Shown: one piece after another, positions 1 to 64,000 of the stretch
Position numbering within the stretch: position 1 is the stretch's first letter
Layout: each line of letters begins with the position of its first letter
DNA from: Lepraria neglecta
Lineage: Eukaryota > Ascomycota > Lecanoromycetes > Lecanorales > Stereocaulaceae
Assembly: GCA_033220425.1 (NCBI GenBank)
Contig: CM065653.1
Span: 4,424,440 to 4,488,439 of the forward strand
DNA length: 64,000 nt
Reading direction: 5' to 3'
Program-made: the position numbers and the translations under genes
The notes under the pieces: model-generated
Told to the model about the DNA's origin: nothing
Databases searched by the model: none
The model's input: the letters and a program-made list of their open reading frames with translations, nothing else

Positions 1-1392
1 TAACCTGCTAAGCACTTATTAATAACGTTATATAAGTATATTTAGATTGAATAGAGATAGCGTACCTTGATAATATACTAATTTATTCTAAGAACAAGAA
101 AGAATATATAGAGTATATATAGGATATCCTTAGATGCCTATCGCAAGCGAAACTTCTTCTTAAACTAGAAAAGTACGAATTTTATTAATAGTTAGTAGAA
201 TTTCTAGGATTTATAGTTAGTATAGAAGGTATTAGTATAAGCCTAGAAAAGATTAAAGCTATAGTAGAATAGCCTACGCTATAGGACGTTAAAGTAGTAT
301 AAAGCTTCTTAGGATTCGCTAACTTTAATAGGAAGTTTATCGAGGGCTACTTAAAGAAAGTACTACCTCTAATAGATATTATAAAGAAGGATATTATATT
401 TATATAGGGGAAAGACTAATAGAAATCATTTAATATATTAAAGAAAGTATATATAGATCTACTAGTACTCTATACCTTTTAGGCTAACGAACCGGCCCGT
501 ATCGAAATAGATACCTCGGATCTTATAATTAGAGTATATCTATATTAAATAAAAGACTAAAAGTAGTATCTAGTTACCTACTATTTAAGGAAGATATTAG
601 TAGTAGAATAGAACTATAATATATACGATAAGGAACTACTTATCGTAGTTTATATATTATAGAACTAGTAAATATACGCAGAGAGTAACTCGGATCTAAC
701 TATCTTTATAGATTATAAGAATCTTCTTAACTTTATAATAATAAAAGAGTTAAATAGAAGATAAGTTCGATAGTTAGAACTATTAGGTTAATATAAATTC
801 AAGATAACCTATACCCTAGGAAATAATAATAGTTAAGCGGATACCCTTAGTAGGCAATCGGACTATATAGAAGGAAAGAATATCACGGAATAACTAATCC
901 TAAAGGAAGAAGCGGACGGATCACTAGTACTATACCAGGTATTAGCTATAACCCTTTATATATTAGGACCTGATATAACTAACAAGATCGTAAAGGTCTA
1001 TAATGATAATATATTCGTAATAAACCTACGGAAGGATTAATAGGATTTAGTATTACTTAAATACCAGGATAAAACCTACTTGCCTAATATATACATTAAA
1101 GAAGTAATCAGGGATTACTATAATAACCCTTTACAAGGTTACCTAGGAGTATCTAAGACTATAGAACTCCTAGGACGAGGATACGCAGCGCCGAAACTTC
1201 GGACGCGCGTTAAATAGTATATTAAAGAATATATATAGTATTAGTATAATAAGGCGGTACGATACGCCAAGTATAGATAAATATAGTTTACTCCTATACT
1301 AGAGTTACTATAGGATAATATTATAATAGACTTTATAGTTAAACTACTACCTTTAAAAGATCTAGCTATATAGGATACCTTCGATTCGATTA
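1..1392 (+). pseudogene. Ty3/Gypsy pol remnant (R0), RT-RNase H-integrase, segment 1
   Basis: Decayed polyprotein of a chromodomain Gypsy retrotransposon, entered in the middle of reverse transcriptase. Reading through stops gives RT sequence just after the start (AYLDNILIYSKNKEEY, where DN replaces the catalytic DD), then RNase H (EIDTSDLIIRVYLYQ and NYNIYDKELL), then the integrase zinc-binding region (NPLQGYLGVSKTIELLGRG). The stops are almost all TAG where the paralogues have CAG or TGG, the pattern RIP leaves. The frame breaks at 1392, where a Helitron is inserted. The same element resumes at 9866-9893, at 11099-11951 and at 26008. P1 (15.4-16.8 kb) is a close paralogue and gives the uninterrupted order. 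No function is expected. Confidence 0.9.
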
Positions 1393-4300
1393 TCTTTCTT
1401 CTAATAATAGATTATAAGGAAATTCGGAGCAATTCCGCACTTACAGCCAATTAGATTAGCCCTATATTCTATATTCCCTCTCTCGGCTAGCGCCTTTAAC
1501 TACTAAAACTTGAATTCGTATTATAACTTCTTCGCACTACTTCCCCACGCTATATACATTATATAATATTAAGATAATTTCATATGTTTTGGAGTTAATC
1601 ATTAGCTTGCTTGCGCATCAAGAATTTTTAGAATCGGCCTATTTACATAATAGTTATAAGTAAAAGAAGCGTTTTCGCTATATTTTACAGGAAGCGCGAG
1701 CTTAGTAGTAAATACTAAGTATTAAGCTTAGTATTTACCTTCTCCTCCAAATAAACTAGGTAACTTATATATATATAGCGCTATTACCTCTTATCCCTAT
1801 TTAATAGCCCTAGAGACGTAAGATATCTTTAGTCTTCGTGATAGTATTTATAACCAGCGTACTATTACGCGTTAGCGGCGCTAGACGCCTTCTTTTACGG
1901 TATATATTAATACCCCTACCTCGCGTCCAAACCGTTAAAAGCGTCAGAATTCGTCTACCGCTCTTACAGATATTATAGAGAATATAGTCAACCGTAGAAT
2001 AACTAATCGGGGAAGAGGGAAACGCGCCAGGACCGCTCAGAGCGCTAGGAACCTCGATATTACTACTATAAGTTAGCAGGCAGAAATACAAAATATATAG
2101 AGGAGGTAGATCATTCGACCGTAGTAGCAGAACGCCTATCTACGGCCTCGCCCTACCCAATTAGGTATCTAATATATTATCCAAGTGGTCGTATCGCCCC
2201 GCAATCTAGAGGATTCAAGCCTATCTAAGTACTAAGATTCTTCTTCTAAAGAGGAAGCACTACCGCTAGAACCGCGATATTATCTGCGTACGCGCCGACT
2301 ATATACCTAGTAGGCGCAGGAGAATAGCGAGGAATGTATACTACGTCAGCGGCGTCGCCGTTGACTATATCAGCGCCGTAATACTATAGATAAGGGTAGC
2401 AGAACTTTACCTAGTACGTATCTAAGTACTCGGCTACCGTAAGTATATATCGATCTTCTAGAACACGTTATACTACCGTAGTTCTTTAATCTAATTAATA
2501 AATGTCCTTATTACTATACCTTCTCTTTCGAGGGTAAGCGTCTTTCTACTAAATAGTAGTAGTACTATTAGAACGGTATAATTGATATCTAGGTACCTAA
2601 CTTACCTGGCTTCGAGTTCCTTAAACGACTACCCGAAGGTAACCCTAAGTATCGATTTCTCGCGCTAAACAAGCTGTTTTATAAGGTAGAATACATATTG
2701 GATAGTCAGGACAGTATCCCGGACCCTTATTAGCCAGGGCAGTATAAGATAAAACGGACTACCCGTAGTACTACGTTTATTAAGAGGGTCTTAAACTATA
2801 ATAATCTGCTTTCTTTTACCAGTAAGGGCGTAGATAAGATAGATTACCGGGTTAGGCGGACTATATACAAGATCTAAGGGGGGATATATTACGCTATTAG
2901 TCCATTTTTGCCTGAAGAAGGCGTTACCGAGAGATATACCTAGTACTACTTTATCAACAATAGCTAGGATTAAGTAGATACCTGTATAATATATACTGGG
3001 CAGGTTAAAAGATCTATTAATACGGATATAGTACTTCTTCTTCAGCGACTTCTTTAAGATATTAACCTCTATATATAGAGCTTTAAGACTTGCCGGGAAC
3101 GCTTATTAGATAATAAGGTAAGTTACCCTCTGTAGACTATAAACGTCTATATTATATAATACGACCCTAGGTATACTAATCGCGGTATATATAACCGCCC
3201 TATATCTAGTAAGGTGGCCTATATTATAATTACTCCTCTAGACGGCGCGAAGGGATATATTATACGAGATATTCATATTAAAGTCAAGGGTGGGGGCCTT
3301 ATAAGGGTATCTGAATAGTACTTATCCTATATAGCCCTGCGGTATATCCTACCTTTCCCTTATAGGGAATAGAGCTAGTATAATACTCTGCCGCTACGGG
3401 GATATAATAGGCTCCCGGAAGGATATCTCTTCGCTACCCGCAGGTTAAATATAAGGCAGGGAACTACTCAGCACTACGGTATATATTAGGACCCTGACTG
3501 GCCTGAGAATAGCGATAAGGAGGAAGAGCCGGAAAGAGATAGAGCTGCTCCGAGAGGTCGTAGAGGGTCTATACGGGTCACGAGGAGTTAGATCTATCGC
3601 TATTGGCTATAGGTAAGCCTATTCTATAGCTTTTAAACGTCTGCCCTTATATTAGTAAAATTATATTTTCCAGTACTTTATATCTTTATATAGGATATTA
3701 CGATCTTCTATTATTTTTCTTCTAAGAAGCGCCGCCCCCCTCCTATACTATATTAGTAATACCCCTATAAGCGCTGGAAATATAGCGCTTGATAGTAGTA
3801 GCTATAGATATCGCCGTCGATAGTTACGGAAGATATATATTAGCTAATACAAGTGAGCTAGATATAGAGAAGAATTTCGTTCTAAATATAATTTATATAG
3901 AACTATTAATATATTACTTAAAATAGTACCAAAATGATCGACGACTAGTAAATTTATATTATATTTTTTATATTTTTGAGTTTTTAAAACCAAATTTCTC
4001 TATAGGGCAGACCTCGCAAAATTTAATATTTTGAAGAATTCTTCTACTAATACCATAATAGTACCGCAAGGGTAGATTCTCTCGATTACTCTGTTCCGAG
4101 TATCTCCTTAGTTACTTTATTACTAATACTTATACTACTATCGAATAGAATAACCTGAATTAGTATATTAAGTATTAGTATAAAATTCGGGTACTTAGCT
4201 ATAAAGGCTTAATCGATCGACTATACGAGGATCTAGATCTAGGGCTCGGCGATCTCGGCAGCAAGGTCACTATTCTGCTATCTAGTATAGCTAGTAGCTC

Positions 4301-5508
4301 TAGAGCTATAAAGGTAGATATAGAGGACGCTTTAACAGTAGTACGGTATCGAGGCAATCCTGCCTTCTTTATAACTTTTATATATAACCCGAACTAGGCT
4401 AATATCCGCCGTTTAATTTAACCCGGTTTATCGACAACAGAGGTTTATAATATATAGGTACGGGTTTTTAATATAAAGCTCAGGGAGCTTCTTAAGGATC
4501 TTTTCGAGAGATATATCTTAGGTATCTATATTAGTTATTACTATATAGTTAAATTTTAAAAGCGAGGTCTACCGTATACCTATATCCTTCTTATTATTTA
4601 TGAGGAGGATAAAATTAGATACGTCTCCTAGATCGATAATACTATATAGGCCGTTATTCCTAATAAGACGAAGGACCTAGTACTCTATAAGTTAGTAACT
4701 ACTTATATAATCTATCGCTGTTACTTAGCCTCCGATATCTACTAGGATAAAGAGAAGAACTAGTACTCTAAATTCTTCCCTAAGGATATTTATAATAAGT
4801 TATCGTTCGATCCTGAGGGAGTATACCTATATTATCGACGCCCGTATATAGAGCCTACTCCGGAGGGCTATACTAACCAATAGGTTGTTCCCTATAACCC
4901 CTGGCTTCTGAAGAAGTACCGTACTTATCTAAATATTAAGATCTACGCCTCCGTTAAGTCTATATTTTACTTATTTAAGTATATCTATAAGGGTCTAGAC
5001 TAGGCAAATATTTCGGTTACTCGATCAATAACGGTGCCTTAGGGGAACCCTGTACCGCCGGGGTAGTAACGGCTAGAGCCTCTATTAGTTAATAAGGTTA
5101 TCGAATTCTATAAAAGTCGCTAGATAGGAAGCTCCGAGGCTTACTAGAAGATCTTTAGGTTTAGTATAGGGGGGATTAAGCCTTATATTAAACGGCTACA
5201 GATTTATTTGCCTAAGGAGTAGCAGATTAGCGTCGATCTAGATAGGGAGACTACTAAGACTATTCTCGATAAGGACTTATTGTGTAAGATATAGTTAATA
5301 GAGTTCTTTAAGATGAATCATCTTACTAAGGAAGCCTTAGAGAATGATTAGCCTCTACCGTTTAGAAGAAAAAACGGGTAACTATACCTTCTAGATACGA
5401 ACCCCCTTGACTACCTATATAACGAATTTCCTATATATTTCATATAGGATAAGAGGAAATAGATATAGTTTATTCGCAAGAAGGGGGAGATAATTAGATA
5501 TATATATA

Positions 5509-6920
5509 CAAGTGAGTGCCCGTAATCTTCACAGAAGATTACTGTAAAAATGGCTATATCTCGCTTATTTAATACTTTATTTGGAAGATTTAAGCGGATT
5601 TAGAAAGCTATATATATAGTATATTTTATATATATAAATCTAAGCCTTAACCGTAATAGGGCAAAAGTTATTAAGGATTTAGTATATTAGTACTTCGGGG
5701 GCGGCTGCGGGGGTAGCTTTAGGGAACTCCGCAGGCAAAAACATATTTTTTGAGCTTTACTTAGCCAAATCTTGGCTAAATTTCAAAATTCGAACGACGT
5801 TGGAAAGGGCATGCTTGGTTCCAAAACTCATAAAATTAGAATGATATTATATGACGTATATGGCGCAGGGTATTGCTGCGAAGAAGCTGCGATACGCATT
5901 CAACTTTTGATGTTCCGGGGGAGCCAAGCTCAATACTTGGCATTTACTACCAAGCTTGCGCTGCCCGCAAAACATAGCGAAAACGCTTCTTTTACTCATA
6001 ACTTTTGCGTAAATAGACCGATTTTGAAAAATTTGACGGTGTTGGAAAGCGCATGCTTGGTTCCAAAGCATATGAAATCATCTCGATATCATATGACGTA
6101 TATGGCGCGAGGCATTACTGCGAAGAAGTTGCGGTGCGTATTCAACTTTTGATGTTCCGGGGGAGCCAAGCTCAATGCTTGGCATTTGCTACTGAGCTTG
6201 CACTGCCCGCAAAATATAGCGAAAACGCTTCTTTTACTCATAACTTTTGCGCAAATGGACCGATTTTGAAATTTTGACAGTATTAGAAAGCGCATGCTTG
6301 GTTCCAAGCATATGAAATCATCTCGATATCATATAACGTATGTGGCGCGGGGCATTACTGCGAAGAAGAATGCTTGGCATCTGCTACCGAGCTCGCACTA
6401 CCCGCAAAACATGGCGAAAACGCTTCTTTTACTTATAACTTTTGCGCAAATGGACCGATTTTGAAAATTTGACGGTATTAGAAAGCGCATGCTTGGTTCC
6501 AAAGCATATGAAATCATCTCGATATCATATGACATATGTGGCGCGGGGCATTGCTGCGAAGAAGTTGCGGTGCGTATTCAATTTTTGATATTCCGGGGAG
6601 CCAAGCTCAATGCTTGGCATCTGCCACCGAGCTCGTACTGCCCGCAAAACATGGCGAAAACGCTTCTTTTGCTCATAACTATTGCGCAAATGGGCCGATT
6701 CTAAAAATTCTTGATGCGCAGGCAAGCTAATGATTGAATCCAAAACTTATGAAATCATCTCGATATCATATGATGTATGTGGCGCGAGGCAGTGCTGCGA
6801 AGAAGTTGCGGCGCGCATTCAACCACAGTTTGATGGTTGATGCCAAGCATCCTTTGACTACCCGATTTGGTATCAGTTGCCTGAATAGGCATTAAAACCT
6901 ATTCTGTTATTAGAAGAAGA
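5509..6920 (-). mobile_element. Non-autonomous Helitron nested in the Helitron gene
   Basis: A 1412-bp element inserted between A and T in the Rep-helicase gene, between the codons for the RKKGE..R and NLYYYRLLL regions. On the minus strand it begins TCTTCTTCTAATA and ends with the GTAATCTTC...GAAGATTAC hairpin followed by GGGCACTCACTTG. Its middle is a tandem array of about five units of roughly 195-240 bp, each with a core GGAAAGCGCATGCTTGG and a second core TTGCGCAAATGGACCGATT. Open frames inside (5772-6152, 6053-6277, 6489-6704) come from this periodic sequence and appear on both strands. I do not treat them as genes. Confidence 0.85.
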
Positions 6921-7230
6921 TAATCAGTCCTAAGCAGGGTAATTTATACTATTACCGACTCCTTCTTACCTACCGTTAGGGGGTAATATTATTTAATAAT
7001 CTGCGGACTATTAATAGCGAGCTTCTAATATATAAAGTGGCCTGCGTTTAACTTAGATTAGTAGAGAACGATAAGTACTACGTTAAGGTACTAGAGGAAG
7101 TAAAGACTCTTTGCTTACTAGTAGTACTATAAGGTCTTTTCGTAACTATTCTATTAGAACTATACCCGGAGGACCCTTTAGCGCTTTAGGAGAAATTTAA
7201 AGCAAGGTATATATCTATTTTTATTACTGT

Positions 7231-7375
7231 AATCGTTATTTTTCTATCTAAGTCGGACTATATTCTATATCTAAGTCGGACTATATTCTATATCCGAGTC
7301 GGACTATATTCTATATCCGAGTCAGACTATATTTAACCGAGTCGAACTATATTCTCTATCCGAGTTAGACTATAT
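7231..7375 (+). repeat. 23-25-bp tandem repeats within a probable Helitron intron
   Basis: About six diverged copies of a unit like CTATATCCGAGTCGGACTAT between the conserved KFKARY region and the next helicase block. Flanking signals AAG|GTATAT near 7209 and AAAATAG near 7400 would make this an intron of about 190 nt. Similar GAGTCGGA words occur in the LTR of the M2/M3 family (27170-27200, 28490-28600). Confidence 0.5.
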
Positions 7376-9831
7376 ATTCTAACTATTAAAATAGTATATC
7401 GGACGACTATACCCGTATATTGAATAAGTGTTTCGCCTACTATATAGATATCCTCTAGGACCATAAGGACGAATATATACGAGACCTAGTATTTTAAGCT
7501 GAGCAATATGCTCTATATTTGATTTCTAGCTAGTTAGACTACTAGTCTACCGCCGAAAGTAGCCTTAGCCTCGAGCTATTTAACCTTCCGCCGGTTATTA
7601 TTCTATTCGATCTTCTATATAAATCGCGAATTCAGAACTATCTACTTCGCGAAGAGATATCTTATAATATTATACTAGAAGATATAGAAGTTGAATAGTA
7701 GAAGCTTAATACCGACTAACGTCTAGTAGCCGAAAAGATTATAGCGGCGGTAGATAAGAATAAGAATAATAAATTTGGTACGGGTGTACTATTCTTTTTA
7801 AACGGCGCTGGCGGTACTAGGAAGACTATAGTCTAGAATACTATTCTGAAGAAGCTCTGTTCTCAGAAGCGTGTTACTTTAGTAGTAGCGTCTTTAGGTA
7901 TCGCTGCGACCCTATTAGACGGTGGATATACTACCTATTCGCGATTCAAGATCCTATTAGACGCTGAGAGTATATCCAGTTACGGTATTCAGAAAGGGAC
8001 TAACCTTACAGAGTTAATTAAGCGGGCGTATATCATCTTCTAGGACGAAGTACCTATATAGAGTCGTTTCGCCGTTAAATACGTTAGCTATTCTTTATAG
8101 GATCTTTACGGTAATAACGGTACTTACTTTGGTAGTAAGGTCGTTTGCTTTTGCGGCGATTTCCGTTAGACCTTGCTAGTAGTCCCGGGGGGGACCGCAG
8201 GCGTTATTATTAATACCTGTATCTAGAAGGCGGCGTTCTAGGACGAGGTAACTATTCTTCGCCTTACTACTAATATATATCTAAGTAATCGAGGTCTTAC
8301 CGAAGAAGGTAGGCGGTGAATAGCAGAATTTACTAAAGCTCTCCTATATATTAGTAATAGTAAAGGTAATATAGTCGACCTAGTTACTAAGGATAAGAAG
8401 ACTCCCTAGAAATATAGATACCTGCCTGAGAATACTATAGATATACTAATCGATAAAATTTATCCTACTATTAGTAGAGATCTTCTAGACCGGTACTATC
8501 TAACTAAACGAGTAATTCTGGCTATTATAAATAAGGATGTCTAGAGAGTAAATAACTATATTCTCGACCGTATACGGGGCGACTACTATAAGTACTAGAG
8601 TTTCGATCAAGCGGTAAACCCTGAGGAAAACGAGATATTCCCTAACGAGTACTGGAATAAATTCTATAAGCCTTTACTGCTACCGTATAAGCTATAGTTA
8701 AAGGTAGGGATACTAGTAATATTAATAAGGAACCTAGATATACCCCGTCTCTATAATAGGACCCGTATTCTACTTACCGAATATAGGAGATACGTCCTTA
8801 AGGGTAATATTATAGGTAGGAGTTTCGACGGTAGCGAGATAGTCTTATATAAGATCCCTTTGCAGTCTAAGGATGGTAATAAGTATATCCCTACCCCGTT
8901 CACCTGCAAGTAGTTCCCTATACGCCCTGCCTTCGCAATAACTATTAATAAGTCGTAGGGGCAGTCGATAAAGTATATAGGACTCAACCTACGATCCCGT
9001 CCAGCGTTTATCTATAGATAATTCTATATTAGTAACTCGCGCGTTACTATAGAGTCGAACCTATATATAATTAGTCTAGATTTGGATGACTATATTATGT
9101 ATAAGCTTATAAATAACCCGGTCTATAAGCAGGTGCTACTATAGGTCTAGTACTCGCAGAACGGTACTCGCAGAATGGTTATAGCTAATAGGAGTTACTC
9201 GAAACGACGCTAAGCCTCTTTGGGAATATATATCAAACTCGTAGATTACGGCAATCGACTTTTCAGTACGATTCGGGGTTAGATTTTACTCGGTATAGAG
9301 GTCTGAGATAGCTATTATTTAGATTTATAAATGGCGGTAACTATATCTTAACGCTTGAAGATATTAGCTAATAAGCTTACAGGCGTATAGATATAGATTA
9401 TATTATCGCCCCGGTATGGTTTCTTTATAAATAATCGCGATATTACTATTATATAACCTCGCTGTCGATAGATACAAAAACAGGCATTTCGCGGACAAGG
9501 TTTCAGCCCTATACCAAGCCCGACTTTATGGCGCGCGTGTTTAGCCAATTAGAATTTCACAGGCCTGGCACTAGCGCAGGCCTGTAAAATATCTAGCCAA
9601 CCGGCGCTGATTCCGGACCCGAGAAATAGCCGAGCGCGCGCGTATTTTCAAATCCTGGACCTTTATGCCCGCTCCTTAGTATTAAAATCTTACTATTTCA
9701 ATAACTTTAGAAGTATTAGAGTTAGAGCTTAACTTTATATATATAAAATATACTATAAATAGCGGGCTTTCTAACGCCGCTTAAATTTTCTAAATCGAGT
9801 ATAAAATAAGCGAGATATAGTAGTTTTTACG

Positions 9832-9865
9832 GTAATCTTCTGTGAAGATTACGGGTACTAACTTG
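9832..9865 (+). other. Helitron 3' terminus: hairpin plus CTTG end
   Basis: Stem GTAATCTTC (9832-9840), loop TGT, stem GAAGATTAC (9844-9852), then 13 bases ending CTTG at 9865. The same structure is found at 11061-11098 and, inverted, at 5509-5545 and 34910-34946 (one arm mutated in the last). This is the rolling-circle termination signal of the family. Confidence 0.8.
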
Positions 9866-9893
9866 TAGTTATTATAGATAAACTTACTAAGTA

Positions 9894-11098
9894 TCTTTCT
9901 TCTAATAATAGATTATGAGGAAATTCGGAGCAATTCCGCACTTGCAGCCAATGAGAATGGCCCTATACTTCTCCCCCCTAATAGTACGCTTTTCGGCCTA
10001 GCGCCTTCAACCACCAAAAGTTGAATCCGTATCGCAACTTCTTCGCAGCAATGCCCCGCGCCACATACGTCATATGATATCGAGATGATTTCATAAGTTT
10101 TGGAGTCAATTATTAGCTTGCTTGCGCATCAAGAATTTTTAGAATCGGCCTATTTGCGCAATAGTTATGAGCAAAAGAAGCGTTTTCGCCATGTTTTGCA
10201 TGCAGCGCGAGCTCGGTGGCAAATTCTTTACAGTACTTCCCCGCGCCACATACGTCATATGATATCGAGATGATTTCATAAGTTCTGGAGCCAAGCATGC
10301 GCTTTCTAACACCGTCAAAATTTTCAAAATCGGTCCATTTGCGCAAAAGTTATGAGCAAAAGAAGCGTTTTCGCCATGTTTTTCTGGCGGCGCGAGCTCG
10401 GTGGCAAATGCCAAGCACTGAGCTTGGCGCCCCCGGACCCTGGAACATCAAAAGTTGAATATACTGCGCACTTCTTCCCCACGCCATATACGTCATATAA
10501 TATCGATATAATTTCATGAGTTTTGGAACCAAGCCTGCGCTTTCCAACGCCGCTAAAATTTTCAAAATCGGTCTATTTGCGCAAAGGTTATAAGTAAAAG
10601 AAGCGTTTTCGCCGTGTTTTGCGGGCAGCGCAAGCTTATGGCAAATGCCAAGCATTAAGCTTGGCGCCCCCGGACCCTGGAACATCAAAAGTTGAAGGCG
10701 CATCGCAACTTCTTCGCAGTAATGCCTTACGCCACATACGTCATATGATATCTATGTAATTTCATGAGTTCTGCAACCAAGCATGCGCTTTCTAACGCCG
10801 TTCGAATTTTGAAATTTAGGTAAGATTTGGCTAAGGAAAGCTTAAAAAACATGTTTTGGCCTACGGAGTTCCCTGAAGCTGCCCCCGCAGTCAGCCCCGA
10901 AGTGCCTCCGGAGTACTCAAATATTCAACCCTTAATAACTTTTAACATATTAGGGTTAGGGCTTAGCTTTATATATATAAATATACTATAAATAGAGGGA
11001 TTTTTAATTCCGCTTAAATCTTCTAAATCGAGTATGAAATAAGCGAGATATAGCCGTTTCTACGGTAATCTTCTGTGAAGATTACGGGCACTAACTTG
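9894..11098 (+). mobile_element. Non-autonomous Helitron, 1205 bp
   Basis: Begins TCTTTCTTCTAATAATAG and ends with the family hairpin and CACTAACTTG. It is inserted between A and T of R0; P1 has the empty site at 16861/16862. The 28 bases 9866-9893 between the big Helitron and this one are R0 integrase sequence, so two independent insertions lie 28 bp apart. The interior has three to four copies of the roughly 200-240-bp unit (GCCAAGCATGCGCTTTCTAAC cores). Open frames on either strand here are shadows of the repeat. Confidence 0.85.
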
Positions 11099-11951
11099 TA
11101 TAATTATAATACTATTCAAAGAAACCTATAAAGTAGATTAGCTAGCTTTTATACTACTTAATAAGCTAATAAGGGATTATAGTATACCTAAATCAATAAT
11201 ATCCGATAGAGATAAATTATTTATATCTAACTACTAGAGAACGCTAATAGTAGCGATTAGAACGAAACTCCGGATATTGATAGTATATTATCTATAGACT
11301 AATAGATAAATAGAACGTGCCAATTAAACGATAGAAGTATACCTAAGGTATTATATAAACTAAAAACAAGATAACTAGGTTTTACTACTTCTAATAGTAT
11401 AACTAGTATATAATAATAATAAGTCAGATATAATAGGCCTGATACCGTTCTTCGCCAACTACGGAAAGAATATAAATATATTTCTAGATCTAAGGAAGGG
11501 ACCTGATATAGAAAAGGCCTTAGTTAAGGTAGAAGAGCTTAAGAATTTGTATAAAGATATATAAAGGTCTATTAAGATATTAGGAGAAAGAGGCTCTCTA
11601 TATAAGTATTGAATAATATTAATAATAAGTAAGATATTGAGTGTTCTATGGAGAGAAATCTGTATATAAGTATGCGCCAAGCCGCTAGTACTGAAGGTAC
11701 ACAAGTAGACTGAGATAAGGATTGTATATATATATGCAATAACCGTAACATAAGAGCTCTAATAGTAAGTTAAAGGAATAAATTAATAAGAAAAGAAAGA
11801 ATATTCCTCAGCTAAAAGAGGGGGATAAAGTATACCTCCTAATAAAAAATATAAGAATAACGAGACTAAGCAAGAAACTAGATTATATTAAGGTTAGACT
11901 ATTCTTAATTAAACGGATAAAAGGACCAGTTAACTATAAACTCTAACTTCT
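11099..11951 (+). pseudogene. Gypsy integrase remnant (R0), segment 2
   Basis: Continuation of the R0 pol frame after the second Helitron: integrase catalytic core (SDRDKLFI followed by NYQRTLIVAI, with TAG for CAG) and the C-terminal region before the chromodomain (EEGDKVYLLIKNIRITRLSKKL). At 11947-11951 the sequence CTTCT begins the target duplication of M1, and the frame resumes at 26008 with LLPDAKVYPVFYI. P1 has the same stretch unbroken at 16862-17540. Confidence 0.85.
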
Positions 11952-12183
11952 TGTTACGACCCACGGCGGTTATATACCTAATGGTGCGATAGCCGCCTAG
12001 GGTTCCGTGTATCTTATGCTTCTGTAGGAGAGGAGTTACTTAGGTAGAATGGTAGTCTTCGTCGATGGAGGTAGTTAATACGTTCTATATTAATAACTAG
12101 TAAAGTATAGTACAAGGAGTACCAGGAAGATTAACCAAGTTGAACACGCTGTTCCAAGCAGTGGGCAGAGCCCCGTATATATA

Positions 12184-12594
12184 TATTAGAACCATTGGTT
12201 CTAACAGGACTGTCCTGTAGGACGAGGTACTATAGATAGGACTAGTAGCTGAAGCGATAAGCGCAACGAGCGACGTGCGCTTATAGCGCTCAAGAATGAT
12301 AAGCGTAATGAGCGCCGTGCGCTTATAACGCTTATAGAGTACTTGGTAGGGTTTCTTATATCTATATACGCGGGGCTCTACCTACTATTTAGAATAGTAT
12401 ATTCAACTTAGTTAATCTTCCTAGTACTCCTTATACTATACTTTACTAGTTATTAATATAGAATATATTGATTACCTCCAATTATAAAGACTGCTATCCT
12501 ACCTAAGTAACTCCTCTCCTATAGAAGCATAAGATATATATACCTATACGTAGCTATCGCACTATTAGGTATATAACTACTATAGGTCGTAATA
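12184..12594 (+). repeat. 5' LTR of P1
   Basis: 411 bp from TATTAGAACC (TGTTAGAACC before RIP) to GTCGTAATA. It holds an inner palindrome TTAGAACCATTGGTTCTAA at its start and two GAGCGNNGTGCGCTTAT inverted motifs. Identical boundaries occur at 18312-18722 and, reversed, at 25597-26007 and 52837-53245. Confidence 0.88.
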
Positions 12595-15500
12595 CTTTGA
12601 ATACCCTAAAGGATAAGTTCTTTAATAACCTCAGGCAGAAACCCTACCCTAAGTACCTTAACGGTTACTAGCTAGAGACGCTATACTATAGACGAAGGAT
12701 CTAGAAAAAGGATTAAGGTTATAGTACTAGACCTATACTATAGAGACAGGGACAAGCTTAAGCCGTAGCTTACGCAAGTATAACTATACCTTCTATTCCA
12801 GGGAGATTTGCTCCTAGTAACTAGATATACTACCTTCGCTATATTATACCTATAAGGATAGGCCTAGAAGTAGGTTAAACCTTTCCTAAAGAAGTATATA
12901 GAAGATAATAATAAAGACAGCGACGTTAAGTTATAGATAGAAAGTATACCAAAGTTTATAGTTAAAATCCGCTATATATTCAGACCTTCTAATAAGGTAA
13001 ATATAGTAATATATATTATCTAGTATATAAAGTAGAAGAAGTTAGTGTTAGAGTTTTTAACTTAGTTTTAAATATATACTACTAAAACGGGCTAGGATAA
13101 TAATACGCTAATAATAATATATTATTATAGCCTTAAAGATAATATTAAAGATAAGCTTATAAGATTCGGAGGAGTAATTAATACTCTAGATAGACTTATT
13201 AAAAATACGATTAAGATTAATAATAAACTATTTAAATAATCTATAGAGAAGCGATATAACAGAGGAGTTAGCGGAACCTAATATAAAGGATTTTTCTTAA
13301 AAACGAGAAATTATAGATAAGATTACAGGGAATATAATACTTACTGTAGTATAGTACTAATAGAGATTAACTTTATATAGATAGGAAAGAAGAAAGGAAA
13401 CTTTAAAGGGAAAAAGTAGTACGGGGGAAAGAAAGTAATTACTTACTATAGCTATAGTAAACTAGGTTATATAGCTAGAGACTGCAGGTCGAAGAATATA
13501 GTATACCGACTATAGATAAATATAATCGAAGGAGGACCTCTAGATAATAAGGAAAACTCTAAAGAAATATAGTAACCCTATAATAAAGAAGAATTCAGTT
13601 AGGATTCGGAAGATAATACCTTTAAATTAGAATTTAATAAAGAAGTATAGAGGTATTACTATAGGGATAGTAATAGATCTTAATAATATAAGACGGATTA
13701 GGAATAGCGGAAAGCTAGTCCGGAGAGACCAGCGTCGATACCCGAACCTAGATCTACTATATCCTAAGTAGAAGAAAAATTACTAGAGATTAAGGAACCT
13801 TAATTAGATGAAGATAAATATAAGCTCTTTAATAAAATTAAAGGTAAAGTATAAGGTATACTAAAGGAGTAATTATCTATAAAACCCGGATAGGAAGAAC
13901 CTATACAAGACTATTAATATAATAGGGAATATTAGTAATATAGCAAGATTCTATATACTAAATATATATTACCTAATTATTTAATATATAGGGAAGAAAG
14001 AGGCTATCTAGCGAAAGAATATACGGTACCTCTACTAAAGAGAACCCTTTATAGAGAAACCTAGTAGTATAAATATAAGGAAGATAGGTACTAATAGTAT
14101 CTTACAAGTAAGAGGAAGTATTATTACTTCCTATACTTTATAGAGAAGTAGGAGAAGGAAAGGAATAACTCCCTTAAAGTCTTTAAGAACGGAGCTTACA
14201 ACTAAGTACTATGGTATAGCTACTTATATAATAAATATATTCCGTATAAGGGAATAAAGGAAGTATATAGACTCCTACTATTACAGGGAAAAGAATAATC
14301 CCTTATACTATAGGGAAGCACGAGGAGATTAATACGTTATTCCCTAAATAACAACTATATTCCGCGTAGTACTATACTTATATTATTATACTAGTAAATA
14401 TTAATAGATAGCAGACTATAGCGATAATAGATAGCGGGGCTATAGGAAATTTCATCTTAAGGAACTTAGTAGACTTAAGCGGCCTACTAACCCGAAAGAA
14501 GAAATTATCCTATAAGCTACGCCTAGCTAATAGGTTAGTATTCTTAATAGGAAAAGTAGAGGAGGAGATATACTCCCTACTAGTAATAATTTAGTAATAC
14601 TATAAGGAGATTATATTCGATATAGTTAGGATAGCTACTTATAATATTATTTTAGGAATACTTTAGTTAAATAAATATAATCTAGAAATTAACTAGAAGA
14701 CGAAAGTACTTAAATTCGGATAATCTAGAGATATTACTAGTATTAGACCTATTAGTTAATAGTAGATAATAATAGATAAGAGAAAGAACTAAAGACCGGT
14801 CGAAGTATATATTACTTTATTCTTAAATAATAAGAGTAACTTCTAAAAGAGAAGGCTTAACTCCTTAGTTACTAGTAAGGGTTAGTAGGATACTAAAGAG
14901 AGAGCTATTAAAGGAAAAGACGAACCTTCTATAATCCCTCGGGAATATAAATAGTAGGTATACCTATTTAAGGAAGAGACGAGCGTAAAAGTATTACCTA
15001 AGTACTAACTATAGGATTATAAAATCGAACTCGAACCTAGTAAGATACCGATATTTAGACCTATCTATATATTATCGGAAAAGGAACTTACTATACTTTA
15101 TAGGTATATCGATAAGAACCTTAAGAAAGGATTTATTCAGGAATCTAAATTACTAGTAGGCTATCTAATCCTCTTCGCGCCGAAGAAGGATAGAAGCTTA
15201 AGACTATATATTAACTATCGAAAGTTAAACGATATTACTATCAAGAATTATTATCTATTACTAAATATTAGTAAGCTATAGGATCGGCTTAGCAAGGTAA
15301 AGATATTTACGAAACTAGACCTTAGGGGCGTATATAATCTAATCTAGATAAAAGAAGGCGAAGAATAGAAAACTACCTTCTAGACTAGATATAGCTACTA
15401 CGAGTACTTAGTAATACCGTTTAGACTTACTAACGTACTAGTAACCTGCTAAGTACTTATTAATAATATTATATAAGTATATTTAGATCGAATAGCGATA

Positions 15501-17800
15501 GCGTACCTTAATAATATCTTGATTTACTCTAAGAATAAGGAAGAATATATTAAGTATATATAGGACGTTATCGAATGCCTATTATAAGTAGGACTTCTCC
15601 TTAAACTAGAAAAGTACGAATTTTACAGGGACTCTATTAAGTTCCTAGGATTTATAGTTAGTATAAAAGGTATTAGTATAAGCCTAGAAAAAATTAAAGC
15701 TATAGCGGAATAGCCTATACTATAGGATATTAAAATAGTATAAAGTTTCTTAGGATTTACTAACTTTAATAGGAAGTTTATTAAGGGCTACTTAAAGAAA
15801 GTACTTCTACTTATAGATATTACTAAGAAAGATATCGGATTTATATAGGGATATAAATAATAAAAGTCGTTTAATATATTAAAGAAAGTATACGCGGATC
15901 TACTAGTACTCTATATCTTTTAAGTTAACGAACTAGCTTATATTAAAATAGATACCTCGGATCTTATAATAGGAGTATATCTTTATTAAATAAAGGACTA
16001 AAAGTAGTATCTAGTTACCTATTTTTTATAAAAGATATTAGTAGTAGAATAAAACTACGATATATACGACAAGGAACTACTTACCGTAGTATATATACTT
16101 TAGAATTAGAGGGTATACGCGGAAAGCTACTCGGACTTAACTATCTTTATAGATTATAAGAATCTTCTTAATTTTATAATAACGAAAGAGTTAAATAGAA
16201 GATAAGTTAGATAGTTAGAACTACTCGGATAATATAAGTTCAAGATAACCTATACCCTAGGGAAAGATAATAGTCGAGTAGATACGCTTAGCAGGCGGTT
16301 AGACTATATAGAAGAAAAGAATATTATAGAATAACTAATCCTGAAATAAGAAGCCGACGGATTATTAGTACTATACCAGGTATTAGTAATAACCCTTTAT
16401 ATATTAGGACCTAATACGACTAATAAGATTATAAAGGCCTATAATAATGATATATTCGTAATAAAACTACGACAGGATTAATAAGATTTAGTATTACTTA
16501 GATATTAGGATAAAACTTACTTGCCTGATATATATATTAAAGAAGTAATTAGAGATTACTACGATAACCTATTATAAGGTTACCCTAGAGTATCTAAGAC
16601 TATAGAGCTCCTAGGACGAGGATACGCAGCGCCGAAACTTCGGATACAGGTTAAGTAGTATATTAAGGAATATATCTAATACTAATAGAATAAGTCTATA
16701 CGATATATAAAGTACGGACAAATTCAATTTATACTAGTACTAGAATTACTATAGGATAACGTTACGATAGACTTTATAGTTAAACTACTACCTTTAAAGG
16801 ATCCAGCTATATAGGATACCTTTAATTTAATTATAGTTATTATAGATAAGCTTATAAAGTATACGATTATAATACCTTTTAAAGAAATATATAAGGCGGA
16901 TTAATTAGCCTTTATACTACTCGACAAGTTAATAAGAGATTATAGTATACTAAGATCGATAATATCCGATAGGAACAAGTTATTTACTTCTAACTATTAG
17001 AGAACGCTAATCGCAGTAATTAGAACTAAACTTCGGATATTAATAGTATACTACCTATAGACTAATAGGTAAATAGAGCGTATAAATTAAATAATAGAAG
17101 TATACCTAAGATATTATATAAACTAAAAGTAAGATAACTAGGTTTTACTACTCCTAATAGTATAACTAGTATATAATAATAAAAGGTTAGATATAACAGG
17201 CCTGACCCCTTTCTTTACTAATTATAGAAAGGATATAAATATATTTCTATAATCTAAAGAAGGACCTAATATAGAAAAAGCCTTAGTTAAGGTAGAAGAG
17301 CTAAAGAATTTATATAAAGATATATAAAAGGTAATTAAAAGCTTAAATAATAAGTTAAAGGGTAAAATTAATAGTAAAAAGAAGAATATTCCTTAACTTA
17401 AAGAGGGGGATAAAGTATACCTCCTAATAAAAAATATAAAGATAATAAGACTAAGTAAGAAACTAGATTATATTAAGGTTAGACTATTCTTAATTAAGAA
17501 GGTAAAGGGGGCCGTTAACTATAAACTCGAGCTTCTACCTGATACTAAAGTATATCTAGTATTCTATATCTCGCTTCTAGAGCTAGCGGACTCTAATATA
17601 CTACTCTAAGAAATATTTTATTACGATATTAAGGAAGAAATAGAGTATAATATTAAGAGGATCCTAGATAGAAGAAATTAGTTCTATCTAGTTAAATAGA
17701 AAGGGTATAACGAAACGGAAAGTACCTGGGAACCTCTTAGGAACCTTGCAGGGAACTATAGGGAATATCTATAAGAGTTTTATTAGAGATAAGAGAAGAC
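12595..17800 (+). pseudogene. P1 gag-pol polyprotein, RIP-decayed
   Basis: Read through stops, the frame shows gag; a CCHC knuckle relic near 13.44-13.50 kb (CYSYSKLGYIARDCRSKN in R4, with Y for C here); an aspartic protease (IADSGATGNFILRN, about 14.43 kb); RT (KLDLRG near 15.32 kb, AYLNNILIYSKNKEEY near 15.50 kb); RNase H (15.9-16.3 kb); an integrase with zinc-binding NPLQGY-like region (16.57 kb) and DDE core (16.8-17.1 kb); and a chromodomain at the end (RILDRRNQFYLVK.KGYNE, TWEPLRNLAG). This is the Tf1/sushi-type domain order. Stops are dominated by TAG and TAA at former Gln and Trp codons. The 3' end overlaps the antisense gene. Confidence 0.88.
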
Positions 17801-18311
17801 TAGTTAAAGCTCTTAGGGCCCTCTAGGCCGGGGGGAGGTTGAACTACTCGGAGCCGATATTAAATATTAGACTATCAGGAGTATTAGAAGGAAGATCCTT
17901 ATCCTTCTCTAACTCTTCGATATTCTATAACTTATACTTAACTAACTTTTTCTCTTTATCCTAGATATAATCGAATTATAATTAAAGGCGTATAAGTTTC
18001 GCCTACGTTTCCTTTATCTCTAACTAAGTATTATTATAAACTTTCTTAATATAATATATCTTATTAATAGATATAACTAGGTTATACTTCTTACCTGCTA
18101 TAATATAGTTAGAATAATAGTCTAAATAGATACCTACTAAGTACTACTTATTACCCTTTATATAGAGAGTATAAGGATATATTATAAATCTAGATAATTT
18201 ACCGGAGAGTTCTTTATAGCGAATAAAGGGGTCTTTAGAATAGATATTTCGATAAGGAGGTATAAAGGATAGATAGTTTCTTAGGACGAGAAATCTAGAG
18301 GAGGGGGCTAG
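17770..18311 (-). pseudogene. Antisense coiled-coil gene of P1
   Basis: Opposite-strand homologue of the better preserved gene at 53294-53821, lying between the chromodomain and the 3' LTR. The C-terminal blocks (LPPGLEGPE..DW.SLVSDETL) and the Lys/Glu-rich coil are recognisable, and the gene is broken by stops. See the R4 copy for its description. Confidence 0.7.
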
Positions 18312-18722
18312 TATTAGAACTATTAGTTCTAATAGGACTGTCCTATAGGACGAGGTACTATAGATAGGACTAGTAGCTGAAGCGATAAGCGCAACGAGCG
18401 ATATACGCTTATAGCGCTCAAGAATGATAAGTATAATAAGCGCCGTGCGCTTATAACGCTTATAGAGTGCTTGGTAGGGTTTCTTATATCTATATATACG
18501 GGGCTCTGCCTACTGTTTGGAATAGTGTGTTCAACTTGGTTAATCTTCCTGGTACTCCTTGTACTATACTTTACTAGTTATTAATATAGAACGTATTGAT
18601 TACCTCTAATCACGAAGACTACTATCCTACCTAAGTGACTCCTCTCCTATAGAAGCATAAGATATACGTACCTATACGTGGCTATCGCACTATTAGGTAT
18701 ACAACTACTATGGGTCGTAATA
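18312..18722 (+). repeat. 3' LTR of P1
   Basis: 411-bp partner of 12184-12594, followed by the ATATA duplication. Confidence 0.88.
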
Positions 18723-18727
18723 ATATA

Positions 18728-18906
18728 GATATAGGAAATCCTGCCAAGCAATCCATAAGCGCTATAAGCGTACGGCGCTTATTGCGCTTATCATTCTTGA
18801 GAGCCATAAGCGCACGTCGCTTATTGCGCTTATCGCTTCAGCTACTAGTCCTATCTATACTACCTTGTCCTATAGGACAGTCCTATTAGAACCAATAGTT
18901 CTAATA
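18728..18906 (-). repeat. Second half of M1 3' LTR
   Basis: This 179-bp piece continues the LTR interrupted at 12183 and ends in TTCTAATA (TTCTAACA before RIP). Confidence 0.85.
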
Positions 18907-19450
18907 CTAGCCCTCTCCTCTAGATTTCTTGTCCCGAGAAACTATCTATCCTTTATACCTCCTTGTCGAAATATTTATTCTAAAGACCCCCTCGTCTATT
19001 ATAAAGAACTCTCCGGTAAATTATCTAGATTTGTAATACGTCCTTATACTCTCTATACGAAGGGTAGTAAGTAGTACTTAGTAGGTATCCGTTCAGACTG
19101 TTATTCTAACTATATTATAGCGGGTAAGAAGTATAACCTAGTTATATCCGTTGACGAGATATATTATATTAAGAAAGTTTATAATAATACTTAGTTAGAG
19201 ATAAAGGAAACGTAGGCGAAACTTATACGCCTTTAATTATAATTCGATTATATTTAGGATAAAGAGAAAAAGTTAGTTAAGCGCGAGTTATAGAATATTA
19301 AGGAGTTAGAGAAGGATAAGGACCTTCCTTCTAATACTCCTGACGGTCTAATATTTAATATCGGCTCCGAGCAGTTCGACCTCCCCCCGGCCTAGAGGGC
19401 CCTGAGAGCTTCGACTGGTCTTCTCTTGTCTCCGATGAAACTCTTATAGG
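18907..19450 (+). pseudogene. Antisense coiled-coil gene of M1 (5' part)
   Basis: Plus-strand relic starting after the M1 LTR, homologous to 53294-53821 and including the VPRNYLSFIPP and LVYYKELSGKLSRFVIRPYTL blocks. The Cys positions now read Tyr (TGT/TGC to TAT/TAC), stops replace Gln, and a one-base loss in the C run near 19386 shifts the frame. A fold-back element splits the last codons at 19451; the gene's end (SPQGS) is at about 20424-20450. Confidence 0.75.
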
Positions 19451-20415
19451 TATAGCCCGGAAATATATAGGATGAGGTACTATAGACAGGACTAGTAGCT
19501 GAAGCGATGAGCGCAACGAGCGACGTGCGCTTATAGTGCTCAAGAATAATAAGCGTAATGAGCGCCGTGCGCTCATAACGCTTATAGAGTGCTTGGCAGG
19601 GTTTCTTATATCTATATATACGGGGCTCTGCCTACTATTTAGAATAGTGTATTCAACTTGGTTAATCTTCCTGGTACTCCTTATACTATACTTTACTAGT
19701 TATTAATATAGAACGTATTAATTACCTCCAATCACGAAGACTGCTATTCTACCTAAGTAACTCCTCTCCTATAGAAGCATAAGACACACGTACCCATACG
19801 TGGCTATCGTACTATTAGGTATATAACCACTATGGGTCGTAACATATCCCAAGGGTTGGGTATGGGATTCCGGTATGGGATGGGATTAGAAGATCCTAAA
19901 TCCCATATCTTTTAGGAGATATGGGATGGGATCTTAATGGGATATCCCACGGTATGGGATATTAGTGGGATTATCTAATGGTACGGGATATTTTTGGGAT
20001 ATCCCAGTGGCGGATAAGATAAGACCTATATAAAGTATACTTAGAATTTCTAGTCATCGTTCTAGTCATCAAAACTTCAAATATTTTTTTGAATATTCTA
20101 TAATTCTATATTTTCTACTAGAATATTATATATTATAGAATATTCAAAAAAATATTTGAAGTTCTAATGACTAGAACGATGACTAGAAATTCTAAGTATA
20201 CTTTATATAGGTCTTATCTTATCCGCCACTAGGATATCCCGAAAATATCCCGTACCATTAGATAATCCCACTAATATCCCATACCGTGGGATATCCCATT
20301 AAGATCCCATACCTCCTACTAATGGTATAGAATTTCAGACCTTGATACTATACCATACCCCGGGATGGGTAAGAGAGCCAATATCCCATACCATCCCATA
20401 TCTTTCCGGGCTATA
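19451..20415. mobile_element. Fold-back/MITE element with long inverted repeats
   Basis: Flanked by the 8-bp duplication CTTATAGG (19443-19450) and CTTGTAGG (20416-20423), which differ by one transition. Ends are TATAGCCCGGAAA and TTTCCGGGCTATA. The interior folds into near-perfect arms of about 175 bp (about 19928-20105 against 20132-20309) rich in GGGATATCCC motifs. Eight-base duplications fit a hAT-type origin, but no transposase is present. A truncated LTR is nested in its left arm. Confidence 0.8.
19468..19844 (+). repeat. Truncated solo LTR inside the fold-back element
   Basis: Same LTR family as P1 in the same orientation, lacking about the first 35 bp and ending GGGTCGTAACA. Its right end keeps CA, so it is less RIP-altered than the P1 LTRs. 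Confidence 0.75.
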
Positions 20416-20423
20416 CTTGTAGG

Positions 20424-23400
20424 CGTTCCCTGCAATTCCCCGCAAGGTTCCTAAGAGGTTCCTAGGTACTTTCCGTTTTATTATACCCTTTCTATTTAAC
20501 TAGATAGAACTAATTCCTTCTATCTAGGATCCTCTCGACCTTATACTCTATTTCTTCCTTAACGTTATAATAAAATATTTCTTAGAGTAGTATATTAGAG
20601 TCTACTAGCTCTAGAAGTAAGATATAGAATACCGGATATACTTTGGCGTTAGGTAGGAGCTCGAGTTTATAGTTAACGGCCCCCTTTACCTTCTTAATTA
20701 AGAATAGTCCGACCTTAATATAATCTAGTTTCTTACTTAGTCTTATTATCTTTATATTCTTTATTAGGAGGTATACTTTATCCCCCTCTTTAAGCTGAGG
20801 AATATTCTTTCTTTTATCGTTAACTTGTCCCCTTAACTTATTATTTAATCTTTTAATTATCTTTTATATATCCTTATATAAGCTCTTCAGCTCTTCTACC
20901 TTAACTAAGGCTTTCTCTATATTAGATCCTTCCCTAGGTTATAGAAATATATTTATATTCTTTCCGTAGTTAGTAAAGAATAGTATTAGACCTGTCGTAT
21001 CTGACCTTTTATTATTATACGCTAGTTATACTATTAGAAGTAGTAAAACCTAGTTATCTTATTTTAGGTTTATATAGTATCTTAGGTACGCTTCTATTAT
21101 TTAATTCGCACGTTCTATTTATCTATTAGTCTATAGATAGTATACGGTTAATATCCGAAGTTTAGTTCTGATTACTATAATTAGCGTTCTCTAATAGTTA
21201 GAAGTAAATAACTTATCTCTATCGGATATTATCGACTTAGGTATACTATAATCCCTTATTAACTTATCGAGTAGTATAAAGGCTAATTAATCTACTTTAT
21301 ATATTTCCTTGAATAGTATTATAATTATATACTTTATTAGTTTATCTATAATAACTATAATTGAATTAAAGGTATCCTGCGTAGCTAGATCCTTCGAAGG
21401 TAGTAATTTGACTATAAAGTCTATTATAACATTATTCTATAGTAATTCTAGTATAGGCGCAAACTAAATTTATCCGTACTTGGCGTATCGTGCAGACTTA
21501 TTCTACTAGTATTAGATATATTCCTTAATATATCGTTTGACGCGCGTCTAAAGTTTTAGCGCTGCGTATCCTCGTCCTAGGAGTTCTATAGTCTTAGATA
21601 CTCTAGGGTAACCTTGTAAAGGATTATTATAGTGATCTCTGATCACTTCTTTAACGTATATATCGGGTAAGTAGGTCTTATCCTGGTATTTAAGTAATAG
21701 AGAATCTAGTTAATCCTATCTTAGTTTTGTTACAAATATATCGTTATTATAAGCCTTTACGATTTTGTTAGTTATATCAGGTCCTAATATATAAAGGGTT
21801 ATTACTAATACCTAGTATAGTACTAATAATCCGTCAGCTTCTTATTTTAGGATTAGTCGTTCTATAATATTCTTTTCTTCTATATAGTCTAATCGCCTAC
21901 TAAGCGTATCTACTCGACTATTATCTTTTCCTAGGGTATAGGTTATCTTGAACTTATATTATCTAAGTAATTCTAATTATCTAACTTGTCTCCTATTTAA
22001 CTCCTTTATTATTATAAAGTTAAGAAGATTCTTATAATCTATAAAGATAGTTAAGTCTAAGTAGCTTTCTACGTATACTCTCTAATTTTAAAGTATATAT
22101 ACTATAGTAAGTAGTTCTTTATTGTATATATTATAGTTTTATTCTACTACTAACATTTTTCGTGAAAAGTAGGTAACTAGATACTACTTTTAGTCCTTTA
22201 TTTAATAAAGGTATACTCCTATTACAAGATCCGAGGTATCTATTTCGATATAAGCCGGTTCGTTAGCTTAAAAGGTATAGAGTACTAGTAGATCCGTATA
22301 TACTTTTTTTAACGTATTAAACGACCTTTATTATTCTTATCCCTATATAAATCTAATATCCTTTTTTATAATATCTATAAGTAGAAGTACTTTCTTTAAG
22401 TAGCCCTCGATAAACTTCCTATTAAAGTTAGTAAATCCTAAGAAACTTTATACTGCTTTGACGTCCTGTAGTATAGGCTATTCCGCTATAGCTTTGATTT
22501 TTTCTAGGCTTATACTAATACCTTTTATACTAACTATAAATCCTAGGAACTTAATAGAGTCCCTATAAAACTCGCACTTTTCCGGTTTAAGGAGAAGTCT
22601 TACTTATAATAGGCATTCGATAACGTCCTATATATACTTAATATATTCTTCCTTATTCCTAGAGTAAATCAAGATATTATTAAGGTATACTATCGCTGTT
22701 CAATCTAAGTATACTTATATAATATTATTAATAAATACTTAGCAGGTTACTAGTATATTAGTAAGTCTAAACGGTATTACTAGGTACTTATAGTAGCTAT
22801 ATCTAGTCCGGAAGGCAGTTTTCTATTCTTCGCCTTCTTTTATCCGAATTAGATTATATACGCCCCTAAGGTCTAGTTTCGTAAATATCTTTGCCTTACT
22901 AAGCTGATCCTATAGCTCGCTAATATTTAGTAAAGGGTAATAATTCTTTATAGTAATATCGTTCAACTTCCGATAGTTAATATATAGCCTTAGACTTCTA
23001 TCCTTATTTAGCGCGAAGAGGATTAGATAACCTACTAGTAATTTAGATTCCCGAATAAATCCTTTCTTAAGGTTCTTATCGATATACCCGTAAAGTATAG
23101 TAAGTTCCTTTTCTAATAAAGTATAGATAGGTCTAAATATTAGCGCCTTACTAGGTTCGAGTTCGATCTTATAATCCTATAGTTAGTACTTAGGTAATAC
23201 TTTTACGCTCGTCTCTTCCTTAAATAGGTATACCTACTATTTATATTCCTAAGGGATTATAGAAGGTTCGTCTTTTCCTTTAATAGCTCTCTCTTTAGTA
23301 TCCTACTAATCTTTACTAGTAACTAAGGAGTCGAGCCTTCTCTCTTAGAAGTTACTCTTATTATTTAAGAATAAAGTAATATATACTTCGACTAGTCTTC

Positions 23401-25596
23401 GGTTCTTTCTCTTATCTATTATTATCTAGTATTAACTAATAGGTCTAATACTAGTAATATCTCTAGATCGTCCGAATTTAAGTACTTTTATCTTCCAGTT
23501 AATTTCTAGGTTATATTTATTTAACTAAGGTATTCCTAAAATAATATTATAAGTAGCTATCCTAACTATATCGAATATAATCTCCTTATAGTATTACTGA
23601 ATTATTACTAGTAGAGAGTATATTTCCTCTTCTACTTTTCCTATTAAGAATACTAACCTATTAGCCAGGCGTAGCTTATAGGATAATTTCTTCTTTCGGG
23701 TCAGTAGGCCTCTTAAGTCTACTAAGTTCCTTAAGATAAAATTTCCTGTAGCTCCGCTATCTATTATCGCTATAGTCTGCTATCTATTAATATTTACTAG
23801 TATAATAATATAAGTATAATATTAGGCGGAATACAATTATTATTTAGGGAATAACGTATTAATCTCCTTATACTTCCCTGTAGTATAAGGGATTACTCTT
23901 TTCCCTGTAATAGTAGGAATCCGTATACTTCCTTTATACCCTTATACGGAATATATTCGTTATATAAGTAGCTATACTATAGTACTTAGTTATAAGCTCC
24001 CCTCTTAAAGACTTTAAGTAAGTTATTTCTTTCCTTTTCCTACTTCTCTATAAAGTATAGGAAGTAATAATACTTCCTTTTACTTGCAAGATACTATTAG
24101 TACCTATCTTCCTTATACTTATACTACTAGGTCTCTCTATAAGGGGTTCTCTTTAGTAGAGGTACCGTATATTCTTTTACTAGACGGCCTCTTTCCTCCC
24201 TGTATACTAAATAATCAGGTAATATATATTCGGTATATAGAACCTCGCTATATTACTAATATTCCCTATTATATTGATAGTCTTATATAGGCTCTTCCTA
24301 TCCGGGTTTTATAGATAATTACTTATTTAGTATACCTTATACTTTATTTTTAATTTCGTCGAAGAGCTTATATTTATCTTCGTCCGACTAAGGTTCTCTA
24401 ATCTCTAGTAATTTTCCTTCTACTTAGGATATAGTAGATCCAGGTTCGGGTATTAATACTAGTCTCTCCGGACTAGCTTTCCGCTGTTCCTAATCCGTCT
24501 TATATTATTAAGATCTATTACTATCCCTATAGTAATACCTCTATACTTCTTTATTAAATTCTAATTCAAAGGTATTATCTTCCGAATCCTAACTGAATTC
24601 TTTTTTATCGTAGGGTTACTATATTTCTTCGGAGTCTTCCTTATTATCTAGAGGTCCTCCTTCTATTATATTAATCTGCAGTTAGTATACTATATTCTTC
24701 GACCTGTAGTCTCTAGCTATATAGCCTAGTTTACTATAGCTATAGCAAGTAATTACTTTCTTTCCCCCGTACTACTTTTTCCCTTTAAAGTTTCCTTTCT
24801 TCTTTCCTATCTAAATAAAGTTAATCTCTATTAGTATTATACTACGGTAAGTATTATATTCCCTATAATCTTATTAGTAATTCCTTGTTTTTAAGAAGAA
24901 TCCCTTATATCGGGTTCCGCTAACTCCTCCGTTATACTATTTCTCTATAGATTACTTAAATAACTTATTATTAAGCTTAATCGTATTTTCTATAAGTCTA
25001 TCTAGAGTATTAATTACTCCTCTAAATCTTATAAGCTTATCTTTAATATTATCTTTAAGGCCTTAATAATATATTATTATTAGCGTATTATTATCCTATC
25101 CTATTTTAGTAGTATATATTTAAAACTAAGTTGAAAACTCTAATACTAACTTCTTCTACTTTATATATTAGATAATATATATTACTATATTTACCTTATT
25201 AGAAGGTCTGAATATACGGCGGATTTCGACTATAAACTTTAGTATACTTTCTATCCAAGATTTAATATCGCTATCCTCGTCGTTGTCTTCTATATACTTC
25301 TTTAGGAAAGGTTCGACCCACTTTTAGGCCTGTCCTCGTAGGTATAATATAGTAAAGGTAGTATATCTAGTTACTAGGAGCAGGTCTCCCTGGAATAGAA
25401 GGTATAGTTATACTTGCGTAAGCTATAGCTCAAGCTTGTCCCTGTCTCCGTAGTACAGGTCTGGTACTATAACCTTGATCCTTTTTCTAGATCCTTCGTC
25501 TATAGTATAGCGTCTCTAGCTAGTAACCGTTAAGGTACTTAGGGTAGGGTTTCTACCTGAAGTTATTAAAGAACTTATCCCTTAGGGTATTCAAAG
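20424..25596 (-). pseudogene. M1 gag-pol polyprotein, RIP-decayed
   Basis: Minus-strand relic reading, from 25596 downward: gag (start TLNTLRDEFFNNFRQ-like), CCHC region near 24.7 kb, protease near 23.75 kb, RT at about 22.7-23.1 kb, RNase H near 22.2 kb, integrase at about 20.9-21.6 kb and chromodomain near 20.5 kb. It is nearly collinear with P1 and R4. Decay is intermediate: many TAG/TAA stops, but long alignable blocks. The gag directly follows the LTR end (GTAACA|CTTTGAA), with no obvious TGG-type primer-binding site. Confidence 0.88.
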
Positions 25597-26007
25597 TGTT
25601 ACGACCTACGGCGGTTATATACCTAATAGTGCGATAGCCGCCTAGGGTTCCGTATATCTTATACTTCTATAGGAGAGGAGTTACTTAGGTAGAATAGTAG
25701 TCTTCGTCGATAGAGGTAGTTAATACGTTCTATATTAATAACTAGTAAAGTATAGTATAAGGAGTACCAGAAAGATTAACCAAGTTAAACACGCTGTTCC
25801 AAGCAGTGGGCAGAGCCCCGTATATATAGATATAGGAAATCCTGCCAAGCAATCCATAAGCGCTATAAGCGCACGGCGCTCATTGCGCTTATTATTCTTG
25901 AGTGCCATGAGCGCACGTCGCTCGTTGCGCTCATCGCTTCAGCTGCTAGTCCTGTCTATACTACCTTGTCCTACAGGATAGTCCTGTCAGAACCAATGGT
26001 TCTAACA
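25597..26007 (-). repeat. 5' LTR of M1
   Basis: 411 bp, TGTTACGACC...GGTTCTAACA on the plus strand, followed by the CTTCT duplication. It includes the TCCTGTCAGAACCAATGG end region shared by all family LTRs. Confidence 0.88.
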
Positions 26008-26390
26008 CTTCTACCTGACGCAAAGGTATATCCGGTATTCTATATCTTACTCTTAGAGCTAGCGGACTCTAATATACCTCTCTAAGAAACGTTTTACTAT
26101 AATATTAAGGAAGAAATAGAGTATAAGGTCGAGAGGATCCTTGATAGAAGAAATTAGTTCTATCTAGTTAAATAGAAAGGGTATAACGAAACGGAAAATA
26201 CCTGGGAACCTCTTAGGAACCTTGCGGGGAACTATAGGGAATGGGAATATCTACGAGAGTTCTATCAGAGACAAGAGAAGACTAGTCGAAGTTCTCGGGA
26301 GTACCTATCCCGTCGGGGAGATCGAAACACTTAGAGCCGACGTTAAATATCAAGTCACCAGGCGACGTAGGAGTGACACGTTAGTCCTCC
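26008..26390 (+). pseudogene. R0 pol C-terminus with chromodomain
   Basis: End of the R0 pol frame after M1: the SH3-like linker (LLPDAKVYPVFYI), then the chromodomain (YKVERILDRRN, FYLVK.KGYNETENTWEPL). Chromodomains in such elements guide integration to marked chromatin; this copy is inactive. The tail overlaps the antisense gene on the other strand. Confidence 0.82.
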
Positions 26391-26748
26391 TCTAATTCCC
26401 TAATGTTCTGAAGCTTGTAGTCGACTATCTTCTTCTTCTTATCTTTAATAGAGTTAAGCTATACTTAGATATATATAAGTTTTACTAGCGTATCCTTCTA
26501 CTTAGAACGTAACTCGTTTCGTCGTTTTTTAACACGACGTATTTCAAGGGGTAATACTACAAGGTCGTATTTCCTACTACTACCTATACAGCTGGAATAC
26601 CTGTCGGAACCTGTACCCATTAAGTACTGCTTACTATTAGTAATGTATCGAGAATATAGACGTATTACGAACTCGGATAGCTTAGTAGCCAGTTCCTTCG
26701 ATCGGACGGAAGGGTTTATAGATTGTTTAGTACGTTGGGGTGGTATAA
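26211..26748 (-). pseudogene. Antisense coiled-coil gene of R0
   Basis: Minus-strand relic with the family blocks ELATKLSEFVIRLYSRYI, a Lys/Arg-rich coil (LQNIRELEED) and the end FDLPDGIGTPENFD...SLVSDRTLVDIP...SPQGS. The four Cys positions of the R4 copy read Tyr with the same x6-x8-x9 spacing. The 5' part is cut at 26748 by the M2 LTR. Confidence 0.72.
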
Positions 26749-27256
26749 TGTTACGAACCGTGCGTACCGGTCTTCGTATATGGATTGATTCTCAATAGGG
26801 ATGGCGGTATTACTATACAAGAGGTAAAGCAGGCTTCAAGTAATGCTAAGCGGGTCTGGTATATGATTAGATAATATATATTCAGTACCTAGCCTAAGAG
26901 ATCTATCGTATATAGTAAATAATTGAATAGTAAATTAAGCACGATACTCCAAGTGGTGAGTAGTGCTCCGTATATATAGATATACGAAATCTATACTAAG
27001 CATTCTTGATCGCACTAATCGCACTAATTATATCTGCGCTTATTATAACCACTGCGCTTATTACTTAATATACCAAGCCTTCCTAATCGCACTAATTGTA
27101 CTAATCGTATCTACGCTTATTGCGACTACTACGCTTATCACTTAATATGCTAAGCCTTTAGGGTCTGTCCGAGTCGGATACTAACTCGCTGACTCGAACT
27201 ATAACGGGTGCTACGCTCTATAAGTGTATCCCTAATTATGTTTCCTGATCGTAATA

Positions 27257-28039
27257 TTAGCTCCCTCTCCTAGATTTCTCGTCCCGAGAAACTATCTATC
27301 CTTTATACCACCCCGACGTACTAAATATTCAGATAAACCGACCGTCCGCCGAACCGTATTGGCCAGTAAGCTAACCGAAGTCGTAATATGGCCATATTCC
27401 CGATGTGTTGCCAGCGGCAAGCAGTACTTGATAGGTACAGGTTGTCACGGCCTGATCTAGTGGTGGTAGAACGGTGGCTATCAATGAGGTGATATGGATA
27501 AAATACTAATGCTAAGGAAAGAAGGCCATATGGGCGCGCGAGGAATCTATATAGGCATGCGGCGGCAAGCCTCTGAGCTAGGCCCAATGAGGTGTGCGTA
27601 TGCATGGCCAGCCCGTGACACAGGTTCCGATAGGTATTCTAGCTATATAGGCAGCGGTAGAAAATACGACCTTATAGTGTCGCCCCTTAAGATATATTAT
27701 ATCGAGATAGAACGAAAGGAAGTATAGTTATAGTTAAAAACTATGCGCGAAGAGTTGGCTCGTAACACGGAAGAGTCTATACGTCTTTAGGCTATACTAA
27801 TACGCCTTTAGATATAGTATAAATAACTCGAAGATAAAAAGCGGAAGATTATAGACTAAGAGATATAGAATATTAAGGAGTTAGAAGAAGACTAGCGGTC
27901 TATCCCAAGTATTCCTGATAGCTAGATATTCAACGTCTTGTCCGAACAATTTGGCTTCCTAGATAGAACCGATTAGTCCTCCTTCTATAATACTCCCGGA
28001 ACTCTTATAGAAGTACCTGGCAGTTCGCAAGGTTCTTAA
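27257..28039 (+). pseudogene. Antisense coiled-coil gene of M2, with MITE insertion
   Basis: Plus-strand relic: PRNYLSFIPP-like start region, SKLTEVVIWPYSRCVASGKQYLIGTG, then a 178-bp insertion, then SDRYSSYIGSGRKYDLIV, a long charged coil (IQNIKELEEDQRSIPS) and the end SSFYNTPGTLIEVPGSSQGS. The apparent 77-residue frame at 27494-27727 is partly MITE sequence and should not be read as a protein. Confidence 0.72.
27443..27620. mobile_element. 178-bp MITE
   Basis: Ends TGTCACGGCCTG and CAGCCCGTGACA (11 of 12 bases match as inverted repeats). It is flanked by the 5-bp duplication CAGGT (27438-27442, 27621-27625). Copy R0 of the host gene shows the empty site (GGTACAGGTTCCGA). Base composition is balanced and not RIP-like, in contrast to everything around it. 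Confidence 0.75.
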
Positions 28040-28225
28040 GTGGTTCCTAGGTATTTTCGGTATCTTTGTACCCTTTCTATTTAACTAGATACTTCTAATT
28101 AACCTGATTTAGAATCCTCTTAACCTCGAACTCCGTTTCTTCCTCGATATTATAATAAAATATTTCCTATAAGGGTATATTAGAGTCTGCTAGCTCTAAG
28201 AGTAAGACGTAGAATATCGGATATA
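28040..28225 (-). pseudogene. M2 pol chromodomain fragment
   Basis: Minus-strand end of pol: WEPL...-type tail, FYL/YKGTKIPKI region and the KY..EEETEFEVKRILNQ chromodomain start. It is cut at 28225 by the M3 LTR. Confidence 0.65.
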
Positions 28226-28673
28226 TGTTACGAACCACGTTGCGTGCGGTGGCGTATATGGATTGATTCTCAATAGGGATGGAGGTGTAGCCAACAAGAG
28301 TATAAAGCAGGCTTCAATAGATGCTAAGCGGGTCTCGTATATAATCAAGTGATATATATTCAGTACCTAGCCTAAGAGATCTATCGTATATAGTAAATAA
28401 TTGAATAGGAAGTTGAGCACGATGCTCCAAGTGGTAAGCGGTGCTCCGCATATATAGCAATAGGAAATCTATACTAAGCCTTCATATTCAGACGAGTCGA
28501 ACATCGATCCGTCTAAACTATGTCCGAGTCGAATAAGTCGAATATCGATTCGTCTAAACTATATCCGAGTTAAACGAGTCGAACATCGATTCGTCTGAAC
28601 CAGACCCTGCCAAGGCTATACCCCCTGGTGCGCCTATAGCGCGTTCCCCCTGGCATGTTCTTGGCTCTTAATA

Positions 28674-29275
28674 TTAGCTCCCTCTCCCTGAATTCTCGTC
28701 CCGAGGATAACCTGCCATCCTTTATACCTCGTCCAAACCCCGAGATTCTATCCAAGTTAGTAATCAGAAGGCAGCGTATTCTCGCCAGCTCGAGTGCCGC
28801 CGTTATCGTTATACGAAAGTATAAGTATTATATTCGTTACGAGAAGGAGTATCGTATTAGAGCTAAATCGGAGTCGTATATAGAGTATACGTCGTCTAGG
28901 CTATCCTGTAAGCTTACCTTCTCTGAGGCTAAGCTTCGCTATATATAAAGAAAACGTCGTAAAAAGATAGTTACGCTATATAAAGCGCTCCGCAAGTAAG
29001 CTGAGCTTATTACGTATACTACCAGGCTAAACTATAAAGTTAAGAAGCTTAAGGAGGAGGAAGATCTATTAGTTCGTTATAAGCTATTAAATATTAAGGA
29101 GATAGGGCGCGACAAGGCCGCTCTACCTAACCCTGATAATCTCCCTTTTAATATCTCTTCCGAGTATTTCAATCTCCCTGACGGTTTAGAAGCCTCTAAG
29201 GGCTTTAACTAGTCCTCTCTTATCTCTAATAGAACTCTCGTAGATATTCCCCGTAGTTCCCCGCAAGGTTCCTAA
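28674..29275 (+). pseudogene. Antisense coiled-coil gene of M3
   Basis: Plus-strand gene starting right after the LTR. 28655-28948 is open (SFIPRPNPEILSKLVIRRQR, YIRYEKEYRIRAKSESYIEY), continuing through stops to a coiled coil (NYKVKKLKEEEDLLVRYKL) and the family end FNLPDGLEASKGFN.SSLISNRTL..SPQGS. It is diverged from the R4 gene in its middle but shares both ends, so the antisense gene is conserved across two LTR families. Confidence 0.72.
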
Positions 29276-32200
29276 GAGGTTCCTAGGTATTTTCCATTTC
29301 GTTATACCCTTTCTATTTAACTAGGTAGAACTGATTTCTCCTATCTAGAATCCTCTCGACCTTATACTCTATTTCTTCCTTAATATTATAGTAAAATATT
29401 TCTTAAAGAGGTATACTAGAGTCCGCTGGCTCCAGGAGCGAGATATAGAATACCGGATATACCTTTACATCGGGTAGTAGTTAGAGTTTATAGTTAATAG
29501 GTCCCTTTACCTATTTAATTAAGAATAGTCCGACCTTAATATAATCTAGTTTCTTGCTTAGTCTCTTCGTCCTTATATTTTTTATTAGGAGATATACTTT
29601 ATCCCCCTCTTTTAGCTGAGGAATATTCTTTCTTTTCTTATTAATCTATTCCTTTAACTTATTATTTAAGCTCTTAATAGACCTTTATATATCCCTATAT
29701 AAATTCTTTAGCTCTTCTACCTTAACTAAGGCTTTTTCTATATTAGGTCCTTCCCTAGGTTATAGAAATATATATATATTCTTTCTATAGTTAGTAAAGA
29801 ATAGAGTCAGGCCTATTATATCTGACCTCTTATTATTATACGCCAGTTTTACTATTAGAAGTAGTAAAACCTAGTTTTCTTGCTTCTAGTTTATATAGTA
29901 TCTTAGGTATACTTCTATTATTTGATTTACACGTTCTATTTATCCGTTAGTCTATAGGTAATATACTATTAATATCCGAAGTTTAGTTCTAATTACTACT
30001 ATCAGCGTTTTCTAGTAGTTAGAAGTAAATAACTTATCTCTATTAGATATTATCGATTTAGGTATACTATAATCTCTTATTAACTTGTCGAGTAGTATAA
30101 AGGCTAACTAATCTACCTTATAGGTTTCTTTAAAAGGTATTATAATCGTATACTTTGTAAATTTATCTATAATAACCATAATTAAATTAAAGGTATCCTA
30201 CGTAGCTAGGTCCTTTAAAGGTAGTAGTTTAACTATAAAGTCTATTATGATATTATCCTATAGTGACTCTAGTATAGAAGTAAACTATATTTGCCCGTAC
30301 TTAGCGTATTATACCGCCTTATTCTATTAGCACTAGATATATTCTTTAATATATTATTTAACGCGCGCTCGAAGTCTCGGCACTATATATCCTCGTCCTA
30401 GGAGTTCTATAGTCTTGGATACTCCTAGGTAACCTTGTAAAGGGTCGTTATAGTAATCCCTGATCACTTCTTTAACGTATATATTAGGCAAGTAGATCTT
30501 ATCCTAGTATTTAAGCAATACCGGATCCTACTAATCCTTCTGTAGGCTTATTGCAAATATATCGTTATTATAGGCCTTTATAATCCTGTTAGTTATATTA
30601 GATCCTAATATACGAAGGGTCGTAGCTAATACCTAGTATAGTACTAACGATCCGTCCGCCTCTTTCTTTAGGATTAGTTATTCTATAATATTCTTTTCTT
30701 CTATATAGTCCGATCGCCTACTAAGGGTATCTGCTCGACTATTATCCTTTCCTAGGGTATAGGTTATCTTGAATTTATATTAACCTAATAGTTCTAACTA
30801 TTAAACTTATCTTCTATTTAGCTCCTTTATTATTATAAAGTTAAGAAGATTCTTATAATCTATAAAGATAGTTAGATCCGAGTAGCTCTCTATATATACT
30901 TACTAGTTCTAAAGTATATAAACTACGGCAAGTAGTTCCTTATCGTATATATTATAGTTCTATTCTACTACTAATATCTTCCTTAAATAGTAGGTAACTA
31001 GATACTACTTTTAGTCTTTTATTTAATATAGATATACTCTAATTACAAGGTCTAAGGTATCTATTTTAATACGGGCCGGTTCGTTAGCCTAAAAGGTATA
31101 GAGTACTAGTAGATCCGTATATACTTTCTTTAATATATTAAATGATTTCTATTAGTCTTTTCTCTATATAAATCCGATATTCTTCTTTATAATATCTATT
31201 AGAGGTAGTACTTTCTTTAAGTAGCCCTCTATAAACTTCCTATTAAAGTTAGTAAATCCTAAGAAACTTTATACTACTTTAACGTCCTATAGTATAGGCT
31301 ATTTAGTAATAGCCTTAATATTTTCTAGGCTTATACTAATAACTTTTATACTAACTATAAATCCTAGAAATTCTACCGATTCTTAATAAAATTTGTACTT
31401 TTCTAGTTTAAGGAGAAGTTTCGCTTATAATAGGTATCCGAGGATATCCTATATATATAAAACGTAGTCTTCCTTGTTCTTAGAATAAATTAGTATATTA
31501 TTAAGATATACTATCGCTATTCGATCTAAGTATACTTATATAACGTTATTAATAAGTATTTAGCAGGTTACTAGTACGTTAGTAAGTCTAAACGGTATTA
31601 CTAGATACTTATAGTAGCTATATCTTATTCGGAAGGTAGTTTTCTATTCTTCGCCTTCTTTTATCCAAATTAGATTATATACGCCTCTAAGATCTAGTTT
31701 AGTAAATATCCTTACTTTCCCGAGCCGATCCTATAGCTCGCCGATATTAGGTAAAGGGTATCTATTTTTGATAGTAATATCGTTTAACTTTCGATAGTCA
31801 ATATATAGTCTTAAGCTTCTATCCTTCTTTAGTATAAAGAGGATAGGATAACCTGCTAGTAATTTGGATTCCTAAATAAATCCCTTTTTAAGGTTCTTAT
31901 TAATATACCTATAAAGTACTTTAAGTTCCTTTTCTAATAATACGTAAATAGGTCTAAATATCGGCTATTTACTAGGTTCGAGTTCGATCTTATAATCCTA
32001 TAGCTAGTACCTAGGTAATACTTCTATATTCGTCTCTTCCTCGAATAAGTATATCTACTTACTATACTCCTGAGGGATAGAGGGTATATTAGTTCCTCCC
32101 CTAACTCTTACTTTATTATCCCGCTGACCTTTACTAGTAACTATAGAGTCGGACTACCTCTTAGTACCGTCCTTATACGAAGCTAAGGTAAAATATACCT

Positions 32201-34114
32201 CGACCGGTCTTCGGTTCGACTTCTTATCTACTATTAAATACTACTAATATATAGGTATAATCCTAGTAATATTACCGGATTAATCTATCTTGAGTATTCC
32301 TTGAGCCTAATTAATTATTAGGTTATACTTCTTTAACTAAAGTATTCCTAAAATTATATAATAAGTAGCTATCCTAATAATATTAAAGGTAATCTCCTTA
32401 TAGTAGCGCTAAATTATAATAGGTAATAAAAGTATCTCTTCGTCTACCTTTCCTATTAATAGTATTAACCTATTAGCTATCTAAAGGTTATACTACTATA
32501 ACTTCTTCTAAGTTAGTATTCTAGTTATCTATACCAGATCTCGTAAGATAAAGTTTCTAGTAGCTCTAGAGTCTATTATCGTAACGGTCCGCTGTCTATT
32601 AATAATTACCGATATCTTTATATATATATCGTATTGCGCGGAACACAGATATTATTAAGGGGTTAATATATTAATCTCCTTATAGCTACCCCTGCTACGA
32701 GGGATTACTCTTTTCCCTGTATAGGGAGGAATCCTGTAAGTTGTTTCTCGAATTTATATTTCTTGTAGTCGTTATATAAATATATATACTATTACTACAG
32801 GTAGTATTAGTTTACTTCTAGACTCCAACGTCTTATTTAGTTTAGGTAGTATATTTCTTCCTCGTCTTTCTTACGTAGGAAGTAGCTTAGTTATTATTTT
32901 CTTACTAAGTACTAAGGGTATCTATCGTCCTTGTATTTATAGTACTAATAATTACTATAGGACGATTTTGTCAGGACTCCCAGTTCCTTTCTGCGGTTAA
33001 TTCTATAATAGTTATAACTATTCTCTATATACTATCTCTAGTAGACTTCCCTATATTCAGGGTAATAGTAGTTATACCTGAAGTCCGAGATACTAAAATC
33101 GTTCTAGAATTCTTTTAGTCTTTCTTCCTCTAAGTATTCCTTTCTCTCCTTAGATATAGTAGATCTAGGTTCGGGTATTACCGATGGTTCTTTCCTTTTA
33201 ATTATAACCTCCTATTCCGATTCTTCCTTATCCTAATCCTTCTTAGGTTACTTTCCCTGAGTATTACTACTATCCCTAATATATAGCTTCTCTATCCGAG
33301 TATTAGCTTTATTCGTAAAGCTGTCGTCGGAGAACTCCTTATCTCCTAAGTCAGATTCTCCGTCTAGTTACTAACTATAGACTTTATTCTATATTAGTAA
33401 GATTCTATAAGAATTACTATCCTGGTCTCGTACCTTTTCTAGTACGTTTAGCTGCTATCGATATACTATATTTTTCGACTTGCAGTCTCTAGTAAAGTAG
33501 CTCGGTTTACTATAGCTATAATATGTAAGTGTTTTCTTTCTACCCTTTTGCTGCTTCTTGCCCCTTATAGGCCCTCTAAAGGCTTACTTACCTTTTCTCT
33601 CTGTAAAATCTAGTTCTATTAGTACTAGTCTATAAGGGTCGTATTCTTTGTATCCTAGGCGATAGCTCTTCGATTTAGTAAAAAAGCTTGAGCGTCCTAT
33701 TCCGTCGACTCCTCCGTTATACCTCTTCTCTATAGTCTTTTTAAATAGCTTATTATTAATTTTAATTACTTCCTTAATTAATTTATCTAGGGTATTAATA
33801 ATAATCCCTAACCTTATAAGCTTGTCTTTAATATTATCCTTAAGACCTCTCCGGTATATAGTTATTAATACATTATTATCCTAGTTAGTCTTTACTACGT
33901 ATTATTAAAATTAAGTCGAATACTCTAATATAGATTTCTTCTAGGTTATATACTAGATAGTTTATATTACTATATTGACTTTATTCAACAGACCGAATAT
34001 ATAGCAGATTTCAAGTCTAAATATAGCTATACTCTCTATCTATAGTTTTATTTCGCCGTCTTCGTCGTTATCTTCTATATACTTCTTTAGGAATAGATTA
34101 ACCTACTTTTAGGC
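29276..34114 (-). pseudogene. M3 gag-pol polyprotein, RIP-decayed and truncated
   Basis: Minus-strand relic with chromodomain near 29.4 kb, integrase at 29.9-30.6 kb, RNase H near 31.0 kb, RT at 31.4-31.9 kb, protease near 32.6 kb, CCHC region near 33.5 kb and the C-terminal half of gag. The N-terminal part of gag is lost at the junction with unit A. Stops are mainly TAG and TAA. Confidence 0.85.
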
Positions 34115-34560
34115 TCTAAAGTCTTGGGCAAATCCAGTCGACCCTCGCTCCCTTTTTCCCGAATCCGACTCAAGGGCTCGGTCGGGGGGAAATCCGACTC
34201 AGAGTCCGCGGGGGAAATCCGACTGAGCCCCCCCGGCCATCGGCCCGCCAAGCATTAATCCGACTGAGCCGCCCTGGCGATCGACCCGCCAAGGATTAAT
34301 CCGACTGAGCCCCCCGGGCGATCGACCCGCCAAGGATTAATCCGACTGAACCTCTTATCCCCTACAGGCCATCTATAGATACCACCAATAGGGTAATTAG
34401 ACTGAACCCCTCTCGAGGCGGTTGACCGACCCATCATTAATGATCCTGAAACCCCCTCCCGTCCTGTCTTCGCGGACGCGTACGCGCGCGTTGATGTCCG
34501 CGTCCGCGTCCGCGCAAAGTATCAAGTTAAGGTGGAAGGATCGGCTGCAACGCCGCGAGA
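34114..34560 (+). repeat. Unit A 5' leader: boundary, 41-bp repeats, CG-rich tract
   Basis: Starts with CTCTAAAGTCTTGGGCAA, identical to 59262-59279. Tandem units of 41 bp start at 34216, 34257, 34298 and 34339 with the core AATCCGACTGAGCC; a diverged one starts at 34395. An alternating CG-rich stretch follows (34470-34520) containing ACGCGTACGCGCGCGT and a GCGTCCGCGTCCGCG inverted partner. There is no RIP-like decay here. The leader is not coding; the short minus-strand frame inside is a by-product of the repeats. Confidence 0.7.
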
Positions 34561-34673
34561 GTTCCCTAGATTCCCCGCCCCCCTCCTACTAGATTCCTTA
34601 GGATTCATCTAATATCTATTAGATATCTATTAATATCGATTAGTTGTCTAGGGTTACAAGCTGTAATTATGCT

Positions 34674-34905
34674 GTGTTGAACATATGGTTGTCGAACGTT
34701 ATCGAACGGGCTTGGTATATCAAGCGATGAGCGTAATGAGCGCAGTAGGCGTAGTGTAATCAGTGCGATCAGTACGATCGAGGATGCTTGGTATAGATTT
34801 CATATGTCTATATATACGGAGCACTACTTATAACTTAGAGTATCGTGCTTAACTTAGTTTACTTAGTATATACGATAGATCTCCTAGGCACTAAATATAT
34901 TATAT
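34674..34905 (+). repeat. Fragment of M2/M3-type LTR, reverse orientation
   Basis: Matches in reverse complement the M2/M3 LTR, including CGGAGCACTACTTATAACTTAG and the GATAGATCTCCTAGGCACT region. Only about 230 bp remain, followed by the Helitron derivative at 34910. Confidence 0.6.
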
Positions 34906-34909
34906 TATA

Positions 34910-35919
34910 CAAGTGAGTGCCCGTAATCTTCACAGAATATTACCGTAAAACGACTATATCTCGCTTATTTTATACTCTACTTAGAAAATTTAAGCAAAAT
35001 TAGAAAGCCCTCTATTTATAGTATAATTTATATATATAAAGTTAAGCCCTAACCCTAATGTATTAAAAGTTATTAAGGATTTAGTATATTAGTGCTTCGG
35101 GGGCGGCTGCGGGGGTAGCTTTAGGTTACTCCGGAGGCAAAAACATGTTTTTTGAGCTTTCCTTAGCTAAATCTTAGCCAAATTTTAAAATTCGAACCGC
35201 GTTGGAAAGCGCATGTTTGGTTCCAGAACTTATGAAATTATCTCGATATTATATAACGTATATAGCGCGGGGTATCGCTGCGAAGAAGTTGCGGTGCGCA
35301 TTCAACTTTTGATGGTTCCAGGTCCGGGGCGCCAAGCTCAATGCTTGGCATTTGCCACCGAGCCTGCGCTGCCTGCAAAATATAGCGAAACCGCTTCTTT
35401 TGCTCATAAGTTTTGCGTAAATAGACCGATTTTGAAAATTTCGACGTTGTTGGAAAGCGCATGCTTGGTTCCAGAACTGATGAAATCATCTCGATATCAT
35501 ATGACGTATATAGCGCGGGGACGTAGTGCAAAGAAGTTGCGATGCGAATTCAACTTTCGATGTTCCAGGGTCCGGGGGAGCCAAGCTCAATGCTTAGCAT
35601 TTGCTACTGAGCTCGCGCTGCCAGCAAAACATAGCGAAAACGCTTCTTTTGCTCATAACTATTGCGTAAATGGACCGATTCTAAAAATTCTTGATGCGTA
35701 AGCAAGCTAATGATTGACTCCAAAACATATGAAATCATCTCGATATCATATGAAGTATATAGCGCGGGGAAGTAGTGCGAAGAAGTTGCGATGCGGATTC
35801 AACTTTTAGTGGTTGAAGGCGCTAGCCGAGAGAGGGAACACTGAATATAGGGCCAATCTAATTGGCTATAAGTGCGGAATTGCTCCGAATTTCGCCATAA
35901 TCTATTATTAGAAGAAAGA
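34910..35919 (-). mobile_element. Non-autonomous Helitron, 1010 bp
   Basis: On the plus strand it runs from CAAGTGAGTGCCCG to GAAGAAAGA, i.e. TC...CTTG on the minus strand, placed between A and T. The interior has two full copies of the roughly 230-bp family unit; the long frame 35213-35701 spans them and is a shadow. It lies just upstream of the unit A recombinase-helicase gene. Confidence 0.82.
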
Positions 35920-36241
35920 TCCACGCCTATATAATATCGGATATTCTATATTGGCTGCTGAAGGGTATTATTATAATATTAATATATTAGATTTAAGCCC
36001 TTATAAACGTCTCCGTTACTAAGACGACTAAGAGAAGTAAATATAAAGGTAACCGGACCGTTAAAGAATTTAATACGATCTTCTAATTAGATAAATAATT
36101 TCGGCAGGTACTAGTCTATAGAGGCCTTAAGTAATTTACCTACTTTAGCGAGGTTTAGTAGTAGACCGGAAACGAATAGAAATAAATATTGCGACAGTTA
36201 ATATCGATTGTTACGCTACTTCTAGTAGACTATACTCTAGC
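35920..36241 (+). pseudogene. Unrecognised RIP-decayed coding stretch before unit A gene
   Basis: Reading one frame through TAG/TAA stops gives Q-rich sequence such as NRTVKEFNTIF.LDK.FR and GLK.FTYFSEV. It may be the decayed upstream part of the unit A gene or another element. I cannot align it to the OrsD region of unit C. The composition changes sharply near 36200 to GC-rich sequence. Confidence 0.35.
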
Positions 36242-39193
36242 CGCCCTATACTGCGCGCGGGCAGTCTAGTCCAGGAGCTGCTGTTTCTCGCCGATCCCGG
36301 CCGGCTCCCCCGGATCCCATAGGCGTCGTTGCGGGACAACCCTGTCAACGGGGAGCGGGGGTGGAATTTTGTGCGGGACGAGCGCAATATATGGCCGGTA
36401 GACGGCCGAGTATGGTTAAGGGATCGCGTCGGGAAAGACGACGCCCTACAGCGAAGATTCATCGAAGACGGCCAGGTCTTGAAGTAGAAGAAGGCGGGGA
36501 TCCGCGCGTATATGGATCAGGTGGTAGCATATCGAGAGCGGTCCTTACCGTTACTGCATATGACCGGCGGATACGCCGCCCGGGCCCCCGAGATATTGAG
36601 TATCCGGTATAAGAATAGTATTAAAGGCGAACACCGCAACGTATTCATCGAAGATGGAATGGTGGTATTAGTAACCCGATATTATAAAGGGTATCACGCG
36701 CACGGGAACGAGAAGGTCATCCACCGCTATTTGCCCCGACCGGTTAGGGAATTGTTCGTATATTACGAGTGGCTGGTCCGCCCCTTCCAGGAGGTCATCG
36801 AGGCTGAGGGGTGGGATCAATATACTACGTCGCCCTTCCTATAGCCGGCGGACGCTGACGGGAAGGGATGGACCGCCAGTCGGATAACGAAATGTATACA
36901 GAACGCCAGCGAGAGCGGGATAGGGGTAAAGGTCGGGGTCCAGGCATAGCGGGATTTGTCTATTGGAATCAGCCGGAAGTTCTTGCGGAGCGAGCATGTC
37001 TTCCGGCGGGACGAGGATGACGAAGATGGAGATTTCCACGAAGACCCGGCCAGTGCGATCCAGGACGAACAGGCGGGCCATACGTCCCATGTGGCGGGGA
37101 TGGTATACGCGCGGGGGATTACGGAGTTGAGTGGGGTCGTAGCCAGCAGGCGGCAGCGGTTTCGCGCGGCGAGCATGGAGTGGCACCAGTTTTTAGGGTT
37201 CAGTCAGGATGATACAGCGGCGGCGGCGGCGGCGGCGCCGGGCGGTGGGCAAAAGCGGCCAGCGCCCTTTGGTAACGAAGCTGAGGACGCCTCGTTCCAG
37301 CGGTGGAAGCGGATCAGAGGGACAGATATCCATACCGAACTACGGCGTATGATGGGGTCTACCGCCACGTTTCGAGGGGTACAGGAAGCCGCCATCAGGG
37401 CCATCATGAAGGGGGAGAGTCCTGTGGTTATGGTGATGGGAACGGGTGGGGGGAAAAGTTTGGCGTTCATGTTACCGGCCCGGTGCAGCGCAGGGGGCAC
37501 TAGTATCGTGGTGGTACCGTTAATCGCATTGCGGCAAGATCTGAAAGATCGATGCCGCCGGTTAGGGATCGAATGTATCGAATGGAACGGCCACCGGCCC
37601 CCCCGCCAGGCCCGAATCGTGTTGGTGACGCCGGAAGCGGCGATGGGGGACGGGTTTAGCACGTATATAAATCAACTACGGGCGACGCAGCAGTTGGATC
37701 GCATCGTGATTGACGAATGCCATGTGGTATTGAATAACCGGTGGGATTTCCGGCGGAAATTGCAGCGGATGGGGGAGCTGAATCATGCGGAGGCGCAGAT
37801 AGTGATGTTGACCGCCACATTGCCCCCCGGTACAGAAGCCCAATTATGGGACCGGATGGGATGGAAAGCCGAGACGGTTCGTATATTCCGGGCAGGTACG
37901 GTTCGACAGAATATCAGATATCAAACGGTACGGATCCCGGCAGCGGACAAGAAGACCGGAGGGGATGTACGGGTTATCCAGCAGGTATTTGGTCGACATC
38001 GGCAGGGAAAGATGGTAGTATATTGCACTTCGGTACAGCAAACGCAGGATCTAGCGAACCGACTAGGGTGCGAGGCATATTACCATGACGCCGGTGACAA
38101 GGCCGAGAAGCTGGCGCGGTTTAAAGATGGAAATCGGGTGATCGTAGCCACCAGTGCGTTCGGGATGGGGATCGATATCGAGAACATCCGGGTAGTGGTT
38201 CACGTGGATCGGCCGCGGACCTTATTGGATTACGCACAGGAAAGCGGACGGGCGGGTCGAGACGGGCTGAGTAGCGATGCCGTCATTATCGACGTTGATA
38301 ACGGGCCAGAAGAGGGGGGAGGGGATTCGCCAGAGGAAAGACTGGTCCAGCGATTTATTAAGGGAGACGGGTGCCGGCGGCAGGTACTAGATGAGTATTT
38401 GGATGGACGAATAGATCGTATAGAATACGCAGACGGCGAGGAGAGATGCGATCGATGCCAGGCGGTAGAAGAGGATGGTCATATACAGCGGCGGCGGCGG
38501 CGGAGCAGTATAGCAGACGGGGTACTGGACCCGGGGTCCGGGCCGGGGCTGGCGGAGGAGGCAGATCGGGCGGGGACAGAGATAGGGGTCTTTCGGCAGC
38601 AGCGACAGATGCGGGCCCGGATCAGGCAAGAACAGCGCGAGCGAGTGCAGGCGGAAAGGGCAGACGTTATAGCGTTAAAAGGATATTTAAATACCGTCCG
38701 AGGGCAATGTCCGTTTTGTCGATGGCTGCAGATCGAGCACGAGCCCCATCCGTTGTATCGATGCCGTCTCGGGGATTCTAAGCGGAGCCGGGAGCTGTAC
38801 ACGGCGACGAAGAAGAAGATTCGAGATATACGGGCGATGGAGCGCTTCGGTGGATGTATGGAGTGCTTTATACCGCAAGAGTGGTATAACTAATGGCGAC
38901 AGAAGGAGGAGAAGGCGGAGGATGGGAACGATGGTGGAGGGGGGTACGAGAGGGTGCCCGGACGAAAATGCCAGTATCAAGACGTGGTGCTGGGGGGGTT
39001 CGCGGTAGCCTTGACACAAGATCCGGTATTTGGCGGCAGGTAGGTTGGACGATTAACGAAGGCGGGTCCTGATCAGTTGATGGGAGATGATCTCCTCCGG
39101 TACCTAGGGAGACGAATCGAGTGGGGAGGGTTAGAGACTAACCGGTTACTGCGGGAATACTGGGAGGCGGTGAAGTGCGACAGGGAGGAGTAG
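36242..39193 (+). pseudogene. Tyrosine-recombinase-like / RecQ helicase fusion (unit A)
   Basis: A single frame runs from about 36242 to TAG at 39191-39193, broken by TAG at 36320, 36485, 36842, 36947 and 39041 and TAA at 38891, all explainable as C-to-T/G-to-A changes at Gln/Trp codons. The first 290 residues align with unit C (LRDNP.N...GW.F, then R-x-x-E, YKGY and IHRYLP). Catalytic-type residues of tyrosine recombinases can be placed: Arg at 36581, Lys at 36686, Arg at 36950 (box WR-D, where unit C has WRHT), His at 37079 (QAGHTS) and Tyr at 37106 (MVYARG). A RecQ helicase follows (separate entry), then a Cys-rich tail (C-P-F-C, C-M-E-C, KCQYQDVV). The N-terminal OrsD zinc-finger part is missing. 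Confidence 0.75.
36956..38893 (+). CDS. Intact RecQ-type helicase core within the unit A fusion
   Basis: Longest open frame in the window (645 codons). ATP-dependent 3'-5' DNA helicase of the RecQ type found next to fungal telomeres. Motifs in order: I MGTGGGKSLAF, Ia VVVPLIALRQDL, II VIDECHVV, III LTATLPP, IV VVYCTSVQQTQ, V VATSAFGMGID and VI QESGRAGRDG. All key residues are present. A first zinc-binding cluster follows (RCDRCQ), then an Arg-rich linker and CPFC...C...CMEC. An Ala run (9 GCG/GCC codons) near 37217 separates the recombinase end from the helicase. The first codon here is not a true start; the frame is open only because no stop falls between 36949 and 38891. Whether it is expressed on its own is unknown. 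Confidence 0.85.
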   Translation: MSIGISRKFLRSEHVFRRDEDDEDGDFHEDPASAIQDEQAGHTSHVAGMVYARGITELSGVVASRRQRFRAASMEWHQFLGFSQDDTAAAAAAAPGGGQKRPAPFGNEAEDASFQRWKRIRGTDIHTELRRMMGSTATFRGVQEAAIRAIMKGESPVVMVMGTGGGKSLAFMLPARCSAGGTSIVVVPLIALRQDLKDRCRRLGIECIEWNGHRPPRQARIVLVTPEAAMGDGFSTYINQLRATQQLDRIVIDECHVVLNNRWDFRRKLQRMGELNHAEAQIVMLTATLPPGTEAQLWDRMGWKAETVRIFRAGTVRQNIRYQTVRIPAADKKTGGDVRVIQQVFGRHRQGKMVVYCTSVQQTQDLANRLGCEAYYHDAGDKAEKLARFKDGNRVIVATSAFGMGIDIENIRVVVHVDRPRTLLDYAQESGRAGRDGLSSDAVIIDVDNGPEEGGGDSPEERLVQRFIKGDGCRRQVLDEYLDGRIDRIEYADGEERCDRCQAVEEDGHIQRRRRRSSIADGVLDPGSGPGLAEEADRAGTEIGVFRQQRQMRARIRQEQRERVQAERADVIALKGYLNTVRGQCPFCRWLQIEHEPHPLYRCRLGDSKRSRELYTATKKKIRDIRAMERFGGCMECFIPQEWYN

Positions 39194-39243
39194 TCTATAC
39201 CGCTTATTTATCGATTCCCGCCTTTCCGCCGCTGCCGCTGTTA

Positions 39244-39830
39244 TCTCGCCAAGGAGTCATCCGTTGTTTAATCCGAGGATAGAATTAAAACAGCCTTGAT
39301 CAGCCGGTGCCAGAGGTGGCCGGTAAACCACTGCCGGGGCTACCCTTTATCTAGGATATCCAGGTAAAGGTCCTCAGCGGATTCTGTACTGGCTATCAAC
39401 TTAGATCCCTCTCTATCTCGCCAAGGAGTGGTCCGTTTTTCAATCCGAGGACAAAATCAGAATCGCCTTAATTAGACAGTGCCAGAGGTGGCCGGTAAAC
39501 CACTGCCGGGGCGACCCTTTATCTAGGATATCCAGGTAAAGGCCCTCAGCGGATTCTATACTGGCTATCGACTTAGATCCCTCTCTATCTCGCCAAGGAG
39601 TGGTCCGTTTTTTAATCCGAGGACGGAATTAGAATAGCCTTAATTAGACGGTGCCAGAGGTGGCCGGCAAACCATTGCCGGGGTTACCCTTTATCTAGGA
39701 CATTAAGGCAAAGGTTCAAAGCAGAATCAGCTAGCTATTAACTTCAATCCTACTTGATTTTTTAAGGAGCTATTTAGTTTTTATCCTGAAAATTAGAAAA
39801 GCCGGAGTTAGGTAGTACTACAGGATTTTT
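39244..39830 (+). repeat. 172-bp tandem satellite, unit A array
   Basis: Three and a half units with TCTCGCCAAGG starts at 39244, 39416 and 39588, followed by a diverged last unit shared by all three arrays (AAAGCAGAATCAGCTAGCTA). Each unit has a hairpin CCGGYAA...TTGCCGG (or wobble variant) and a near-palindrome around GGATATCC. It begins 50 bp after the fusion gene's stop. Confidence 0.9.
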
Positions 39831-39977
39831 GTATAATATATACCCGCCCCGCGGTTACCTCGATATAAGCTTCTTTTCAAATCTATTCTCTTCTTCTTAA
39901 TACTCTCCGGTCTATACTCTTCTTACGAAACCCTTTAAGCCCTTTCTATATTAGTAAATCAGTTTCTTTAACCCTCT

Positions 39978-40948
39978 ATAGCTCTACCGCTACCTACTAC
40001 CTAGACCGCGGCGACTGGCGCTGATATAGTCGGCACCTGGTTGAGCGACCTGAGATTAAGCGGCGCCCCTCAGTATAGCCCTACTCCAGGCCTAGCTGGA
40101 CCGCCGGCTATCTGGCCGCAGGTAGCTTCATACACCAGCGAGGCTCAGAGGCAGAGGTAAGATAGATATTGCTTGCTTATATCCTTACTTGCTTGCTAGC
40201 TTGCCTGTATACTTGCTTACTTACCTGCTTGCCTGCTTGCTTGCCTACTTGCTTACCTGCTTGCTTACTTACCTATACACTTACCTACTTACTTGCTTAC
40301 CTGCTTACTTACTTACTTACTTACCTACTTACTTACCTCCTTACTTACTTTCTTCCTTCCCCCTCCCTATTTTCTAAGGGCTAATCGTTTATTGACTCTA
40401 TCTAGCTACCTGAATTCGGTCGTTGATATATCGGAACGGGCGAGCTATAAGGCTTGTAGCACATTGAATCCTACGGCGCGCGCTATAACCGCCCACAGCG
40501 CGGCGCTGGTATGCAGCAACCTGAATAGCGCCAGCCAAGACAACGCCGGCCTCGCGCAGTGGCACGCAGTAGGGATAGCCCAGGCTGGGCAGCAGTATTA
40601 TGTCTACAGCAGCACGTTCGATCCGGCGGATTACCTAGCCTCGTCTCCCCCCCGCGGCTCTCCAGCCAGCCTGGCTGTATTAATACCGAGTATATTATCC
40701 GGTTAATACGGACCCCCCAATCGACCACCTATCCGGCTATCAGAGGGGTACAAAGCTATCCGGTCCGGGGCCGTAGACTGACTGTGGCCGAGATATGGAC
40801 TACGGGGAGCGGGAATACGAGGCAGCAATGTATAGGAGAGGGTGCCCGGTTTATTTACGAGGTAGCTAGTGGGCGTGCCGGTATCTCGGCTACAGGGTCG
40901 ATAATACCTAATCTAGCAGGATATAATTGGGTACGGGCGACTTGGTAA
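39978..40948 (+). pseudogene. DIVGTW-family small gene, unit A copy (broken)
   Basis: Homologue of the gene at 49521-50490. Exon 1 is 39978-40156, intron 40157-40405 (TTAC/TTGC repeat, GTAAGA...ATCTAG) and exon 2 40406-40948. The start codon is ATA instead of ATG, codon 9 is TAG instead of Trp, and one base is missing in the C run near 40650 (SSPP region), so the C-terminal third is in another frame. The true end is ATW followed by TAA at 40946-40948. Confidence 0.8.
40157..40405 (+). repeat. TTAC/TTGC microsatellite forming an intron (unit A)
   Basis: About 190 bp of (CTTAC/CTTGC)-type 4-bp repeats between GTAAGATAG and the polypyrimidine tract plus ATCTAG. It can be read as Leu/Thr/Tyr/Ala repeats in all frames, which explains the spurious frames at 40169-40384 and 40189-40377. 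Confidence 0.85.
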
Positions 40949-41161
40949 CGATTAGTATAGAAATAGTAGATAATTAAAGAATAAAAGAATTATAACTTAT
41001 TACTAGAATAATAGATAAGAAAAGGAGGAAATAGTTAAATTTTTTATAAAGAATAATAGACGATTAGAATTAGATATTAGATATTAGATATTAGATATTA
41101 GATATTAGAAATAGGAATAGATAGTCGATAGTAGATATTAGAAATTAGAAATTAGAAATAT

Positions 41162-41192
<31 letters not shown>

Positions 41193-42341
41193 TTAGAAAT
41201 TAGAAATTAGATAGTAGATAGTAGATAGTAGATAATAGATTAGAGTTAGAGTTAAAAGATAGGGTTTAAATTTAATAAAAGAATAATATTAGAAGGTAAA
41301 TTATTAAGAATTATAAGAAAAAGAAAAATAAGAAGAAGATATAAATAATAAAGAAGATACTAAGAAGGAATATATTTAAAATTAAACTAAAGAATTAAGA
41401 GATTAGAATTATAATAAAATTTTAATAAGAATTAAGAAAGATTTAAGCTAAATTTAATTATAATTAGAGTTAAAAGCTTAGGATTAGGGCTTAGGATTAG
41501 GGTTTAGAAAGATAAAAGAGTTAGGATTAGAATTTTAGAGTTAAAAATTAATAAAGAGGAGGTTAAGTTAAAGAAGAATTATAAAAATAAAAGGGATTAA
41601 ATAGAGAGGAGCTAAAAAGGGAGTTAGAGGTTATAGAAAAGATTTAAAAATAATAGATATAATTAAGAAAGTAGATATAAAAGATTTATATATTTTAAAT
41701 TTAGAGTTTAAATTATATAAATTAAAAGATAAGTAATTAATTAATAAATAAACTAAAATAAAATAAATATATAATAGAAGTTTTAGATTTTAAGAAATTG
41801 ATTAATTTAGAGGTATTAGGGGTTAAGAGTTTATTAGAAAAGAAGAATTATAAAAGACTAAGTATAAAGAAAGTAAAGGTATAAATATAAGATTTTAAAT
41901 AATAAATTAAATAGAATAGATTATAGATTTAATTAATTATTAGGGAAATTATTAAAAGAATATAAAAGAGGAGATAAAGGAGGTAAATTTAGAAAAGATA
42001 TAATTTAAATAAGATTATTTAGAGGATATAAAAAAGAGGGTTATAAGATTAATTAGTAAGTAAAAGATTTAATTTAAATAAGATTATTTTAAGTTAAAAA
42101 GGGATTATAATATTAATAAAGAATTAAGAGATTAAATTTAAATAATAATAAGTTAATTTAGAGTTAAGAGGTTATATTAATAAGTTTTTAAATAGTAGTT
42201 TATAATAAGTAATTTATTTATATATTAAATAATAATAATTTAATTTAGGGTTAAAAGGTTATATTAATAAGAAATTAAATAGTAGTTTATACTTAGGGTT
42301 ATTTATTTAAAGAATATAAATAGTTAGAATAAAAAAGAAAA
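40949..42341 (+). repeat. Cytosine-depleted AT-rich tail of unit A
   Basis: About 1.4 kb with almost no C on the plus strand while G remains. It includes TAGATAT/TAGATAG microsatellites (41070-41240) and telomere-like words TTAGGATTAGGG (41480-41510). No coding signal. It matches the first 1.3 kb of the 50491-52836 tail and is cut at GAAAATTTT|CATTATCGCGG. Confidence 0.85.
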
Positions 42342-42841
42342 TTTTCATTATCGCGGGCGGTAGGGCAGGGTCAGCGGGCCCCGCTCGAGGACTTGGACAT
42401 TTTCGCCATCTCGGGCCGGCCAAAAAGTCGGGCGGATCCCTTCACTTTGTAGACGAAAAAGATGCGTATTTCCCTTCCGATTCTAACCATACTATCCTAA
42501 GCAAAAACCAAGCCGGATCGACCACGTTATGGATGATTCCATAGCAGGAAAATATTGATATTCATCCTCGGGTAGGCTAAGCGGCGGGCCGGCGATGCTT
42601 AAATCCTGCTGGCCAATCGACCAGCGTTTAAACGACATAGCGTATTCTATTTGGCGCTATGTCGTTTAAACAGCATCTTATTAGCCTGAAACTCGCAACC
42701 CCACGCGTATTAATATTGAACGTTAATACGTCACCTATTTATTTATATCAGGGGGACTCTGCATATCTATATATCCTATCCGACATATACGATCGAATCA
42801 CCTGCGCGTATCTGGATCGCGCTATCGGTTAATCCCTCCCG
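42342..42841 (+). other. Unit B upstream region, no gene recognised
   Basis: GC-balanced sequence with no RIP decay starting abruptly at 42342. It contains the 17-bp inverted repeat at 42626-42671 (separate entry). I see no open frame I would call a gene before about 42842, although coding-like text may begin near 42730. Confidence 0.5.
42626..42671. promoter_or_regulatory. Perfect 17-bp inverted repeat with 12-bp spacer
   Basis: GTTTAAACGACATAGCG (42626-42642), spacer TATTCTATTTGG, then CGCTATGTCGTTTAAAC (42655-42671). The size and layout resemble the core sites of tyrosine recombinases (two arms round a short asymmetric spacer). There is no T-run or coding context for a terminator. Function is unproven. 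Confidence 0.45.
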
Positions 42842-45800
42842 CCCCGGGACCCGCCATTACCTCGCCAACAATGCTGGGAAATTAACCACTTCGCAGAATT
42901 CCCCCCCGAAACTTGCGCATCTTTCGCGAGCTTTTTCCAGTCCTATTATTACAGTCGGTCAACTACCTACGCTGATATTACTAGTCGCTATAATAGGTCG
43001 ACCTCTAACCACAGCCGCTGAGAAGAGGATAAAGAACGCTGCCCGGTAATATCGGTAGCGCCAGCAACAAAAGCGGACCTAGTAGCAGGAACGAGCAACT
43101 CGCCTATAGCAGGACGCACTTATCAAGGAACTACAGCAAGCACTCCGCGGTCGCCTACCTCCCCCTTCTCCTCCTTCTTCTTCTTCCCCTCCGACTATAC
43201 CGCAGTAAGTATCGGCTCCGTTACCCCGGCCGTCGGTTCCGATAGAGAGCCAGGGCCCCCCGAGCGAACTCTATAGGGACGAGAACCCGCTACGAACCCC
43301 TCCCGCGAACCGGTAGTCTATTTAATTACCCTGTCCCTACCCTCCCGAGAGCTCGACGAAGAAGAAGGACGACAGCTACTACTTAACGGTATATATCTCG
43401 TATAGGTCCCCGACTCCTAATAGGGAGAAGATCCCTGACGGGCTGGGTTCGAGGGGATCGGAATCCGGTATTAGGCCAACTCTACTACCCTAGATAAGCC
43501 GTTACGCGACCTTTAGCCCGATTTCCCCAGCTATCTAACTTTTACCCTGAGCCGAAAGAGGTAAGACATTACTTAACAGGATTATGCTCGAGGTAACAAC
43601 GTACTTCTCGGGCGCTGATTGGCCTATTATAGTCTAGAGTAGGCAAATCGCCCACCCTATCGGTTTCCCCGCCTTTTTTACAGGTACTAGACGATACCCC
43701 AGCTTTTTCCTTCTTCCCCCCTAACCGCGCGACGTATATTAATGATTTTTTATCTTCTAGGACAGATTTTCTTACCAGCCGCGATTCCTTTACTATAGGC
43801 TATAAAGTAAAGCCCTAAGAGGAATAACAAGCTACTAGACGAGCGACGCAACGTAACTATAACAGGGACAATGCCACTAGACGTACCGGCCCCTCTAATA
43901 TTACCGCCGAACTAGCTCCCTTTAACTAAGGACCGGAATCCCCTCCTAGTCGGCCTCGCCATCTATTACCCCCGAATAGCTCCCTTCTTCGGCAGAATCC
44001 TACCGCTAGCAAGCCTGCCGCCCTCTTTGATCCTACCGCAGAGGATAATAATCACCCCCGTATCAATCGAGTCACCCGTAAACAGCCTGCTGCTTCCTCT
44101 CCTAGATCTAGTCGCTCTTAACCTAAAGCTCCTTCGACCTCCAGCACCGCGAATAACATTCTACTATCTACAGGGACCGATACCTGCTCTTAGTCTATAG
44201 ATCTGTCTAGTAGAAGTAACAGCCTGAATCGGATCATCGAGCAGGACATATCCTATATACCAAATATTAGCCAGGGTCCAGGAGTCAATAATAATAAGAA
44301 TACCCTATATCCTATCCCCTAACTCTAACCGCGTTCCTCTATAAGCGTCTTGTTACTAGCGGCCTCTTTAATATCGAGGGTTACTATAGTCCGTATCCCT
44401 CTTTCAACGTTAACGTTAACTTTAGTTAATATCCCCTCCTATTCGATATTTTCAAGACTAACGGTAGTAACCTATACCTTACTATTAGACGACGACGATA
44501 ACAACAACGACGACGACGACGACGACTACGCGCCTGACTATAATAATCCTCTCGAGTCTCGCTCGGCCGTTTCCGGGCTATCCAATCTAGATAGGTACGA
44601 TAAGTCCGCGGTATCGCTGGAGGATGATCTCTCGGAACTCAGCCTGTCCGACGAAGCTCCTGATCCTATAGCTACCGCGCAGGACTACCTGGACCGCAGC
44701 TGGGCGCCTCTCTGCACGTACAGTAAGACTACTACCTCGACTATATCCTGAATACTTGATTAACTAACTAACTGACTAACTAACTAATCACGTATCTATA
44801 GGGAACGACTATATCGGCAGCAACGGAGCACGCTCGTTAGCCGAATGCACCAACTATCTCAACGAATATCTCCCTAGGACCCCTTTTCCTCTGTAATCCG
44901 GTATATATCTACGTCGCCGAGGTCAGTATAACGATTTCCGAGCGGTAGACTGGCAGGAACTCCTAGGAGGCCGTAGTAATGGCGATATCCCGGAATAGGC
45001 TCTTAGCATCGCTAGGTCCGCAGAGGCCTTCGAACAGGCCGAGCAGAGGACCGACCCTTGGGTCAGGCGCAGTTACGACGTGGATAGCTTTATAGCCAGG
45101 GTCACTATACTAGCAGTCCACCGGAAGGGCTTCAGACTTGCCTACCGCCCGCCTTACCTTAGGACTATCACCTAAGACCCTCACGTCACGTTCCGGTCGA
45201 GACGGATCCATAAGACTAAACACCTCCGCCTCGGGTATGGCGTTAGTAGCGCGGGCTTTAACTACGAATATTATATCTTCTTCCCTCGGATAACTCGCGC
45301 GAAGAAATAGCAGAAGAACTATAGCTACTATCTTAGTAGCAAATCGTAGTAAATCTAGATCGACGATATCATCCTCCCTGCGCTCCGATCGACCTGTGAT
45401 ACCCAAGTCTATACTTGTTATCCCCGTAGCTTCGAAGACGCTAACTACAAGGCCTACGTAAGGCAGGAAGTTTATAATCTGCTACCTAGCCAAGCTATAG
45501 ACGTGTCTTACCCGATCCCCTCCTAAGATCTAGATACCTTTTGGAGAGAGGTGTGCCGTAAAGCCGACGATCGCCCTCTATTCAAGAACCCCTTTCTGAT
45601 CGTCCAGGGCTATAACCTCAAGATCTATACATCTCGCCTGTCTCCCGCCCAGGCTCGCGAAGATTTCCTTACCTACCTTAAAGACTGTTTCGATTTCCGC
45701 AAGGAATACTTCCTACCCGGAGACTATTAGTTGGACTTTAGGGTAGAAGATACCCCGGTCGGTGATACCTCGCAGGCTATTACCCTTCTGCGCAAACCTA

Positions 45801-48115
45801 GTTACCTGGAGCATTGGGCCGAAGCCTTTTACGACCCCTCCCGACGTACTACTAGTACCAAGGAGGCGAAATACCCTTGGTTCTGGACCCGGGATGCCGG
45901 CTCCATATCTGTCGCGGTCCTGGCTAATAACTACCTCCACCGAAAGTACAGGATCGTATATCCCAAAGTATACAATCTTATCAAACATCTATTCGATACG
46001 CCCCTGAAGAAACACAGGCCTTTCTAGAACCTGTATTTCGAAGCTCTAGGGTTCAGCCAGTCAAATCTCGACCGCTAGTACGAGGCCAATTATAAAGGGT
46101 CATCATCCGCACGTCGGCGGAAATACGAGCAGCTCGTCCGTCAATACAACACGACCAAAATCCGGCTTCAGGCGGCCCTAAAGTCCGCCGAAGACACCAC
46201 TTATCGTCCGCCACAGCCCCAGCGCCGCAACTAAGGAGTAGTACTATCACTACTACCTGACCTCAGCGATTACGCACTCGATAACCCTCCTACGTCGGGT
46301 AACGAGACCTGCTCACCATACGGATCCGACAACGAAGCGCCCGCTCCCGCGCCCAGGCGCGTGCCCCCGGTCGCTCCGGAGCATAAAGCGGCCAACTTCG
46401 GGGCCCGACAGGAATGCCGAATAGACTTGACGCGGTTTCGAAATATGAATTTCGATATAGTCGACGGCGACGGTAACGGCGACGGATCCGCCCTAAGCCC
46501 GATATTAACTAGAGTTAACGATCACCCCCGCCCTCACCGTCGACGTATACCGTATTTCCTATATTAGATCCTGCCTACTACCGAGGTTCTCCAGTTTATC
46601 GCCGCGACTACTAACCACTAGCTCCTGCACCTCGAGGTCATCATAATACGCCTGGAGGGCGGAGTTAGGGACCTTACGCCGATGACGTAGAAGGACGAGC
46701 AAATGCATAGGGTAATAGTTATGGCTATCGTCCGTACCCTGGCGCTCAGCTTTAGAGGCGACGATCCCCGGATGTTCCCGTATCGGCCATTATGGAGGGA
46801 TGACTGGACGATAAGCCGCCTATAACACGATAACCACGAAGACGACGGGACCCCTACGGTACGACTAGGGCTAGGATATCGTCGCTCCGTGGATACGTAC
46901 GGTATAGTCTAGGTCCGGGCCGATCTTATCCGATGGTTACCCCTACCTTACTTCTCCTAATACGCACTTAAGAACCTTGGGCTCTCCCAAGACAATAACG
47001 CCTTTTAGAAGTCCTTCCGCAGACCCCAAATCGCTAATCTCCTGAACAAGGAATATTATTTCTACCGTCGTTGGCGTAAGTATTATAAGATACATATAAC
47101 AGTACGGCGGGCGTACGAGCCGGTGGAACGCTGGGTGAAACGCACACTGGATCTCGCCGCGCAACTCGTCGTCAAGGAATATAATCTAGAAGTATTCGAC
47201 ATCCTCGCCAAGCGCTGCTACATCGCGAAAAAGGACTAGAAGGCGGCCGTTCAAAGCCGCAATACAGGACCCTACCCCCTTTAAGACGAGTAGCCCTCAA
47301 AGGCGGAGCAGAAGGAACACTTTCTGGCGCAAATGGACGAGGACTCGCGAAACGGTTTCTGTATACTCACGCCCGGGTTGGTGACCCGGATTACGGGGGC
47401 CAGGCCCCACATCATTCACGCGAAAGCCCCGGGCTCCAACGGCAAAGGAGCCGTCTTCGCTCCCTACCACAGGTCAGGACTGTAGGAGGATCGGGTCCGC
47501 GCACTCTTCGGGTTCGACGAGCCGGAGTTAGAGGGTAGGAGGCGCAAATGGGAGCGATACAAATTCCGTACCCTCGTCAAACAACTCTGGACCATTTTCG
47601 ACCAGACCTTTGAACATATCCTGCGTCAACCCGACTGGACGTATTGTCTCGGGCGCCACGCCTCCAAACTGATACTGATCATCCCCCAATACGACGCTGA
47701 CCACCTCTCGTACATCCAAAAGGCGAAGGACGGCAATACCGTAGAGACACGACAGAAAATCAACGGGACACCGATAGTCCAGCGAACCAACTGGCTGTCC
47801 TGCCGTCTCGAGGAGGAGCACTATAAGTTCGTCTATCGGGTAGACCGCGCGGTGAACGACGAACCAACGCAGAAGGCGATCAGGGACATCCTTCGAGACA
47901 GCCCCTTGCAAACCTTGACTAACACCAACAGCCGTACGGCCAAATATCCTCGCGGCGTATTCCACAACCTGGACCTGGACGGTTTGGACGACACCTTTTA
48001 TAAGGCGGAGATACACCATATACTGGCTGAGGAAGATAGTAGGGAGGACGCTGGAGAGGTAGAATCGGAACCCGAAGAGGGAATACGGGACGATTCGTCA
48101 TCGTCAGACGAGTAG
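42842..48115 (+). pseudogene. Large unrecognised unit B gene (about 1600 residues, multi-exon)
   Basis: Strong coding signal in successive frames: 42842-43040, about 43045-43320 (Gln-rich coil, then Pro/Ser-rich), 43323-43560, 43638-44722 (ends with an Asp-rich patch and a Ser/Glu-rich acidic region) and 44802-48115. Two introns fit: 43561-43637 (GTAAGA...CTAG, tentative) and 44723-44801 (GTAAGA...CTATAG). The last exon is one frame of about 1100 codons with at least fifteen in-frame TAG/TAA codons. Readable blocks include SYLEHWAEAFYDPSRR, KYPWFWTRDAGSIS, AKAPGSNGKGAVFAPYHR and FDQTFEHILRQPDW; the end is acidic (DDSSSSDE). I recognise no known family or catalytic motif. Its position between satellite arrays suggests it belongs to the same element system. 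Confidence 0.65.
44723..44801 (+). other. Intron of the unit B gene
   Basis: 79 nt, donor GTAAGA, acceptor CTATAG, with several overlapping CTAAC branch-point words (44761-44788). Its length (79, one more than a multiple of 3) exactly moves the upstream frame into the downstream frame, giving TCTY joined to RNDYIGSNG. This is good evidence that the two open stretches are one gene. Confidence 0.7.
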
Positions 48116-48149
48116 ATACGGTAGAATCAGAGGGTTCAGAGGTCGCGCC

Positions 48150-48196
48150 TCTGTATATATATGTGTATATATATATATGCGCGCGCGCGCATGACG
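48150..48196. other. Alternating purine-pyrimidine tract
   Basis: TATATATATGTGTATATATATATATGCGCGCGCGCGCATG-type run just downstream of the unit B gene; capable of cruciform or Z-DNA. The rest of 48116-48330 shows no gene. Comparable CG-alternating runs sit in the 5' leaders at 34470-34520 and 59480-59530. Confidence 0.6.
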
Positions 48197-48330
48197 CCCG
48201 AAGTAGTCTATATTAACTAAAGTTAACGTTACTCGCTCGCCGTACCCTTTGAAGCCTATCTCGGTGCCGGTCGATATAGATATCTGGTATTTATTCGCAA
48301 GGGCCCAACACGTCCATATTAAACCCTAAG

Positions 48331-49330
48331 CCGGTACTAGAGGTGGCCGGCAAACCATTGCCGGGGTCACCCTTTATCTAGGATATATAGGCAAAGGTCC
48401 TCGGCGGATTTAGAACTGGCTATCGACTTAGATCCCTCTCTATCTCGCCAAGGAGTGGTCCATTTTTCAATCCGAGGACGGAATCAGAATAGCCTCAATC
48501 AGCCGGTACTAGAGGTAGCCGGCAAACCATTGCCGGGGTCACCCTTTATCTAGGATATATAGGCAAAGGTCCTCGGCGGATGCTGCACTGGCTATCAACT
48601 TAGATCCCTCTCTATCTCGCCAAGGAGTGGTCCATTTTTCAATCCGAGGACGGAATCAGAATGGCCTCGATTGGACAGTGCCAGAGGTGGCCGGTAAACT
48701 ACTGCCGGGGTGACCCTTTATCTAGGATATCCAGGTAAAGGTCCTCAGCGGATTCTCTACTGGCTATCGACTTAGATCCCTCTCTGTCTCGCCAAGGAGT
48801 AGTCCGTTTTTCAATCCGAGGACAAAATCAGAATCGCCTTAATTAGACGGTGCCAGAGGTAGCCGGTAAACTACTGCCGGGGCGACCCTTTATCTAGGAC
48901 ATCCAGGTAAAGGTCCTCAGCGGATTCTGCACTGGCTATCGACTTAGATCCCTCTCTATCTCGCCAAGGAGTGGTCCGTTTTTTAATCCGAGGACGGAAT
49001 TAGAATCACCTCAATTAGACGGTGCCAGAGGTGGCCGGCAAACTACTGCCGGGGTGACCCTTTATCTAGGACATCCAGGTAAAGGTCCTCAGCGGATTCT
49101 CTACTGGCTATCAACTTAGATCCCTCTCTATCTCGCCAAGGAGTGGTCCGTTTTTCAATCCGAGGACGGAATTAGAATCACCTCAATAAGACGGTACCAG
49201 AGGTAGCCGGCAAACCATTGCCGGGGTCACCCTTTATCTAGGATATCAAGGCAAAGGTTCAAAGCAGAATCAGCTAGCTATCCACTTCAATCCTACTTGA
49301 TTTATTAAGGAGCTATTTAGTTTTTATCCT
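48331..49330 (+). repeat. 172-bp tandem satellite, unit B array
   Basis: Five full units (starts at 48443, 48615, 48787, 48959 and 49131, all exactly 172 bp apart) after a partial first unit that begins at 48331 within the monomer, and ending in the shared diverged last unit. The partial start marks the right junction of unit B. Confidence 0.92.
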
Positions 49331-49387
49331 GAAAATTAGAAAAGCCGGAGTTAGGTAGTACTACAGGATTTTTGTGTAACATACACC

Positions 49388-49520
49388 CGCCCCGCGGTTA
49401 CCTCGATATAAGCTTCTTTTCAAATCTATTCTCTTCTTCTTAATACTCTCCGGTCTATACTCTTCTTACGAACCCCTTTAAGCCCTTTCTATATTAGTGA
49501 ATCAGTTTCTTCAACCCTCT
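49388..49520 (+). promoter_or_regulatory. Conserved upstream region of the DIVGTW gene
   Basis: CCCGCGGTTACCTCGATATAAG followed by a long CT-rich tract (TCTATTCTCTTCTTCTTAA) is conserved nearly base for base in all three copies (39846, 49388, 63702). GATATAAG could be the TATA-like element, and CT-rich tracts often precede fungal transcription starts. Confidence 0.45.
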
Positions 49521-50490
49521 ATGGCTCTACCGCCACCTACCACCTGGACCGCGGCGACTGGCGCTGATATAGTCGGCACCTGGTTGAGCGACCTGAGATT
49601 AAGCGGCGCCCCTCAGTATAGCCCTACTCCAGGCCTGGCTGGACCGCCGGCCATCTGGCCGCAGGTAGCTTCATACACCAGCGAGGCTCAGAGGCAGAGG
49701 TAAGATAGATATTGCTTACTTACCTCCTTACTTACTTGCTAGCTTGCCTATATACTTACTTACTTGTCTACTTGCCTGCTTGCCTGCTTACTTGCCTGCT
49801 TCCTTGCTTACTTACTTGCTTGCCTGTATACTTGCCTACTTGCTTACTTGCTTACTTGCTTGCTTGCCTGCTTACTTACCTCCTTACTTACTTTCTTCCT
49901 TCCCCCTCCCTATATTCTAAGGGCTAATCATTTGTTTGACTCTATCTAGCTACCTGAATTCGGTCGTTGATATATCGGAACGGGCGAGCTATGAGGCCTA
50001 TAGCACATTGAATCCTACGGCGCGCGCCATAACCGCCCACAGCGCCGCGCTGGTATGCAGTAACCTGAACAGCGCCAGCCAAGATAACGCCGGCCTCGCC
50101 CAATGGCACGCAGTAGGGATAGCCCGGGCCGGGCAGCAGTATTATATCTACAGCAGCACATTCGATCCGGCGGATTACCTAGCCTCGTCCCCACCCCCGC
50201 GGCTCTCCAGCCAGCCTGGCTGTATTAATGCCGAGCATATTATCCGGTTGATGCGGACCCCCCAATCGACCACCTATCCGGCTATCAGAGGGGTGCAAGG
50301 CCATCCGGTCCGGGGGCGTGGCCTGACTGTGGCCGACATATGGATTACAGGGAGCGGGAATACGAGGCAGCAATGTATAGGGGAGGGTGCCCGGTTTATT
50401 TACGAGGTAGCTAGTGGGCGTGCCGGTATCTCGGCTACGGGGCCGATAATACCTAATGCTGCAGGATATAATTGGGTACAGGCGACCTAG
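49521..50490 (+). CDS. DIVGTW-family small protein, possible cysteine peptidase (unit B copy)
   Basis: Two exons: 49521-49699 and 49950-50490, intron 49700-49949 (GTAAGA...CTAG). The intron rejoins codon AG|C and gives about 240 residues starting MALPPPTTWTAATGADIVGT. It is the best-preserved of three copies: ATG kept, no internal stop; the final TGG has become TAG one codon early. Exon 2 has AQWHAVGIARAGQQYYIYSS, FDP, and GNTRQQCIGEGARFIYEV. His, then Asp, then Gln-x-Cys in this order and spacing resembles clan CE cysteine peptidases (Ulp1/C48 group), but the usual His-Trp is Trp-His here, so this is a guess. No signal peptide or membrane segment. It always lies between the 172-bp array and the AT-rich tail. 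Confidence 0.7.
49700..49949 (+). repeat. TTAC/TTGC microsatellite forming an intron (unit B)
   Basis: 250-nt intron made mostly of 4-bp CTTAC/CTTGC repeats, then CCTTCCCCCTCCC, the branch-like GGCTAATC and ATCTAG. A copy with the same ends and a different repeat number is at 40157-40405. Confidence 0.85.
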
Positions 50491-50656
50491 TAACGATTAC
50501 TATAGAAATAGTCGATAAATAAATAATAAAAGAATTATAACTTATTACTAGAATAATAGATACGAAAAGGAGGAAATAGTTAAACTTTTTATAAAGAATA
50601 ATAGATGATTAGAATTAGAAATTAGATATTAGATATTAGATATTAGAAGTAGAAAT

Positions 50657-50708
<52 letters not shown>

Positions 50709-52836
50709 AGTAGAAATAGATAGTAGATAATAGATTAGAGTTAGAGTTAAAAGATAGTAGATAGTAGAAAGTAGAAATAGATAGTAGATAGTAGATAGTA
50801 GATAATAGAAGTAGGAATATATAGTAGATAATAGATTAGAGTTAGAGTTAAAAGATAGAGTTTAAATTTAATAAAAGAATAATATTAGAAGATAAGTTAT
50901 TAAGAATTATAAGAAAAAGAAAAAGAAGAAGAAGAAGATATAAATAATAAAGAAGATACTAAAGAGAAATATATTTAAAATTAAACTAAAGAGTTAAGAT
51001 ATTAGATTATAATAAAATATTAATAAGAATTAAGAAAGATTTAAGCTAAATTTAAATAAAATTAGAGTTAAAAGCTTAGGATTAGGGTTTAGAAAGATAA
51101 AAGAGTTAGAATTAGGATTTTAGGATTAAAATTTAATAAAGAGGTTAAATTAAAGAAAAATTATAAAAAGAAAAAGGATTAAATAGAGAGGAGCTAAAAA
51201 AGAATTTAGGAGTTATAGAAAAGATTTAAGAATAATAGATATAATTAAGAAAATAGATATAAAAGATTTATATTATTTAAAATTTAGAGGTTAAAGTATA
51301 TAAATTAAAAGATAAGTAATTAAATAAATAGATATAAGATAGAAGTTTTAGATTTTAAGAAATAGATTAATATAGAGGTATTAGAGTTTAAGAGTTTATA
51401 GAAAATAAGAATTATAAAAGACTAAGTATAAAGAAGTAAAGGAGTAAATATAATATTTTAAATAATAAATTAAATAGAATAGATTATAGGTAAAATTAAT
51501 TATTATAGAAATTATTAAAAGAATATAAAAAAGGAGATAAAGGAGGTAAATTTAGAAAAGATTTAATTTAAATAATTTTATTTTAAGTAGAAAAAGAGAT
51601 TATATATATTAATAAATAATTAAAAGATTATATTTAAATTATTTTAATTTAATTTAGAATCAAGAGGTTATTAATATAATTTATTTTTTATATAATAAAT
51701 AATATTTAGGGTTAAGAATATTAATTATATTTATTTAAAGAATATAAATAATTCGAGTAAAAAAGAAAATTTTATAAATAATATTAAAAGAGAGTTAAGT
51801 TTAAGTTATTTTATAAATAATTAGACTAAATATTTTTAGAATATTAGATAAGTTAGTAGATTTAGGAATTAAAATATATTAATTAGAAGAGAGAGAGTAG
51901 ATTTTAGTTTTATTAGAAGTAGAAATAAAAGAAAGAGAGTAGATAGAAATAGAAATAGAAATTAAAGAGGAATAAATAGAAATAGAAATAAAGAGTAAAT
52001 AAGTAGAAATAAGATTTAGAGAGGAAGAAATTTTATTTAAATAAAGATTATAAGTTTAATATATTTTTTAAAGATTAGATAGATAAATATATATATAAAA
52101 ATAGAGAGAAAAGATTTAAAAGTAATAAGAATTAAATATAAAAAGAATATAAAAAGAAATTAAAGTAGATTAGAAATTAAAAAGAATTAGAAAAAGGAAA
52201 AAAGAAGATTTTTAATAAAAGAAGAAAAGGTTTTAGAGATAGAAATTAATAGAAATTAAAATTAAAGGGTAAAATAATAGAAAGGATTTAGAATTATATA
52301 AAGAAGAATTAAATTAAAGAGAAAGAAAGATAGATAGAAAAGAGATTAATTATTTATAAAATAAAAGTTATTAGAGGTTATAAGATTAGATTTATTAAAA
52401 TCCGGGGATATTTTTAAGAGGGATTTAGTTTTAGGGTTTAAGAGGGATATTTTAAGGGGTTAAAGGATTTTTAGGGTTAAGGGTTTTTTTAAAGAGGTAG
52501 AGTATTTATAGAGAAGGGTTTTAGAGGTTTTAAAGGGTAGAAGTATTTATAGAGAAGGATTTTAGGGGTTAGAAGGTAGGAATTATATTTATAAGAAAGG
52601 ATTAGAGGGTTTTAAAAATTAGGATTATATTTATAGAGAAGGGTTAGAGAGTTTTAGAGACCGGGGTTATATTTTAGGGTAAGAGTTAGGGTATTTAAGG
52701 GTCCGGGATTATATTTATAGAGTTAGGATTTAGATATTTAGAGGGCGGGGATTATATTTATAGGGTAAGAGATTAGGGTATTTAGAGGGCGAGGATTATA
52801 TTTAGAGTAAGAGTTAGGGTATTTAGAGAGCTAGGG
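50491..52836 (+). repeat. Cytosine-depleted AT-rich tail of unit B
   Basis: 2.3 kb; the first 1.3 kb matches the unit A tail. TAGATAG microsatellites occupy 50620-50830. From 52380 the strand becomes G-rich without C, with repeated TATTTATAGAGAAGGGTTTTAG-like words of about 55-65 bp and TTTAGGGTTAAGGG. The few C bases left are mostly in CCGG/GCGGG. No gene is seen. It is cut at 52836 by R4. Confidence 0.85.
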
Positions 52837-53245
52837 TGTTACGACCCACGTCTGGTCGTTTACCTAATGGTGCGATAACCGACGTAGGGGGTTGCCTTAT
52901 GCTTCTGTGGGAGAGGAGTCACTCAGGTAGAATGGCAGTCTTTGTGGTTGAAGGTAGTCAATGCGTTCTATATTGATAACTAGTAAAGTATAGTGCAATG
53001 AGTACCAGGAAGATTAACCAAGTTGAACACGCTGTTCCAAATAGTGGGCAAAGCCCCGTATATGTAGACATAAGAAATCCTGCTAAGCAATCCATGAGCG
53101 TTATGAGCGCACGGCGCTCATTGCGCTTATCATTCTTGAGCGCTATGAGCGCACGGCGCTCGTTGCGCTCATCGCTTCAGCTGCTAGTCCTGTCTATAGT
53201 GTCTTGTCCTACAGGACAGTCCTGTTAGAACCGAGGGTTCTAACA
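52837..53245 (-). repeat. 3' LTR of R4
   Basis: TGTTACGACCCACGTCTGG...GAGGGTTCTAACA on the plus strand. It has the two GAGCGCACGGCGCTCNTTGCGCT inverted motifs and the ends conserved in the family. Confidence 0.88.
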
Positions 53246-53293
53246 CTAGCCCCCTCCTCCAGATTTCTCGTCCCGAGAAACTATCTATCCTTC

Positions 53294-53821
53294 ATGCCTC
53301 CTCGTCGAAACCTCCGTTCTAAAGATCCTATTATTTATTGCAAAGAACTCTCTGGTGAATTATCCAGATTCGTGATGCGTCCTTATACTCTCTGTACGAA
53401 GGGTAATAGGTAATGCTTGGTGGGTGTCCGTTTAGATCGTTGTTCTAACTATGTTACTGCAGGCAAGAAGTGTGACCTAGTTATATCCGTCGACGAGATA
53501 CGCCGTATTAAGAAAGTATGCGATAATACTTAGTCGGAAATAAAAGAAACGCAGGCGAAACTTATACGCCTTTAATTGCAATTCGATCAAGTTCAGGATA
53601 AAGAGAGAAAGTTAGTTAAGCGCGAGTTACAGAATATTGAGGAGTTAGAGAAGGACAAGAATCTTCCTTCTGATACTCCTGACGGTTTGATGTTTAACGT
53701 CGGCTCCGAGCAGTTCGACCTCCCCCCCGGCCTAGAGGGCCCCGAGAGTTTCGACTGGTCTTCTCTTGTCTCCGATGAAACTCTTGCAGGCGTTCCCCGT
53801 AACTCCCCGCAAGGTTCCTAA
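53294..53821 (+). pseudogene. Antisense coiled-coil gene of R4 (reference copy)
   Basis: About 175 codons in one frame, ATG at 53294, TAA at 53819-53821. Three nonsense codons (53411, near 53530 and near 53573) all fit Gln or Trp codons hit by C-to-T/G-to-A change. The N-terminal half has a four-Cys pattern C-x6-C-x8-C-x9-C (TLCTKGN...KKCDLVI), possibly zinc-binding. The middle is a charged coiled coil (DKERKLVKRELQNIEELEKD). The end is acidic and Pro-rich (FDLPPGLEGPESFDWSSL) and finishes SPQGS. The gene runs against gag-pol, and its stop lies inside the chromodomain WEPLRNL codons, so the two genes overlap tail to tail. Present in all five other Gypsy copies here. Role unknown. Confidence 0.75.
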
Positions 53822-56800
53822 GAGGTTCCTAGGTACTTTCCGTTTCGTTATACCCTTTCTATTTAACTAGATAGAACTGATTTCTTCTGTCTAGGATCCT
53901 CTCGACCTTATACTCTATTTCTTCCTTAACGTTATAATGAAACGTTTCTTAGAGTAGTATATTAGAGTCTGCTGGCTCCAGAAGTGAGATATAGAATACC
54001 GGATATACCTTAGCGTCAGGTAGAAGCTCGAGTTTATAGTTAATAGCCCCCTTTACCTTCTTGATCAAGAATGGTCCGACCTTAATATAATCTAGTTTCT
54101 TACTTAGTCTCGTCGTCTTTATATTTTTTGTTAAGAGGTATACTTTATCCCCCTCTTTAAGCTGAGGAACATTCTTTCTTTTATCGTTGACTTATTCCCT
54201 TACTTTATTATTTAAGCTCTCGATTGTCTTTTGTATATCCTTATATAAATTCTTCAGCTCTTCCGCCTTTACTAAGGCTCTTTCTGTATTAGGTCCGTCC
54301 CTAGGTTACAGAAATGTATTCGTATTCTTTCTATAGTTGGCAAAGAATAGTATTAGACCTGTCGTGTCTGATCTCTTATCGTTATATACTAGTTATACTA
54401 TTAGAAGTAGTGAAACCTAGTCATCCTGTTTTAGGTTTACGTAGTGCCTTAAGTATACTTCCATTATTTGGTTTGCACGTTCCGTCTATCCATCAGTCTA
54501 TGGATGGTACGCCGTTGACATCCGAAGTTTAGTTCCAATTGCTGCGATCAGCGTTTTCCAATAGTTAGAAGTGAATAACTTGTCTCTATCGGATGTTATT
54601 GACTTGGGTATATTATAATCTCTTATCAGCTTGTCAAGTAGAACAAAAGCTAATTGGTCTACTTTGTATGTTTCCTTGAACGGTATCATGATTGTATACT
54701 TTGTTAGTTTGTCCATGATAACTATAATTGAATCGAAGGTGTCCTGCGTAGCCGGATCCTTTGAAGGTAGTAGTTTAACTATAAAGTCTATTGTGATATC
54801 ATCCTATGGTGACTCTGGTACAGGCGCAAATTGAATTTGCCCGTACTTGGTATATCGTGCAGACTTGTTCTACTAGCATTGAATATATTCCTTAATATAT
54901 TGTTCAACGCGTGCCCGAAGTTTCGGTGCTGCGTATCCTCGTCCTAGGAGTTCTATTATCTTGGATACTCCAGGGTGACCTTGCAAAGGGTTATCGTAGT
55001 AATCCCTGATCACTTCTTCAATGTATGCGTCAGGTAAGTAAGTTTTTTCCTGATATTTGAGCAATACTGAATCTGGTTGATCCTGTCGTAGCTTTATTGC
55101 GATTACATCGTTGTTGTAGGCCTTTACGATCTTGTCAGTCGTATCAGGTCCTAATATACGAAGGGTCATTGCTAATGCCTGATATGGCACCAATAATCTA
55201 TCGGCTTCTTGTTTTAGGATTGGTCATTCCGTGACGTTCTTTTCTTCTATATAGTCCGACCGCCTGCTAAGCGTATCTACTCGACTATTATCTTTTCCTG
55301 GGGTGTAAGTTATCTTGAACTTATATTGTCCGAGTAGTTCTAACTATCTGACTTATCTTCTATTTAACTCTTTCGTTATTGTAAAGTTAAGAAGATTCTT
55401 GTGATCCGTAAAGATAGTTAAATCTAAGCAGCTTTCTGTGTACACTCTCTAATTTTAAAGTGTATATACTACGGTAAGTAGTTCTTTATCGTGTATATTA
55501 TAGTTCTGTTCTACTACTGACATTTTCCGTGAAAAGTAGGTAACTGGATACTACTTTTAGTCCTTTATTTGACAAAGGTATACTCCTATTACAAGATCCG
55601 AGGTATCTATTTCGATACAAGCCGGTTCGTTAGCTTGAAAGGTACAGAGCACTAGTAGATCCGTATATGCTTTTTTTAACGTGTTAAACGACTTCTATTG
55701 TTCTTATCCCTATATGAATCCAATATCTTTCTTTATAATATCCGTGAGTAGAAGTGCTTTCTTTGAGTAGCCTTTAATAAACTTCCTGTTAAAGTTAGCA
55801 AATCCTAAGAAACTTTGTACTGCTTTGACATCCTGTGGTATAGGCTATTCCGCTATAGCTTTGATCTTTTCTGGGCTTATACTAATACCTTTTGTGCTGA
55901 CTATAAATCCTAGGAACTCGATAGAGTCCCTGTAAAATTCGCACTTTTCTATTTTAAGGAGAAGTCCCGCTTACGACAGGCATTCGATAACGTCCTGTAT
56001 ATACTTAATATATTCTTCCTTTTTCTCAGAGTAAATCAAGATATCGTCGAGGTACGCTATCGCTATTCGATCTAAGTATGCTCATATAACGTTATTAATA
56101 AGTGCTTGGCAGGTTACTGGTATGTTAGTGAGTCCAAACGGTATTACTAGATATTCATAGTGGCTATATCTGGTCCGAAAGGCAGTTTTCCATTCTTCGC
56201 CTTCTTTTATCCGAATCAGGTTATATATACCCCTGAGGTCTAGTTTTATAAATATCTTTGCCTTGCTAAGCCGATCCTGTAGCTCGCTGATATTTAGCAA
56301 AGGATACCTGTTCTTAATTATAATATTGTTCAACTTTCGATAGTTAATATATAGTCTTAAGCTTCTGTCCTTCTTCGGCGCGAAGAGGATTGGATAACCT
56401 ACTAGTAATTTGGATTCCCGAATAAATCCTTTCTTAAGGTTCTTATCGATGTACCCGCGAAGTATAGTAAGTTCCTTTTCTAATAATATATAGATAGGTC
56501 TAAATATCGGCGCCTTGCCAGGTTCGAGTTCGATCTTATAATCCTATAGCTGGTACTTAGGCAACGCTTTTACACTCGTCTCTTCCTTAAATAGGTATAC
56601 CTACCGTTTATATTCCCGAGGGATTACAGAAGGTTCGTCTTTTCCTTTAATAGCTCTCTCTTTTATATCCCGCTAACCTTTACCAGTAACTAAGGAGTCG
56701 AGCCTTCTCTCTTAGAAGTCACTCTTATTATTTAAGAATAAAGTAATATATACTTTGACTGGTCTTCGGTTCTTTCTCTTATCTATTATCGTCTACTATT

Positions 56801-58963
56801 AACTAATAGGTCTAATACTAGTAACATTTCCAGATCATCCGAATTTAAGTACTTTTATCTTCTAGTTGATTTCTAGGTTATGTTTATTTAACCAAGGTAT
56901 TCCTAAAATAATATTATAAGTAGCTATCCCAACTATATCGAATGTAATCTCCTTGTAGTATTACTGAATTATTACAGGTAGGGAGTGTATCTCCTCCTCT
57001 ACTTTTCCTGTTAAAAATACTAACCCATCAGCCAGGCGTAGCTTATACGATAATTTCTTCTTCCGGACTAGTAGGCCGCTCGAGTCTACTAAGTTCCTTA
57101 AGATGAAATTTCCTATAGCTCCGCTGTCTATTATCGCCACAGTCCGCTATCCGCTAATATTCACTGGTATAATAATATAAGTATGGTATTAGGCGGAATA
57201 TAATTGTTGTTTAGGGAATAACGTATTAATCTCCTTATGCTTCCCCGTAGTATAAGAGATTACTCTTTTCCCTGTAATGGTAGGAATCTGTGTACTTCCT
57301 TTATTCCCTTATACGGAATATATTTGTTATATAGGCAGCTATACTATAGTACTTGGTTATAAGCTCCTCTCTTAAAGACTTTGAGTAAGTTATTCCTTTC
57401 CTTTTCCTACTTTTCTATAAAGTATAGGAAGTAGTAATACTTCCTTTTGCTCGTAAGATACTATTGGTACCTATCTTCCTTATACTTATACTACTATATT
57501 TCTCTATAGTAAGCTTTCTTAAGTAAAGGTACCGTGCGCTCTTTCGCTAGATAGCCCCTTTCTTCCCTATGTATTAAATAATCGGGCAATATATATTCAG
57601 TATATAGAATTTCGCTATATTACTAATGTTCCCTATTATATTGATAGTCTCGTATAGGTTCGTCCCATTTGGGTTTTATAGATAGTTACTTATTTAGTAT
57701 ACCTCGTACTTTGCTTTCGATCTTGTCGAAGAGTTTATATTTATCTTCGTCCGATTAAGGTTCTCTAACTTCTTATAATTTTCCTTCTGCCTGGGATATA
57801 GTAGATCCAGGTTCGGGTATCGATACTGGTCTCTCTAGACTAGTTTTCCGTTGTTCCTGATCTGTCTTATATTATTAAGATCTATTACTATCCCTATAGT
57901 AATACCTCTATACTTCCTTATTGAATTCTGATTCGAAGGTATCGTCTTCCGAATCCTGATTTAATTCTTCTGTGTCGTAGAGTAGCTATATCCTTTCGGA
58001 GTTTTCCTCGTTATCTAGAGGTCCTCCTTCTATTACGTTAATCTACGGTCGGTATACCATATTCTTCGACCTGTAGTCTCTAGCTATATAACCTAGTTTA
58101 CTATAGCTATAGCAAGTAATTACTTTCTTTCCCCCGTGCTGCTTTTTCCCTTTAAAGTTTCCTTTCTTCTTTCCTGTCTAGATAAAGTTAATCTCTATTA
58201 GCACTATACTATAATAAGTATTATATTCCCTGTAGTCTTATCGGTAATTCCTTGTTTTCGAAAAGAATCCTTTATATCGGGTTCCGCTGACTCCTCCGTT
58301 ATACCATTTCTCTATAGATTATTTGAATAGCTTATTATCAATCTCGATCGTATTTTCTATAAATCTGTCCAGAGTGTCGATTACTCCTCCGAATCTTATA
58401 AGCTCGTCTTTAACATTATCTTTAAGGCCCTGATAATATATCGTTATCAGCGTATTATTATCCTAGCCTATTTTAGTAGCGTATATTTGAAACTAAGTTA
58501 AAAACTCTAACGCTGACTTCTTCTGCTTTATATACTAGATGATGCGTATTACTACGTTTGCCTTGTTAGAAGGTCCGAACATACGGCGGATTTCAACTAT
58601 AAACTTTGGCATACTTTCTATCTATAACTTAACGTCGCCGTCTTCGTCGTCGTCTTCTATATACTTCTTTAGGAAAGGTTCGACCCACTTTTGGGCCCGT
58701 CCTCGTAGGTACGATATAGCGAAGGTAGTGTGTCTGGTTACTAGGAGCAAGTCTCCCTGGAACAGTAGGTATAGTTATACTTGCGTGAGCTATGGCTCAA
58801 GCTTATCCCTGTCTCCGTAGTATAGGTCTGGTACTGTAACCTTGATCCTTTTTCTAGATCCTTCGTCTATGGTATAGCGTCTCTAGCCAGTAACCGTTAA
58901 GGTACTTGGGGTAGGGTTTCTGCCTGAAGTTGTTGAAGAACTCATCCCTTAGGGTGTTCAAAG
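53694..58963 (-). pseudogene. R4 gag-pol polyprotein
   Basis: Minus strand. From 58963 down: gag (NTLRDEFFNNFRQKPYPK-like start), CCHC zinc knuckle near 58.1 kb (CYSYSKLGYIARDCRS), protease near 57.1 kb, RT with [20 protein letters not shown] and [15 protein letters not shown] (56082-56333 open), RNase H near 55.5 kb, integrase zinc-binding domain (54873-55193 open; YYDNPLQGHPGVSKIIELL) and DDE core (54498-54716 open; SITSDRDKLFTSNYWKTL), and chromodomain near 53.85-53.95 kb. Stops remain between the open blocks, so no full protein can be made, but single domains are intact. Confidence 0.88.
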
Positions 58964-59261
58964 TGTTACGACCTACGTCTGGTCATTTACCTAATGGTGC
59001 GATAACCGACGTAGGGGGTTGCCTTATGCTTCTGTGGGAGAGGAGTCACTCAGGTAGAATGGCAGTCTTTGTGGTTGAAGGTAGTCAATGTATTCTATGT
59101 TGATAACTAGTAAAGTATAGTGCAATGAGTACCAGGAAGATTAACCAAGTTGAACACGCTGTTCCAAACAGTGGGCAAAGCCCTGTATATGTAGATATAA
59201 GAAATCCTGCCAAGTAATCCATGAGCGTTATGAGCGCACGGCGCTCATTGCGCTTATTATT

Positions 59262-59560
59262 CTCTAAAGTCTTGGGCAATTCCCGTCTACCCTCACCGGA
59301 ATTAGGGTTCCCCCGAACCCTAATCCCGGTGAACCCCTCCCTGCTAATAATCAATCCCGGTCAACCCCTCCCTACCAATAATCAATCCCGGTGAACCTCT
59401 GCCCGCCAATCATCAATCCCGGTGAACCTCTGCCCGCTAATCATCAATTCCGTTGAACCTCGACTCTTAATATCTCTGCGCGCGCGCGCATACCTCCGCG
59501 CACGCGTGCGCGATATGTACGCGTACGCGGACGCGGGGTCTGTTTTGATGGTCGCGTCTA
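59262..59560 (+). repeat. Unit C 5' leader: boundary, telomere-motif hairpin, 31-bp repeats
   Basis: Starts with the same 18 bp as 34114 (CTCTAAAGTCTTGGGCAA). A hairpin with 15-bp arms follows (59296-59310 and 59315-59329, one mismatch) containing TTAGGG/CCCTAA. Five 31-bp units start at 59322, 59353, 59384, 59415 and 59446 with the core AATCCCGGTGAACC, related to the 41-bp units of unit A. Then comes a CG-alternating tract (59478-59530) with the palindrome CGCGCACGCGTGCGCG. Confidence 0.75.
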
Positions 59561-59623
59561 TCGGCTATCTTTTAACTATTAAATAAAGAGATACTATCAG
59601 GGGGAGGGTCTACCTGATATACG

Positions 59624-62600
59624 ATGCCTGATGGAGCCGTCGAATGTTTTGAATACTATGCCCCATTTCGTGTTATCATTTGCACGCGCTGTCAAGGCGG
59701 TGTTCCTAACCCCGGGCTAAAGGCCCACCTAAGGCGCTTCCATCCCGACCTTCTGTCGAGCCGCCGTCAGGCCGTCCTACAGTATTTTATCGATAAGGTC
59801 TCTCTAGCGCGGCGAGAGGACCTTCTATCCCTCCTCCTACGCTGCCTCGATATCCCTATCCCCTATATTCCTCTCTTCGAGGACGGACTGCGATGTCGCC
59901 AGTGCGATTCAACTACCCCCCGCCCCTTCATCGGCCGATCCGAGCGGACCCTTATAGATCACTACCAGAGCGCCCACGGGGGTTACAGGCAACAAGGACG
60001 GGGCCGGCCGAGCACCGCCAGCGTCAGAAACCGAGGATCGGAGCCGTGGCGCTGCGGTGTTCGATGCCAGCGGCTATTCACCGCAGGTACCGGCAGCTTC
60101 TTCCTAGAAATTATTGAACCTGCTACGACTGCAGTAGCGGCGGCTGCGGCTGCTCACCCTCCAGCTCAGAACCCGCCGGGTATCCCCACGGAGATCGAGA
60201 TAGGTACCGAGACTGTATACACGGCGAGGATCCAGCAGCGCGTACGAACCCAGCTATAGACGATCGCGACGGCGCAGCAGCAGCAGGATCATCTAGGTAT
60301 CCTCGCCCCGGCCGATCGGACCGAGGCGAATCCCTGGCTCCGGATCACGCGGTGGGCCGAATTCCTCAAGGGCTACGAGCTACGGAAGCTCCTGCCTCTG
60401 GTCGACCCCCCGACCGACCGAGACGATCCTGCGCGAATTCAGCCAGAGCCTAGATCGGATCATTGAGGAAGCGCGTACCTCGGTCCTGACGGAACGGATC
60501 AACATCTTCGACCAGACCATGATCAATATGTTTACCGACCACGCAACCAAGGCGGGACGACCGCTAACCACGCAGCTCCGAGAAGGGACGTACCGGGAGT
60601 ACAAGAACGTATGGAAGCGCCTGCTGTGCTTCGTATATCGGTGCTTCTTATATCGGACCGCGGATCCTGAAGTCTGGACCGCTATTGCCGCCGTCGAGGA
60701 TCTTGATACTGATGGTATATCGAGAGACGAGGCCAATCCGACCTTTCCGTTTATCCTGACGCGGAATCAGTATACCGGACTGCGGCGGAGTATCCGCGAG
60801 GCCTATACGCTGGTCGGGCTTCAGGGCCGAGAGGGTGTTACCGTAGAAGCGCTGAATGAGCGCCGTCAGAAGCTGGACCGAGTCCTGGCGCGGCTGTGTA
60901 TGGCGCTGCTGGAGCATATCCTGCCCCAGAGCATCTACCAGTCCACCGTCGTCGGGTTCCTAGCGATCCTCGGGATCGACGAGAAGCAGGTACGGAGCTC
61001 CTCCCTCTCTTCCCTTCTCCTACCAACTAATCTCTACCGTTCCCCCTACCCCCCGGCCCTGCTGATCCAAGCTCGATAGGGTCGTTTCTACGACGCCTGT
61101 AATTATACCCCAACCCTATCCGCCTTTGTTAAAATCACCCAGCTGCTTACTATTCAGGCGAGCGTCTACGCTGAGGAGGCCGGTAAGGTAGAGCACGCCG
61201 CCGATATGCTTCGCGCCTACCGCGCCCGCTGCCTGCTTCGGGACGGCCATACGCCGTTTGGCTGGATTCTCACCTTGCGCTCCCAGGGTAGACGGATTCG
61301 GAACAATACGACGAGCGCCGGCTATATCACGTGGGCGGATGATCGGTCCAGTCTCACCTTTAAAGATATCACTCTGGATATCAAAGCGTTTCGGGGCTTT
61401 CTGCGTCAGCAAACCGAGGCCCTCTGCGCCGAGCTAAGCGAGCTCTACCTACCGCAGCCGTACGAGCAGAGTATCCCACGGTTCGATCTCGGTAAGCTGA
61501 GGGATAACCCCGCTAACGCTCAAACCGGCTGGTCCTTCCTGCAGGAGCCGCAGAACGATCTGGCTCGGTGGCAGGAGTGGCTTATTAATCGCGTGCTGGA
61601 CCAGCGTATACTACGCGAGCAGTTCTTCCAGTCAGAGCGGCGCGTCGCCGGTCAACCACCGAAGGAGCCTCAATGGCAGGTAGCCCGCGTCCGACAGTAT
61701 CTAGAGCTCCTTCGACGGTTTCTGACGCGGCTATCGATGCTAATCTTTATCCTCGGCGGGCAGCCCGCGAGGGGGACGGAGCTATTCAGTCTGCGATACC
61801 GTAACACCTTCCACGGCGGTTATCGAAACATCTATATCGAGCAGGGTCTGCTAGGATTTGTCACCCTGTACCATAAAGGCTACTCCATCGGCGGATCCCT
61901 AAAGATTATCCATCGATATTTACCCCCGGCGCTCAGCCAGGTCGTCGTTCAATACCTTGTCTTGGTTCTACCCTTCTCCCAGCAGCTCAGCCGTCTTGTC
62001 TACGATCAGCCTGAGGATTCGGCGTTCCTCTGGGCCAGGGCGGAGACGACGTGGGACCCGAGCCAGCTGTCCCACTTCCTGCGGCAGGAATCCGCGCGGG
62101 AGCTCCAGGTGCCGCTGACGATCTCGTCCTGGCGCCACACCGCTATCGCTATCTCGCGCGAGTTTATCCCTAAGGGGACGTATTTCGATCGCGAGGCCGA
62201 CAGCGAGACGAGTCAAACCCTTGACCGGCAGGCTTGCCATTCGAACAACACGGCCGGCACGATATACGGGCGTCTAGTCCAGGACGGTGATGGGCAGATC
62301 AGGGAGTTTCGCGAGCGATATCGCCGGGTTAGCCTACTATGGCATACGCTCTGGCTGCAGGAGGCGCCCTCGGAGCCCTTAGAGCCCCCGGTAGAGGAGC
62401 AGCCAGCCGAGGAGCCCGCTTAACTATTACAGGAGGACCGAGGTGAAGATTCAACTATTGAATCGGTAGGACGATCGGATAGCGTACCGCCTGGAGATAA
62501 TTCAAATCTCTCGGCGGAGGGTCCTATAAGAACCGCCGACGGTAGGTCCCACTTCCCAGGTATAGACGGGTCTGAACGTCTCGAGACAAGTCCTGAGCCC

Positions 62601-62843
62601 CGGGGTAGAAAACGACCCGCTCCGACGGATTCTCTCCCCCAGTTACGAGAGCCTGCGATAGAGGCAGCCGATCTCCCTCCGCTAACCGCTATATCAGCGC
62701 CGGCGACGCCGTCTCTACCGATAGACTTACAACAGCAGCAGCTCCTCCAGCAGCATTTACACCAGCAGTCACTCCTATTTCAGCAGCATCAGCAACAGCA
62801 GCTACAGCTCCTTATTCAAATCATGCAGTATAGGAAGAGCTAG
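59624..62843 (+). pseudogene. OrsD zinc-finger / tyrosine-recombinase-like protein (unit C)
   Basis: Begins ATG 59624 (MPDGAVECFEYYAPF). Residues 1-150 are an OrsD-type (DUF3505) region with C-x2-C...H-x4-H fingers (CTRCQ...HLRRFH; CRQCD...HYQSAH) and PWRCGVRCQRLF. The typical WLRITRWAEFL block follows. Defects: TAG at 60257; a 4-base duplication GACC at 60412-60421 that shifts the frame; TAA at 62421. An intron 60990-61079 (GTACGG...GATAG, 90 nt) fits. The recombinase-like domain has Arg 61770 (ARGTE), Lys 61875 (HKGY), Arg-His 62133-62138 (WRHTAIAISR), His 62238 (QACHSN) and Tyr 62265 (TIYGRL), i.e. the R-K-RxxR/H-H-Y set. Past 62421 the frame stays open to a KRPAP motif (also in unit A) and a Gln-rich end. 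No helicase. Confidence 0.78.
61206..62423 (+). CDS. Intact recombinase-like open frame of unit C
   Basis: A 405-codon uninterrupted stretch within the unit C gene, holding the full candidate catalytic set of a tyrosine recombinase (Arg, Lys, Arg-His-Thr, His, Tyr, positions given in the parent entry). The first ATG at 61206 is internal, since the intron ends at 61079 and the exon reads in frame from there. Order and spacing (about 120 residues from first Arg to RHT, then 43 to Tyr) match the catalytic domain of phage-integrase-like enzymes and Crypton-type recombinases. It is the least damaged copy of this domain in the window. Confidence 0.65.
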   Translation: MLRAYRARCLLRDGHTPFGWILTLRSQGRRIRNNTTSAGYITWADDRSSLTFKDITLDIKAFRGFLRQQTEALCAELSELYLPQPYEQSIPRFDLGKLRDNPANAQTGWSFLQEPQNDLARWQEWLINRVLDQRILREQFFQSERRVAGQPPKEPQWQVARVRQYLELLRRFLTRLSMLIFILGGQPARGTELFSLRYRNTFHGGYRNIYIEQGLLGFVTLYHKGYSIGGSLKIIHRYLPPALSQVVVQYLVLVLPFSQQLSRLVYDQPEDSAFLWARAETTWDPSQLSHFLRQESARELQVPLTISSWRHTAIAISREFIPKGTYFDREADSETSQTLDRQACHSNNTAGTIYGRLVQDGDGQIREFRERYRRVSLLWHTLWLQEAPSEPLEPPVEEQPAEEPA

Positions 62844-62930
62844 TGTATCCTCCGTCTGGGAGGCGGTGAAATATAACAGGGAGTAGTCTATATAGCCTAT
62901 TTATCGATCCCCTCCTTTCCGCCGCCGCTA
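62844..62930 (+). other. Remnant of the helicase gene 3' end in unit C
   Basis: From 62856 the sequence CTGGGAGGCGGTGAA matches the last codons of the unit A fusion gene (39160) and its 3' untranslated region up to the satellite. So the helicase part was lost between about 62843 and 62856. Confidence 0.75.
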
Positions 62931-63660
62931 TCTCGCCAAGGAGTGGTCCGTTTTTCAATCCGAGGACGGAATCGGAACAGCCTCGATCAGCCGGTGCCAG
63001 AGGTGGCCGGCAAACTATTGCCGGGGTCACCCTTTATCTAGGATATATAGGTAATGGTCCTCAGCGGATGCTACACTGGCTATTAACTTAGATCCCTCTC
63101 TATCTAGCCAAGGAGTAGTCCGTTTTTCAATCCGAGGACGGAATCAGAATAGCCTTAATCAGATAGTGCTAGAAGTGGCCGGTAAACTACTGCCAGGGCC
63201 ACCCTTTATCTAGGATATCCAGGTAAAGGTCCTTAGCGGATTCTGCACTAGCTATTAACTTAGATCCCTCTCTATCTAGCCAAGGAGTGGTCCGTGTTTC
63301 AATCCGAGGACAGAATCAGAATAGCCTTAATCAGATAGTGCTAGAAGTGGCCGGTAAACTACTGCCAGGGTTACCCTTTACCTATACTATTAAGGTAAAG
63401 GTCCTCAGCGGATTCGGAACTGGCTATCAACTTAGATCCCTCTCTATCTCGCCAGGGAGTAGTCCGTTTTTCAATCCGAGGACGGAATCAGAATAGCCTC
63501 GATTAGACGGTGCCAGAGGTAGCCGGCAAACCATTGCCGGGTCTACCCTTTACCTAATATATCAAGGCAAAGGTTCAAAGCAGAATCAGCTAGCTATCCA
63601 CTTCAATCCTACTTGATTTATTAAGGAGCTATTTAGTTTTTATCCTGAAAATTAGAATAG
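62931..63660 (+). repeat. 172-bp tandem satellite, unit C array
   Basis: Units start at 62931, 63103, 63275 and 63447 (172 bp each), followed by the shared diverged last unit to about 63660. Hairpin variants CCGGTAAACTACTGCCAGG and CCGGCAAACCATTGCCGGG both occur. Confidence 0.92.
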
Positions 63661-63828
63661 CCGGAATTAGGTAGTACTACAGGATTTTTGTGTAATATAT
63701 ACCCGCCCCGCGGTTACCTCGATATAAGCTTCTTTTCAAATCTATTCTCTTCTTCTTAATACTCTCCGTCTTCTTACTAAATCCTTTAAGCCCTTTCTAT
63801 ATTAGTGAATCAGTTTCTTCGACCCTCT

Positions 63829-64000
63829 ATAGCTCTACCGCCACCTACTACCTGGACTATAGCGACCGGCGCTGATATAGTCGGCACCTAGTTGAGCGAC
63901 CTGAGATTAAGCGGCGCCCCTTAGTATAGCCCTACTCCAGGCCTAGCTGGACCGCCGGCCATCTGGCCGTAGGTAGCTTTATATACCAGCGAGGCTCAGA
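63829..64000 (+). pseudogene. DIVGTW-family small gene, unit C copy (cut by window end)
   Basis: Exon 1 of the family with ATA in place of ATG and several TAG codons (former Trp), ending at the window edge near the SEAQ codons. The upstream CT-rich region is conserved from 63702. Confidence 0.75.

Follow-up and report, generated by a model that had tools for sequence, protein, structure and literature searches.

A tyrosine-recombinase-like domain between OrsD zinc fingers and a RecQ core in telomere-linked helicase-like genes of Lepraria neglecta

Telomere-linked helicase (TLH) genes have reportedly been known since 1998, when subtelomeric genes for RecQ-type helicases were described in Ustilago, followed later by other fungi; a recombinase site in such genes would bear on their function and origin. 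Starship captains (DUF3435) are fungal tyrosine recombinases (YRs). According to the available excerpts of the literature, subtelomeric multi-copy TLH genes with OrsD (DUF3505) and a helicase include UTASa and UTASb of Ustilago maydis and repeats of Colletotrichum higginsianum, the latter in the same orientation to the telomere, and the telomere-associated RecQ repeat of S. nodorum has been mutated by repeat-induced point mutation, RIP (PMC5576322, PMC10532341, PMC3017866). The Colletotrichum higginsianum repeats are located on all 24 subtelomeres (PMC5576322, excerpt). Crypton is described, again in an excerpt, as a eukaryotic YR element with an R-H-R-Y tetrad (PMC3212892), and in endogenous nimaviruses an integrase with C2H2, SAM-like and YR parts accompanies telomere-repeat insertion, five of the seven key YR residues having been located (PMC10871703, excerpt).

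The window (the whole stretch of 64,000 nucleotides that was analysed) contains two units, A and C, which look, by their sequence, like known TLH genes (OrsD plus RecQ): in both cases the genes are subtelomeric and multi-copy and contain OrsD (DUF3505) together with a helicase. They differ from TLHs in a YR-like domain placed between OrsD and RecQ, which appears to be the new element (a recombinase domain is not mentioned in the available excerpts of the TLH literature), and in a 13-copy subtype that has no helicase of its own. The endogenous nimavirus YR resembles the present arrangement, by its description, in that a C2H2 zinc-binding domain accompanies the YR, but its carriers are large crustacean viruses and the excerpt does not mention a RecQ fusion (PMC10871703). 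Cryptons are likewise eukaryotic YR elements, whereas the domain described here has no GCR1_C or DUF3504 match (Pfam, E up to 10), lacks the HxxR histidine, is fused to RecQ and is subtelomeric. Starship captains share the fungal host, and a captain fragment of this genome (L059, YCLRR) also seems to lack the HxxR histidine; the domain, however, has no DUF3435 match, and that profile finds 36 places in the genome. With XerC/XerD, lambda Int and Cre it shares the order and spacing of R..E, K, xxxR and H (Trp in Cre) followed at +9 by Y, but the similarity is below detection by HMM searches, the HxxR histidine is absent and the domain belongs to a multi-domain eukaryotic protein.

The preferred reading, with a probability of roughly 0.6, is a telomere-linked helicase with a built-in tyrosine recombinase, consisting of OrsD zinc fingers and a YR domain, followed in type A by a RecQ core. 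Judged from the sequence, the domain probably has a YR fold and is somewhat more probably catalytic than inactive.

Gene layout and genomic copies

Unit A (36267..38893, + strand; ORF list, Pfam and genome search) is a gene truncated at its 5' end at about 36267, in which the domain is followed by a RecQ core. The tyrosine-recombinase-like domain (36281..37189, +; genome search and alignment) contains four TAG codons. Its second, C-terminal half (R352 to Y396 equivalents) forms one stop-free ORF of 647 aa (36950..38893, +) with DEAD (37379-37828, +; Pfam, E 2e-21) and Helicase_C (37973-38266, +; Pfam, E 5.5e-16). An earlier note on this DNA had described the domain of A as followed by a complete RecQ helicase; the fused DEAD/Helicase_C core was confirmed, but only the core, since an RQC domain was not reported by Pfam.

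Unit C, also on the + strand, has an exon 1 region (59618..60989), within which OrsD zinc fingers (59645-59980; PF12013, E 1.7e-14, in ORF 59618-60259) were recovered ahead of the domain as claimed before. This region contains an in-frame TAG (60257-60259), and its frame changes near 60410. A GT-AG intron of 90 bases (60990..61079) is inferred because the A ORF is collinear across the same point, and exon 2 (61080..62423; ORF, genome search and alignment) encodes the tyrosine-recombinase-like domain. With truncation and TAG codons in window A and a TAG and a frame change in window C, neither window copy is therefore intact, and no intact gene was found among the copies examined.

That both units encode the same domain was borne out over about 380 residues, the A and C rows being 30-34% identical in the alignment and 30-35% in the genome search, which found window A with an E value of 9e-43. 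In library searches this domain was covered by no Pfam or NCBIfam family. The genome contains 17 copies, of which 13 belong to type C and four to type A; 15 lie less than 30 kb from a contig end and 14 are oriented toward the nearest one; TTAGGG arrays are present on three contig ends. In 14 of the 17 copies (11 of the 13 of type C), including the three other A copies, OrsD precedes the domain on the same strand; the truncated window A is without it. On C9 a 788-aa ORF runs from OrsD into the domain. The complete order OrsD-domain-RecQ, as proposed in the earlier note, was found on other chromosome ends of the genome. Two hallmarks of TLH genes, OrsD (DUF3505) in the same gene and a location near the telomere, are thus present, and the third, a RecQ-type DEAD plus Helicase_C core, is found in type A only; none of the 13 type C copies examined had a RecQ match of its own.

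Spread and decay of the modules

If the domain is a working recombinase, the zinc fingers, together with the N-terminal portion of the YR region, would bind a sequence at chromosome ends, and Y396, activated by R231, K266, R352 and H387 (L019 numbering), would cut one strand. The cut strand would be rejoined to another chromosome end via a Holliday junction, the RecQ motor would open or migrate this junction, and entire modules, each a gene with its 172-bp tail array, would be copied or exchanged between chromosome ends. We infer recombination or mobility by these genes, which may instead serve the maintenance of chromosome ends; the proposed target of the domain and its role in moving modules are tentative, at somewhat less than even odds. 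A broader version is considered doubtful: fungal TLHs would be mobile elements of chromosome ends with zinc-finger targeting, an active YR and a RecQ motor, by which subtelomeric modules are cut, moved and homogenised, and the helicase-free type C would be a minimal OrsD-recombinase form, amplified onto at least 10 of the 16 ends that the eight large contigs have. An enzyme of this kind could explain the spread of a chromosome-end gene family and would be a naturally occurring fusion of recombinase and helicase directed at chromosome ends; elements recognised today by their helicase may then be recombinase elements, and the question for the bench would be whether the tyrosine cleaves telomere-proximal DNA.

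Modules A, B and C end in one common 172-bp tail, present as arrays behind A (39242..39715, +), B (48332..49258, +) and C (62928..63574, +). Directly before the array, A and C have a 3' stretch in common (39160..39250 and 62856..62940, respectively, both +), and the sequence common to the C copies starts at about 59261 or 59556 and extends into the tail array. Terminal repeats, a target-site duplication or an empty site could not be established for the modules. The spread of the modules could also have been passive, with homologous recombination among chromosome ends copying the last tens of kilobases and the gene as a passenger; this explanation is compatible with a YR fold and is a real but lesser possibility. 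It would account for the same tail behind B although no kinship of B to A or C was detected, and for arrays 98-100% identical to the window tails at ten other places near contig ends. Window A and a C4 copy differ over domain and RecQ by 90 transitions and 0 transversions, and a recent copy, later subjected to RIP, is therefore indicated, as passive spread would also have it.

Passenger status alone, however, does not explain purifying selection on the domain codons. Domain pairs separated by more than 20 transversions gave a transversion-only omega of 0.25-0.43, and the single C pair with enough changes had 0.29; two RecQ stretches gave 0.30 and 0.34. The domain was therefore under purifying selection in the past, before RIP broke the copies.

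Catalytic residues

Of the seven positions that characterise tyrosine recombinases, the domain has six (R, E, K, R, H, Y) in the right order and spacing. Their codons in A (+ strand) are R 36581-36583, E from 36590, K 36686-36688, R 36950-36952, H 37079-37081 and Y 37106-37108; those in C (+ strand) are R 61770-61772, E from 61779, K 61875-61877, R 62133-62135, H 62238-62240 and Y 62265-62267. As the earlier note had expected of homologues, the residues are conserved within the genome: R231, E234, K266, R352 and Y396 (L019 numbering) are identical in all ten aligned rows, and H is found in seven, with Tyr in the other three. A set of 35 known YRs shows no variation at the equivalents R148, R247 and Y279 and almost none at E151, K172 and H270. 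The previously read order R...K...WRHT...H...Y applies to A and C as an order of residues, but the literal WRHT occurs only in C; its counterpart in A is WRDL, and in window A the W codon is TAG.

The position that departs from the R-H-R-Y tetrad is the HxxR histidine, which is replaced by Ser in type C (S 62124 in window C, + strand) and by Gln in type A. Residues, motif spacing and the similarity of anchored segments agree with the original tyrosine-recombinase reading and this histidine does not; the domain is therefore said to work like, and not yet to be, a tyrosine recombinase. A YR-derived domain that is no longer catalytic and acts within a TLH as a DNA-binding module, with RecQ as the working part, would fit the Ser or Gln as well as a window RecQ ORF that is stop-free next to a YR part with four TAG codons, and dead YR domains have a precedent in the Crypton-derived DUF3504 proteins (PMC3212892, excerpt). 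Those proteins, however, lost the Tyr and the second Arg (PMC3212892, excerpt), whereas here all ten rows keep the Tyr nucleophile, the two Arg and the Lys. Furthermore, the 13 C copies retain the YR region and show no RecQ match themselves, the C pair shows the low omega given above, and fragment L059 indicates that a captain, too, may do without this histidine. Loss of catalysis is accordingly considered unlikely.

Signature and profile comparisons

A signature of YR spacing was matched by 62 of 69 known YRs and by six of the ten family rows. Of 20000 shuffles, 13 matched it for C, 27 for window A and 32 for L015, and among 70 other ORFs only four known YRs and six ORFs of the A/C family did so. 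The pattern was written after the family had been seen, and a looser form of it is found in 11-19% of shuffles. In a second test the segments between the anchors were compared with known recombinases, the five anchor residues being excluded and E234 not; the real score was reached by 6 (C), 1 (window A), 73 (C9 A) and 0 (C plus A mix) of 3000 shuffles. Both tests argue against an unrelated fold in which the R/E/K/R/H/Y series is a coincidence picked by eye, as does the identity of these residues between types that are otherwise so divergent. The post hoc signature and its looser version speak for a coincidence, and so do negative library searches and hhalign outcomes that vary with the template; it is nevertheless thought improbable.

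Pfam and NCBIfam searches (E up to 10) returned no recombinase family, nor did PHROGs (E up to 10; best E 0.01, for one row, with a family of unassigned function) or a PDB search by sequence (best E 0.039, a translation factor). PF00589 gave 0 matches on the genome; the A/C family and the captains were missed alike, and its silence on the domain therefore says little. Relatives were not confirmed in four scans of viral contigs and two of bacterial/archaeal genome contigs; these collections contain no fungi, and the negative scans therefore say little about fungi.

In local mode against the 69 known YRs, hhalign placed five of the six catalytic columns in register, also with the C-type rows alone and with L019 alone; two other YR templates, one of them the 35-sequence YR set, aligned the domain elsewhere, and the five-residue match was lost. 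The number of catalytic columns aligned with the 69 YRs fell to three for the four-row mix and for L014 or L017 alone and to one for L015 alone or the type A rows alone (1/6), and it was 0 in global mode. Column shuffles equalled the best run in score in 34 of 999 cases, in columns aligned in 81 of 999 and in the five catalytic residues in 2 of 999. When only the catalytic region was used, with XerD numbering, 173 of 600 shuffles scored as high and the reversed query scored higher. Six known YRs gave no useful match with the domain; captain fragments did not match them either, and hhalign is therefore a weak test of homology here.

Membership in the Crypton or Starship captain (DUF3435) family, which the fungal host, the YR-like residues and the zinc-finger DNA-binding region might suggest, is very improbable, as Pfam (E up to 10) reports neither PF11917 (DUF3435) nor any other recombinase family in the domain and the 36 DUF3435 matches of the genome all lie outside the domain copies.

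A near-palindrome with arms of 9-10 and a spacer of 7-9 occupies the same position in all nine of the 172-bp units examined; its quality is about chance level for a single unit, and a role as recombination core site would be a guess.

Gene models of modules A and C

The window is the final 64 kb of contig C8 in a genome of 42.0 Mb and 11 contigs, and its three gene modules, A (about 36267–39200), B (about 45700–48115, with the match at 45731–48115) and C (59618–62423), lie head to tail, each oriented toward the contig end. In C, OrsD zinc fingers were found ahead of the candidate recombinase domain, as the earlier note had read them (ORF 59618–60259; PF12013, E 1.7e-14). An in-frame TAG and then a frame change near 60410 follow, and the reading frame continues to 60989. 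A 90-base GT-AG intron (60990–61079) was inferred because the A copy on contig C9 is collinear through that point; exon 2 occupies 61080–62423.

In the C9 copy a single ORF of 788 aa (L030:5042–7405, minus strand) opens with OrsD and takes in the domain to beyond its Lys; one TAG and the remaining part of the domain come after this ORF. In window A one stop-free ORF (36950–38893) spans the domain's second half as well as the helicase core, so that the claim of a RecQ helicase following the domain holds; this copy is without its 5′ part, its likeness to the copy on contig C4 beginning at about 36267. The C4 copy carries the complete order of OrsD (5179323), domain (5180847) and RecQ (5181744), but with stop codons. 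From these three gene orders it follows that OrsD, domain and RecQ were once a single gene. The last stretch ahead of the 172-bp repeat array is common to A (39160–39250) and C (62856–62940), and in A the open frame extends to its end, which suggests that type C may have arisen by loss of RecQ from a gene like A.

Evidence on a probable tyrosine recombinase domain

Ten rows were aligned, comprising six of the 13 type C copies (locus L019 standing for the C5 end) and all four type A copies, and residues were numbered on L019:3717–5057. R231, E234, K266, R352 and Y396 are kept in 10/10 rows and H387 in 7/10, with Tyr instead in rows L009, L014 and L017. The equivalents in XerD (R148, E151, K172, R247, H270 and Y279) are, together with H244, invariant or nearly so in 35 known recombinases; the counterpart of H244 is S349 in type C and Gln in type A. 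The spacings R+3=E and H+9=Y match those of known tyrosine recombinases (YRs). We take these seven positions to be the classical YR positions, as in Cre. Seven key residues are also spoken of for the nimavirus YR (PMC10871703). Over 75 residues around the R-to-K region, C and A are 47% identical. By eye, the R-to-K stretch reads as strand, turn, strand, Lys-Gly, strand ('YIEQGLLGFVTLYHKG...LKIIHRYLP') and resembles XerD 'SLRQGVVRVIGKGNKERLVPL'.

A YR-spacing signature, composed after the family had been seen, is present in 62/69 known YRs and in 6/10 family rows, the misses being Tyr for His (three rows) and a Tyr after R352 (L008). It occurred in 13, 27 and 32 per 20000 shuffles, and in 10/70 other ORFs, namely four known YRs and six of the domain family; a looser version occurred in 11–19% of shuffles and in 14/70 ORFs, among them module B and a further ORF unrelated to the family. 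When the segments between anchors were scored with the five anchor residues excluded and E234 retained, the real score was reached by 6/3000 shuffles for C, 1/3000 for window A, 73/3000 for the C9 A copy and 0/3000 for a mix. Most of this signal lies between R and K and less between K and R, with little added before R or after Y; the test is not fully independent, because the anchors were picked by motif.

The profile comparison was divided. Unguided local hhalign against the 69 known YRs placed R, K, R, H and Y on catalytic columns of the template (5/6), and in the best run the score was reached by 34/999 column shuffles and the five catalytic residues by 2/999. Global mode aligned 0 catalytic columns, the type A rows alone gave 1/6, and neither the catalytic region alone nor two other YR templates gave a match. 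Captain (DUF3435) fragments likewise gave no match to known YRs, and hhalign is therefore weak at such depth. With a plain HMM built from these 69 YRs the family scored at chance, and sequence searches of family libraries and the PDB returned no recombinase.

In the working model, the zinc fingers would provide targeting, the YR would cut and join, and RecQ would open or move the junction. The missing His of the HxxR box counts against this model; it is not decisive, because a captain fragment of the same genome (L059) also seems to lack it (YCLRR, box read by eye). The reading as a tyrosine recombinase is favoured by the residues constant in all ten rows, by their spacing and by the shuffle tests, and opposed by the missing His and the silence of the libraries; we put the probability of a YR fold at roughly 0.8.

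Genes with OrsD and/or RecQ helicase at chromosome ends are already known (PMC5576322, PMC10532341, PMC11457142, PMC3017866, PMC7473861, PMC4522978, PMC12857005, PMC5883321, PMC8381367), and the available portions of these nine articles name no recombinase domain in them. A full-text search, covering few subscription papers and judged by titles and the start of abstracts, returned no telomere-linked helicase with a tyrosine recombinase, which does not prove absence. OrsD-domain-RecQ appears to be a known gene family with an apparently unrecognised putative recombinase domain; the observation in the earlier note is confirmed, and its interpretation is supported in part. The nearest precedent comes from nimaviruses located in telomere repeats, whose integrase combines C2H2, SAM-like and YR parts (PMC10871703). 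RecQ is mentioned for Academ transposons (PMC3627910).

Copies in the genome and their decay

All 17 candidate domain copies were scored: 13 of type C, 87–100% identical to the window copy, and four of type A, 30–35% identical to C, in agreement with the proposal that A and C encode one domain. Fifteen lie less than 30 kb from a contig end (exceptions C5:97228 and C4:5070200), and 14 are directed at the nearest end, the other three (C11:636, C9:7264 and C9:79193) sitting on two small contigs. Type C occupies 10/16 ends of the eight large contigs (C5:97228 counted). C3, C4 and C6 each carry TTAGGG arrays at their right end, and C4 has modules C, A and B, in this order toward the telomere, inside a span of 27 kb. 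OrsD lies upstream of the domain in 14/17 copies (11/13 C, 3/4 A); 2/16 OrsD matches are away from any domain copy (G000:C4:3196733–3197014 and G000:C2:5972702–5973016). RecQ follows the domain in 3/4 type A copies, the fourth having at the site only the first 130 residues of the RecQ ORF. A RecQ query against the genome gave type C copies no match of their own, five being reached solely via the end of the domain. It is a telling point that all thirteen retain the YR region without their own helicase: the YR part therefore needs no RecQ in cis to persist.

Relative to the majority base, the 12 other C copies show 342 C>T or G>A changes for which the neighbouring base was scored, shared changes being counted once per copy; 245 fall at CpA, though on the two strands of the window copy only 118/792 C-dinucleotides are CpA. 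Repeat-induced point mutation (RIP) produces transitions only, and for this reason transversions alone were counted for omega. Values were 0.29 for window C against C5:97228 (26 transversions), and 0.24 for a further C pair (4 transversions only). In type A, comparison with the C4:5070200 copy gave 0.25, 0.29 and 0.29, and that of C9 with C4:5180847 gave 0.43; two stretches of RecQ had values of 0.30 and 0.34. The domain was therefore under selection about as strong as RecQ before it decayed. Window A (36281–38890) and G000:C4:5180847–5183684 differ by 0 transversions and 27 + 63 = 90 transitions over domain and RecQ, and this pair is a recent duplication followed by RIP.

Tail arrays and neighbouring elements

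Modules A, B and C have the 172-bp tail in common, with arrays at 39242–39715, 48332–49258 and 62928–63574, respectively. A genome search gave at least 94 matches to the repeat: 90 lie less than 30 kb from a contig end, three are close to C5:96 kb and one is at C4:5.067 Mb. Eleven 344-bp stretches of tail array, the window's included, are 98–100% identical, a sign of recent exchange. A near-palindrome (arms 9–10, spacer 7–9) at about position 103–130 of the unit was seen in 9/9 units examined, at about chance quality for any single unit.

Module B, without a Pfam match, represents a third subtelomeric gene family with 11 genome matches, and on C4 it is one ORF of 794 aa (L149:208–2592). The genome also holds 36 DUF3435 matches, many with stop codons, which are possible Starship remnants. 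Together with the RIP-type mutations, these captain matches suggest a Pezizomycotina ascomycete. An AT-rich element is present in the window as large inverted copies (5.6 and 5.3 kb, 85–90%) at 12186–17775, 20416–26005, 29182–32078 and 53723–58975, the last containing an ORF with a reverse transcriptase domain (PF00078, E 2.6e-14).
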